NCBI GenBank assembly: GCA_963930775.1
Contig: OZ005689.1
Coordinates: 8,072,854-8,136,853, forward strand
Reading direction: 5' to 3'
Length of the DNA: 64,000 nt
DNA from: Cliona cf. orientalis
Lineage: Eukaryota; Porifera; Demospongiae; Clionaida; Clionaidae
A model generated the notes under the pieces. The model was not told the DNA's origin. It saw only the letters and a program-made list of their open reading frames with translations, and ran no database searches. This document shows positions 1 through 64,000 of this stretch, in pieces (the stretch's first letter is position 1; each line of letters opens with the position of its first letter). The position numbers and the translations under genes were made by a program.

Positions 1-3000
1 CTGTGTGGTTTTGATTCATCAGCAAATATCTCAGCTCAGCTCTAGTGGACTGGTAACCATTACAAGTTTCAATATTTGGAATAGATCGGGTGGCACTGCA
101 CATGCATTTTTCGCCGGAGTTGACCTGGAACACTACCATGTCGGAGTGGTTGGTGGCAGGATGATCTTGCCACCACGTGCTATAGAGCCAGGATCAAATG
201 GTAAACATTTGATATGACATTGTAGCTATTGTAATCCAAATCTATTACACACACAGGTAAAAAGACTAAGCTTAGCCTAATAATCGGAGTCATAATGGGA
301 ACACTATCAGGTTAGTATAGTAGCTACATGTACTGCTTATCTCTTAAGCTACAGGAAATTGGTCACCACATTTGCCATAGAGAACATATCCCTCTCCCCT
401 TCCCCTCTTCCTTCGAGACATATTGTGACCAACCTTCTTTGGTCTTAAATCTTTTTCTTTCATACTGGCTTTATTTTTTACAGCAATCTTTATGCTGATA
501 GCAGTGGTGCCAGTGCTTTTGTGTTGCAGACTATATTGGAGGAGAAAACATGCATCAAACAATACCATAGTGGTGAGTACTATAAAAGAAGATTGAAAGT
601 AAAAATTAACACTTTTTTGATCTATTTTCTTTGTTTAGAATGTGACTAGCTGTGATGAGCCAGAACCATGTGATGAGCCAGAACCACTGACTGTTGAGTG
701 GCTTCTCCCCCGTCTGCTACCCTATGCCTCCAAGTGGTTCTGTCTGGGGAAAGCCTTGTCTATAGACAACAATCAATTGTTAGAGATATGCAACAGGACC
801 ACAGGAAATGCAAGAGATGATGATGATAGTCTTAAGGAAATGTTGACACTCTATATGGAAAGGTCTGATCGAAGCTGGAAGGAGATTGAGGATGCCCTGA
901 AGACGATGAAATCTAGTGAGTTTCAAAACAATAAACAAGCTAACAGATTCTTAACATGACATTGTGCAAGTTAGTTGTACCATTAATTTTTTACCACAAG
1001 TGTATGCTGTGTATTGTGCCAGCTAGACTTCCCTAAGGTCAGGTAACAGGCCAACCCCACATGTGTACGAACAGAGCATACACCCTTCCATTCATCCCTA
1101 TCACCCACTCACTGTCTTACGAAGCTTGTCTTCATGATGTGTGACATGTCCGTGGACATACCATCCCACACTGGGTCTGAGCATATTCAAAGAGCCTAAT
1201 GGGTGAAGTACATGTAAATGGTGCTAATTATCTCAGAATGAATTTTACCACAGTGTGTACAGGCAGCTGCAGAAGACAATGACTAATATTAATGTTAATG
1301 ATAGTCATAGCTTGTGGTAAGCAGTAGTGGGGTTAGCTCAGTATGTCTGTAGTTGAGTTAAAAGTCCTGTGTGTAGGGTGGGGGGTGGGGGTGGGGTGGT
1401 GAAGTCATATAATGATAGTATTCATGTTCAATGTGATTTATACTTACTCTTTTAAACATTATCGACACAGCTGCATAATTGTGATTCTAACCTATACAGG
1501 TACCACAGCTGTTCAAACAACAACTCTGGACTATCCAGGACAAGGAGGACTCTTCGTATCTGTACGATAACTAAATTATTAAATAATTATTATTTTTATA
1601 ACTTATCATAACTCGTTTATCCTGTAATAGCCTTCCGAGACAACGTTTGAACCTACAACACAGAAATCTTCCAACCGGTTTATTGAGGATAGCCATTTGC
1701 AAGGTAACGATAACCGTTTCATTAACTTTGACCAATCCCTCTCACACATCGGCAGTGGTTGTGGAGCATGTTTTCATGTATGTATACTGAGATATTACAC
1801 TTGCACTTTCTGTCAATTATTTTGAATTTTATTGTTGCTTCTTCTATTAGAACGTAAAGTTCATGGTCAGTGTCAAGAGGATCTAACAACAGAAAAAAGT
1901 AGGCTACTGTTAATGCATATACACACATCACCTCTTTAATAGAACTTATATGTATATACCATATTCATTTTTAGTGCATGTTCAAGTATAATTGATTTGC
2001 CTGTATGAGCATACATGAGCCCAGTAGCTAATATGTAGGCATGCACGTCACCTTGCTCTTTGATAGAATACACCGTACTCAACACAGTAATTATTTGTAG
2101 TAAGTGCACATTCAAATTGGTTTGCCTCATGCGCATGAGTATACATGGCTTGGCATATTGTTTCCCCCTAGGTTTCTGATTAGTTGTAGTACAAAATAAA
2201 CTAGAGCTCTGTAGAGCACATACCCCGCGCGCTCTGTAGCCACTATAGCGTCGTATTGCAACACTATGAGGCATACATGTAGCTGTTTCATGACGTGACG
2301 ACCCTTTCCAACACAGTGCTTGAGCATGCGTAGTCGCATCCGCATACTATTATGCTAAAAGAGTGGGTGTGGTCGATAAACCACAGGCATGCTGAACAGA
2401 AAATGCACGATTTGTAGCACTAGTAAGACTTTTTGAGGAATATTATTTGAAACACGTATAAACCAGTTTTTCACCGATATCCACCGATTGGTTGTGCTTT
2501 CAGCACGCATAGATCTGGCAATTTTCGTGCCGACAACGACGACGACAACGACGACAGACAGACAAACCGATTACTTTACCCCTTGCGCATGCACGCGGGG
2601 TAAAAATAGCTTACATGCAAGACTGGCATGAAAAGTTTAGTTCCAATGATCATACTTGTGTAGCCCAACATACCTAATCACATGTGTATCTCTGTCTTGA
2701 AGGTCATCAAACTGATACAGAAACACCTGTGGCAGCAGACAGATCGAAGTTTGTGGTTCCCGATAGGAAGCGTCTATGTAAGTTATCTGAAGCACTAGGA
2801 TACCTAATGGTTAATTGAAAATTCATCGTTCATGAATTTTGTGATTTGAGAGCCACCTGTGAAAATATTTCTCCACGAAATTTAGGCATGCCCCACCCAT
2901 GTATACAATTGATTTAGCATTAATTCCACCACGTACAGTCCACTCAGGAATATATATTATTAATCGGTGAAAGTTTCTCCCTAAAATGTTTGCTATAGAG

Positions 3001-4212
3001 TATAAACTATATTAATTGATTTTCTAGATCTTCAGAATGGTAGGAGAGACATCACAAGGAAAGATTTGTCCGAGTTACCCTTAGAGACCTCCCCTCCCAC
3101 TCAGGATGATAACGATACTACTATACGATTTTCCGGAAGAGCTGGGGACCAGTAAGTGTACACTAGTCTGTAGGGTTAGTTCATAATAGCCGGATATGTC
3201 TACTACTTGCATAATGTGTGCATAAACTTCTCAAGGTTAATAATAATAATTCATTCTTAACTCGTTTACCGGTACTATGGAAGTGAGATACATAGCTAGT
3301 GTCCCAAGTGTGTAAGTGCCCACTCCTGGCTATATGTAAGGCTTGGCACCTATATGCATTGTGGGGTTGATATAGCAGTTTCCGTATCACAAGTAAGTAT
3401 ACTCCAAAATCTATGTGAGACAATAATAATATGTTTAGTTAATTGGCTATAATATAGGTGCTAACATTTAATTCTATTATTATTGTTTTTTATTCAGCAC
3501 TCCCCCCACCATCAATTCCCCTACGAAGGCTATTGAAGGTACACAATGTAAGTCCTATAGTAGCATGAAGTTTTGGAATGAGACTTTGTGTAACAATTTC
3601 AGAATCTGACCTAGCTATTATAGTAACACTGTTACATGCAGGCATGATGGCACCCGGTAATTATCTGATGGATATTCATGAATGTACATCTGGTCCTAGA
3701 GAAAATGTGGAAAAACAGGTTAGTGAATAGTAGTATTATATTACCAGCATTTGACTGCTATGTAGAGGTCACCAAATTAAATAAAGAAAATTAATTAGCA
3801 TGCTCAGGGTGTGTATTAACTGTGGTTATGGGGTAATTATGGTGTAATCTATGAGATAATACTAATAAGAAAATTTAGGACCTCCATGGATCCTTCCTGA
3901 TACTTGAAAATGTAATAATTATTATGACATTGTAATGCATGTATTCAGCTGATACCTTATAAGGTGCGTGCATGCTATATACTTTCCCTGATAAGTATGG
4001 CTGATCAAACTTCACGTTTTCCCATGGCTTATGTATGCGGCTACGTACTATACTGGGGATAATAATATTATCTATCATCAAGACTTAGTGTTTCAATTAA
4101 TAATAATAATAATAATGCTTTACCATTTATATAGGATGTTGATAAGGATGCTACCAATGCTACGTATGCCATTATCGTTTCTCCAACAGAAGAAACCAGT
4201 ACCACCAATTAG
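1..4212 (+). CDS. Receptor A: membrane protein with death domain (5' partial)
   Basis: Exons read as 1-200, 257-310, 484-572, 639-915, 1500-1561, 1631-1703, 2703-2777, 3028-3151, 3498-3547, 3642-3718 and 4135-4212. All have GT/AG borders, phases agree, and the joined frame gives 385 residues to a TAG stop. The gene starts left of the window. Exon 1 is the end of the Cys-containing membrane-proximal module (HQQISQLSSSGL, ending VGVVGG), matching receptor C. The membrane span is split over 257-310 and 484-572 and is followed by basic YWRRK. Exon 639-915 codes the death domain. The tail is low-complexity, rich in Thr, Ser and Asp, and ends in YAIIVSPTEETSTTN. The donor at 3547 could instead be at 3537, in the same phase. 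It converges on receptor B. Function is inferred: a cell-surface receptor passing a signal through a death-fold adaptor. Confidence 0.85.
639..915 (+). CDS. Receptor A exon coding the death domain
   Basis: After a short acidic direct repeat (CDEPEP twice) the exon codes about 75 residues with the death-fold pattern: helix 1 VEWLLPRLLPYASKW, then LGKAL, an Asp-rich loop with LLEIC, the helix SLKEMLTLYMERS, and a last helix with W and AL (SWKEIEDALKTM). The same spacing occurs in receptor B at 10824-11093. Death domains pair homotypically with adaptors; which adaptor binds here cannot be told from sequence. Confidence 0.8.
2200..2607 (+). repeat. Dispersed repeat R2 in a receptor A intron
   Basis: Runs from CTAGAGCTCTGTAGAGCACA and TACCCCGCGCG to CACGCGGGGTA, with an ACGACGACAACGACGAC run before the right end. 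The inverted TACCCCGCG ends and several copies in the window suggest a MITE. It lies in the intron between exons 1631-1703 and 2703-2777 of receptor A. Frames read across it on the minus strand are not genes. Confidence 0.65.
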
Positions 4213-4566
4213 CTAACAAACTTGATTATTATTTATTATCCACCCAAAACTTGATCACATTGTATAATTATGTACAATAACAACTTGGCATAATAATAGG
4301 TATTATTATTATTATTATGATTGTACAGCTACAGGTATACAAAATTATATGACGACAGTATTATTATTATGGCATTGTATCACTCAAATTAACTGAATTC
4401 TAATTTAATAATTACTGATCAAAATATATACTACTCATATCTGATTCATTAAACTTGATACAGTAAAGCCAGAAATATTGGTGAGAATTAAATTAATTAA
4501 TTTGGCGGTTGAGCCCAAAATCACTATTGCAAGAATATTGGCAGATTTAAATTGGCGGTTCAGTAC
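4213..4566. other. AT-rich 3' flank of receptor A
   Basis: Downstream of the stop codon there are short ATT/AAT microsatellite runs (about 4290-4320) and no reading frame with splice signals. No canonical AATAAA lies close to the stop, so the transcript end is not located. Two short repeats of the word TTGGCGGTT flank the next element. Confidence 0.5.
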
Positions 4567-4849
4567 ATAATTGAAGGGCTCAGAACCAGAGTGGCCTAAC
4601 CCACAAAATTAATGTTGAGTTAACCCCCTCCCCTAATCTTGAAAACATGTTTAAAATGCATTTCATGAGCAACAGAAAATTCATAGTTTTGAAAATTTGA
4701 GTGATTTTGGTAGAGTAGGGTGTTTGGTTTTTAGTCCATTTTTGAGCTTTTTAGACAATTTCCCATATTCAATTTGGGGTTAGGCCTGTTATGACGCAAA
4801 TGCCATCTAACGCAAATGCGATCTATCAACACTTAGAAAAATTCGACAG

Positions 4850-4945
4850 GGAAAAAAAAAAGAAAAAAAGTCAAAGTGTACGGCAAGATTCGAACCCGCT
4901 CTATTCCGTCCCATACATAAGAGCCCAACCACTCGACCACCACCG
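4850..4945 (-). ncRNA. tRNA-like / tRNA-derived SINE head with pol III boxes
   Basis: On the minus strand, TGGTCGAGTGG (4939-4929) fits the A-box consensus TRGYNNARNNG. GGTTCGAATCT (4896-4886) fits the B-box. About 32 nt separate them, as in tRNA-derived genes. Further downstream on the same strand is a long T tract (about 4870-4850), a natural pol III stop. I could not fold a full cloverleaf with a matched acceptor stem, so a SINE head or tRNA pseudogene is likelier than a working tRNA. Confidence 0.45.
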
Positions 4946-5013
4946 TTGTTGCTGCTGGCAGCCGTTATTTCAACTATTTTATAGACAAACCCTACACAAC
5001 CCAGCCCCTCCCA

Positions 5014-5355
5014 CACTAACCCTGCTAACCATTCACAACCCAGCCCCAGACCTCCCAGCCCCTCCAGTCCATGTATACGCAAACCCTAGAGACTAACCCT
5101 GCTAACCATTCGCAACCCATCCCCAGACCTCCCAGCCCCTCCCACACTAACCCTGCTAACCATTCGCAACCCATCCCCTGACCTCCCAGCCCCGCCCATC
5201 CATATCGTCCAGCCCCTCCAGTACACGTATACGCAAACCCTTAGAGACTAACCCTGCTTACAATTCACAACCCATCCCCTCCCACACTAACCCTGCTAAC
5301 CATTCGCAACCCATCCCCTGACCTCCCAGCCCCTCCCATCCATATCGTCCAGCGA
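5014..5355. repeat. Minisatellite, ~54-bp unit, C-rich
   Basis: Units starting ACTAACCCTGCTAACCATT recur at about 5014, 5092, 5146, 5248 and 5287. Spacing is irregular because some units carry an extra block (CCATATCGTCC, GTATACGCAAACC). It is strongly strand-asymmetric, with C on the plus strand. It lies inside the inverted-repeat element and is not coding. Confidence 0.75.
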
Positions 5356-5448
5356 TCGCGGCGGCGTACGTACCGGCATATCGCGAACGGATCGGGATCG
5401 CATTTGCGTCGTAACAAGGCCACTCTGGTTCTCGACCCTTCAATTATA

Positions 5449-6390
5449 ATATGCGAGTAGGAGATTTTTAATTTGGCGGTTGGAATTAATTATTGGCAGT
5501 TGTTAGCACTTGAGATACTATTCTCTGAATTAAATTTGTATCCAATGCTAAACTATGGAACTTGGTTCTGGTGCACAGTGTTCAGCTTGTAGATCCTCTC
5601 CATAATTATTATGGGGCTCTGTTGTGCATGTGCTTAACTTATCAGATTCTGCACGTCCTAGCTGCAATGCTTGTGCTCCATCTGTGTGCATGTGACACAA
5701 GGAGTCGCTGTGCCTATAATATGAAATTAATAGACAATGCAAAATTAATGCATGATGACTAAGTTACTGCACTATTTTTTAATCGCCATGCCCTAACAAG
5801 TTGCAGTCCACCATGGATGTCTATGACATTCTACTCCAGTCTTAACCTACTTCTAGCATTAATTAGGTGGCTACTATAATATATAGCGACCTATTGCGAA
5901 GGGAATGTTCAGCCACTTCTCTGGCCACCTAATTAACACCTGAAGCATGTCAGGCTTACCCTGGATTGGAGGATATGATTCTAGATGTGGCCTACCAATC
6001 AAGAAATCCCTCTCAAACTATCATTACTATTGTTATTGGAGATCTAGAGGTACATATACCATGCGGTGCATGTACATAATATAGCACATACACAGGGTCA
6101 ATCTGAGACAAGCCATTAAGGATTGGTATTCCAGTACATGTCAATGACATCGTACAAACATATAAGTACATGTAAATGGGGTGTGTGGAACTCCATACCG
6201 TGTTCGAGTTTGGGTTTTGGGTTCGGTTTCGGTAGTGGGAAATATTTATGCTTGTTGCCATGGGTTAAAAATTCTTTTTCATGGTTAGTTGGTTATCCTT
6301 GAAATCACGGAAATTGGATCCCTCAAAAATTTTCCGCTACAATAGCCATTGATAACATGATACCCAACATGATTGTCTGGGCACTGTAAC
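5449..6390. other. Intergenic between converging receptors A and B
   Basis: No exon with splice sites and no strong inverted repeat was found here. It holds the 3' flanks of both receptors. A weak CATAAA occurs on the minus strand downstream of the receptor B stop, but no convincing poly(A) signal. Confidence 0.4.
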
Positions 6391-9300
6391 CTACCATTCT
6401 TCGCTATCGCTGTAGACATGGTGGTGTGAAGGTATTACATACTCATGAGTGGGTCGCTGCAACTCTGTGGAGTTCCTACTGAAGTGTCTGTGTCTATGCA
6501 CATTGGAATAATCTGCACAAAAATTATTATCAAATACATGTAATGGGAGTAGTATCGATATTATCATCTACCACAATGTCATACCTTCATTGAGTCCAGC
6601 ATTATGCATACAGGATGATGAGTCACGTGATGTGTCTGATTCACTGATGCTTTCTCGATCCATTTCCTACAAACAATAAAATTTAATTGTCACAATAATA
6701 ATTATGGGTGAAAGATGATCATTACATTTGGTACTATTATGAAGCTGTGTACAGTACAAGGTAGTGTGCATGCAGCTAAGGGAATTGAATTAAAAACAGC
6801 CTCATTTGTTTACCCAACGAGAGCGATTAATAAATTCAATAATTTCTGATTATAAATTTATCACCACAGATGTGCAGATTGGGCAATCAATTAATTTAAT
6901 CACGCTCAATGCTTGAAATAGTATATCATGTGATCTACAAACGGACCAACCTGTAAAGATACCACTAATGTGAACACCGGTCGTACCTTGAAAAGTTTCT
7001 ATTACATATAGTGTTAGATTGTTCTATACCCTTTGATCGTCATGTTGAAGGTGAATACACTGTGATCTTGAAGGGTCGGTTTCTTGTACCGTCTCTGGAA
7101 TAGGATATGCGAGTTCCAGATCATCATGATCAGAACTAGAAACCACCTGCACATGTGTTCATAACATTAACATTATGACTGACAACATGGTGCACGGTCT
7201 TAGTCCCTTAGAGAGACAAAAAAGTGAACATAGTCCCTTAGAGAGACACAAAAGTGAACCACTGTCATTTCCTCATCCACCACAAAGATAATGTTGTCCA
7301 CACGGGTAACATCCCCACGCACTATATTTTATGCTTTGTAGCTCCATAAAAGGAAACATAAAGCACCAGCGGCAGACATCTTGGCACCAAGACTAATTCA
7401 ATAACTGAAACCATGCTGTATAGCATAAGAATTTAACACCTATATCAACAGCATCAGGTGATCTATCAAGTGCTGCACATATACGTGTAATACAACAACT
7501 ATAGCTACTGTGATCATAGTCATAATATTATTATCTTATCTAGACAAGAAGTAACTCCACAACTTACATGTACATGTACTTGTTCAGCTTCTGTTTTTTG
7601 TGCGTGAAAAATTGAGGCAGATAAGCCAACCAACAGCGTAACACCAGAATCTGATGTCGGATAATCTTCTGTTGCTATATAATAATATTATGAGAAGATA
7701 ATACTTACTACTGTATACTGGGAAAACTTTTCAGTCCATAAGCCAGCGGTCCAAAACATATACAAGCGTTGCAGATCCAGGAAGTGCATCCGGTGGCACA
7801 TTCCAGTGCATGCAATTTTTGTCGTTTTTTATCTATTTTTCTTACCTGTTCTATCTAGGCCACCTTTCACTTCTAGGACACCAAACAAAGACCAGAAGAC
7901 AGAGCAACTCTTCTACTTTCTGCTCGTTCAAGTCCTATAACCCGGAGACATTCATGAGCTCCGCGGCGACCGCTTTTGTGCATGCTACTCTCAAGCGCTC
8001 ACAAAAAGTGCCTCGCGCAAAAAGTGGCACGTTTTGGTTTCCTAGGATGGATTCCCATGTTTCAAGTACCATTCCATAGCTCTTGTGTTGCTCTACAATA
8101 TAAGACTAAAACAAAGTTTTTCCATCGAGCGGTTCCAGAGTTACACGGCATCAAAAATCGGAAAATTTCAGTACAACCGCGTGGTATTCTCCACGTCTTC
8201 TCGAAGTTCTGTCGAGTGTCTGATGATTTATCCAGTAAATACCAAGGATGGGAGTGCTCTTCAAGTTTCTAGGGAGTAGACATCATCATTCAAATGGTTA
8301 GTTTCTTTCTATATTCGAACTTTCAAGAAAGAATCTGGACGGAATTGTTTGGTAGAGGCTAGCCTCGAACCCAGGCTCACTTGGGATTCAAGGCTAGTGT
8401 GAGGCAAGTACCTAACTTCTGTATCAGGTAAATAATGAAGTTCAGGGATGAGGGTGAGCCTTACCAGTTGAAATGGCAAAAGAATAGATAGATACTGCGC
8501 CATAATTTGTGTAAATCAGCTGACATTGAAGCTGAAAAGCATAAGTTCACATCCATGGAGTGGGTTAGGTATGCTAGCACTTGTCCCACCTATCTTTCTT
8601 TCTCTCCCTCTCCCTCCTTTCTTTCACTCTCTCTCTCCCTCCTTTTCTTTCACTCTCTCACACACACACCCCTACCACCATGTATGTGCACGTACACAAC
8701 CTCTTAGGTGGTGATCAGCCATCGATGAGTATGAGATGATGAGAAGCAGGATCACACTGAGTTCCACTGCCAAAGAGAAGGTGCTGCCTAGGCCTCCTCA
8801 GACTTGGCTTTTGTTTTGAAGCTATCTTCTGAGGTGCTGAGAGAACTAGCTACTCGATCTAGGTCCTCGCACCATCTCTATGGCTGCTTGAGCACTTTCT
8901 CTATCAACCGTAGTTGTCAATGTGTGATGATGGCATAGGAGACAGGTTGTGAAAGCTTTAACAACCTTCTGCAAACCTTCAAGAAGGCCTTTGATGGCTG
9001 CATTAATATCTTTGTACCACCTAGAAAGCTTTGTCATTGATTTATACGTATTTTATTCAATGTTTCTATGGTGAAATAACAAAAATTTATACTATTTTTA
9101 ACAGCGTATATATAACTTTGGAACCGCTCGATGGAAAAACTTCGTTCTAGTCTCATATTGTAGAGCAACACAAGAGCTATGGAATGGTACTTGAATCATG
9201 GGAATCCATCCTAGGGAACCAAAACGTGCCACTTTTTGCGCGAGGCACTTTTTGTGAGCGCTTGAGAGTAGCATGCACAAAAGCGGTCGCCGCGGAGCTC

Positions 9301-12300
9301 ATGAATGTCTCCGGGTTATAGGACTTGAACGAGCAGAAAGTAGAAGAGTTGCTCTGTCTTCTGGTCTTTGTTTGGTGTCCTAGAAGTGAAAGATGGCCTA
9401 GATAGAACAGGTAAGAAAAATAGATAAAAAACGGCAAAAATTGCATGCACTGGAATGTGCCACCGGATGCACTTCCTGGATCTGCAACAATTGGACCGCT
9501 GGCTTAACGGCTGTTTTATGGTTCGGTAGGAGGAGAGCACTTTACAAAATTAACTGGATAGGTATATAATATGGTATTGTGATACAATAAGCTAGAGGCT
9601 ACAAACCACCAAAGCATGGCAATCTGGATGTGTATATGTATGTACTGTATAGTTGGGAAACTTCAAGTCAAAGAGGAAGTTTTTATGATTTGGGAGCCAC
9701 CCGTCGAAATTTTTCTCAGCAAAATTTATTAGGCATGCCGTCCCCACCATAATATCATGTATACATTGGTGGTACTTTGATCTGTCATATACATAGGATG
9801 TAATATACCACTTACCTTGGTTGGGTGTCACTTGAGGTATAGCAATTGCTAGCTCATCATGTGATTCACGATCTCCCACAGACTCTTCCATAGTAGGAAC
9901 TGCCTCTGTTGGCCCTCTATCCAGTAAATTTGTATCAGCTGTGCGTCATGTGTATAATCACATAATACTTATGATAGTAACAATCATTACTATAATATAA
10001 TATTCATGTGTGTGAGTGAGTGTACCAGACTGCACTAGCCTATCTCCAGCCCTTTCAATGTTGTAACACTGAAAGCTGGGACGAGGCTAGTACTGTATGT
10101 CTATCACTATGGTGAGAAAAGAATTGATGTCAATCTATAGCTCCATAGAGCAGCATACCCGCGTGCACATTCTTTATGCTTGAATCTATGGATAGATGAG
10201 AGCCATACATTATACTATGCTTGCCCCGTTATGCACACAAACAGAAAGCAAATGATATACTGCAGTGGGCACTGTCCACAGGCGTGGCCAAAACAACACG
10301 CTACTTGTGATTCTTGCCAAGCCATTCAAAGTGCACTGAAGCCAATTTGTCGCTGATTTTGTTAAACATGCCAGGCTTGCTGTGCCACACGAGTGTATGA
10401 GTGTATGCAACTGTGTGTGTAGTACCACAAGTGTCCTTTTATCATCTATTTGTGTGTTTATGTATTAATATCTCTATCTGCCTATGTGTATTTACACATC
10501 CAGGTGTGTGTAGTAGTACCTGTTTGTGGTTTACAAACCTCTTACAAGTTTCAGTTTGAATATGACTGTCCCTTACAAAAAGGAAATGTAGGTCTGATGG
10601 GTATCAAAATTATGGTACAGTACACTGTAATCCCTCGTATAATATATGTATGTCATACAGACCCAGTCATATGCATACCATTATATAGTTCTTGAGGGCC
10701 AGGGCAAACATTTATGCATTGGTACATACACACTCATGACCACACACAAGGTAGAGTAATTATCTTAATTATTTACTTTGGCTCATACCATTCAATAGCT
10801 TCTCTGAAGAATGATAAACTTACTTTGACTGATTTCATTTGCCAGTGCTTCCTCTCCTAATTTTCTCAGAGCATTTGTTATCTCCACCCAGTCATGGACC
10901 AGGTCTGATCTCATGAGGTAATACTTGAGCATTTCCCGGAGACAATTTTGTGAAGAATCGCACTTAGTGAAGATTTCATCAAGAATATTTTCAGTCACGG
11001 ATAAGACTTCACCAATATCCTTCCATTTGTCAGCCACAGGTAATAAGTATTTGACAAGATTCTCAACGGTAAATGGAGTTGTTGTTTGGGAATCTATAAG
11101 TCCCGTGAAGTGTTGCTAATGACAACACACATGATGATTTACATGTTGTACCTGTGTGTACGTTTGTACTGGCTTGATAAACAAAGGGTGATTCCCTTGT
11201 TTCCGTCTGATAAGAACCTAGAAAGTCAGACTGTGCAGCAACCTGGTCATATGTCGGCAATTCTGAACTAATGTTCCTGGTGCTGTCCTCTGATCTCGAA
11301 GGAATTTCTAGATAGCGAGGCTCTGATTCATGACTCTTTAAATCAAACAGAGAATGCAGATTTCAGTGTATACAAGTAAAATTTTATTAACTTACTTCTG
11401 CAACGGGCGTACTAAAGTGCATAGATCTGCAATGATTACAGTATCAAGTTATAATTGTATCAAAAAATGAAAATGAATTAAGTTATTGGTTTCATACAAG
11501 TGTATGTACCTGGCTCTTTTAAATTTGGAATAATATCGACAATATGCCAAGATTAAAATCAGTGTCACAGTGGTAACCACTCCAAGAAGTGCAATCAAAA
11601 CTCCTAAGTGAAGTTGAAATTTAGCTGTATTTTCATGCTAACAATAGTGTGTATTTAAATTAGGATATTAATAATCTACGAGTGAATCTAAATAATAATT
11701 ATGTGTAAATTGTCTGCATTAAAGTGGACTAGTCTTACTATACTACCGTTCTTTTATTGTGATATTTTATTCACTTACCTGGATAAACAACATCTGAGCT
11801 TAAATCATTAGTACAACATGTAGAATCTGAAATAATAACAATGTTCACAGTATAGAAAGCTCACTGCAATAGATAATCATATAATACGTACCCGTATTGG
11901 TTACTAAATGTGGTACCTGTCTGCCTCCAATTACTCCAACTTGATAATTAGTCACATTGACATTTTGAACACACCTATATCCCTTGTCTCCAGACCTAGC
12001 AATCTTGAAGCTTGTGACAATGCTCGTCAGATTAATTTCACACTGAGAAAGGCCGAAGCAAAGTACTTTTTCATGGACAATTACCACACAATGCTGAGCT
12101 GATTTGTCAAGGAATGTGCACTCAACACAAACACCATGACCGTTAGTGGATGCTTGGGTAACCTTGTACTCGATAGTAGTTTCAGGCTCTGCCATATCTA
12201 CACAGATCATATTGTGAACATACAATAGAAATGAAAAGAACCACAAGTAATGTATAATTGTATACACTTGATCTGACCTTCCCCATTCTGAACAAATAGT

Positions 12301-14498
12301 CTTTTGGGAGCTGAAGCACTCCTATTAAATGGTAGCCCACCGTCTTCAATGATAAACACCGAGATACCATATTGGCCAGCAGATAGTCCAATAACTGTAG
12401 TTGTTATCGTGTTCGTTATCATTGTCTCAAATGCCTCAAAATAGTACACATTGAGGTTGACATGATCCAATGGGTATATAATAACTAGAATGCCCACTGC
12501 AGTTGCACCCTGAACAAACACTCCAGATACTCGGACTTGACCAGAACTGGGTGAATAGATCAGGATATTTTGAATGTCATGAGTACCTGTAATCAGAAGG
12601 AAGGACATTATGCATACAGAATTTTGGTACTTTCAGATCATTTTCGAGGGCACTGAAGTCATGAATAAAAATACTACAATAATATTATAGCTGGACATTT
12701 TGGTGAGCACAAAACTGTACTCAATGTACATGCACTGAGGGCGCTAAGCATTCAGATTTGAATTCAAAACCAACTGAGAGCTGCTTCACCAAAATTAATC
12801 TTAATGCTTGCCAAAGTCTCCCGCTATAATAATATTATTACCATGGTATGATAAAACCATGGAGCTATGTGCCACTCACTTAGTTCTGCTGTACTGGTAA
12901 GTGGATGTTGATTACAATTATAGGCAATCACAGTATAGTTCCACCGCCTTCTAAGAGGAAGAGGCTGTAAACCGAGGTCAACAGAATTTCTATCAATTTC
13001 ATCAATTGTTGCTCTATGTATTGCTGTCTCTTCATTGATTCCATCATTAGGGACCAACAAAACGGAGTATGAAGTAGGTTTTGCTGTAAACAATCCACCG
13101 ACTATTTCCTTTACAGAAAAATTGTAGAATACACACTTTCATAGAATATTCACAAAGTGCTTAAGATTATGTATAGAGAGATTGAACTCCTTGAAGTTCA
13201 AATTGGATATCGCAGCAGAAACATGTTTTCTACATTTCTTCATGGAAATCCAAACTCATGCAGGCCAACTGAACTTACAATCATGGTGAGCTGTGCATGA
13301 GCCCCAAACAGCACATCCTCAAAACAAACATTTAGATGTGTTACACGATACTTCACAAATTCAACTACAAGAAAAAGGTAAAGTTGCATATAATAATAAC
13401 ATTACTGTATGGAAGTATGCTGTTCTATTTAATGATAAACCTTGTGTTATCAGCATAGTTCCATTCTTAGCACCTTCTACGTTACTTCTTGGAGTTATAA
13501 TCACCTCATAAGTATGATACTGTGAGTATCCAAACAGGTTTAGCTCTGTTTCTGTGATTGCGCCATTTCTAAATGCTATGGATCCATTTCCACATGTAGT
13601 ATTGATCACTTTAACATAATAAATGATATCGGGATCAACATTTGTCAAATCCAGGGAAAATGGAGCGTCCCATGAGAGTTTAAGCACATTCGAGTTTACA
13701 TGAATGTCTAAACTAGTGACTTTCTGTAGTGGCCCTGCAATATTATTGATAAATGCATTGGTTCATGATAACTCTTACTAGGAAATTGAATCTCAAAATT
13801 TAATATGCATGTCAAACCATGAGAGTAAAATTATTAGTCTAGGAGTAGATGCATGAAAGTTGTGTTGGCCACGTGCTAACACATAAGCAGAGTGATTTAA
13901 TTTTTGCTGTTGTAATGATACTGGCATCTGGTGGTGCAAATCAGAATTCTGTTATCACATTGTGCAAGTGTACTATAGATCTCATATAATTATTGTATGT
14001 TAGCAGTAAGAACATGGGTAACACCTATAATATTATAGGTATATAATACCTTGTATTCTGAGAATGACTGTGGGTGATAACTCCGTTGCAGTAGTTGTAT
14101 CAAAAAACAGAGCTACACAATCCACTTGAGTGTCATCATACCTCAAATATGTTTCAATAGTTAAATTTGATGTCAATATGTTGCCATTTAATACAGCCAG
14201 AGTTTCATGAGCAACGGATATAGGAAGATTCCTCACTGATGTACTATTGACCCTCCAAGCTAAGGTATCAGCAGTAGCATGTGTGCATCTGAATAGAGCA
14301 CTTTGTTCACTTGTCACATTTAATGGTAGAGGTACTTCAATAAATACTGGAATAGAAGCACATATCATTGAAGCCGAGGAAATTATTAAGGTATTATGTA
14401 TGTATGACTGCTGTAATGTCATAGTATAATATTATACCTGCACAAATCTGTAGTCTAAGAGTGACTGTGAACATAATAGTCACCAACTGGCATATCAT
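6391..14498 (-). CDS. Receptor B: Ig-FN3-FN3-TM-death-domain receptor (complete)
   Basis: Exons in transcript order: 14498-14438, 14346-14050, 13734-13441, 13364-13279, 13108-12880, 12586-12278, 12197-11892, 11826-11779, 11603-11510, 11426-11396, 11335-11152, 11093-10824, 9938-9816, 7674-7568, 7146-7030, 6666-6585, 6512-6391. The sum is 2760 nt, 919 residues plus TAG, with all phases consistent. The first exon (MICQLVTIMFTVTLRLQICA) is a signal peptide. Residues 21-119 are one Ig domain (FRC...LAWRV...VDCVALF). Residues 120-217 are FN3 and 218-322 a second FN3-like domain. Residues 323-425 are the STHD module and 426-527 the Cys module (CVECTFL...VGVIGG). The membrane span is about 544-567 and the death domain 647-736. 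The tail has tyrosines in RYLEI, LPTYDQV, EYVIP and VYSDS. Ectodomain exons start and end in phase 1, apart from the split inside FN3-2. B diverges from C and has one Ig domain fewer. Confidence 0.9.
7198..7260. repeat. Tandem duplication of ~30 bp in a receptor B intron
   Basis: TAGTCCCTTAGAGAGACA followed by an A-rich AAGTGAAC stretch occurs twice in a row, with small differences. It is intronic, just upstream (in transcript sense) of the exon 7146-7030. No function is suggested. Confidence 0.6.
7740..9512. mobile_element. 1.77-kb foldback element with ~410-bp arms, inside a receptor B intron
   Basis: 7740 to about 8160 is repeated in reverse complement at about 9100-9512, nearly identical over some 410 bp. 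The outer ends read TAAGCCAGCGGTCCA on each side. The 0.9-kb centre holds a pyrimidine-rich stretch (8580-8680), no transposase and no exon. It sits in the 1.9-kb intron between exons 9938-9816 and 7674-7568, so the receptor B pre-mRNA would carry a very long hairpin. Frames inside the arms are mirror copies and not taken as genes. Confidence 0.85.
8359..8398. repeat. Short foldback, CTAGCCTCG family (degenerate)
   Basis: A stem CTAGCCTCGAACCCA pairs with TGGGATTCAAGGCTAG around a short loop. It resembles the hairpins at 10034, 23198, 29101 and 61367 but has more mismatches. The 9 bp on each side (GGTAGAGGC and GTGTGAGGC) agree at most positions, consistent with an eroded target duplication. 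Confidence 0.5.
10034..10091. repeat. Short foldback, CTAGCCTCG family
   Basis: ACTAGCCT...CCCTTTCA pairs with TGAAAGCTGGGACGAGGCTAGT across a ~12-nt loop. The outer stem matches the other copies; the inner stem has its own sequence. It lies in the receptor B intron between the death-domain exon and exon 9938-9816. No clear target duplication remains. Confidence 0.6.
10824..11093 (-). CDS. Receptor B exon coding the death domain
   Basis: Codes DSQTTTPFTVENLVKYLLP then VADKWKDIGEVLSV, a loop, CLREMLKYYLMRS and DWVEITNALRKLGEEAL. The W, the hydrophobic ladder and the closing AL helix match receptor A and the death-domain fold. The acceptor at 11094 continues the phase of exon 11335-11152. The preceding exons code a ~65-residue juxtamembrane stretch with LPTYDQV, which contains an LPxY motif (a possible WW-domain ligand, inferred). 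Confidence 0.8.
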
Positions 14499-14906
14499 TT
14501 TATCCTACATCACAAAGAGACAGCTTACACATTGATTTGAGTCATGTGTAGCTACAGTAGTACAAGCTAAAATCAGAATAATGACCAATTTTGGCAAATT
14601 TAATAATATATTATACACAATAACTTCAATGTTTGGACAAAAGCTTAGGCTCACAGGAAAAACTGAAACGAAAAGTGTTATGTATATAGATTGGCCAGAT
14701 AAAGTCAAATAAACAGGTCAGGTTTAGCTATGCTCTCCAATAGTTACTGTATCGTAATCTTTATGTGTGCACTAATGGACTGGCTCATGCATAAAACTGA
14801 GTCATCTAACACCAAAACAACCTTGTGAATCTTATGATAGTCAAAACACAAATTTACATAAATTAAATGTAACTGTACTATGCAGGGTAGGACCAATAAT
14901 ATTTAC

Positions 14907-15117
14907 CCTGCGCGCATGCGCAAGGGGTAAAGTAATTGGTCGTGACATTGTTGTCGTCGTCGTGAGCACAAAAATTGCCATATCTCGAGACGTAGGCATC
15001 TAAGTGACTCGTAAGCACAACGAATCAATTGAATCCAGCGAAAAATTGACTTCAGTGTGCGTCAAATCGATGGACACGGTCCATGGGCATCACAAATAGT
15101 GCCTTTTTGTAAATAAT
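14907..15117 (-). repeat. Dispersed repeat R2 (truncated copy)
   Basis: Starts ACCCTGCGCGCATGCGCA, then GGGGTAAAGTAAT and a GTCGTCGTC run, followed by GAGCACAAAAATTGCCATAT and CATCACAAATAGTGCC. It matches 40133-40325 closely, and the family also occurs at 2200-2607 and 25168-25507. It ends abruptly after GCCTTTTTGT. TACCCC..-type ends and no coding capacity suggest a MITE. Confidence 0.7.
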
Positions 15118-15551
15118 TGTCATCCTATGATAGGGGACGAGGTTATAATACCCACGTGACCCCGGGCTAAACATCCATGATAACTGAGGCATTATAATAC
15201 TGAGGGCGGCGGGACATGTCCAGTGGCCACGGTAACTTGAATATTTGGAAATCACAGGATAACAGTGTGACTGCTCCACACTATCTATAATAGAGCTACT
15301 AACTGTAATAATAATATAATTATTATCTGGGGACATCATAGATTGCATGCGTGCATGAGCCCCAAACCCTGTCACGCTAACGCGAAAATTTGGAGTCGTT
15401 CATCCATAATATACATGTAGAACCTACAATTTTAAGCCTTAAGGTCTTACCATCCTACAGCGGCAGCCGTAATAGTCAACCTGACCCATTCTCTTCCGCG
15501 GTCCCCTGTAAGCTGACTCACTGGCCACGTACTGAGGCCACTCCCTGAAAT

Positions 15552-15602
15552 TCCGATTTGGAACGCCCCTGGGGGCCCGGGCCGGGGGCGTTCCAAATCA
15601 AT
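15552..15602. repeat. GC-rich perfect hairpin upstream of receptor C
   Basis: GATTTGGAACGCCCC and GGGGCGTTCCAAATC are exact reverse complements separated by a short G/C-rich loop. It lies between the divergent receptors and about 150 bp from the C start codon. It may be a minimal foldback insertion or a structured promoter element; no target duplication is evident. Confidence 0.7.
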
Positions 15603-15754
15603 ATTCATGAAATTGCGCGCGATTTTAATAAGCCGAAACAGCTACTTCCTTATTTCAGTCATAAGCGTGCCGATTCATTTGAAGTTCAGTTTTGAACTGT
15701 GCCAGCTCGTCACTGTGTGAAATTCTCTAGTCTACTGAACAGCTGCTACCTGAA

Positions 15755-18700
15755 ATGATGTCAGGCCATCTCTTCAAACTGCTAGTGCCGCTTTACTTTC
15801 TCGCCGTAAATAGATCCTTCGCCGGTATGTCTATGTATGCAAATTTGTAATAGCGACCATTACTTGAACTTCATTCCGATCCAGCGCTCTGCGGGGGGTT
15901 ATTTCGTCAGTTTATCACTGAATTGGTCACTTGTGCATGCATCTACCAGCTATTAAACTATAGATCTATAGATCCTTTCCTTTAGTATGACTGAATAACT
16001 TAGTAAAACATGACTACTTCCTCAGCTATTATTTCATCCTATTCAATATTGAATAATTATGAGTAGTGAGCCGGCTGTTGGAGCATAGATTATCTATTGT
16101 TAGAGGGACATCTATGAAAAGCGCTTTCGTATGTTCTTTTTAAGGTTTCATGGAGCTCCCACAGACACGCAACGTGACAGCTGGTAGCGAAGTAGAGTTT
16201 AGATGTCAGCACTCAGAAGCTGATTTCATTGGATGGAGAGTGAACAATGTGTCAGTTAGGAATAGCCCTCTACCTGGAGTCAGCCAAAGCCAGGCCGGCA
16301 CCGCTCTTACAATCCTCGCTCTTCCCGAGTATAATGGGACAGTGGTGGAGTGTGTGGCTCTGTTTTTGGACGGATCTCAGCCAGAATATTCTCCTCCGGT
16401 GTATTTAATAGTAGAAGGTATAGTTGTAAATATGGAATACTCGGTGTTGAATACGTAATACTATACATAATATCGGTAATGAGTTTCACCACATGGTAAT
16501 TAACGATGAAAGGGATAGTACATATGTATGTTCGTATATATGCATAACACATGTTCGTTGCAGGAAATTGTAATAGTACAGTAGCAATAGCATTTATAGA
16601 AGAACCCGAGTCACAGAATGTGGCTATTGGGGAGACAGCGGAATTTCGATGTCGTCACCCTACTGCTGACTACATCGCGTGGACAATAAACGGAACTTCG
16701 CTGAACAATCTTAATCCTAATAATATCTCGACTACAAGTATCCTTCTCCCTGGAGGACACTCGAGATACATACTGTTAATTGGGGCAATCCCAACTTATA
16801 ATGGAACAATTGTTATCTGTGTGGCAGCATTTGCAAATGAGTGTCCCTCACAACAAAGTGGCCCTGCCGTACTATTAATACAAGGTGAGCTCACTACATA
16901 CTGTCATGCTATGATAAGCATTATTAGTTATAGTATAGCTATTATGGTCGTATCAATAGAGTGATTGCTTTGAATCTAGCCATGTGTTTGTCTGTATGGG
17001 TTTTCTATTTAAATTTAATTTCCTGGCATACATCCTTTCAGGGCCGCTTCTAGCAGTAACTGCACTTGTTCGTGGTTTCATATCTGATCAAACATTTTCA
17101 TGGAATCCCCCACCTACCCTGGACTTGACAAATGTTGAGCCAGATATTGCCTACTGTGTCATTATCCATAACATTACATGTGGGAGAAACGACTTTTTGA
17201 TCGGCGATTGTAGCCGGACAGATCCATTTTATATTTATGAGGATATTCATCCTGGACATGTCTACAGTATTTTGGTTATCCCAAGGAGCAATGTGGACAG
17301 GGCTTTAAATGGAACTCCGTTATTCATAGAAGGTATGTTTATTATTATTAGGTGATTTTATGTGTACTATCAGGTACCAGATGTCACTGCCATAAATTTG
17401 TTTACAGAAACTTTTGTTTCGTATCAAGTTGCAAATATTAATCTAATCAAAGAAGACGATTCTTTGAGCATAAGTGTGGTTTTAGAAATCGCACCTAACA
17501 CATCCAATTCAGTATGTTGTAATGTACAGTATAGTTGTCTTAAATTTAGTATGATTTAATTGTGTTTGCAACCAGTAGATTTCTGGCTATAGGATTGTGC
17601 CAGATATGTATGATGTTAATGTAACTGCGGCTGATGGCGTTGACGATTTGCCGACCACAGTATCCCAGAGGCTGCAAGGGGATGTCCATAATTTGACATT
17701 CACACTTGAGGGCAAACGAATATGGAAATATGAGTTTTTCGCCTACGGTTGCAAACAGCACTCTTTAGGGAATATCTCGATAAGTATGAGTGTATAGTTA
17801 CGTACTTTACAATCATGTGATCATGGTGTTTTCATAACTATTTTAGGTACTCATGATGCCTACAATATCTCGGTTACCTCTCCTGACCCAGGTGTTGTCA
17901 TGGTGGCCGGGAACTTCATTGTGGGAACATCAGCCAAGGGGGTGCTCGTTATTATGTATTCTCTCACTAATGATTCTGATATACTCTACGTAACTAGCGA
18001 TGCTCATCAACTAGGGGGTATAAACGCCAATCTCGGGATCAATAATTATGGTACCTACGGGGTGGCCGTCTTTACCCTGGAAGGGACTGGACTACCATTT
18101 CCGAGGGTTGCAGTGCTACCTCAGGTGGTAAAACATGAGCCAAAAGGTGTAACTACCGATGACCTATCCATAGTACGACATTAATTATATTATTTTTGTG
18201 TAGATGGTGCTGTGAAGAGCAATGCAGGTGCTATCCCAACAAAAATTAAATATGAACTCCATCCTAATTCAACTGGTGTTTGCATCACCTGTACCTTCCT
18301 GGAGAGTTCTGCCACTGACTGTGTGGCAGTGGTACATCAGCGAATCTCTCAGCTCAGCTCTAGTGAACTGATGAACATTGAATCAAGTCACAAGTTCACC
18401 AGATCTGGTGACACAGCATATGGATGTATTAAAGGAGTGATATATGGGGATATGAAATACCAAATTGGTGTAGTTGGTGGTGAAAAAGCATCTCAAGAAC
18501 TTGATGTTGTGCATACAGAAGGTATTTAACATTTATTTCCTCCCGGATTGTGCACTATTATTTGAAATTCTTCAATTACTTGCAGGAGTTTCACCACATC
18601 CCATTTCTACTACAGATATTGTAGTTATCGTCATAAGTAAGCCTGGGTATAATTATTATGATATGATTAATGAAATAGTTCCGTAATAGAATCACAATAC

Positions 18701-21700
18701 ACAAAGCTAGGAAATTGTATTAGCTTTGAGATTAGCACAGATCAGAAATTAAAGGAGAGGAAGCCAGAGAAATATTTGGTGTGCTCCACTGATAGACACT
18801 TACTATGCTTGTTTGTGGTCGATATTGGAATGTAATTGTACTGTGGTTACATAATCAACCCTCAGCTACTGTCCAGGAGCATGTACGGCAGCTTATGTGC
18901 ATCTGTATTGTAATTATTGTCTGATAAGCTATAATTAGTGGCCACCCTTCAACTAAGAATATTTCCCCTTATTGATAAAAGCTGTAAACACTCACGATGA
19001 TAATTAAATTCATACCAATTATTATTTAAACCTCCGTAGGTATAATAATATTGGTGGTGATAACTGTTGCTACTGCAATACTGGTCGTGGTTATGTGGAG
19101 GTGCAATGCTATCAGTTCTAAACCATTTACAGCAGGGTATGCATAACAAACATATAGTTTTGTTAATGATGATTACTACCTTAAAAATAGCATACGACTT
19201 AGGCGCATTGGAGGTGAACCCATTCATCAGCCATTGAATGTAAGTTTGCAAATGTATTCGGCATATCAATAAGTCAATTTAATAATATGCAGGCAAATTA
19301 CCTACATGAAGATCCCAATCAAACCGTTATCGCTCAAAACCTGTGTTTGCTACAACCACATGCAGCCAAATGGAGAATTGTAGCAAATGTATTTGGTATT
19401 TCTCCTGACTTGATGGTTAAACAGGAGACAGATGAGGCTTATCTCCATGAGATACTGGTGCAGTGTGTTGACCAGCCCGATTTTCAGTTTAAATTCAATA
19501 ACCTTGTGGAGCGTCTAAATAAGGAAGCCGAGGACGAAGCAAAAAACACAACAAAGCAAGGTAGCTACGCAGTCATGCTAATCATATGCATGTGCAGAGT
19601 GTCTGATGTTGTGTATTACATGGGGTATACGTATGCATATTATAGATGTGCCCCCTCCCCCCCCCCCCCACCATACCTTTCTGAAGAAAATCCTGACTAT
19701 AATTATTATAATAATATAGTTGTATGTTCATTGATCCGCTGCTGAAATGATATTATGCACAAAAATGAAAATGGCTTATGATAACTACATTAATACATCA
19801 TTTATAGGTTTTAAGGGTTTAATTTTTGTCATAAATACTATTATTACAATAACATTAACTGTACCTTGGCACACCAGTTAAATGACTATCGTAAACTCAC
19901 CTCACATCCAGGTGCTGGTATTTCCTTGGAAGAGGAAGATAAGAAGCCTGGTAAGGATCCATGATTACATACATAATAATATAATATGTTTTGGTTGCTT
20001 CATTCCTCAGATAACTCGGTTGTGGAGATTGGACCTGCTGGACATGCTGAACGAATTGTGATAGCTGTATGTAGACCTCACTGTATTAATCCTTATTCTA
20101 CTATTAAACCGTAATGTTTTTTTAGGATTCATTGCCTAAGGACAATCCCAGTGCTGGTGCTACTAAACCAAGCAAGGCTACCACTGAAGTGGCTGCTGTA
20201 ACACATCCTATACAAGAGAGCGGATCAAGGGCTAAAGCTTATGAAGGTGTGGTAAAGGAGCAGCTGCGATATGTGAACTCAACAGGTGTAGATAAGGTAC
20301 CGGTAAGAAAGTTCCCAATGTACTTAAAATTTACTTGTAAGAGTCGATAATATTTTATCCCAGGAAATTAAAAGTGAAGATATTATGGTTAGGGCTGATT
20401 CCCCACCAGAGAATGCAAATATGAGTGGCGTATGGAATTCCATTGAACCTCGCAGTGAATCAGGTATATACAGCTAACTCAGTGAAACAGAGATTGAGTA
20501 TGTGATGACTATGTTCCCTATATTTTAGCTCGTAGATCCACTCGTGTTCAACAAACGCATCGGAGTGCACCTGATGAAGATAAAGAGCTGCCACAACAGC
20601 CTGATGGAATCCCATTTCCTCTAGAGCACCCTCCATTTGAGTACGTATTATAGCCAAGATTGTATTGTACGTCAAGGTCTCTAGAGTGCACACTACATAT
20701 CAGGGCTTCATTTGCTTGTCCCCTAGCCATAGAGTCATAGTAGCCAGCTACCATTAACTGACAGCTCTGATCTCCTTCAGCAAAAGGGCTGTCAATATGC
20801 ATTCCCTTTCATATAATTCGGGGCGAGCCTGAGCGAGCCCCGAATACACGAGGTACAGGAAGCGGTTTTATATGTATATATATAATATTATATATATATA
20901 TATATATGTTTGTGGGGCTCTGTTTGTGGGGTGATCATTTCAGTGAGGAGAGAGTTAAATTTTTAACGCGTAAGGTAATGGTCGTCATGCGCATGCGCAT
21001 ACGCCTGCAATGCACCATCGATCTGAGAGACAACTCGAGTGTATATAGGCAAGGCATAAAACTGGAAAGGTGAGTGCTGTACCACTCTGGCAAGGCTCAG
21101 GTCCACGATTAACATCACTGGTGGACTCCACTTTCCTGAGCATGAAGATGACTGCTTGGAGGCTTATTCCCTCAGGGCCTGGCTACAGGTACTAGGACTC
21201 ATAGTCATGGCATGTAGACTATCAACATTGGACTAGCTTTTGCTATTATACTAGCAATCTGTGATACTTTCACTGTTGTGGTAGCTTCTCAGTCCTAGCT
21301 ATTGGGGTACCAACCCTATGTGCGCACGTATACCTGTGTGACTCTTATGACTTTGGCGAAGGCTCGCCCCGCACAGATGATTTTCATCACCACTAGTTAT
21401 AATTCTACACACACCTTGCTAGCAAGATTGCAATTATTTGACGACCATTACCAATTCTGAACTTGCACGTGGATGCACAATCCAGCTGCACTATAGCCAG
21501 TATGTCCCCAATAATTAGGTTGCGATGGGACTGTGCTACATGCATAATTATCTGAGCATAATGCATTAACGATCCTTTACCAATTCATGCGGGGGGGGGG
21601 GGGGGGATTGGATAAGATCACATGGACAACATAACTGCTAAAATCAGCAAATGTTATCCCCATAGTATTGCAGTGTATATTATGAAGCTAGCTTCTGTCG

Positions 21701-22718
21701 CTAGTCGATATTATCATGCAACAAGCTGATAATCAACTACTATGAAGGTTATTTGGCTGATTCTTTGTTGACAAACCCCGCTATTTTTGTGGCCACCAGG
21801 GTCATGTAAAGTCTTCCGCCTGAAATACCTACTCGGACCAATTACTATCATCAGGTCCTGACTTTTCTCATACTTACCTCAATGTAGATTACATTATTAT
21901 TTCACCATACTACTATAATCACAAAAAAGTGAATTGCAGATATCATATGTTACATTAAAGCTTTGCCTGTGTGTGATATAATCAAAGGAGTGCAACAATC
22001 AGGAGTCAGTACTGTCCACAGGTGTTTTCTTCAGGAGGCGATTTTATTCTAAGCGTCTTCTCTGGGGAGCCCTTGCGAGCAAAGCTTATCAAATTTTTCA
22101 GGCTAGTGCACCTGCCCTACCCAAACTAACAGGGGGTTTGACATTTTATGAAATTAATGTGAATGCCCCCCTACACCAGGGCAGTAATATTTTTGGGTCA
22201 AAGACTTGTATAAAGACAGATTGTTTTCTTTCAGCGTATATAGGTGATTTTCTGATTAAAACCAGGCAGCTCAAAAATCAAAAACCCCACCCTGGGGCAA
22301 GATCAAGAAGTCCTTTAATCAATTTTGACAGGTGCATAGCGACAAAAGTAGTCAGGAAGTACACGTGCATACATGGTCTACTCTCAACCTTTTCGCTCGA
22401 CGACCTTTACCCACAAGCGAGTGGATAGAGTAGGTGAAGGTCATCGGGAAAAGTTATAACGATGTATGACGCTAGCTAGTCTTTTTCTCTCGACGACCTT
22501 TACCCACTCTATCCTGAGCGAGCAAAGCGAGCTCACTCCTATTAAAGTTTGATCATGGTCGATGCCCCATCACGGAAATTAGAGTGTGAGTCAATATCAA
22601 TATTGACAGGAGTGTTATTTATTAAAGTCATTAATGTTTAGAATGTGGACTATTAATTAATTTTTTTGAATATTTTTATACAGTGAGGATCGATGATGAA
22701 CTTGAAGTTGACCCTTAA
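15755..22718 (+). CDS. Receptor C: Ig-Ig-FN3-FN3-TM-death-fold receptor (complete)
   Basis: Exons: 15755-15824, 16145-16417, 16564-16884, 17042-17332, 17408-17511, 17579-17783, 17847-18146, 18204-18521, 18586-18636, 19040-19136, 19203-19239, 19293-19560, 19912-19950, 20011-20066, 20126-20302, 20364-20463, 20529-20640, 22688-22718. The sum is 2850 nt, 949 residues plus stop. Residues 1-23 are a signal peptide (MMSGHLFKLLVPLYFLAVNR). Ig1 is about 24-114 and Ig2 115-221, each with C...W...C and YNGT before the second Cys. FN3 domains are 222-318 and 319-421. The STHD module is 422-521, the Cys module 522-627 and the membrane span about 638-668. The death-fold domain is about 690-778, and the tail 779-949 has AYEGVV and RYVNS. 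Most sites in the ectodomain are N-glycosylation sequons. The last exon could instead start at 22684, giving a stop at 22694-22696. A poly(A) signal lies at 22834. Confidence 0.9.
16145..16884 (+). CDS. Receptor C exons coding the two Ig domains
   Basis: Exons 16145-16417 and 16564-16884 each code one whole Ig-like domain of 91 and 107 residues. Each has VEFRC or AEFRC, then a short strand with a Trp (IGWRVNN, IAWTING), and YNGTVVECVALF or YNGTIVICVAAF. The usual DxGxYxC is replaced by YNGTxVxCVA. Both exons are bounded by phase-1 introns, so a domain can be gained or lost without a frameshift. Receptor B has only one. Confidence 0.85.
17847..18521 (+). CDS. Receptor C exons coding two unassigned membrane-proximal modules
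   Basis: Exon 17847-18146 codes a ~100-residue beta-rich module (THDAYNISVTS, GTSAKGVLVIMY, NNYGTYGVAVFTLEGTG). Exon 18204-18521 codes a ~106-residue module with VCITCTFLESSATDCVAVVH, RSGDTAYGCIKG and YQIGVVGG. Receptor B (12586-11892) has both, and the left edge holds the end of the second in receptor A. I do not recognise either as a named domain. Four cysteines in the second are conserved between B and C. Confidence 0.8.
19293..19560 (+). CDS. Receptor C exon coding the death-fold domain
   Basis: Codes ANYLHEDPNQTVIAQNLC and then QPHAAKWRIVANVFGISPDL, a loop with acidic residues, AYLHEILVQCVDQPDF and KFNNLVERLNKEAEDEAKN. The length, the HAAKW..VA motif and the final amphipathic helix match the death fold, but it diverges more than A and B do from each other: the closing W..I..AL helix is NLVERL. 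It could be a death-effector or CARD-like member; death domain is favoured from gene context. Confidence 0.65.
20641..22687. other. Last intron of receptor C, with repeats
   Basis: A 2.05-kb intron. It holds a small GC-rich inverted repeat (20817-20846, ATTCGGGGC...GCCCCGAAT), a TA microsatellite (20868-20907), the motif GGTAATGGTCGTC at about 20974 and its inverse at about 21440, a 16-G tract (21591-21606), and from about 22040 the left end of duplicated unit 1, with the GACGACCTTTACC hairpins at 22394-22535. Confidence 0.6.
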
Positions 22719-22833
22719 GATCTGCCGACTTTAACAAGACTACGATAATTGTATAATATTATTATGCGTATACCTGCAACTGAACAATAATACGAGTAGT
22801 TTTAAGTATTCTCTACTAATATGACATTGTATA

Positions 22834-22839
22834 ATAAAA
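22834..22839 (+). terminator. Poly(A) signal AATAAA of receptor C
   Basis: AATAAA lies about 115 nt after the predicted stop codon at 22718, followed by a T-rich stretch. The hexamer is conserved in duplicated unit 2 (about 31093), which lacks the exon. Confidence 0.6.
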
Positions 22840-23197
22840 TTTAATTATGTACATTAATTGTCACTAATGATAAAAGTATGCTATATTATTTTTTTGCTTA
22901 ACTTTACCTAACAATCTTATCATTGACAGTGTACACTGTTGTGAAAGAAAATCGTACGACCCTTTTCTGACAGGCATTATATATCTACATGAAAATTTTA
23001 AGGTTCCCGGATTTGATTCATTCAGTCTAGCTATTATAGCTATTTAGCACCGTTTACTGTATAGTGATAATATTATTGCAGCAGGAATGTTCATGATAGT
23101 AATATAATTATGACAGAAAAGATTATTGTAATGATAGGCATGTTAACTGGTGTGTAAAATGTTCCTAGTTGCCAATATCACTGGCTAGTTGAGGCAC

Positions 23198-23260
23198 TAG
23201 TCTCGTCCCCAGACCCTCCAGTGCGCGAGAAGAGAGAGGGAGGGTCTGGGGACGAGACCA
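23198..23260. mobile_element. 63-bp foldback element with 9-bp target duplication
   Basis: TAGTCTCGTCCCCAGACCC pairs with GGGTCTGGGGACGAGACCA around a short purine-rich loop. It is flanked by TTGAGGCAC at 23189-23197 and again at 23261-23269. The corresponding place in unit 3 (about 35910) and unit 2 (about 31252) has a single GTTGAGGCAC and no hairpin, so this is a real insertion. A 9-bp duplication with long terminal repeats resembles Mutator-like elements. Confidence 0.85.
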
Positions 23261-25167
23261 TTGAGGCACAGAACAGCTGAATAATTATTGTGCTTCAAAA
23301 TTCGGTACATAAAAATGCATTCGTGAAGTTCATTCATTAATTCTAATAAGTTCTACAGCTATACTGTCGAAGTCCTTGGACCATGGGGATAGCAGAAAAC
23401 AACATGTAGTCACTGTGTCAGTAGTTTCCTCATGCAGTTCAGGGATGCAATTGTGTGCAGTTACGTACGTTCACAATACCTATATAAAATGGTCTTTACA
23501 GTCACTTGCAGGAATCTACTCATTGTCTAAGCTACAGTTCCTCACAGTTGAGTGCATACATGACAACTTGTATATACATAATAATGTTATACTACCAGTG
23601 CCTGAGTGGAATCCGACACGCATCACATTGTTTTTCTCTCCTCTTTCTGTCTAAAAAATAGCTATAGCGGGATTGCTCTTACTACACACACTCACACTGC
23701 ATTATTACACTTCAGCATCATAAATTACAGTAATAACAATAATGTTGAACATGATAAGTGACATGTAATAAACAATATGATAGTCATGTAATAAACACTA
23801 CATTTTGATAATAATTATTAATGTACACATCATCATAGCAAACATCAATGTTTATTTTATAGCATCAAGTGCAATAAACACAACATATTTCTATCTGATC
23901 TAGGTACTGTACGCATGCATGCACTTGATACGCATGGCTACTTATTAGTGACACAGATAACGTCACTAATCAAAACATTATGAATAAATGTGGTGCACAT
24001 CATTGCACATCAACATCATATTAATTTTGAGAAATCGATTATCTGCATGCATGCACCAATGCTTAAAACTGTAGTATGTTGCAATTGTATGAATTTTGTG
24101 GTCACTCATGCACTCAAGCAATTAATTGAAGCTGATGCAAGAGAAGACAAATTTCGTTTCATTCCACAACCCACACCCCAAGGATGCAGGTTGCAGAATT
24201 GGACAAAATTATTGTTCTTCCCGGCTTAATTCCTGATTATTCATAAAATTAATTATAATGATTGAATCCTCGACCTAACTAGTATCATTGAACAACATAA
24301 TAAAAATGTAGTTGAACTGACCATAGCAGTAACTCACCCAATTCCTGCATGCCCGATGTGCTGTACCTAGTATACTGTACGTGTCTAGGTTTCGGCCAAT
24401 GCCAGGCCTCATCAGCAGCACTGTGGACTTCTCCAGATAGTCTCAGCTTAAAAGCCAGGGTTGAGACTGATAACTGTGAGTGCCAAGTTGAACCAGGGGC
24501 AGGTCATGTCTGTGTGCACATTGCATGGGGTATTATTATTATTATTATCCTTCGATATGCCTTAATTCTGTCCCATGCATGAGTGATTGTATTAGCTAGA
24601 ATGGAAGGGGATAGTTTATAAATTTCTTTTACGGCGCTATCATATCACTGGCTAGGTGCCGTATTTACTTCCATGCTGTGTTGTCACTCTTGTAAGTAGC
24701 TATACGAAACTGTCACAGGTAGTTTATAACAATTTACTGGGCTGCATGCATGCAATTTTTCCAAAGGAATGGCAGATCGAACACAATTTACTCTAAAAGT
24801 TATTTTAATCTTTAATCTATTGATAATGCATTATTATGATTAACTTCCTGTTCTTTGTTTCTTAAATAATAATTTTGCGCCATCTATTGTTCAAAGCACT
24901 TTGCGCAACCGGCCCTATTGTTTCTATACTTACACATGTGAGCATGCAGTCAAGTGCATGTCATTATTATCAATAAAAAGTAGTAGCTATAAATACAAAG
25001 ACATCCTCATAATTATACATGTAGAGGAGTTCAACTAGCTGTGATAATAATTAATATTTTTTGGACACAGACTCACTGTAACCTACCAGTAATACATGGT
25101 CACTGAAGAGAATGCTTGTCCCCATGCATCCCTATGTATTCCGATCTTTTCAATGTTGTTATTACAT

Positions 25168-25507
25168 AATAATAACTAGAGCTCTGTAGAGCACATACCC
25201 CACGCACTGAGCTGCCTATTCACGGCCTTTACCTACATATGCAAAATAGTTGTGCGCATGAGCAGAAAGCACATGGCCTGGTGTGGGTATGGTCGATAGG
25301 CGGGTCAGAAAAACGCAATGTTTACGACGCTCGTGGGCTTTGCCAAACGATTAGAGGCATAATGGAGCCAGTTGTTCGACGATTCCCTATGTTTATGAGT
25401 CACTCAGATGCCTGGATCTTCAGATCTGGCGATTTTTGTGTTGACGACAGACGACAGACAGATAAACCGATTGCTTTACCCCTTGCTGCACATGCGCGCG
25501 TGGGGTA
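25168..25507 (+). repeat. Dispersed repeat R2 with TACCCCACGC/GCGTGGGGTA ends
   Basis: AACTAGAGCTCTGTAGAGCA leads into TACCCCACGC; the far end reads GCATGTGCGCG-like DNA closing GCGTGGGGTAA, an inverted repeat. A CGACAGACGACAGACAG run lies near the right end. It is the same family as 2200-2607 and, inverted, 40133-40670. It is absent from unit 2 at the matching place. Confidence 0.65.
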
Positions 25508-26018
25508 ATTATATCCTCCTGCTTTCTGTATTTTGTATTATGCATGGAATATTATCTATAGCCAGAGACATTATATCCATGCAGGAGTATCGGCAGTAAT
25601 GGGAGAAGCTATAATTAATAGTGTGCTATAATAAGTGCATTCAAGTTCCATTAGTGACAAACCACAGGTACACTATACTGTATACTAATCTATACTAATC
25701 TAATTATAAGTTGTATGCATGCAGGTGGTTACAGCTGGATGGTGTTTATCTTGAATACAGTCTGTCCAGGTTCCATCCCAAAATTTTATGTTTGCAAATT
25801 TTTCAGCAAACGGCTCTCAAAGATACAGCTGTTTATCTGCCGATACAAGTATTCTAATGTTTTCAGCCAACTGCTGTCTATTTCAAAAAAGATAGCTAAA
25901 GCTGTTTATCTGCTGGCAAGTTTTCAAAACATTTGGTCAGGAATGGTAGACAAGTGTGTATGCAAAGTACTGGATGGCTCTCTAGTGTTGATACGTATGT
26001 CTATGGTTCGCAATAATC

Positions 26019-26440
26019 CTCTGTAGCTGCATAACATAGTAACAATGGTGCATGTGGTAAAGGTCGTCAATATTATACTGCATACACCATCCATATTCAA
26101 TGTCCCTATCGCGAACAAGGAGTCTGAGACCAACTGCCGACCTTATTGCTTCATTCAAAGACTCAAATGAACTTGCCAACACAGTACTAGTATGGCTTTC
26201 AAACGTCAGATTGGTCAGGTCGTGGATGGTGTTCTATATATAGCATAGCGGAGACTAGCTATATTTACATACAGGATTATGTAAGCCACTAGATTAGTTA
26301 GACCAGCTATACTTATCAGAGAAAGTAGCATGCAGCTTACAATGTCATGCTTTCAAGACTCTAAAAGTTCCATTGAGACCCTGAATTTTCTAATTACCTC
26401 ATAGATTACATAATGTTTCGTCATAGATAGCACCATAATT
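26019..26440 (+). repeat. Dispersed repeat R1 (unit 1 copy)
   Basis: Carries GTGCATGTGGTAAAGGTCGT, GTCTGAGACCAACTGCCGA, GGATTATGTAAGCC and CAGAGAAAGTAGCA in the order seen in the best copy at 56224-56698. It is strongly diverged and its terminal CCCCAGTA is damaged. Related copies lie at 38646-39190 and 60958-61366, truncated ones at 33830-33985 and 52728-52880, and an inverted one at 28667-29528. Confidence 0.7.
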
Positions 26441-26968
26441 AAGGTGGCAATTAGTGCACGTGGCTTTCGTGGACTTAGCTACTCAGTACCCATTAGTGTA
26501 TGTATGATGTACAATGTAGAACCAGCATGATCCTTGAAAATCACACCTGCAAACAGTCAAGATTATCTATCCATAAAAATTTGACATTATCCTTCTTGTT
26601 ACTTCATAATCCCAGAACTCCTATACAATGAATGTCATGTATTAAATTCACATCACACAAATTATGTCATAATTTTCTTGTTTTGTGACTATAGAGCCCC
26701 ATCTACATTATCTATAAATGGGTCTGATCAAGAAATTTCCTGCCATGCAAGTATTTCAAAATGTGTGTGGTTAAAGATGCATCTGTCCTAATTCCAAAAA
26801 AGTATTTATACTCATTAATTAGTGGTGATTAATAACATTAAGAAGGAACTTCATTCTCTCATACTACAAATATAATAACTAATTATAACTTATCAATAGT
26901 ATCATTGCATGAACGGGCATTTTAAGACGAAATACATAGTGTAAAACAAAAAAATCTATGGCAATTTC

Positions 26969-27304
26969 CATAGTTGCCAAGTTTATAAGAGGAGAAACCG
27001 GGACAAAGTAGAAAATAGTATTAACGCGCGCGAAGCGCGCGCGAAAATTTACGGACCACGCCCACTTTTGGTCGACCACACCCACTTTCGGACGATCGTG
27101 TACTGCCACACCCACTAAACATCGAGATATACGGACTGAAATTCGATAATATACTGAGTTTATGCTTGTGCCACACCTCCATTTGTACAATCGAGCTGGA
27201 TATTCCGGGACAATGCTGCAAAATCAGATAAACCGGGACACAACCGGGACATAGGGCCGAATTCCGGGACTGTCCCGACCAAACCGGGACACTTGGCAAC
27301 TATG
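26969..27304. mobile_element. 336-bp MITE with CATAGTTGCCAAGT ends
   Basis: Starts CATAGTTGCCAAGT and ends with its reverse complement ACTTGGCAACTATG. It is flanked by AATTTC on both sides. Units 2 and 4 (about 34320 and 53620) have the flanks joined without it. It contains GCGCGCGAAGCGCGCGC and repeated ACCGGGACA words. No transposase. Confidence 0.8.
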
Positions 27305-28252
27305 AATTTCCTGTGCGTAATTAGAAATACGTGATCATGCAACGCTGACAAAGCTGAGGGACCGTTAATATTGGGAATTTTTATTGTATATTACTATACG
27401 TACATGTAGCTTGTTTGTACATGTATAACATTATGGAGTACTAATGCACTGCATGTTATTGTAGTGAAGTCCCTCAACGTCTGTGCCTTGTATACATGTA
27501 CTTGATACTACATTTGTAAGGATCATTGTTTAACAAGACCGCTCAATATTTCCATATTACATGACATGTATTGTTAGGTTTACAGAGTTATGTACACGTA
27601 ATGTACTCCTGGTAATGTTTATTGGCATGTATAATGCTAGTACACACAGCAGCCATCAAAGCGACATTGCATGCTTAGCCTAGTGCACGTATACACCAGG
27701 CATGCTCTGACAATGTCATCTGTTCCTTAGAATTGGCAGCCGGAGAATGCTACAACAATAATATTATTGGCAGCTAGTGCTCGTAAACATCCACTAGTTG
27801 TATAAACTCACGAGTACTACGTTAGCAGAGCATTAGGTTAAGCACCAGTTGCGTAAGTATCATGTTTATGCTAATAAAACGCATGATCCAATTCGTGCAA
27901 GAAAATTCTCGTTCTAGGATTTTTCATAGTGTATCTTAATGGAGCGTGTGACAACCTTTACCAGAAAATTGCGCAAAATTTAAAATCTTAATTATTATTT
28001 TTAGCTTGCATTCTATTAGCATAAACACGGTATCCCATAATAGTACCGCCATACATTGTATTGAATTAAATTCGGTGGTTGGAGCCATGGAAACAGATCA
28101 AATATGGCAATTACGTGGTATATATGATATATATTACTACAAGACATATGGGGGAGTTTTAATTTGGCAGTTTCTCAGCTAAAGCATCAAATCCCTGCCA
28201 AATTATCTGGCAATAGGGTGATATAATATTATTATCATTCTACAGCTAAGTT

Positions 28253-28648
28253 ACGTCCAGAGTCCCAATTAGAAAAAAACTATTCGGCCGACCGATGAGG
28301 TAATTGTGATGTAAAATATGATGTAAAATATGACGAAAATGCGGTTAAGACTGTTTCAAAATGTTTAGCACGCATGAAAGCTTGTTGGGGCCCAGAATTC
28401 GAGCCTAGCGTAGAAGACATCGTGGACTATCCGATGATATCCTTATGGCGTTTCTCTCAGTTCGCTTTCTCTAGCGAGCTCGCTTTCAGGGCAGGGGGAT
28501 TTCCCTATTCAGTCGAGCACGTGGCAGATGAAGGTCAACCGGCTCAAGCCGCGCCCCAATATTGTACTCGTATACGGAGCATGCGCGGTTTGTCAATGTG
28601 TCCTAGTTCGAATTTATGGCGGCTTATTCATGAGGGACTCTGGACGTA
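28253..28648. mobile_element. 395-bp MITE with TACGTCCAGAGTCCC ends
   Basis: Begins TACGTCCAGAGTCCC and ends GGGACTCTGGACGTA. A second copy, reversed, lies at 56703-57078 with the same ends. A 91-codon frame inside starts at an arbitrary ATG, and its counterpart in the second copy is disrupted, so I do not call it a gene. In both copies repeat R1 abuts the same end. Confidence 0.8.
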
Positions 28649-28679
28649 GTCTCCAAGTTGTTCATTACATCCCCAGTAT

Positions 28680-28990
28680 CAGGAGTAGATTAGATAGGAG
28701 TGTTGAACTGCATACAACAGTGTTCCGGTAGGATGACGTAGTAGTATGGCTTGTAATGAAACCAAGCTGTACCTCCCAGTTTATACAGTGACACAGCCAG
28801 TCTCACACTGCTGTGGGTGAGGGCACAGCTGCATCTAGTGAGCCATGGCAACCACAGGTATGAGTTTACATAACACCTACTTAAGCTACACAGCATGAGG
28901 CACTGATTACTATTTTGCTTGCGTCATCCTACCGGAATGCTATACAGGCTTCTGTATGGGAGTTCAACACTCCTATCTAATCTACTCCTG
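28680..28990. mobile_element. 311-bp MITE with 7-bp target duplication
   Basis: Inverted ends CAGGAGTAGATTAGATAGGA and its complement continue inward for about 50 bp (AGTGTTGAACT..., CCGGTAGGATGACG). CCAGTAT occurs on each side (28673-28679, 28991-28997). The copy of R1 at 56 kb has an intact CATCCCCAGTATAAA, which is the empty site. Ends starting CAG with a 7-8 bp duplication would suit hAT-like elements. Confidence 0.85.
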
Positions 28991-29100
28991 CCAGTATAAA
29001 TTTACTTTTTGCGGTTATTAGGTAATTATGTTGTAATTATGATGTAACCTATGTCGTCATAGTGCTAAAATTCAGAGCCTTTACAGAACACTTCTGAGAC

Positions 29101-29158
29101 TAGCCTCGTCCCCAGGCCCTTTCTCCTCCTCCCCTCAAAGGGCCTGGGGACGAGGCTA
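29101..29158. mobile_element. 58-bp foldback element with 9-bp target duplication
   Basis: TAGCCTCGTCCCCAGGCCC and its complement surround an 18-nt loop region. TTCTGAGAC is duplicated on both sides (29092-29100, 29159-29167). The uninterrupted relative at about 56585 reads GGTCTCAGAAGTGTT on the plus strand, the empty site. Same family as 23198-23260. Confidence 0.85.
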
Positions 29159-31040
29159 TTCTGAGACCTGAAAATCCACAGAATCATATATTAACTTACA
29201 TACATATCCAGCGAATACATTAAAAGCTGAGTGCTACTTTCTCCGACAAGTAATGCCAGCCGAACTTCACGCGTTCTCTTGGCTGACGTAATCCTGTGGA
29301 TAAATAAAGCTAGCCTTGCGCTATTTATAGCACGCGTCATGCCACGACCGATCTGAAGTTCGGAAGCTGTACTGTGCTGTCGAGTTCATCTCCTTTGATT
29401 GAAGCATCGAAACTCGAAGTCGAAAGTTGATCTTAGACTCCATCTCTGCGATTGAGGCCCCGGCATCGATGTGTGTATTGACGACCTTTACCACATGCAC
29501 CATTAGAACTATGCAGCCACTGGGGATGTGGTCAAGGGTTCATATCAAATTAAATTGAGAGCTTGATCCATCCCTGAAGAAAATTCAAAGTTCTTCCTTA
29601 TGTTTTGCTTATCAACACGTGACATTTCCTCATATAAATTTCCTACACATCAATTAGGCTGATAGGGTGGATTATATTAATGTTTTGTAAACAACTTTCT
29701 TATATCCTCAGTCAGTTGAGTATAATAATTATTGTAGATCAGAAACATATATTATATATCATATCATAGCGGCAAATGTTTTAGAGATCCAATTATGCAG
29801 CTTGATCATTGGCTAACCACCAAAATTAATTAAACAAAATAATAAGCACGATATGATTGTATAGACTAGTATAATTATAATCAAGTGAGTCTGTGAAATT
29901 AAACAGAGAAGACTGGTCTTCTGTGTGCAGTTTGGATAGCACAAAAATTCTCTACTAGCTAGAAGATAATCTGGTCATGCAGCTAAATCCACTCTAGTTT
30001 CAATGGAGAAGCTGAGGTCATAGTAATTTTTATGATATAGCTATAGTCTAAGAGAGATAGGACACCATGCACCCTGAAAGTATAGTCAAACACTGCATGG
30101 GTTTAAGTGGATGAACACTGTAAATCCATTTGCCACCTGTTTGTAACCTAGCAACATCAACAATATAATGACACTTAATGGACTGCACTTGAGACACTAC
30201 TATATTATATGAATCCCTGGGAGCTGCTAGTCTTCATTATACTATTATGCAAAAGAGACCATTTGTAGTACTATTACAAATTTATTGTATGTGGAGTACC
30301 ACTATACTGTTTTATTGTTACTGTTGTAAGTTGTGCATGGTCTAGTCTGGCCATTGTCCCCAGCTCTCCTTATAGAGACAATAAACCTCAGCATAATGAA
30401 TAGGGTGGGTTGCAATGAGAACCACACTAAAATCCCTAGCTACTAATTAGTGTGGGGCTTGGTCAGGCTGGTCCCAATTATATACTGGGAGAGTTCAAAC
30501 CATATTAGGATGTTATTTGTCTATCTGGTGGGAAACAACTTAGTTGGGGAGATTTTCCTAGCTACTAATAATTATTATTAATTTACTACTCCCTCTCCTG
30601 GATGTAACCCAATGCAAAGTAACTAATGTAGGATATACAGAGTTCTATATAATACATACAATGGAGTAAGACAAGGTAGGGAAGTCCTGCCTACACAAGT
30701 GCACAAGTACAATGTCATGTACTTGCTACTACATTTGTACTACCATCTTCCCCCAAATTTAATGGTAGTAGGTCAAACAATGGACTAATTGGATTGTCAG
30801 CAACAAATAGGGGACCTTGACCAGGACTATTACATCCCAATCCCAATCAAAAAGGGCCAACCTATGATGAAATTATGATGAAATTAGATGAAAGGTTTGT
30901 GTATCCATGACTAGTGGCATATTGACACATGTACACAACTAGTGTTTCCTCTAGGACTGAATTCAAACAGAGTGGTTATATATTAATTGAGTATCAACAT
31001 TACTATTATTATGGAATATATTATATTGGCCAAGAAGAGA

Positions 31041-34000
31041 GCTGAACAATAATACGAGTAGTTTTAAGTATTCTACTAATATGACATTGTGTAATAAAAT
31101 TTAATTATGTACATTGTTGCCATATTAACTAACATAAGGGGTCACTAATGATAAAAGTATGCTATATTAATTTTTTGCTTAACTTTAGGCATGTTAACTG
31201 GTGCATGTGTACAATATTCCTAGTTGTCAATTAGCACTGGCTATATTATAGTTGAGGCACAGAACATCTGAATACCGTAAATCGCGAATATTTCGTGTCT
31301 AAAATATTTCATGCGATAATTTTTCGCATTAAATAATTTTCGGACAAACGACCCTGTACCGCATTGTCGTTAATATTGCATGTGTATCTCGTGCGTTTAA
31401 TTTTCGTACAAGCCATGCTATCCGAAAATATTTTAACATCGAAATATTCGCGATTTACGGTAATTATCATATTATTGTGCTTCAAAATTTGGTACATAAA
31501 AATGCATTCGTGAAGTTCATTCATTTAATAAGTTCTACGACTATACGGTCGAAGTCCTTGGACCATGGGGATAGCAGAAAACAACATGTAGTCACTGTGT
31601 CAGTAGTTTCCTCATGCAGTTCAGGGATGCAATTGTGTGCAGTTACGTACGTTCACAATACCTATATAAAATGGTCTTTACAGTCACTTGCAGGAATCTA
31701 CTCATTGTCTAAGCTACAGTTCCTCACAGTTGAGTGTATACATGACAACTTGTACATACTCATGTTATTATACTACCAGTGCCTAAGTGGAATCTGACAC
31801 GCATGACATTGTTTTTCTCTCCTCTATCTGTCTAAAAGATAGCTATAGTGGGATTGCTCTTACTACACACACTCACACTGCATTATTACACTTCAGCATC
31901 ATAATGATATTATATTATTACAGTAATAACAATAATATTGAACATGATAAGTGACATGTAATAGACAATGACATTGTGATAGTCATGTAATAAACACTAC
32001 ATTTTGATAATTAATGTTCACATCATCATAGCAAACATCAATGTTTATTTTATAACATCAAGTGCAATAAACACAACATTTTTCTATCTAATCTACATAC
32101 TGTACGCATGCATGCACTTGATACGCATGGCTACTTATTAGTGACACACATAACATCACTAATCAAAACATTATGAATAAATGTGGTGTACATCAACATC
32201 ATATTAATTTTGAGAAATCGATTATCTGCATGCATGCACCAATGCTTAAAACTGTAATATGTTGCAATTGTATGAATTTTGTGGTCACTCATGCACTCAA
32301 GCAATTAATCAAAGCTGATGCAAGAGAAGACAAATTTCATTTGATTCCACAATCCACAACCCACAACCCACACCCCAAGGATGCAGGTTGCAGAATTGGA
32401 CAAAATTATTGTTCTTCCCGGCTTAATTCCTGATTATTCATAAAATTAATTATAATGATTGAATCCTCGACCTCTAACTAGTATCATTGAACAACATAAT
32501 AAAAATGTAGTTGAACTGACCGTAGCAGTAACTCACCCAATTCCTGCATGCCCGATGTGCTGTACCTAGTACACTGTACATGTCTAGGTTTCGGCCAATG
32601 CCAGGCCTCATCAGCAGCACTGTGGACTTCCTCCCTGCAGACAGTCTCAGCTTAACGGCAAGGGATCGAGGCTGATAACTGCAAGTGCCAAGTTGAACCA
32701 GGGGCAGGCCACGTCTGTGTGTACATTGCATGGGGTATTGTATTATTATTATCCTTCGATACGCCTTAATTCTGTCCTGTGAGTGATTGTATTAGCAAGA
32801 ATGGAAGGGGATAATTTCTTTTACGGTGCTATCATATCAGTGGCTAGGTGCCGTATTTACTTCCATGCTGTGTTGTCACTCCTGTAAGTAGCTATACGAA
32901 ACTGTCACAGGTAGTTTATAATAATATTTACTGGGCTGCATGCATGCAATTTTCCAAAGGAATGTCAGATCGAACACAACTCACTCTAAAAGTAACTCTA
33001 ATCTTTAATCTATTGATAATGCATTATTATAATTAACTTCCTGTTTCTTTGTTCTTAAACAATAATTTTGCGCCATCTATTATACTTTGCGCAACCGGCC
33101 CTATTGTTTCTATACTTATACATGTGAGCGTGCAGTCAAGTGCAGTTCAACTAATAATTAATATTTTTTGGATACAGACTCAACCAGTAATACAATATAC
33201 TGAGCACATGGTCACTGAAGAAAATGTGCATGCAACACAAAAGCAGCCACACTTAGCTTGTCCCCATACACCCCTATGTATTTCGGTGTTTTCAATGTTG
33301 TTATTGCATAATAATTATATCCTTGTGCTAATTGTATTTTGTATTATGGAATATTATCTATAGTCCGAGACATTATATCCATGCAGGAATATTGGCAGCA
33401 ATGGGAGAAGCTATAAAGGATAATTTAATAGTGTGCTAATAAGTGCATATTGCATTAAGTTCCATTGTGACAAACCACACATGCACTATACTGAATACTA
33501 ATCTAATTACAAAGTTGTATGCATGCAGATGGCTACAGTGGATAGTGTTTATCTTGAACACATGCAGTCAGTCCAGGTTCCATCCCAAAATTTTATGTTT
33601 GCAAATTTTTCAGCAAACTGCTCTCAAAGATATAGCTGTTTACCTGCCGATACAAGTAGTTTAATGTTTTCGGCCAACTGCTGTCTATTCCGAAAAAGAT
33701 AGCTAAAGCTGTTTATCTGCTAGCAAGTTTTCAAAAGTTTGGTCAGGAATGGTAGATAAGTAAGTGTGTATGCAAAGCACTGGATGGCTCTCTAGCGTTG
33801 ATACGTATGTCTGTGGTTTGCAATAATCCTCAGTGGCTGCATATGGGGTAGTTAGTAGCAATGGTGCATGTGGTAAAAGGTCGTCAATAATACTGCTATT
33901 ACACTATCGATATTCAATGTCCCAATCACGAACATGGAGTCTGAGACCAATTGTCGATCAATCAAAGCACATAGTATTATGATGGAAATTCAGTGGGTTT

Positions 34001-34600
34001 CATGGACAAACTACTACCCATGATTGTAATGTATAATCTGCATAATCCATGAAAATCAAACCCTATCCATGAAAATTGAATCCGTAGAAATTTCCTGCCA
34101 TACAGAATGTGCACGCGCACAGGTGAAAGATGCATCTGTAAATGTACTACTTGTAGTAATAGTCAAAAGTCATTAGTAGTAATTAACAGTATTAAGAAGG
34201 AATTTCATTCTCTCACACTACAAATACAATAGCTAATTATAATTTATCAATAGTGCTACTGAATGGACATAATTAAGACGAAATAATATTGTACTATAAA
34301 GCAGAAAACAATCTATGGAGTTTCCATGCACATGTACATGTGCATAATTAATAATACGTGACCAGTGCTGACAAATCTGAGGGACCGTTAATGTTGGGCA
34401 TTATTATTTGTATAGTATTACACAGTCATGTAGCTTGTTGTTTGTACATGCATAACATTTTAACGGTAATTGATTATGTATACGCACAGATAATATTATG
34501 ATCATGATAATGTTACATGTAGTGTTATCATTTTTTTTATGCCCAAATAGCCTTCTTTCAGCAAAATTATGTAGCTGGTAGTGAGTAGCTACAGCCTATG
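31041..34600. repeat. Segmental duplication unit 2
   Basis: Begins at GCTGAACAATAATACGAGTA, equal to unit 1 position 22779, and runs in parallel with unit 1 to about 27.5 kb equivalents. It lacks the receptor exon region and most of R1 (33830-33985). It shares that R1 truncation and several small differences with unit 4, so units 2 and 4 look like closest relatives here. No intact gene seen. Confidence 0.7.
31275..31460. mobile_element. 186-bp MITE with CCGTAAATCGCG ends and TA target
   Basis: CCGTAAATCGCGAATATTTCG and its complement end the element, flanked by TA on each side. Units 1 and 3 read CTGAATAATTATTG at this place with one TA, giving the empty site and proving the TA duplication. 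The interior is nearly palindromic and AT-rich. Confidence 0.85.
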
Positions 34601-35149
34601 CGTATACAGAGCGGATTAGCTACATGTACATGTACAGTACATTATACTCCATACATGTACAAGCTACATACTATGAACAAAAAACTCCCAAATGGTCCCT
34701 TTTCTCATAACTGGTCACATAATATAATTATGTGAAGTTCAACCAGCCATACTTACTAGAGAAAGTAGTACAAACTTTGTAAGCTATTCACTGGATACAC
34801 GCTTTTACCGATTTTCAAGTCACAGAAAGGCTTCATGGGGAGCCCTTGCGAACAAAGCTTATCTAGTGCACCTGTCCAGCATATGCCCTTACCCAACTAA
34901 CTAACAGGGGGAATGTCCCAGCATTAACATTTTTGGGTCAATTATTTGCATAAAGACAGGTAGAGCTAGACTATTCTTTCAGCGTATTTAGGCGATTTTC
35001 TGATTTATACCAGGTGGCTCAAAAATCAAAAGCCCCACTCTAAGGCAATGTCAACAAGTCCTTTCCCCCACCTGGAGTATAATCAAGTTTGACAGGTGCA
35101 TAGCAACATAGGCAGTCAGGATGTAATGGTCTACTGTCAACCTTTTCGC

Positions 35150-35312
35150 CCGACGACCTTTACCCACACGCGAGTGGATAGAGTAGGCAAAGGTCGTCGG
35201 GCAAAAGTTGTAACGAAGCTAGTCTGTTGACCGACGACCTTTACCCGCTCTATCCACATAGAGTAGGTAAAGGTCGCTGGGGCGAGTGAGCGAGCGAAGC
35301 GAGCTCACTCCT
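35150..35312. repeat. GACGACCTTTACC hairpin cluster (unit 3)
   Basis: CGACGACCTTTACCCA and its inverse occur twice each (35151, 35199, 35239, 35267), making two adjacent imperfect hairpins with GAGCGAGCGAAGCGAGC at the right end. The unit 1 counterpart is 22394-22540 and sits in the last intron of receptor C. Confidence 0.7.
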
Positions 35313-35467
35313 ACTAAACAAGGTTTGATCATGATTGATGCCCCATCACAGAATTAGAGTGTGAGTCAATATCGATATTGACGGGAATGTTAGTAAATTT
35401 TATTAAAGTCGTTAATGTTTAGAATGTGGACTATTAATTAAAGTGATTTTTTTGAATATTTTATACA

Positions 35468-35499
35468 GTGAGGACGACGAACTTAAAGTTGATCCTTAA
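35468..35499 (+). pseudogene. Orphan copy of receptor C last coding exon
   Basis: After TTTTATACAG the text reads TGAGGACGACGAACTTAAAG and continues to GATCCTTAA. Joined in the phase used by receptor C it would code DEDDELKVDP and a stop. The live exon in C codes DDELEVDP with silent and one E/K difference. No other receptor exon lies upstream in unit 3, so this is a stranded duplicate. The acceptor and frame remain intact. Confidence 0.7.
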
Positions 35500-36067
35500 G
35501 ATCTGCCGACTTTAACAAGACTACGACAATTGTATAATATGTGTATACAGCTGAACAATGATACAAGTAGTTTCTAATAATATGACATTGTGTAAGTAAC
35601 ATTTGGAAAGGCGTCACTAATGATATTATTTTGCTCAACTTTACCTAACAACCCTTATCATTGACAGTGTACACCGTTGTGAAAGAGTGGCCCTTTTCTG
35701 ACAGGCATTTTCTATGTGAAGCTTTTTAAGATTCCCGGATTTGGTCTAGCTATATGATAATATTATAGCTATTTAGCACTGTTTACCGTATAGTGATATT
35801 GCAGCAGGAATGTTCATGATATAATCATGACAGAAAATATTATTGTAATGATAGGCATGTTAACTGGTGTGTACAATGTTCCTAGTTGCCAATTATCACT
35901 GGCTAGTTGAGGCACAGAACAGCTGAATAATTATTGTGCTTCAAAATTCGGTACATGATAATGCATTCGTGAAGTTCATTCACTGTTAATGAATGCACAG
36001 GAGTGCAGAACCCTCACCGCTACATGCATGCATAATATATTATAGCATGGCTCACTGTGTATAATAC

Positions 36068-36165
36068 AATGCCAGGAGTATTGAACTACATACCCTGCAC
36101 CTAAACAGGGTTGTGCATGGTACTACTGAACTGCATACCCTGCACCTAAACAGGGTTCTGTGTTC
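36068..36165. repeat. Tandem duplication, ~47-bp unit
   Basis: A segment reading TGAACTACATACCCTGCACC and AAACAGGGTT is repeated once with few changes. Unit 3 only. It is not coding. Confidence 0.55.
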
Positions 36166-38645
36166 TCCTTAGAGTCAGCGATCAAAGAGTTGGGGAAGGC
36201 ACCTGGCTATGCCACTATATAAACTGAAAGCCTCGGTGATAAGCTTCAACTGAATTATGCACTTCAGAGCCACAGTGCTTGTTTACACTGTCACTGCATT
36301 GACAACTGACAGGCAAAGCACAGAATGGCAATCAGTCATGTAGTTGAGGTAGGTACCATGTAAACATAGACTGGCAAGTTGCAACAGCTGCACACTACTA
36401 TAATAAGTTCTATAGCTATATTATGGTTGAAGTCCTTGGACCATGGGGGATAGCAGAAAACACATTTCAGTAGTTTCCTCATACAGTTCAGGGATACAAT
36501 TGTGTGCAGTTATGTACATAATATACAATACCTATAAGTAATAAGATAAAATGGCCTTTACAGTCACTTACAGGAATCTACTTGTTGTCCAAGCTAGAGT
36601 TCCTCACAGTTGAGTGCATACATGACAACCAGGTCTGGGCCAAATATTCATGACTAACTTTTTGAATAATAGGCAGTTTCTTGAATAATGGGCTTTTCAA
36701 CTGCTCAAGGAAGCAGTGTGCATGCATACACAATGTGTGCTTAAAATAGAAAACTTCGTGTCATATGACATGAGTCAGTGATCAAATGGAGGAAGCACTT
36801 GAGCAAACAACTCGGACAACTAGTCGTCAATCATTTTTGGGAGTGCTAAAAGTTCCTTTAGCCAGGCCTAATGACAACTTAATTGTACGTCTACTGCCAG
36901 TGCCTGAGTGGAATCTGACACGCATGATATTGTATTCTTCTCTCCTCTTTCTGTCTAAACAATGTTAATAGCTATAATATTATTATTGGAACAAGAGACT
37001 GTTCGTCACTGTGTATTATTTTTAATCAATAATAATATTATTATTATGTCATGCCATCTGCTTTGATTTACACCACATCTCTGTCACGTACCTTCTCTCT
37101 CACTTGCACAAGGGCCGAGAAAAAATTAACTCTTTGTGTAAGGGCTACTCACAATGATTATAGTCCATTCTGAGTTGAGTCTTTTACTGTAATTATTTAG
37201 TTACTGTGGAAATTAAGTTGCACCTGCAGCGGATTATTGCTCTACTACACACACCTACGCTACATTATTACACTTTAGCATCATGCATATATTATAGTAA
37301 TAACAATAATGTTGAAAATTAATTATTATGCATGATAAGTGGCATGTAACATACAATGTGACAGTCATGTAATAAACACTACATTTTGATAATGTACGTA
37401 TAATAATAATTATTATACATCATCATAGCAAACATCAATATTTATTTTATAACATCAATATCAAGTGCAATAAACACAACATTTTTCTATCTAATCTATG
37501 TACTGTACTGACAAGTCTCAGCTAAATGGTCAGGGATTGAGGCTAATAACTGTGAGTGCCAAGTTGAACCAAGGAGCAAGCCATGTCTGTGTGCACATTG
37601 GGGTATTATAATAATTATTATTATCCTTCGATGTGCCTTAATTCCGTCCCGTGAGTGATTGTATTAGCTAAAATGGAAGAGGACAGTTTATAAATTTCTA
37701 TTAGGGCACTATCACTGGCTAGGTGCCGTATTTACTTCCATGCTGTGTTATATCACTCCTATAGGTAGCTATACGACACTGTCACAGGTAGTTTATAATA
37801 ATATTTACTGGGCTGCATGCATGCAATTTTCCAAAGGAATGGAAGATCGAACACAACTCACTCTAAAAGTTATTTTAATCTTTAATCTATTGAGAATGCA
37901 TTATTATAATTAACTTCCTGTTTCTTTGTTTCCTTATCTAAATTGTATTTATAATTTTGCGCCATCTATTGTTCAAAGCGCCTTGCGCAACCGGCCCTAT
38001 TGTTTCTATACTTGTATATGTGAGCAATCAAATGCATGCCATTATTATATCAATAAGAAGTAGTAACTATAAATACAGTGGAACCCTTCTATTCTGGACA
38101 CCATATTACATAATAATTATATCCTTCTGCTAACTATGTTTTGTATTATAGAATTATTATTATCTATAGCCAGAGTCATTATATCCATGCTGGAATATTG
38201 GCAGCAAATAGGAAGAAGCTATAAAGGATAATTTAATAGTGTGCTAATAAGTGCATTCAAGTTCCATTGTGACAAACCATACATGCACTATACTGAATAC
38301 TAATCTAATTACAAAGTTGTATGCATGCAGATGGCTACAGTGGATAGTGCTTATCTTGAACACATGCAGTCTGTCCAGGTTCCATCCCAAAATTTTATAT
38401 TTGCAAATATTTCAGCAAACTGCTGTATATAGCTACTCTGAAAAAGATGAGCTGTTTTCTGCCGATACAAGTTTTCGAATGTTTTCGGCCAACTGCTGTC
38501 AATTCCGAAAAAGATAGCTACAGCTGTTTATCTGTTGAATCACATTTTCAGCTGCCTGGTCAGGAATGGTAGATAAGTGTGTATGCAAAGCACTGGATGG
38601 CTCTCTAGTGTTGATACGTTTGTCTGCATGTGGTTCGCAATAATC

Positions 38646-39190
38646 CTCAGTAGCTGCATAGTAAACAATGGTGCATATGGTAAAAGGTCGTCAATATTAT
38701 ACTGCATATACCATCTATATTCGATGCCCTAATTGCAGATATGGAGTCCGAGACCAACTGCCAACCTTGTTGCTTCAATCAAAGACTCAGATGAACTTGC
38801 TAACACAGTATTAGTATGGCTTCCAAACATCAGATCGGTCAGGTTGTGGATAGTGTGCTATACTGGGTATATAGCAGAACGGAGGCTAGCTATATTTACA
38901 TACATGCATGCAGGATTACGTAAGCCAATAGGTTAGACCAGCCATACTTATCAGAGAAAGTAGTATACACATGGCAGCAGCATGTAATATACACATATAC
39001 AAAGTAAGTCATCCGTGAGATCCCCCCCCCCCCACCCAGAAAAAATTTCTGTATGCAACCCTGCAATGTCATGCTTTCAAGTTTGAATAATTATTTACAA
39101 GTTCCATTGAGACCCTGAATTTTCCAATTACCTCATAGATTACATCATAAATTACATACTATGTTTCATCATAGATAGCATCATAATTAG
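38646..39190 (+). repeat. Dispersed repeat R1 (unit 3 copy)
   Basis: Same order of landmarks as the unit 1 copy: GGTAAAAGGTCGTCAATA, GAGTCCGAGACCAACTGCC, GGATTACGTAAGCC, AGAGAAAGTAGTA. A C-tract (39022-39033) interrupts it. It shares more with unit 1 than with units 2 and 4. Confidence 0.65.
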
Positions 39191-40132
39191 GTGGCAATTT
39201 AGTGGCTTTCATGGACAAGCTACACCCGCAAATGGTAAAGCTCACCTATCCACGAAAATTTAATCCCTACAAATTTCCTGCCATGCAAGTATTTTAAAAT
39301 GTGTATGGTTGACAATATACTCACTAATTAGTGGTGATTAGAAGGAACTTTATTGATTAGTTATAATTAGCTGTTATATTTGTAGTATGAGAGAATGGTG
39401 TCATTGAACAGGCATTTTAAGATGAAATACATAGTAAAAATCTATGGGTTTTCCATGCATTTGAACATAATTAAAATATTTAATACGTGACCAGTGCTGA
39501 CAAAGCTGAGGGACCATTTTATTCGTATAGTATAGAATGACGGTTTAGGTAAAGCTGATTACACAACAGCGGCCATCAAAGTGACATAGCATGCTTAGTC
39601 TAGTGCACGTATGCACCAGGCATGCATGCACTGACATCTGCTCCTGAGTACTACAATGGCAGTTGGAGAATGTTAAAACAATAATATTATTATTGGTAGT
39701 GCTCGTAAACAACTCGCATGAGTACTATGTTCAGCAGTTACAATATTACACTCTTGATTATACGGTATTGTAGATCATGATTAGGAACATATACATGTAT
39801 ATACAGTGGCAAATTTTTGACAGATTCGATAACACGGTTTCGATCATCGGCTAACCTCAAAATTAAACAAAATGTAAGCACAATTGTATAGTGTATAAGC
39901 AAGTCCGTGAAAATTCAATGAAAAGAAATATATACAGAGCAGATGTACCACATACCTAGTAGTAGTAGTAGTACTTTATGCATGATGTAGTACTACAAGT
40001 GGTTTCTATTTGACAGCTGGTCACATAATAATTATGGAAGGCTATATATACATATACATGTATATAGCTGCACTTTGTTGCAGGATCAGATACGTATGGT
40101 AGGCTATATATGCTGCACTTTGTTACCCTGTG

Positions 40133-40670
40133 CATGCGCAAGGGGTAAAGTAATCGGTCGTGTCGTTGTCGTTGTTGTCGTGAGCACAAAAATCGCCATA
40201 TCTCGAGATGTATGGATCTAAGTGACTCGTAAGCACAACAAATCAATCGAATTCAGCAAAAACTGGCTCAGTATGCGTCAAATCGATAGATACAGTCCAT
40301 GGGCATCACAAATAGTGCCTTTTTGTTGGCTAACATAGCCACACCTATCGACAGTGCCTACTCAATGCATAATGCATGCCATTGTGTTTTCTGCTCATGC
40401 GCACAACTAAGTAGCCAAGAATAATACTATGACTGGTAAAGATCGTCGCGATTAAATAATGCTCGTAAAATCTATAGTCTATCCAAATCTGCTGACAGAG
40501 CTGAAATCTGTAGCCCTATGGAACTAGAACCAAATCATAATGTAACATTGCTATACTATTACAACAAGATTTTCTGAACTTCACAAAATCATAGGCATGC
40601 ACACAAAAGCAACTCTATAGATTGCACAATGTGCATGGTGGGGTATGTGCTCTACAAAGCTCTATATAGT
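40133..40670 (-). repeat. Dispersed repeat R2, inverted
   Basis: Starts ACCCTGTGCATGCGCA and GGGGTAAAGTAATCGG with a GTCGTTGTCGTTGTTGTCG run. It ends GGGGTATGTGCTCTACAAAG, the reverse complement of the left end of 2200-2607. It holds GGTAAAGATCGTCGCG near 40434. Confidence 0.65.
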
Positions 40671-42555
40671 TACAGGATTGAATTTCAGCAGAACAATGGG
40701 AGAAACCCTACCTGTATCTACACCGGATTCATAAATAGTGTCATGTGCATGAAGTCCATTAGTGACACGTGACATGCTATTGATGCACTACTCTGATTAC
40801 AAACTGGCTACAGTAGGTGGCAAATGGGTTTAATGTTTATCCACTTAAACTCAGCTAGTGTGTGCTGAATACAATCTGTGATGGTTGCTGTACCATGACC
40901 TATCTCTCTTAATATTATATGTTATAATTATTATACTTGTTACTATGAGGTCAGCTAGCTTCTCCATTTGGAATTGGTTGCAATGAGAAGTGCATTAAAA
41001 TTAATTAGGATTATGCTATTATAATAATATTATGCTATAATAATATGCTGGGAGAGTTCAAACCATACGTACCTTGTTTGTCTATCGGACATAACTTAAT
41101 TAGGGAGGTTTCCACCTACTAATTTTTATATTATCACTTCCTCTACTGTAGAGGAACTAATTAATGTAGGATGAGGAGTTGTACTACCTGAAATGCGTAT
41201 AATTGTATTATACCATATTTATGCTAATAAAACACTAGTGCAAACATTCTAGGACTTTCGTAATGTATGTTAATGTAGACTGTAACGACCTTCACCAGAA
41301 AATTGCATGAAAATTAAAATAGAAACTATTTCCAACACGGTAATTATGCGTACATACATGTAACTGAAAACAAACATAGTACATGGTGATAAATTCGTGC
41401 ACTTTATTAGCAACTGTATACACACATTTCAGAATCAGTATACCCTCTAATAGGATAGTCGTGACTCTTGTGTTAACTGTAGAGCTATAAAAAAAATAAC
41501 TATTAGAAAACAGGGAAACAAACCGTAACCCACAGGACAGTAGAAAAGCTAGCTATAGTGTCCTGAACACCATGGTGGTCAACTTTCAAGCTAGGTGTCC
41601 AATTATTATTTCATGGATAATCAACAAACTGTGAAATTAAACAAAATAAGTACAACCATACAGTGTATAATGGGTATGATCAAGCGAGTCCGTTAAAATT
41701 AAACAACAAAAACTTAAAAGAGTATGTGGCTTTCTGCATAGTTGGGACCATATAAACATTCCCTTTGCCTAGCAACCAAAGATGCTGCAGGCAAATTGCT
41801 GGCTACCAGAGGGTTGTGGGTGCATGATCATTCATACCAAATCAGTTTAAACCACGTTAACACACGGGCATGCAGTTAAGATATTCATAGCCCACTACTA
41901 TGCACATAATCCACTTCTAATCCACATCAGGATGTGGTTTACAACCTGGGTTAACTAATTGGTTGTGTTAGTTTTAATGGGGATTCTGACTGCTACTGTA
42001 AAGGCTGTATACAATTGGTGGACCACACCAGCACAGTATGTTTATATGCGTACATGTCTCTGCATGTTTGCAGGTAGCATGCATGCACAATTATACAGCA
42101 CATAATTATGTATTTATCATTATGCAATTGCTTATCATGTATCTGTATCTTAACAAATGTAAACAGAGAATAGATTTCTAGAATCAGAAACAAAAAGATA
42201 TTTGACAGTGATGTTTTCCAAATTACGGCCCTACCTTCTCAAAACAGCTTCACTACTAAGCCAAAGTGTTGTAATAACTTGGACATCTGAGAAAACATAC
42301 TATAAAGCTGGCTAGAGTATGTCATTACGTATCGTTGCTAACAACTATTATACAGGAGATCCTTACAGTTACCTGAACACAATAACAGCATGTTTTTATT
42401 GAGGGAGCAGATAACTTCCTATGTTACTACTACTACAATACTTGCAATAATTGAGTACCTGCGTGTATATAGGTAGTTACAGTATACAGTATACTATGGC
42501 CAAATGGCATTATCCATTGTAGTTCCCGGTATGGCACAAACGTGGACTATAGTGT

Positions 42556-42556
<1 letters not shown>

Positions 42557-42594
<38 letters not shown>
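42557..42594. repeat. 38-base C homopolymer
   Basis: An uninterrupted C run in duplicated unit 3. Other long runs are 45406-45428 (C), 21591-21606 (G), 63787-63803 (G) and 39022-39033 (C). Lengths are likely to vary between molecules and to be inexact in the assembly. Confidence 0.9.
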
Positions 42595-42596
<2 letters not shown>

Positions 42597-43727
42597 AATT
42601 TATAGAAAATTCATGAGATGGTTTTGGGGAACACTAGCAACTTATGCGCTTTGGCTCCCTGCCCAAAATTTTGGGCCAGGCAAATCCCTGTAGTCCATTC
42701 TCTATTAAAGGACCTGTAGAATTTGTACTTGCCAACTGCTATAATAGCTGCTAGACTAAGTATGCATGCAGATAGTTTGTACAATACTATTACTAAAATG
42801 GAAAACACCCTGATAATGGTATGACTGAATCCCATATTTTTTATTAAGCAGTAGATAACACTTTCCATACTCATTCCTGTTATGTCTCATGCCACTTCTA
42901 TATTGATCCAATTCTGATCATGGGCCCATACCTTATGCCACTGGTTCATGCAAGGGTAATCCTGCTGGATCTTAAGCTTAACTTGTGAGAGCACCTCCTG
43001 TCCATACAATCATGTTTCCGATAACAAAGGCTATCAAAGAGGAACTTGGTACATTTAGTAGACAATCTTACTCACAACATTGTCAAGGGACTGTACAACC
43101 TGGAATCAACTACAGACAATTGACATAGTGCACATGAAAGCATTGTTTAGACACAGTGGTCATTCTTATCAATTGACTTATCAGTTCAATCTACAAGGAG
43201 TAGGCTGGACAACATCAGATAATGGTTGCTGGATCCTCCCCCTTTAGCCTCCTCCTAGCTATAGGCGCTCTCTTCTTTCTTCCCTTTCATGTGTGTACCC
43301 AAAGCACACCAAAAAAGACAGGGTGTCCTTTTGCAGTGGGACTGAAACCTGCTATAATAGCTTCCTTGTAGAACTGTGTACACCAACTTGGATTAAAGTA
43401 TACATGTACATGTACACATTTCACAGGGAAAGATTAGGCACAGGGGACTCCTAGATCCTACAGCAAACACCTGTAAAGGTTGCGCAAGCTGTATCCCGTC
43501 TTGCATTAAATTTGTGTGTGTACCACAGATGTAGCATAATTATTATGACTCATTCACTCAGCCAGCTGGGACATTATCAAGAGTATATTATTGCCATTAG
43601 GCCACTCAGAATTAAAATTGATCTAACCCAAAGACTGTAAAATTTAAAGTGTCAATAGCTGAGTTGAGGCATATCAAATCATGGAGTTGGTAGACTCTGT
43701 AAGTAGGGATGGCCCGGATATGCCATA

Positions 43728-44157
43728 CCGTAGACTCTGGTTAATAAGCGCATGCGCCTATAGCGGTAAGCGGAATGACAGTATGCGCTTAATAAAGGAT
43801 ATGCGCTTATATGGCACATAACCACGCCCACAAACGTTTGGGCACGTGATGGATGCGAGGCCAGCTAGCACTAGCGCTCGCTCGATCGAGCACTTTAGCG
43901 TTTACAGTTGCCGCTCAAGATGACGAGTGCTGGCGATTTGTCGATCTTCTTGCATGATAACGTTATTCGTGGCCATCATTTCTCCAAAGATACCTGACTC
44001 CAAATACTTTCCAGCCGGTCAAGGTCAGGTTCATAGAACGCCACGCCTATTAAGCGCATGCGCTTAATAAACAATAGCTTATGACTAGAAGAGGGCATGC
44101 GCTTAATAAATAATGTGCGCTTAATAGCGAGGTGCGCTTAATAACCAGAGTTTACGG
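43728..44157. mobile_element. 430-bp MITE with CCGTAGACTCTGG ends
   Basis: Starts CCGTAGACTCTGGTTAATAA and ends TTAATAACCAGAGTTTACGG, flanked by TA. Several internal copies of GCGCTTAATAA give it extra self-complementarity. Same CCGTA/TA end type as 31275, 48927, 53193 and 57984, but otherwise unrelated sequence. Confidence 0.8.
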
Positions 44158-44462
44158 TATATATAATACATTACAAATACCCAAATATCTCAAAATAGGT
44201 AATTTTGTGAAATTTCTAAGTGTGAAAATCAGAATCTCCAGCAAATTGTGCATCTAACAAGACTAAGATTATTATAGTTATATGGCACAAACCTCTAGAC
44301 AGCTAAGGAGCTGAGTGCAGTGTTAAATTTAGATTGGCTTAGCATGGCAAGAATCAGCATGACTCAGGATATGGGCTGTGGCATACATGTACCTGTAGGT
44401 ATCCTGATACAGGCTAGGCCATGTGCCATACATGCTTGCTTGTACTAACATGACCACAAAAT

Positions 44463-44540
44463 GCTTGAATGCAACATTGAAGGGTCAGGCCCTGGCCTTC
44501 AATGTTGCATTCGCCTGACCCTTCAATGTTGCATTCAAGC
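44463..44540. repeat. Perfect 28-bp-arm hairpin
   Basis: GCTTGAATGCAACATTGAAG plus GGTCAGGC (44463-44490) is the exact reverse complement of 44513-44540. The 22-nt loop carries a third copy of CTTCAATGTTGCATTC. Size and pairing suit a small-RNA precursor, but it could be a foldback insertion. Confidence 0.8.
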
Positions 44541-45532
44541 AGGTGGTGCTCCCCTGCACATAACATGTAGCACAGGGTGAGTGCAAGTCAGCAAGGAGTA
44601 CTACAAGAGGTAAGTAGTGGATGAAGTAACACTGATTCAGCATAATCCCACAGGGAAGCCCTGGAACAAGAATCACCAAGGAATTATGCTTGGTTGCTGA
44701 GAAATGACCAGATGAGGAATGAGATCATAATAGTGGCTAGGACTGTACACTACATACACTTAGATCATAGTTGTGCAATCTGATTGGTCATAAATTAGCA
44801 GGTATCTATAATATTATGTGATATAGATAGTACCCCTACAAGTCTGATAGAACCCTACAAGGTTTTGAAAGAACCCCTACAACTTTGTATCCTGGGACTA
44901 TTACAGTGTTTTTAATTACTATTATGATCTAAAGGCTTGTTAGACACTGTTTAGTTGGTTTCCACTGATTTAGAATACCTCAGGGCTCCTTAGAACCCTG
45001 GCTGTGCTCAGGATTCTACATAGAGACCTTCAGTCTTCTAAATCATGTAGAAACCTCCTAAACAGTGTCTAACTAATATTTAGATAATGATAATAATTAT
45101 CAACAACACCTATATGCTATCCACTAGGCTAAATTGATCACAGTGGAAGCACTATGAGTCAGCCTATGTGGCTGCATGCAGCTACACAACTTGGAGAGTG
45201 AGTGAATTGAGTGACAGGTTAGGGGAGTGAACATGGGTATTATACATGGTTACATACATCACATGTACATACTTGTCCCATCCCCAGGCCACTCCTGCAT
45301 GGTCCCACATTACAATTGTAATATTCATATTAGGATACAAGAAATACTGATGGCTCTGGCTTTGCCCCCACAACTTGCAGCTTGTGGGGGCAAGTGCCCC
45401 CACTGCCCCCCCCCCCCCCCCCCCCCCCAGTATTAAGTAGATTCGGAAAAGCATTAGTGTGGGGGTATGCTCTTTCTTGACTTGGGTATACACTCCTTTA
45501 GTGCATGATGACACTAGCTAGCTAATTATCAG

Positions 45533-45635
45533 CAATTATCACTGCCAGTGCATGCACATTAAAGACCATGTTAGCTACATAAAGCAGCACTCAGATGCAT
45601 GGTCATTAATGTGCATGCACTGGCAGTGATAATTG
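45533..45635. repeat. 103-bp hairpin with 38-bp arms
   Basis: CAATTATCACTGCCAGTGCA through CCATG (45533-45570) pairs with 45598-45635 with one mismatch. The loop is about 27 nt. It does not resemble the dispersed hairpin families in the window. It is a candidate small-RNA precursor or recent foldback. Confidence 0.8.
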
Positions 45636-46830
45636 CGTCGAATCTACCACCAGACCATGACAAAGAGTAGACATCACCTCTCGCTTCGCTTGAGGCTCGG
45701 TGGCCTGCCGAGCAGGCCTATCGAAATGCGCGGCGCTTGCGCCGCTCGCTCGAGCTCGAGAATGCATCTCTATGGCCCCTAGGCCCTGGCAACCTTGTTT
45801 GTGCACACGGCACAACAATTCTGACCAATCATGAGTCTTCTGAACTTGTAGGAGAGCGCATCTTTTATGCCCTCCAGGCTAGGACACGGACTATATAAGA
45901 AAATTGTCGCTCTTGAAAAATATTTTTCGTTGTATATAGTATAACAAATAGTTGCACCATTTTTGTTAGCACCATCCAGTGCACCACAATTAAGTGCCCA
46001 TACAATACCCTCTCCTCTCTCGCCTACCCTATTATAGTCTTGCAGGCTCTCCTGGCCTAAGAAGGTGACGAGCGCTAGGCGATAGCATTATGGCCATATT
46101 TGGACACATGAGTGCACTGTGCATATGTACACATGTATATGTATCATATATACACACCACAAGCATGAATTCCAGCTGTTAAGCTACGTATGCTATTTGT
46201 GCCCATTGTTTGTCTTGTATCCAGCGTATACATGGTTTACTCCATAAACACACATTTTTTTAGAGAGAATAAAGAATAAATATTCTGCCAAGGCAATGGC
46301 CAAAAAAAAATATATGGACATACACCCACATGCATACACACATCATCCTCCATCCCATATAACTGGAAATTCATTCATGCATGCATATATGTACATGACT
46401 GATGTTAGTGCTAAATTCTTGGCGCTTTATCAGTCATATATACGTAACTAAATAATATATAATATGCTGTGCGTTGAGATGTCTAGACTGTAGATGAATA
46501 TATAGCATACATGACACAAGCAAGCAGTGAATATTATGTGTATAATAGCAACTCAGATGGACTGTGTAAGCCTACCCTAGCTAGGACGACTTATATACAC
46601 CCCTCTAATAGCGGGTAATAATCACCTTGCATCAAATAACATCATGCATATTAAAATTATCTTCTCTTATCGTGTGATGTACTGATTGTGGAGCAACAAT
46701 GGGATTGTATAGATCAAGTCAAGGCTACATCAATGGGACCATTACGTAGATAATGGTGTTCTATGGCCAGGAATTGATGAAATTAATGTGAATAGAGGTG
46801 AAAATATAATGGCTAGTATTAGCTGAAACT
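45636..46830. other. No gene recognised
   Basis: Contains GC-rich palindromic words near 45660-45780 (GCGGCGCTTGCGCCGC), then AT-rich DNA with CA/TA microsatellite-like stretches. No exon set or family member found. Confidence 0.4.
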
Positions 46831-46841
46831 CACCAGTAAGA

Positions 46842-46936
46842 ACCGCTGATCATGAAATTGAAAGATACTCCTAGTTGAAGTCCAAGGGTCACAACTACAT
46901 TAGGGACAGGTAGGTAGTCAGGAGCTTTCTACAAAC
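46842..46936 (-). other. Candidate exon conserved between units 3 and 4
   Basis: On the minus strand, TTTGTAG precedes a 95-nt stretch open in one frame (KAPDYLPVPNVVV, GVSFNFMISGSYW) and a good donor TTACTG/GTGAGT follows. The unit 4 counterpart (about 62874-62945) keeps both splice-like borders, but a 23-nt difference breaks the frame. I found no partner exons, so it may be chance. Confidence 0.25.
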
Positions 46937-47747
46937 ATATGTTGTTATCTCAAAAGGAACTTATCCATGCAACATAATAATTATATATTGCATGGATTAA
47001 TGTTATAGTTCAGTTGACCAATGTTTAACTTAACTGTGCATACATACACACACACACACACAAATAAGTTATCTGACAGCATAACTGTTTTTTACAGTAA
47101 CTGTGTGGTCACGTAGTGTACACTAGTTTGTCTCTCTCATCTCCCAATAACCTTAATATATGGTCATGCATATAATTGAGGTACCTAAAATTTTTGTATC
47201 AGCATAGCAATCATTTAATTTGCATGCCATACACATAATCCAGGGAGATTTCCTTACATGAGTAAATTAGATGGCTGCCTAGTAACACTGTGGTCAATGT
47301 CATGCAATAATCCTACAACTGCTAGTGTAGGGGATTGGGGGTACTAACTGGATTGGCCCTTTGGCATACTTAGGCACAAAATGTGCCTACTAGGCAAAGA
47401 TATCTTCTGGGCATGGACATAAATTAAAATTTGCATGGTTTTTCATCATTAATTTTTTAATCAGCCAAGAACATAATATTATCATGATCATGATAAAATA
47501 TACATGTACCAAGACAGTAGGGTAAAGACATCAACATTCCTTATAGATCCATCAGCGTAATTGTTTACATGAAACTTCAAGTTAATTCATAGCTTTATAT
47601 TCCGGTAACTATTAAATTCGCGCAATCGCAAATAATTATTTATTAGCTATAGGCCGGATCATGCACAATATATGATTACGATCATCATACATATTGATCA
47701 CATACTATAGTTCAGATTGATTAGTGCTGGACCATTAAACATCAGGC

Positions 47748-49728
47748 ATGACGGTAAGTATACTGAATGATTTAACACATAATTCCCTCATTGCCAATAA
47801 TTATATAGGTCACTAGAATGCTTCAAGCAGCGGCACTCATGACTGTTGCTGTGATTCTACTATATGGTACGTAGGCTTCTCAATCTCAGTCAACCCCTTA
47901 AATGGCTCCCTAACCTTATTATACTAGCTAGCTAGATTTAGGACATGAATTAAGTTAAACCGTCCATGCTTAGGAAGAGATTTATGACTCCATCAGAATT
48001 CATACTTAGTCTAGCAAGCAGATAAGGAAATATTCCAAGATTCATGGACTATATAGCTAGCATGACTGGGGATGCATGCGATGGGTTAATCATATAGCTC
48101 GAGCTCGTTAAAAAAAGGGGTGGTATCTAGTATACACTCACTCATAGCTATATATATATAACAATATCTGGGAAGTATTATATTGTACTACATAATTATC
48201 ATCATGATAAGGCCAAGCAAAGTTAATTAATAGTTTCTCAGGCCCGCCCGCATCAAATTTTGAGAAAGCAAGACTTTTTTATTTATTTTTCACGTGAGCA
48301 GTCACGTGCTAATTAATTTAATTAACAGACAAAAATTGGAACATCCAGTAAAGAGTTCATGAAACTAACTGTTTTCTGGCATCTCGAGACAGTTTGGTTG
48401 ACATCTTACAACTGAAGTCCCTGTGAAAGTGGTATTTAGCCAACAGCTAGCTAGCTATTTTCTTCAAAGATGATGACGTCGTCTGGTGCAAGCTAAATCT
48501 TGTCATCTTACAAGGTTAGTACGACTGATAAAACTTTTCCCTACTAAATTGAAAGCTAAATTTGATTATTAGGCTAGATATTCTCTCTGGTTGGACTTCA
48601 ATACTTGTATTTCAGCACTAGCTTGTGTATCAACCACGTGCAGCACTAGCGAAAATGGGCGTGGTCACTATAGCCACGCCCATTTTTCATTAAAAAATAA
48701 AATAAAAAGCCGCCTCCCGCATGGGTTTTGAAATTTGAAAGCCTGAGAAACTAGTAATTAAGTTTGTTTGGCCTAATGTTGAACTGTTTTTGCCAGCTGC
48801 TGGTGATGTTGGACCACACAGAAACTACCCAGGAGGCCGCAAGTATCATTTATTGTAGATCTGGAATGGGACATTTTGGCTAAGATTTGCGGCATTAGTT
48901 TTTGTGCCTTTTTCATTATCATATTACCGTAGAATCCCGCGATTACGCCCCCCCTTTGTGCATGCTAGGATTGGGCAAAAGTGGGGAGGGGGCTTATACG
49001 CGGGATCCTTACATTTCCATGTGACGACCATTACCGACCGTCGAATGCCACGTGGGCGCGCGATCTCTGTACTTTCTCTGGCTGTTTGGTGGGCAAAACT
49101 CGAGAAAAACGACAAAGTAAGGCATAATATGACACAAATTGCTAGTTTGCTAGCTGTAGCTGCTGTTTTTGTTGATTTATGGGCTCCATTTTACAGTCAG
49201 GGAGGGGGGGCTTATACGCGAGACAAAAGTACCTATGCAGGAACTTGAGCTAAAAATGCAGGGGGGGCTTATGCGCGAGGGGGGGCGTAATCGCGGGATT
49301 CTACGGTATTATTTTTTAGGCTCATCAGTGTACATTGCTATCCTGGTAGTATTGATCATATTGTTGACTGCACGCAGTCACAAGGTATTGTGCATTGTGC
49401 GTGTATAGCTATGATCACTATGTGATTGTATTCGTATGTATAATGCAGGGAAGAAGTCTTAGGGTACTGGTAGCCATCATTTGGCTCCTTGTAGTAGCTG
49501 GTATGTTGATAATTATTTGTCAAGCTTAGTTGGCAATGCAGCACTTGGGGCAGGTTCATTCAGTGGCAGTGGGAGGAACCAGGGAGGGAGGGGAGGTATA
49601 ATAGGATTAGACAAATTATTACACTCATGGTTTCCATCTATGATGCCCATTGAGTAAAACTATTATACATATTCACACTTCTAGTTGTGCCTGTTGGTGA
49701 AGGTAGTCCTGGACCAGTAATCAATTAA
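47748..49728 (+). CDS. Small membrane protein, 74 residues, four exons
   Basis: Exons 47748-47753, 47809-47866, 49320-49384, 49449-49500 and 49685-49728; the first codes only Met-Thr, so translation might instead start at the ATG at 47818. Phases agree (225 nt). The product has an N-terminal hydrophobic stretch (LMTVAVILLYG), a second (SSVYIAILVVLIILLTA) ending in RSHKGR, and a third (VLVAIIWLLVVAVV), then VPVGEGSPGPVIN and TAA. AATAAA overlaps the stop (49727-49732). It is either a signal peptide with two spans or a three-span protein. No family recognised. The 1.45-kb intron holds two MITEs. Short exons make this less certain than the receptors. Confidence 0.5.
48232..48751. mobile_element. 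520-bp MITE with GTTTCTCAGGC ends
   Basis: Begins GTTTCTCAGGCCCGCCCGCA and ends with a diverged complement (CGCATGGG... GCCTGAGAAAC). A nested palindrome TGGGCGTGG...CCACGCCCA lies at about 48655-48688. Intronic in the small membrane protein gene. Confidence 0.6.
48927..49306. mobile_element. 380-bp MITE with CCGTAGAATCCCGCG ends
   Basis: CCGTAGAATCCCGCGATTAC and its complement, then GCCCCCCC/GGGGGGGC, flanked by TA. It ends 13 bp before the exon at 49320, so it supplies DNA right next to the acceptor. A 114-codon frame across it reads through both terminal repeats and is not a gene. It carries GTGACGACCATTACCG. Confidence 0.8.
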
Positions 49729-49788
49729 TAAATACTGATCGATGTATACCTGACATTGTGAGGACCAATTCATTATGTAATAGATATT

Positions 49789-49891
49789 GCATGGTAGGGA
49801 GTGTATTATGGATTATAAAGCCCATATGACCCCGAGGGCGCAGCCCGAGGGGGAGGGGCTTTATAATCCATAATACACATGCCTACCATGC
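49789..49891. repeat. 103-bp foldback downstream of the small gene
   Basis: GCATGGTAGG...GTGTATTATGGATTATAAAG and its complement flank a GC-rich centre (CCCGAGGGCGCAGCCCGAGG). Arms are about 37 bp with a few mismatches. It is about 60 nt beyond the poly(A) signal at 49727. Confidence 0.75.
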
Positions 49892-51756
49892 GACATCTGA
49901 TATATATCCTGATTGGTCAGTTTCTTAGTGGTTGCATTTATCTGGTAGAAGTCGTTGGCTGGCATATTTTTAGTGCAGTGCACTATGGTGTTCACAGGGG
50001 ATTATAATTGCCTGGGGGAGGTCAATATTTTAGTTATAACACCCCTGTTACCTAGGATACAAGGGTGAATCAGGATATATTAGAATTATACTTTTGTGCA
50101 ATGTACACTTATAAAATCAAAATTAATGATCAATAGTCACACATGTGACACTGCATGTATGGATCATAATTATTATAATGATTATTATGGTTACAATGTT
50201 TTTGTTTGCTATTATGTATGTTATAGATAAAAATTTTAAACATGGTGCACATCATTGCACATCAACATCATAATAATGGAAACCGATTATCTGCATGCAT
50301 GCACCAATGCTTAAAATACGTAACTGCATGTACTATAATATTATTGCAATATGCATTTTGTGGTCACTCATGCACTCAAGCAATTAGTGAAAGTTGATAT
50401 ACGAAAAGACAAATTTCATTTGATTCCACAACCCACATCCCAAGGATGCAGGTTGCAGAATTGGACAAAATTATTGCCCTTCCCGGCTTAATTCCTACAT
50501 ATAATGATCGAATCCTCGACCTAACTAGTATCGATATCATTGAACAACACAATAATAATGTAGTTGAACTGACCATAGTAGTAACTCACCTAATTCCTGC
50601 ATGCCCGATGTGCTGTACCTAGTATACTGTACGTGTCTAGGTTTCGGCCAATGCCAGGCGTCATCAGCAGCACTGTGGACTTCCTCCAGACAAGTCTCAG
50701 CTAAACTAATTGAGGCTAATAACTGTGAGTGCCAAGTTGAACATCTGTGTGCACATTGCATGGGGTATTATAATAATATATTATTCTTTGATATGCCTTA
50801 ATTCCGTCCCGTGAGTGATTATATTAGCTAGAATGGAAGAGGACAGTTTATAAAGTTTAATTTCTATTACGGCACTGTCACTGGCTAGGTGCTGTATTTA
50901 CTTCCATGCTGTGTTATCACTCCTATAGGTAGCCATACGACTCTGTCACAGGTAGTTTATAATAATATTTACTGGGCTGCATGCATGTACTTTTCCCAAA
51001 GGAATGTCAGATCGAACACAACTCACTCTAAAAGTAACTCTAATCTTAAATCTATATATTGAGAATGCATTATTATAATTAACTTCCTGTTTCTTTATTT
51101 CTTAAACAATAAGTTTGCGCCATCTATTGTTCAAAGCACCTTGTGCAACCGGCCCTATTGTTTCTATACTTGTACATGTGAGCAGTCAAGTGCATGCCAT
51201 TATATCAATAAAAAGTAGCAACTATAAAAACAGAGGAATCCTTCCATTCCGGACACCCTACATAGGGGTGCATGGGGACAAGCTTAAGGCTAGTGTGGCC
51301 GCTTATGTGTTGCATGCACATTCCGGACACCCTATAGGGATCCAAAGTGTCCTGATTATAAAGGAGGTGTCCATATTTCAAAGACGTCCTCATAATTATA
51401 GAGGAGTTCCACTAACTGTGATAAAAATATTTTTTGGATACAGACTCACAGTAATAGACCAGTAATATAATTATACTGAGCACATGGTCACTGAAGAGAA
51501 TGTGCATGCAACACATAAGCGGCCACACTAGCCTTAAGCTTGTCCCCATGCACCCCTATGTATTCCGGTTTTTTCAATGTTGTTATTACATATATCCTTC
51601 TGCTTACTGTATTTTGTATTTTATCTACAGCCATGCAGAGACATTATATCCATGCAGCAATATTGGCAGCAAATGGGAGAAGCTATAAAGGATAATTTAA
51701 TAGTGTGCTATAATAAGTGCATTCCAGTTCCATTATGACAAACCACACATACACTA

Positions 51757-52183
51757 ATTTTTGTGGGGTCTAATTTTCGTGGAAAGTCTGAAAAGGCCCT
51801 CAAAATTAATTTTCGTGGTTTTAAATTTCGTGACAGCAACCAGTCTAGGGGCGTGGCACTGCTGCATAAGCGATGATGTAATCGATACACGCGCTCGCAA
51901 TCTTCTTTGTTACTAAGCCATACCTACACAGACTTGGACAAAAGGCATGAGATAGAAGAATATTAGTGTTGAAGACGTCATCAGCTGGATGACAGTGGCT
52001 ACTGTTGCTTGCTAACATTGGCCACGCTGCCACGATGTTTGTGGCCACGCCAATCATCATGGACTTGCATAGTACCGTATCACCGTAGGCATTAATTTTC
52101 GTGGGTGGGAAAATTTCGTGACTGCCAAGTCAACCACGAAAATAATGAAAATTAGCACCCCACGAAAATTGCCCGCCATACGG
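51757..52183. mobile_element. MITE-like insertion with CGGTA right end
   Basis: Ends GCCCGCCATACGGTA and is rich in AATTTTCGTGG. The left end is similar (TTTTTGTGGGGTCTAATTTTC) but has lost the terminal CCGTA. Unit 2 at about 33490 and unit 3 at about 38290 lack it. Confidence 0.6.
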
Positions 52184-53192
52184 TATTAATCTAATTACAA
52201 AGTTGTATGCATGCAGGTGGCTCAGTGCCTCCAAGCTGTTCTCCTGCCTTTCAGTATAAATAGTCCCACTTTTCAGTATTTTGCATACATTTTCAGTGTT
52301 TTTCAGTATTTTACAAAGAGCTCCATATACGATGTATGTACTGCATTCCCCCAGTTTTCAGTATTTTTGAAATTTTATCAGTATTTATGGTCAGAATTCA
52401 GTAAAAATACTGATGAATCCGTATACTTGGAGGCACTGGTGGCTACACATGCAGTCTGTCAAGGTTCCATCCCAAAATTTTATGTTTGCAAAATTTTCAG
52501 CAAACTGCTCTCAAAGATACAGCTGTTTACCTGCAAATACAAGTATTCTAATGTTTTCGGCCAACTGCTGTCTATTCCTAAAAAGATAGCTAAAGCTGTT
52601 TATCTGCTAGCAAGTTTTCAAAATATTAAAATTTTTGTCAGGAATAGTAGGTAAGTGTGTATGCAAAGCACTGGATGGCTCTCTAGTGTTGATGCGTATG
52701 TCTGTGGTTTGCAATAATCCTCAGTGGCTATATGGGGTAGTTAGTAGCAATGGTGCATGTGGTAAAAGGTCGTCAATAATACTGCTATTACACTATCGAT
52801 ATTCAATGTCCCAATCGCGAACATGGAGTCTGAGACCAATTGTCGATCAATCAAAGCACATAGTATTATGATGGAAATTTCAGTGGGTTTCATGGACAAA
52901 CTACTACCCATGATTGTAATGTATAATCTGCATAATCCATGAAAATCAAACCCTATCCATGAAAATTGAATCCGTAGAAATTTCCTGCCGTACAGAATGT
53001 GCATGCGCACAGGTGAAAGATGCATCTGTAAAAAGTACTACTTGTAGCAATCTTTAATGCGTTATCAAAATTAGATTAAGTACTAATTAGGTAAGATTTG
53101 TACTGCTATTGTATTAAGATTGTAATGTCTAGTATGAAGCCTTTTGACACTGGTTCACTAGTTAAAATTTAATAGGCACACATGCATGCTTA

Positions 53193-53414
53193 CCGTAAAG
53201 CGACATTTTTCTGCGCGAGTTTTATTCATGCGAATTATGCGAGTCAAGTGGCAGTTGCATAAATTTGTATCCGCATAAATATTATCGCGCCATATGTTTG
53301 TAATGCATGCAACGTTTAAACGCATATTAAATAAAAATCGTGTAAATTTTTCAAGAGGCCCATTTTGACCGATTCGCATAATTTTTTCACACGCAGAAAA
53401 ATGTCACTTTACGG
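53193..53414. mobile_element. 222-bp MITE with CCGTAAAGCGACATTTT ends
   Basis: CCGTAAAGCGACATTTTTCT and AGAAAAATGTCACTTTACGG are inverted copies. The left side has TA; the right has mutated. It lies in a 420-bp stretch of unit 4 that unit 2 lacks. CCGTA end type. Confidence 0.75.
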
Positions 53415-53752
53415 AATTTTGAGCTTATAATTAAATATCTACTTGACCAGGTGCAACATTAACCTAATTCCAAAAGTCATTAGTAGTAATTAACAGTATT
53501 AAGAAGGAATTTCATTCTCTCACACTACAAATACAATAGCTAATTATAATGTATCAATAGTGCTACTGAATGGACATAATTAAGACAAAATAACATTGTA
53601 CTATAAAGCAGAAAAAAATCTATGGAGTTTCCATGCACATGTACATGTGCATAATTAATAATACGTGACCAGTGCTGACAAAGCTGAGGGACTGTTATTG
53701 TTGGGCATTATTATTTGTAGAGTATTATACAGTCATGTAGCTTGTTGTTAAC

Positions 53753-54590
53753 CCTCGGCGCATGTGCGAGGGTTACGGTAGTTGGTTTGTCTGTCTGTCT
53801 GTCTGTCTGTCTGTTACCACGCTAGCAGCTACATACCTCGTTTGTGAGTCCAATTTGCGGTGTTGTAAGGTTCCTTATGGCGTTCCCAATCCATGATTTG
53901 TGTGGATTTCTCCGAAAACGCTTTGTTCGCCAGTTTTGGTGTCATTTGCCGATTCTAAGCTTCTTGACTTTGAGCTAGCGATAGCACTGACTTAAAGGTT
54001 GCGCGCTATATACGGTATGTACGCCTAAACCCCTCAGCGCATGCACGGTTACATCAATCCCGCCACTCAGTCCACCAGCGAGCTTTTGACGATCGTGGCT
54101 TCTTTTCAATTCTAAGGCTTAGCTGCCTGTATTCTTGTGGTACCCTTTGACTCTCTGGCTTGTATGCATGAATGGAATTACAGTGCTTGAAACCAAGTGA
54201 GTTGCGATAATATTGGACATGCAATATTGCTCAGTGTACTTCAGTCTTGTGCCCGGCAAGGCTTTGCATCATAGCTAGTCCTTCAAGTTAAGATGTAGCT
54301 AGCTAAGTCACCAAGAATTGGAGGTTAGGCTACAGTGAGGAAGGTTGAGTTGATATCGACACCACAGTGACTGTGTGGAATTCGATACAACACGCTAGGG
54401 TTATTGCTGCTATATGAGCTGTTGAACCATCTTGAATAACACTGCTGTGCAAGTATAACATTAGCCTCATCCCTGTCTCACCCTGGCCCCAGCCCTTTAG
54501 CTACCCGCTTTTCTACATGCAACTGTTGAAGCATGTAGCTAATGCCATGTAGCGCGCCGAGGGTTTTATGCTCGAGAGAGCTCTAGTTTG
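53753..54590. mobile_element. ~830-bp element with ACCCTCGGCGC ends
   Basis: Begins AACCCTCGGCGCATGTGCGA and ends GCGCGCCGAGGGTTTTATG, an inverted pair. A GTCT microsatellite (53781-53813) follows the left end, and GAGAGCTCTAGTTTG follows the right end as in repeat R2. It splits unit 4 between sequences contiguous in unit 2 (about 34435). Confidence 0.7.
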
Positions 54591-54898
54591 TACATGCATA
54601 ACATTTTAACGGCAATTAATTATGTATACGCACAGCTATGATCATGATAATGTTACATTGTTTACTGGCATATGCTTGCTGTCTACTATATATACTTCGG
54701 GAATTTTATGTTCATAATAATGCTAGGCACTATAGTATTACACAATAGCAGCCATCAAAGTGACATTGTATACTTAGCCTGGTGCACGTATGCACCAGGC
54801 ACGCACTGACATCTGGCAGTTGGAGAATGCTACTGTAACAACAACTATTGGTAGTGCTCGTAAACATCCATGAGTACTACGTCAGTAGAGTATTATAA

Positions 54899-55153
54899 TT
54901 GACTATACTGATTGCTGTAATCAAGCAATATTATTAGCATGTGCAGTGTATGTGAATCATGCATGTCTCGTACAATCAAGCAATATTATTAGCATGTGCA
55001 GTGTATGTGAATCATGCATGTCTCGTACAATCAAGCAATATTATTAGCATGTGCAGTGTATGTGAATCATGCATGTCTGTACGAGACATGCATGATTCAC
55101 ATACACTGCACATGCTAATAATATTGCTTGATTACAGCAATCAGTATAGTCAA
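54899..55153. repeat. Palindromic array: 55-bp unit three times forward, once inverted
   Basis: The unit AATCAAGCAATATTATTAGC... starts at 54919, 54974 and 55029. From about 55079 the same sequence returns as its reverse complement to 55153. The outer arms (54899-54973 and 55079-55153) are perfect or nearly so over 74 bp. The copies are almost identical, so the event is recent. Confidence 0.9.
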
Positions 55154-56223
55154 AAATAATATTGGTGGCAGTGGTTGGATGAAAAAGATCAAACATGGCA
55201 ATTACGTGGTGTATTACTAAAAGACATATGGGGGAGTTTAATTTGGCAGTTTTTCAGCTAAAGCATCAAATCTCTGCCAAATTATCTGGCCATTGGGTGA
55301 TATAGTATTAATATCGTCATTCTTAGTATCAAATTGAATTGAGAGCTTGATCGATCCCTGAATAAAAGAAAATTGAAAGTTCTTCCTCATGTTCTGCTTA
55401 TCAACACATTACATAAATTTCCTACATATCAATTAGGCCGACAGGGTGGATTGTATAGGTAAATATTAATGTTTGTATACGTACTTTTCCTCAGTCAGTT
55501 GATGCCTAGCTATATATTACACTCTTGATTTTACGGTATTGTAGATCAGAAACACATATTATAGTGGCAAATTTTTTAGACATCCAATTAACACGGTTTT
55601 GATCATTGGCTAACCACCAAATTAAACAAAATGTAAGCACGATATGATTGTACAGTGTACGTGTGATCAAGCGAGTCTGAGAAAGTAATGAGAGAATTAA
55701 GACTGGTCTTTTGTATTACAGTATAGTTTTGGACAGCACAAAAAAATTCTCTACTATATATTTAGACGACAATTAATCTGGTCATGCAGATAAATCCACT
55801 CCAATTTCAATGGAGAAGCTGAGGTCATAGTAACAAGTATGATTTTTATGATAATCATAGCTATAGAGAGATAGAACATCATACACCCTGAAAGCAACAA
55901 TCACTGCAGACTGTATTCAGCACATACTGCAGTTTAAGTGGATAAACATTGTAAATCCATTTGCCACCTGCTCATTGCCAGTTTGTAACCTAGCAATACA
56001 TCAATAATAATAATGCTACTTAATGGACTGCACTTAAGACACTAGGTACTTAATTAAGAGTCCCTGGGAGCTGCTAGCCTTCCATAATATAAAGAGACCA
56101 TTTGTAGTACTGTGACATGTTGTATGTGGACAATAAACTTCAGCAGTAATGAATAGGGTGGGTTGCAGTGAGAACCACACTAAAATTAGGATTAGGCTTT
56201 TCCCTAGCTATGAAAAACTTGAC

Positions 56224-56698
56224 CACATCCCCAGTAGCTACATAGTTCTAATGGTGCATGTGGTAAAAGGTCGTCAATATACACATCGATGCCGGGGGCT
56301 CAATCGCAGAGATGGAGTCTAAGACCGACTCTCGACTTCGAATTTCGATGCTTCAATCAAAGGAGATGAACTCGACAGCACAGTACAGCTTCCGAACTTC
56401 AAATCGGTCGTGGCATGACCCGTGCTATAAATAGCGCAAGCCTTATCCACAGGATTACGTCAGCCAAGAGAACGCGTGAAGTTCGGCCAACACTACTTGT
56501 CGGAGAAAGTAGCACTCAGGTTTTAATGTATTCGCTGGATATGTATGTAAGTTAATATATGATTCTGTGGATTTTCAGGTCTCAGAAGTGTTCTGTAAAG
56601 GCTCTGAATTTTAGCGCTATGACTACATCATAATTACAACATAATTACCTAATAACCGCAAAAAAGTAAATTTATACTGGGGATGTAATGAAAAACTT
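56224..56698 (+). repeat. Dispersed repeat R1, best-preserved copy
   Basis: Inverted ends ACATCCCCAGTA and TACTGGGGATGT. Contains GTGGTAAAAGGTCGTCAAT. No coding capacity, so a MITE. It abuts a reversed copy of the TACGTCC MITE (56703-57078), as does the copy in unit 1. Confidence 0.8.
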
Positions 56699-56702
56699 AG
56701 AG

Positions 56703-57078
56703 ACTACGTCCAGAGTCCCTCATGAACACGCCGCCATAAATTCGAACTAGGACACATCGACAAACTGCGCATGCTCCATATACGCGTACAATATTGGGGC
56801 GCGCGGCTTGAGCCGGTTGACCTTCACCTGCCATGTGCTAGACTGAATAGGGAAATCCCCCTGCCCTGAAAGCGAGCTCGCTACAGAAAGCGAACTGAGA
56901 GAAACGCCAGAAGGATATCATCGGATAGTCCACGATGTCTTCTACGCTAGGTTCGAATTCTGGGTCCCAACAATCTTTCATGAGCGCCAAACATTTTGAA
57001 AGCAATTTCATCATCATTACTCATAATTACCTCATCCGTTGGCCGATTTGTTTTTTTCTAATTGGGACTCTGGACGTA
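56703..57078. mobile_element. MITE with TACGTCCAGAGTCCC ends, second copy
   Basis: Reverse complement of 28253-28648, about 20 bp shorter, with both terminal repeats intact. With R1 it forms a composite. The composite's flanks in unit 4 both carry TTCCCTAGCTAT, possibly an insertion scar. Confidence 0.75.
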
Positions 57079-57983
57079 ATAATATAATGTTCCCTAGCTA
57101 TATGCTGGGAGAGTTCAAGCCATATAGGATGTTATATGTCTACCTGGTAGGAAATAACTTAATTGGGGAGGTTCCACAGCTACTAATATAGCATTACTAC
57201 TCCCCCTCCTGGATGTAACCCAAACTAACTACTGTAAGATACAGAGTTCTATAATACTTACAACAATGGAGTAATGTAAGGTACACATGTAGTGAAGTCC
57301 CCCCATATATAATTAATACAAGCTACTACATTAATTTTGTAAAAAGTTGTACATTCCACAACTATTACAGTATACATCTCCCCAAATGGTCCCTTCCCTT
57401 ATAGTTGGTCAAACAATGGATTGTCAGCAACAATTAAATAAGGGACCTTGACCAGGACTATTACATCCCAGTCCCAATCAAAAAGGGCCAATCTATGATG
57501 AAATTATGAGGAAAGGTTTGTGTATCCATGACTAGTGGCATATTGACACATGTACACAACTAGTATTTCCTCTAGGACTGAATTCAAACAGAGTGGTTAT
57601 ATATTGAGTATCAACATTACTATTATTATGGAATATATTATATTGGCCAAGAAGAGGGAATGATTTGCTTTTGCAGGTTTATATACTTTTGCCAGGAATG
57701 TGCATGTGTGTATGTACTGTGTGCCCATGCATGTGCTGTGTACACTAGTACTAGTACAACCACTCAGACCACTGAGCTAATTGTGGGAAGCCAAATTAAA
57801 GATATCCAGCTGTACTCTAAACCACTGTTGCTACTGTCAGCATTTTTGCAGCCACTCACAAACAAGGTGGCCCAAAATACTGTAGTATGGCAGCTTAAGC
57901 AAATGTTGCTAATAAGGTTTCCCCAACAGAACAAATGCAGATACAATAATAAATTTATTCTCTCATATAGCAGCAAATAATAT

Positions 57984-58171
57984 ACCGTAGATCGGGATAT
58001 TTTCGCCAGTAAAATATTTCACTTGTAAATTTTTCGTGTAGTCTAATTTTCGCCGCCAGGCTAAACTTGGTATAGGTCGTCATACATTACTCAAATATTT
58101 CGCGCGTTTAATTTTCGCCACCTAAGCAACTGGCGAAAAATTTTTAACGGTAAAAATTTCCCGATCTACGG
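57984..58171. mobile_element. 188-bp MITE with CCGTAGATCGGGA ends
   Basis: CCGTAGATCGGGATATTTTC and its complement, flanked by TA. It carries TATAGGTCGTCATAC. Interior words ATTTTCGCC recur in both orientations. Same CCGTA/TA end type as 31275. Confidence 0.8.
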
Positions 58172-59169
58172 TAGTGGATCCTTCTCCTTCAACTATAAAG
58201 TAATGCATGGAGAGTATCTAGCTATAGCCCACCAGAATCACCTATTGACAGTCAGTGACACACATGCACACACATACATGTACACACACGTGCATAGTAT
58301 GTTTACATGTCTCTGCATGTGTGCACGCACATGTAAGTGCATACAAGCACAACTATATAGCACACATAATATAATACATATTATTACACAATACTAGTAT
58401 TAATTTTATCATGTATCTATATCATAATTATTACTATAAGGGTTTATGTAAACTGATGGGAACATTTCTAGAATATCATAATATCTGAAACAAAAAGATG
58501 TCATAGTGATGTTTTCCAATCATAACCCTGTCTTCTCAAAACAGTTTCACTATCCCTAAGTACACTGTTGTTATAAATATAAAGCTATATGTATTAATAT
58601 GTTACAATATCACTGTCATAACTACCATCCTACAGGAGAATATTAACACACTCAGATCTCATGCAAGGCAATACCTTCAATACTAAGACCTCACCAACAA
58701 AAAATGTCCATATACGTGTCACCTTGTAGAGGGAGGAGAACACTACATAATAACAGCATGTTTTTTGTGGGGTAACTTCTAACACTACAGTAGATAATCT
58801 TACTCATAATGGGTGGCATAGCTTGGGACCTACAGACAATTGACATAATGCATGTATTCACTTTATGAAAGCACTGTTTAGAGACAGTAGATGATCATTC
58901 TCATCAACTTATCAGTACTGTCTAAGGAGTAAGTTGCCATAACAGACATTCAGAAATCCACTTGGTCCCACCTAGTAACCTAGCTCCTTCCCAAGCTCTC
59001 CGTTTTCTAACTTTTGGTGTGATTCAGTAAATGAATAATATATAAAGTAAGAAAAGGAGAGGGAGAGCCTGGGAAGGAGGTACCAAGCACTTTTATATTT
59101 ATAGTAGTTATTAAAACAGACTGAATCTGCTATACTCACTTCCTTGTAGAAGGTTAAGTTGTGTATGTA

Positions 59170-60957
59170 CACATTTCACAAGGGAAGGACATTGCAGTGT
59201 GTAAGCTACCAGAGACAACCTCACCTGTGATGATTGCGCAAGCAGGCCTGGTAATTATCATCATGATACTTGACCAAGTGCAGGTGACTCATGCTCAGTC
59301 AAGACCACTCAGATCATAGGCATGCATGTGATGTACATGTACACATGTAATGGAAACTACAGATTCTTGTCAATGGACCACAAAGAGAAGCCATGCAAGC
59401 CCATACCTATATCAGTACTCAGTTCCTTATAATTAGCCCTTCCTGGTGCTTCAATACATGCATGCAGCACTGGCAGTCTATAGGTACAGTTTCATTAATA
59501 TATTCTGAGGCTTAAAGTTAGCTCAATATTGTATGTCTTCTCACAATCTGGGGTCTGTTTATGTATTCAACTTTCATTATCAATTTCCTAGGGAGGAAAA
59601 AAAACTCAAGGTTGCATTAAAGGAGTGTCTTGTAAACAATGAGTACAGCAAAGCCTGATAACTGCTAGATCATCAAAGCTTGCAAAAAATTAATGATTAT
59701 TGATAACTCTGACAGCTGCATGGGTCAACACTATAAACCACTAGTCTAGTACAGTTCAGCATTTTCCCATGGCCAATGAATCACTATTGCTGACTAGCAA
59801 AGTAACTGCCCTGACTACACCTTGCATTGGTGAAATGTATAGTATGTACAGTGTAGTCCACTTAATTCAAATCCTAGTAAGACGAATTTTCATCTAATAA
59901 TTCTTTCAGATTCCCTACATAGAAAAATTTGAATTGGTCATTTCGCTTAATTAGAAAAATTACAGCCATGCAGCTTTAGCATACAAAAGTACACATATTT
60001 ATATAAATACAGAACGTAGATCTCATGGAGATCACTACAATCCTCCTTGAGATATGAAACTATAAGTGTCTATTACCTAAATCACTCTCAGAACAATTCT
60101 AAAGTTTCATATGTGGCTGAATGCTCCAATAATAAGCATTGCAGGGTCTCAATACAGTGTTTTATATGGATCTCTGCAATTCAAATTTTCATTTAATTCA
60201 AATATTTCTCATGGATTTCAAGATTCAATTTAAGTGGACTATACTGTTACAGTAGTACAAATGCAACAGGATATTGCATGGATTTTGTCCAATTGCAGCT
60301 TAGTGGAAATGGTCTACACCCTGGCCTAAGGCACAATTCCATCACTGTACAGTATCTTATTATTATAGAAAGTTCACAGTCATCAGCAACAAGCATAGGT
60401 GTATGTGTGCATTAGGTTAAGTCATTGTAAGCACTACAAGCTAGCCTGTGTGAAGAACAGCTAAACAATTATTAGCAATGTTCAAGCAAAATGGGAGAAC
60501 AGATCAGTTTACAAGAGCACCAAACGTGAGTACATGGGTGAGCACCAAACGTGAGTACATGGGTAAACATCACATGGTTCTGCAAATAACAAGACAAGTA
60601 CATACTGTGAATTCCAAGCGACATTGATTCTAATTACATACATATGTGTCAAGTGCCAGTCACATAAATTTTATGACGCTACTAAAAGGGTAAATTTCTT
60701 GAGGGCCCATTCAAATGATTTATTCTTGTGTGCATACTAATGCCACTTTATGGTAAGCTACAATCCCCATGATTCCCATGATATCTATTTCGACGGTGAC
60801 AGTATATTATGCAATGTTGTTGATTAATTGGTGTCTTCAAATTCATACGTGTGAATTTATCAATGATAATAATAATAATGGTTTATTAAAGATTGGGAAA
60901 AGTAAGTGTTTGAAAATTTTTGGATATTTACATAATGAATGAAACACTATACCATAT
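59170..60957. other. No gene recognised
   Basis: AT-rich DNA without coherent exons. A 25-bp tandem duplication (GAGCACCAAACGTGAGTACA...) lies at 60512-60565. Otherwise nothing distinct. Confidence 0.4.
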
Positions 60958-61366
60958 CCCCAGTAGCTGCGGTGCATATTGTGATAAAAGGTCATCAACG
61001 TAGAGCGTACATTGGATGCCCCAATCATGGAGATGATGGGGTCTGAGACCGACTCTTGATCTTGAAAGTGACAAAATCTCAATACTTTAATCACAGAGAG
61101 GAATTTAACAGTGCAGTATAGCTGGATCGGTCGAGTCGTGGATGGCATGCTGTATAATTATTGCATATAGGCTAGGGATTATACAAGCCAAAGAAGTTGA
61201 CTAGCCATACTTGTCAGAGAAAGTACCATGCAGATTATAAGGTATTTACTGTAGATACATGATGTGTTAGATACTCTATGTAGTTACAGATTTGAAAGGC
61301 TCCATTGAGGCCCTGAGTTTTCTCATGATTACCTCATAATTATACAATAGGTTTCATCATAGATTA
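60958..61366 (+). repeat. Dispersed repeat R1, diverged copy
   Basis: ATCCCCAGTAGCTGCGG start, then GATAAAAGGTCATCAACG, GGTCTGAGACCGACTC and GTCAGAGAAAGTACC in R1 order. It is cut on the right by a foldback (61367-61442). Frames across it are not genes. Confidence 0.65.
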
Positions 61367-61442
61367 CCTCGTCCCCAGGTACCCCGATCTTTTCACAATG
61401 CATGCGTGCAGTTGAAAAGATCAGGGCGCCTGGGGACGAGGC
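61367..61442. repeat. 76-bp foldback, CCTCGTCCCCAGG family
   Basis: CCTCGTCCCCAGG and CCTGGGGACGAGG form the outer stem, and GATCTTTTCA/TTGAAAAGATC the inner stem, with a 16-nt loop. The outer stem is shared with 23198 and 29101; the inner stem is private to this copy. No obvious target duplication. Confidence 0.75.
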
Positions 61443-62534
61443 TATGTATGGAATAGAAATTTAGTTTCAAAGTTGAGTCACCTCTTGTAATCATGCTATC
61501 TATTGTTTTAGTCAACAATCACCGTACCCCATATCACATGTGCATGCATATCGGGTGACATGTTTATTAACTATCAGTGGTGTGGTTATGATTGTAGTAA
61601 GTAAGGTAATCAATCAACTTTGAAACGAAATTACCATTAGTAACAGTATCTTGGTTGTGAGTACATAACTTACGTTATCAGGAACATAATGGCTGTGGGA
61701 GTACTGGGGTTGAAAGTGGACGAGAAACTAGTAGCGTATGTTGTAGCCAGGATCTCCCTCCCATACAATCCTTTGTATATGTACCTACTGATTATAGTCA
61801 TACTGTGCTTTGAAAGTCGGTTGTCCAGTGGAAGGGTAAATAGGCAGGGGTTCTCTGTCTGGATCTTCACTGCCCTCTGCTCTTACAATAGCACTATTAA
61901 TCTGCAAAGCAAGAGTTGTGATGTGTCAATAATAATTGTTAGGATTGGATCAAGGGATGTCCAATAGGGAATAGGAACGAAAACCAATGAAAATGATGAA
62001 TGCACATGCAGGAGTGCAGAACCCTCACTGCTACACGCACACATACACTGTGCTTTGTAAGTCTGTTGTCCAGTGGAAGGGTAACCACAGAAAAGTAAAT
62101 TTATACTGGGGATAATTTGGACATACCATAATATTATTAAATATTACCCCATCAAGAGCTATATACTGGGAATGTGGTCAAGTTTTTCCGTTTACATACT
62201 AAACCATATTATGCATACTAAAGCAGGAGCACCCAGCTGCTGAGCTGTGCTGTTTGAGGGTAAATCCATTTGCTCTGCAAACACATATCTATCTACAAAA
62301 TAAACATTCCATAGGTATATGTACACAACTTCCATAGATCATTGAATCTGACCATTCCCTGGCCAACCAATAGATTAGGATAAATTTTATACTCATTAAA
62401 TTTGTTGGTATAGTTGCCTTGCAACCAAAGTTTTTATAGGCAATTTGCCAGCTATATGTATATAGGAAGGGGGTGGGTCATCATAAAGTAGGCCAATAAT
62501 GAACAGATGTCAACTATATACCAACAAAATACTT

Positions 62535-62601
62535 GTTATCTGACAGTAATTGGGGTGCATTGGACCATGCATCTCATGCACCCCAATTACTGTCAGATAA
62601 C
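62535..62601. repeat. Perfect 26-bp-arm hairpin
   Basis: GTTATCTGACAGTAATTGGG plus GTGCAT pairs exactly with 62576-62601 around a 15-nt loop. At 67 nt it has the shape of a microRNA precursor or a tiny foldback. Single copy in the window, although the word TTATCTGACAG also occurs at 47069. Confidence 0.8.
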
Positions 62602-63489
62602 TACTATGTGTAGCACACCATACATGCAATAAGGGGAAAATGCATGCTGTATGCATTTCAAAAATTAATAAGACTATAGGCTTGGTATAGGGTATAGCTA
62701 GAACAGTGATATCTACAGCAGTGTATGAACCATAGTGGGATAAAGTATGTATGGATTCTGGTGCAAATATAGTATTATAGAGAGCTATACAGATGACATT
62801 ATGGCATAATATATTATGTTGTATACATTATTACATACTACATACATGTACGTACCTGAACCTCACCAATAGGAGGCACAGATCATGAAGCTGAAAGAAC
62901 TCCTAGTAGGTGTCCAAGATCCGGTAGTCACCAGCTTCCTACAAATAAGTTGTAACTCGAGAGGAACTTGACCATCATGTGTAAATTGAGTTTGCACATG
63001 CAATCGTAATAGTAATCTATGTTGACTGTTACAGTATACCGTAACGGTGAAGCATGTACACCGGGCTGTTGTCAGTTTTGTAATCGTGACATGCATACGG
63101 TCAGTGTGTTCCAAAAAAGATAAGTTACTCGAAAGTTACATAATATGCAAATCAGCGAAACAAATCAAACTGCTGTGGTCAATCCGGATATTGATTGATT
63201 CTATATAGCTACTAGTGGCTCACCCATGCAGCTGTAGTCGAATACTAGTAAATAAGAAGGGCACATAACGGCATAATTACTTACAGTGATATTTATATTA
63301 AAGTATGAACACAATACAAGCTGATATTATAGTCAATACTGGTTTATATACGACACATTGAACATACACTTTCACGGTGACAATTGTGAACGAGCATAAT
63401 ACATGTACATTGTATTATGATAGCATTACACACACAAAACGAAGGGCGATAAAAACATATTCCACTTGTACACATACATATACAATATA

Positions 63490-64000
63490 TCAATGAACAA
63501 GAGTGTTTGGGGGACATAGAAGAACATAGTGGGACAAGTCGTGTACCATGGGGATATCATGAGCAGTAGAACTGGAAGTAATTGGTGGACAAAAATCAGT
63601 TACATGTAGTTGACTTTTTGCAGGTCTTTGGTCTGACAATTCTTTAACAGCATTGTTATACTCCAATTTATCTCGGGTATTTCGGTCAGTTTGAAGCCCC
63701 ATTTGATGCACCAATGCCTCATCGTAGTTGTCATGGGCATGGGAATCTAAAATAGATAAGTTATTTATCATAGGATTTTTCATTTTGGGGGGGGGGGGGG
63801 GGGATTCACTTGAATTAATTGTAAGGCAGAGGAGGTTCGACAGGGTCAAAAGGTCAGTAATAACCCTCCGTTAACGAACATTCTTGTACTTTGACCCCGA
63901 ATTTAGACAGTCCTGATTTATCGTGGTGACAGGCGCTGCTTTCTCCAAGGCGGATAACAGACATTTTAGGAGTAATCGGTGGCTTTTCTATGCCATGATT
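63490..64000 (-). CDS. Gene D: C-terminal exons of an unknown protein (5' partial)
   Basis: Exon 63746-63490 follows TATTTTAG and is open for 84 residues to TGA. It matches in phase an upstream exon (beyond 64000 to 63865) with donor GAGG/GTTATT. The joined text reads ...KPPITPKMSVIRLGES, CSLTEDSHAHDNYDEALVHQ and LEYNNAVKELSDQ, ending SHYVLLCPPNTLVH. It is hydrophilic and Tyr-bearing, like a cytoplasmic tail. SHYVLL fits the ITIM pattern (S/I/V/LxYxxL/V/I). It may belong to a further receptor of the same cluster, but no diagnostic domain is visible. The intron holds a 17-G tract. Confidence 0.5.

Follow-up and report, generated by a model that had tools for sequence, protein, structure and literature searches.

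Receptor genes in the window

The window, that is, the whole 64,000-nucleotide stretch of Cliona cf. orientalis DNA analyzed here, contains three members of a clustered receptor family, which we refer to as genes A, B and C (Table 1). Gene B (minus strand, 14498–10824) and gene C (plus strand, 15758–19560) each have 12 exons and a reading frame that is open throughout. Gene A lies on the plus strand; the window opens inside its exon E7, and the preceding 10 kb consist of N. Exons of B and C follow the order signal peptide, Ig, FN3-like region, E6, E7, membrane span and death exon. In B and C the stretch between signal peptide and death exon, and in A the stretch between the last part of E7 and the death exon, shows GT-AG introns, consistent phases and no stops. 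The entry phases of gene C (0,1,1,1,1,0,1,1,1,1,2,0) are common to a relative, L033, and those of gene B are the same series minus one Ig exon. Between E7 and the tail lies the top hydrophobic 19-mer of each of these chains (B: KD 2.85, residue 545; C: 3.26, residue 639; L033: 3.52, residue 648); weaker hydrophobic 19-mers occur elsewhere in all three, one of which, in B and L033, lies at the signal peptide.

These results bear out the matching phases (A, B and C) and single membrane span (B and C) described in an earlier note on this DNA. Of its three adjoining receptors, two of which it called complete, B and C do span signal peptide to death exon, but none of the three was traced to a stop codon and a homology search of 19561–22718 found no relative. 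As a separate observation, the genome contains 29 homeodomain matches, five of them grouped on C12, a pattern compatible with a demosponge.

Table 1 Exons of genes A, B and C in the window
Feature	Positions	Strand	Evidence
Gene A, end of exon E7	2..200	+	46% identical to gene C E7; phase out 1; start before window, DNA there N
Gene A, stalk/start of membrane-span exon	257..310	+	AG-GT, open, phase 1-1
Gene A, membrane-span exon	484..572	+	AG-GT, hydrophobic by eye, phase 1-0
Gene A, death-domain exon	639..915	+	Whole-genome searches: E 3.2e-13 to L033 death exon, 2.5e-7 to that of B
Gene B, signal-peptide exon	14438..14498	-	Hydrophobic 19-mer at residue 5, KD 2.06
Gene B, Ig exon	14050..14346	-	38-43% identical to the two Ig exons of C; Ig by family profile
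Gene B, FN3-like exon Fna	13441..13734	-	Family profile weakly matches FN3 proteins
Gene B, exon Fnb1	13279..13364	-	Phase and position same as C, L033
Gene B, exon Fnb2	12880..13108	-	Homologous to paralogues
Gene B, exon E6, uncatalogued domain	12278..12586	-	35% identical to C; no PDB match
Gene B, exon E7, uncatalogued membrane-proximal domain	11892..12197	-	41% identical to C; among 44 genome matches of C's E7
Gene B, stalk exon E8	11779..11826	-	Exon chain
Gene B, membrane-span exon	11510..11603	-	KD 2.85
Gene B, juxtamembrane exon J1	11396..11426	-	Phase 2-0, same in C and L033
Gene B, tail exon J2 with YLEI and YDQV	11152..11335	-	YxxI/L/V 2 vs 0.52 in shuffles, P 0.08, not significant
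Gene B, death-domain exon	10824..11093	-	PF00531 23.7 bits, cut-off 22.6
Gene C, signal-peptide exon	15758..15824	+	By eye; no 19-mer of KD >=1.6 there
Gene C, Ig exon 1	16145..16417	+	Ig_3 E 0.028; family profile
Gene C, Ig exon 2	16564..16884	+	Ig_3 E 0.0066; best stretch 127-163 of chain
Gene C, FN3-like exon Fna	17042..17332	+	Fna profile vs PDB, weak
Gene C, exon Fnb1	17408..17511	+	Exon chain
Gene C, exon Fnb2	17579..17783	+	Homologous to paralogues; exon chain
Gene C, exon E6	17847..18146	+	Query of genome-wide E6 search
Gene C, exon E7	18204..18521	+	Query of genome-wide E7 search
Gene C, stalk exon E8	18586..18636	+	Exon chain
Gene C, membrane-span exon	19040..19136	+	KD 3.26
Gene C, juxtamembrane exon J1	19203..19239	+	Phase 2-0; no tyrosine
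Gene C, degenerate death-domain exon	19293..19560	+	Profile of 7 other family death exons, E 8.5e-6

Identity of the ectodomain and death exons

When the Ig family profile was compared to PDB, the best 60 of 408 matches were all Ig proteins by name (for example, TCR beta, 4.3e-7), and two cysteines and one tryptophan were invariant across 12 Ig exons. Pfam Ig_3 matched 6 of the 12 at E ≤ 0.1 (best 0.0011) and Ig was matched in the whole chain of gene C at E = 2.1e-5, all under Pfam cut-offs. Judged by sequence, the Ig identity of these exons is well supported. The Fna profile gave 11 weak PDB matches (best E = 0.031), including one 'hypothetical protein' and ten with names that we take to be those of FN3-bearing proteins. 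Pfam fn3 (PF00041) gave no match, and the Fna exon of gene C weakly matched another FN3-type model (Fn3_Dep-1_1st, E = 0.29); FN3 identity is only suggested. The AlphaFold model of gene C E7 has seven strands (pLDDT 78.1).

The death exon of gene B is the sole one in the window over the Pfam cut-off, which it passes alone; within the whole chain it scores 18.3 bits. Pfam Death matched seven of eight family death exons at E ≤ 0.1 (best 5.6e-7). No match of its own was found for the gene A exon at E ≤ 1, and this exon is recognized by its sequence kinship to those of L033 and B. Gene C's death exon had no Pfam Death match, either alone or in the whole chain; a profile of the seven others found it at E = 8.5e-6, compared to 0.2 for the best of 1,000 shuffles. 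Of the family's death exons this one alone was folded; the AlphaFold prediction (pLDDT 82.2) shows three helices, not the six of a death fold, and no death match, and we classify the exon as a degenerate copy. Checked against Pfam, the domain assignments of the earlier note therefore hold for Death in gene B and, by profile, for Ig, but Ig remained under Pfam cut-offs, Pfam fn3 was missing and Death did not match in A or C.

Genome-wide clusters and tail types

Searching the genome with gene C E7 returned 44 matches, 42 of which are on C1, the chromosome of the window, most in two clusters; all 39 matches of gene C E6 are also on C1. An additional E7, in L035, lies outside the 44 and was found using gene B's E7 (E = 4.6e-4). 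An Ig exon was present on the right strand in 12 of 20 stretches reaching ~4 kb upstream of E7. Values of pN/pS were <1 in every domain; pooled, they were 0.66–0.79 for Ig, 0.40–0.41 for Fna, 0.43–0.46 for E7 and 0.70 for E6 in cluster 1, so that Ig exons are among the least constrained and cluster 1 E6 is equally loose. Values >1 occurred in 7 of 28 pairs for Ig1 and 6 of 28 for E6 in cluster 1, although pairs are not independent.

We typed the tails of 28 E7 copies, a census that leaves 15 of the 42 C1 copies outside it, using tblastn for all except the second copy in L017 (a short tail, from a separate tail search). This revealed 8 death tails, 11 short tyrosine tails (one broken, one weak), 3 other short tails, 3 long proline/tyrosine tails without a death match and 3 copies with none found. 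Both E7 copies of L016 were counted as long without a death match, and L022, where a short tail lies on the opposite strand, was counted as none found. Among the short tails, that of L031 is weak (E = 0.011), that of L018 has stops inside, that of L027 stops short of NPAY and that of L024 lies 3.4 kb past its own E7; DNPAY was seen by eye in L013, L017, L019, L021, L023 and L032.

DNA of the death-tailed L033 is 75–94% identical, in pieces and with introns included, to that of the short-tailed L013, L017, L018 and L019. These matches end at L033 position 4248–4255, the end of E7, with nothing co-linear beyond. The match of L033 with L020 and L034, however, extends as far as the death exon, and that with L026 as far as the Pro/Tyr exons. 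An ectodomain tree (22 labeled of 25 genes) contains at least six tail changes, or four if long versus short alone is counted. Because of long branches (B, C, L025 and L035) the deep tree is unsure, and for this reason the tree does not decide between swapping and repeated loss.

YxxI/L/V motifs were enriched in the tails of L033 (6 versus 1.19 in shuffles, reached by 0 of 2,000 shuffles, uncorrected) and L025 (4 versus 0.88, uncorrected P = 0.0035); the L020 tail, like that of B, was not significant, and the L023 tail contains none. NPxY in the two short tails tested gave an uncorrected P of ~0.004. The ITIM consensus occurs twice each in the tails of L033, L020 and L025 (uncorrected P = 0.02–0.03) and once in L034 (P = 0.10), with none in those of B, L019 and L023.

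Interpretation and comparison with known systems

The family shares an ectodomain plan of signal peptide, one or two Ig domains, FN3-like region, E6 and E7, followed by one membrane span. Because E7 occurs 42 times on C1, the tail census is mixed and a DNA match ends at E7, the window genes are, as read from the DNA, members of a clustered single-pass receptor family with interchangeable tails. Both a tandem cluster of predicted Ig receptors and similar ectodomains joined to different tails are present. We lean towards regarding the family as clustered paired-type receptors, in which a common recognition surface is tuned to signals that differ or oppose each other. A ligand, whether self, microbial or of another kind, would be met by the outer end and the output would depend on the tail, with some members most likely signaling via death-domain assembly and others via tyrosine motifs. 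Members with a death tail (A, B, five relatives and perhaps C) would, once clustered, assemble a death-domain adaptor. In short-tailed members, the tyrosines of CxAYxV and DNPAY would be phosphorylated and recruit SH2 or PTB proteins, and several long tails would also offer proline sites of the SH3 type along with YxxI/L/V sites.

The earlier note had proposed a recognition receptor family wired to cell death or NF-kB-like signaling. An expanded Ig/FN3-like family with death tails does exist, and clustering and loose Ig exons lend some support to recognition, but the death tail, found in 8 of 28 typed copies, is not the signature of the family, other members having tyrosine-motif or proline-rich tails; the proposed wiring could hold for no more than a part of the family.

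An alternative is that the genes encode receptors for adhesion or development (guidance of the Robo/DSCAM/UNC5 type) whose tandem duplication is incidental, with tails that reflect drift and decay and not distinct outputs in recognition. This would fit the best Ig profile matches, which include Robo, DSCAM, NCAM, PTPRD and UNC5D, as well as the degenerating gene C death exon and L018 short tail and the purifying selection in every domain. We consider this somewhat unlikely in view of ~40 clustered E7 copies and of short tails related to each other across both clusters, which drift alone would not keep. It is quite improbable that tails are isoforms and not gene types, with several per gene produced by alternative or trans-splicing: the examined stretches of death-tailed genes yielded no short tail, and genome-wide searches placed the Pro tail at four loci and short tails at others, never both at the same gene. 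Even so, A, B, C and L033 all have a phase 1 intron behind E7, which would permit such splicing, and in Botryllus the oligomorphic FcoR genes exchange motifs in this way (passages of PMC12065747).

A further reading takes the death exons as small separate genes that follow the receptors; it would fit a death domain that occupies its own exon and gene models that come from DNA, not transcripts. The unbroken frame and matching phases of A, B, C and L033 make this highly improbable, as does the position of all seven death exons from genome searches of both clusters (A, B, L020, L025, L033, L034 and L035) downstream of a same-strand E7 copy, a co-occurrence that is more than chance. Ig and death exons are both present in five of the eight death-tailed genes (B, C, L020, L033 and L034); no Ig exon was seen in A, which is preceded by N, in L025, which has a 200-N gap, or in L035, where the stretch may start too late.

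Returning to clustered paired-type receptors, the family can be regarded as a candidate for a recognition system of an early-branching animal. If it is one, this locus would serve to test whether clustered-receptor logic extends to the deepest animal branches, and whether that logic once included a death-domain output. A more specific version, which we judge unlikely, sees here the sponge equivalent of the recognition complexes of cnidarians, ascidians and vertebrates: an IgSF array whose members have an ectodomain in common and exchange tails by recombining where E7 adjoins the transmembrane part, death tails being one output that replaces or counters the tyrosine outputs, and maybe a self/non-self or symbiont-recognition locus. 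In the literature searched, outside which most subscription papers fall, we recognized no account of a sponge receptor family with Ig-FN3-Death architecture.

Vertebrate paired receptors (KIR, LILR and SIRP) carry closely similar ectodomains on different tails, and their activating partners use adaptors such as DAP12. The near-alike ectodomains with different tails resemble the arrangement found here; to our knowledge, none has a death tail. Hydractinia Alr genes are IgSF genes at one locus. UNC5 netrin receptors combine Ig, one membrane span and Death, as here, but of the TSP1, ZU5 and UPA domains that UNC5 also has, none matched the B, C or L033 chain at E ≤ 1 (HMMER drops most matches >0.1).

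The earlier note called the Ig-FN3-death pairing unusual; Ig joined to a death fold has a precedent in UNC5, and another in a Dysidea avara transcript listed as carrying Ig domains plus a CARD (passages of PMC6208332). The latter is a sponge example of Ig alongside the death-fold class, with CARD instead of Death. Ig-TIR receptors also occur in sponges (parts of PMC6208332 and PMC12909245) and share an Ig ectodomain, one span and a signaling tail with the present genes, but the B, C and L033 chains gave no TIR match. In Botryllus, passages of PMC12065747 describe FcoR (fuhc locus) as clustered type I Ig proteins with ITIM, hemITAM or core Y-x-x-I/L/V tails. By description only, these resemble the present clustered Ig receptors with tyrosine-motif tails; unlike them, FcoR has a sushi domain. 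The same source, the main text of which contains no occurrence of 'death domain', describes candidate genes with ITIM and ITAM-type motifs in the Hydractinia Alr complex. Likened to Alr by description only, the sponge family differs in having death and proline-rich tails beside tyrosine tails, together with E6 and E7.

Gene structure and domain identity

The source assembly spans 216.8 Mb in 149 contigs, and the window occupies C1:8072854-8136853. Read by their splice sites, gene B (minus strand, 12 exons, 736 aa) and gene C (plus strand, 12 exons, 777 aa) contain no internal stop and have GT-AG introns, and gene A (plus strand) is legible over 206 aa, from the end of E7 to the death exon. The exon order is signal peptide, Ig (one exon in B, two in C), the FN3-like exons Fna, Fnb1 and Fnb2, the uncatalogued ectodomain exons E6 and E7, a short stalk, the membrane span, one or more juxtamembrane exons and the death exon. 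L033, a relative ~0.1 Mb away, is open throughout its 14 exons (1,059 aa) and shares the phase series of C up to the juxtamembrane exon; that of B is the same series minus one Ig exon. The earlier note had called two of the receptors complete, and B and C are indeed open from signal peptide to death exon, but all four lengths are those of chains as read, with the stop codon not reached.

Domain assignments varied in strength. The B death exon exceeded the Pfam cut-off as a lone exon and fell below it within the whole chain, and seven of the eight death exons in the family matched Pfam at E ≤ 0.1 (best 5.6e-7). Ig exons were supported by profile search against solved structures with scores below Pfam cut-offs, and an FN3 identity of Fna is only suggested by its sequence. 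Neither E6 nor E7 exceeded any Pfam cut-off; against the PDB, E6 had no match at E ≤ 10 and E7 just two, both at chance level. AlphaFold, run on three sequences, models E7 with seven strands (mean pLDDT 78.1), and structural matches of this model were at chance level throughout.

The death exon of C is the outlier. It had no Pfam match and 18% identity to that of B, and its AlphaFold model shows three helices without a death-fold match. A profile built from the other seven death exons, run against 1,363 sequences of which 1,000 were shuffles, recovered it with E 8.5e-6 (best shuffle 0.2); our reading is that this death domain is decaying.

Family extent and tail types

Using E7 of C as the query, 44 genome matches were found (all 50 candidates scored), 42 of them on C1, the contig of the window; all 39 E6 matches were also on C1. 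Across 20 stretches picked by their E7 and reaching just ~4 kb upstream, E6 was found ahead of E7 on the same strand in 19, Fna in 15 and an Ig exon in 12 (in L022 the other exons are on the opposite strand, and the L025 stretch contains 200 N). Tails were typed for 28 E7 copies from the window and loci L013-L035, with 15 of the 42 C1 copies outside this census; the E7 of L035 came from a separate search, as did one of the tail assignments. Short tails from both gene clusters on C1 join in a single component of nine loci.

Cytoplasmic tails of the 28 typed E7 copies
Tail	Copies	Members
Death exon	8	A, B, C, L020, L025, L033, L034, L035
Long proline/tyrosine, no death match	3	L026, L016 (two)
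Short tyrosine, CxAYxV...DNPAY kind	11	L013, L017 (two), L018 (probably broken), L019, L021, L023, L024, L027 (without NPAY), L031 (weak), L032
Other short	3	L015 (YDRL), L029, L030
None found	3	L014, L022, L028

Homeodomain searching of the whole genome gave 29 matches, two of them close together and maybe one gene. A homeodomain set this small, together with a homeobox group, fits demosponges and makes a sponge origin likely. At least 150 Death-domain matches exceeded the cut-off genome-wide, some in long single open frames and in tandem groups (for example, on C2, C6, C10 and C18).

Coordinates of features in the window and at other loci
Feature	Position	Observation
E7 matches on C1	7.97-8.46 and 11.24-11.82 Mb	Most matches; one at 12.09 Mb
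End of co-linear match	L033 4248-4255	E7 exon ends at 4271
Past C death exon	Window 19561-22718	Several open stretches 3' of the death exon, peptides acidic/serine-rich; search gave no relative and no support for post-death exons
Probably broken short tail	L018 ~4400-4600	Match interrupted by two TGA and one TAG; rest of receptor readable
Pro and Tyr tail exons	L026 6531-7400	Common to death-tailed genes; death exon sought, not found
E7 on opposite strand	L022 3986-6366 (C1 ~8.4516-8.4544 Mb)	Adjoining Ig, Fna, Fnb and E6 exons, as well as a short tail beyond E7, all lie on the other strand; looks like an inverted exon within a receptor gene
E7-like and short-tail-like matches	C9 6.70-6.74 Mb (6737622; 6697139)	~40 kb apart, each with a stop; perhaps a decayed relative
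Inverted repeat	Window 7763-8143 / 9113-9493	381-nt arms, 97% complementary, 969 nt apart, flanked by A and B; resembles a mobile element
Direct-repeat families	Window 23344-53749	87-99% identity, spacings recurring near 4.8, 8.2 and 18.9 kb; repeated blocks to the right of the receptor genes
Open frame	L021 6432-8291	Reverse-transcriptase-like by eye; adjoins receptor gene
Homeodomain matches	C12 7.76-7.92 Mb	Five

Tail changes and constraint

The ectodomain DNA of death-tailed L033 aligned with that of four short-tailed loci (L013, L017, L018 and L019) in 75-94% pieces, introns included, and the co-linear match stopped 16-23 bases short of the E7 exon end of L033; the hits beyond that stop are a small number of short segments or fall on another copy of the gene. 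Against death-tailed L020 and L034 the alignment extended to the death exon (main pieces ~69-83%), and against L026 it continued across the Pro and Tyr exons. In a tree built from the ectodomains of 25 genes, of which 22 carry a tail label, L020, L033 and L034 (Death) group with L026 (Pro), nested within short-tailed genes; the tree requires at least six tail changes, or four for long versus short alone, and the death genes B, C, L025 and L035 sit on long branches with unsure placement. Taken together, break point and tree indicate, at the level of sequence comparison, that the family has switched tails several times; exchange of tails, or recurrent loss starting from an ancestor with a death tail, may account for this.

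Six motifs were compared with shuffles in seven tails. YxxI/L/V occurred six times in L033 (1.19 in shuffles, 0 of 2,000 reaching six), four in L025 (0.88, P 0.0035), three in L034 (0.56, P 0.008) and twice in L019 (0.36, P 0.04); it was not significant in L020 (P 0.07) or B (P 0.08) and absent from the L023 tail. L033 and L025 each carry two ITIM consensus matches (P 0.03 and 0.018), and PPLPPR-type proline motifs gave P 0.0015 in L034, 0.007 in L020 and 0.08 in L033, with none in the L025 tail. Because P values are uncorrected and the long tails are related to each other, these apparent excesses are treated as leads.

Pooled pN/pS was below 1 in every domain of both clusters. Values were 0.79 (Ig1), 0.66 (Ig2), 0.40 (Fna), 0.36 (Fnb), 0.70 (E6) and 0.46 (E7) for eight genes of cluster 1, and 0.68 (Ig, six genes), 0.41 (Fna, nine), 0.63 (Fnb), 0.56 (E6) and 0.43 (E7; 11 each for the last three) for cluster 2. 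The exons behave as coding and constrained. Ig exons were among the loosest; close to them come E6 in cluster 1, where it is no tighter than Ig2, and Fnb in cluster 2. These values do not demonstrate positive selection.

Proposed function and known recognition systems

Alongside the observed architecture, clustering, tail diversity and break point, we lean towards a family of recognition receptors whose output is set by the tail, a reading tempered slightly by the finding that E6 is no tighter than Ig2 and by the limited number of stretches in which an Ig exon was seen. The ectodomain would bind ligand; death tails would recruit adaptors, with death assembly as the output in some members, and tyrosine tails would be phosphorylated and feed tyrosine signalling in others. 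An immune or allorecognition role may follow.

Passages of PMC2575513 and PMC5094078 contain nothing on an Ig-FN3/Death pairing, and sections of an IgSF review cover adhesion roles in sponges (PMC11999971). The sponge passages of PMC6208332, PMC12909245 and PMC12723187 mention Ig-TIR and NLR, Ig as well as FN3 domains, and an Ig-CARD gene, but no Ig-FN3-Death family. In the relevant passages of PMC12065747, the recognition loci of Botryllus and Hydractinia encode receptors with ITIM, hemITAM or ITAM plus core tyrosine motifs.
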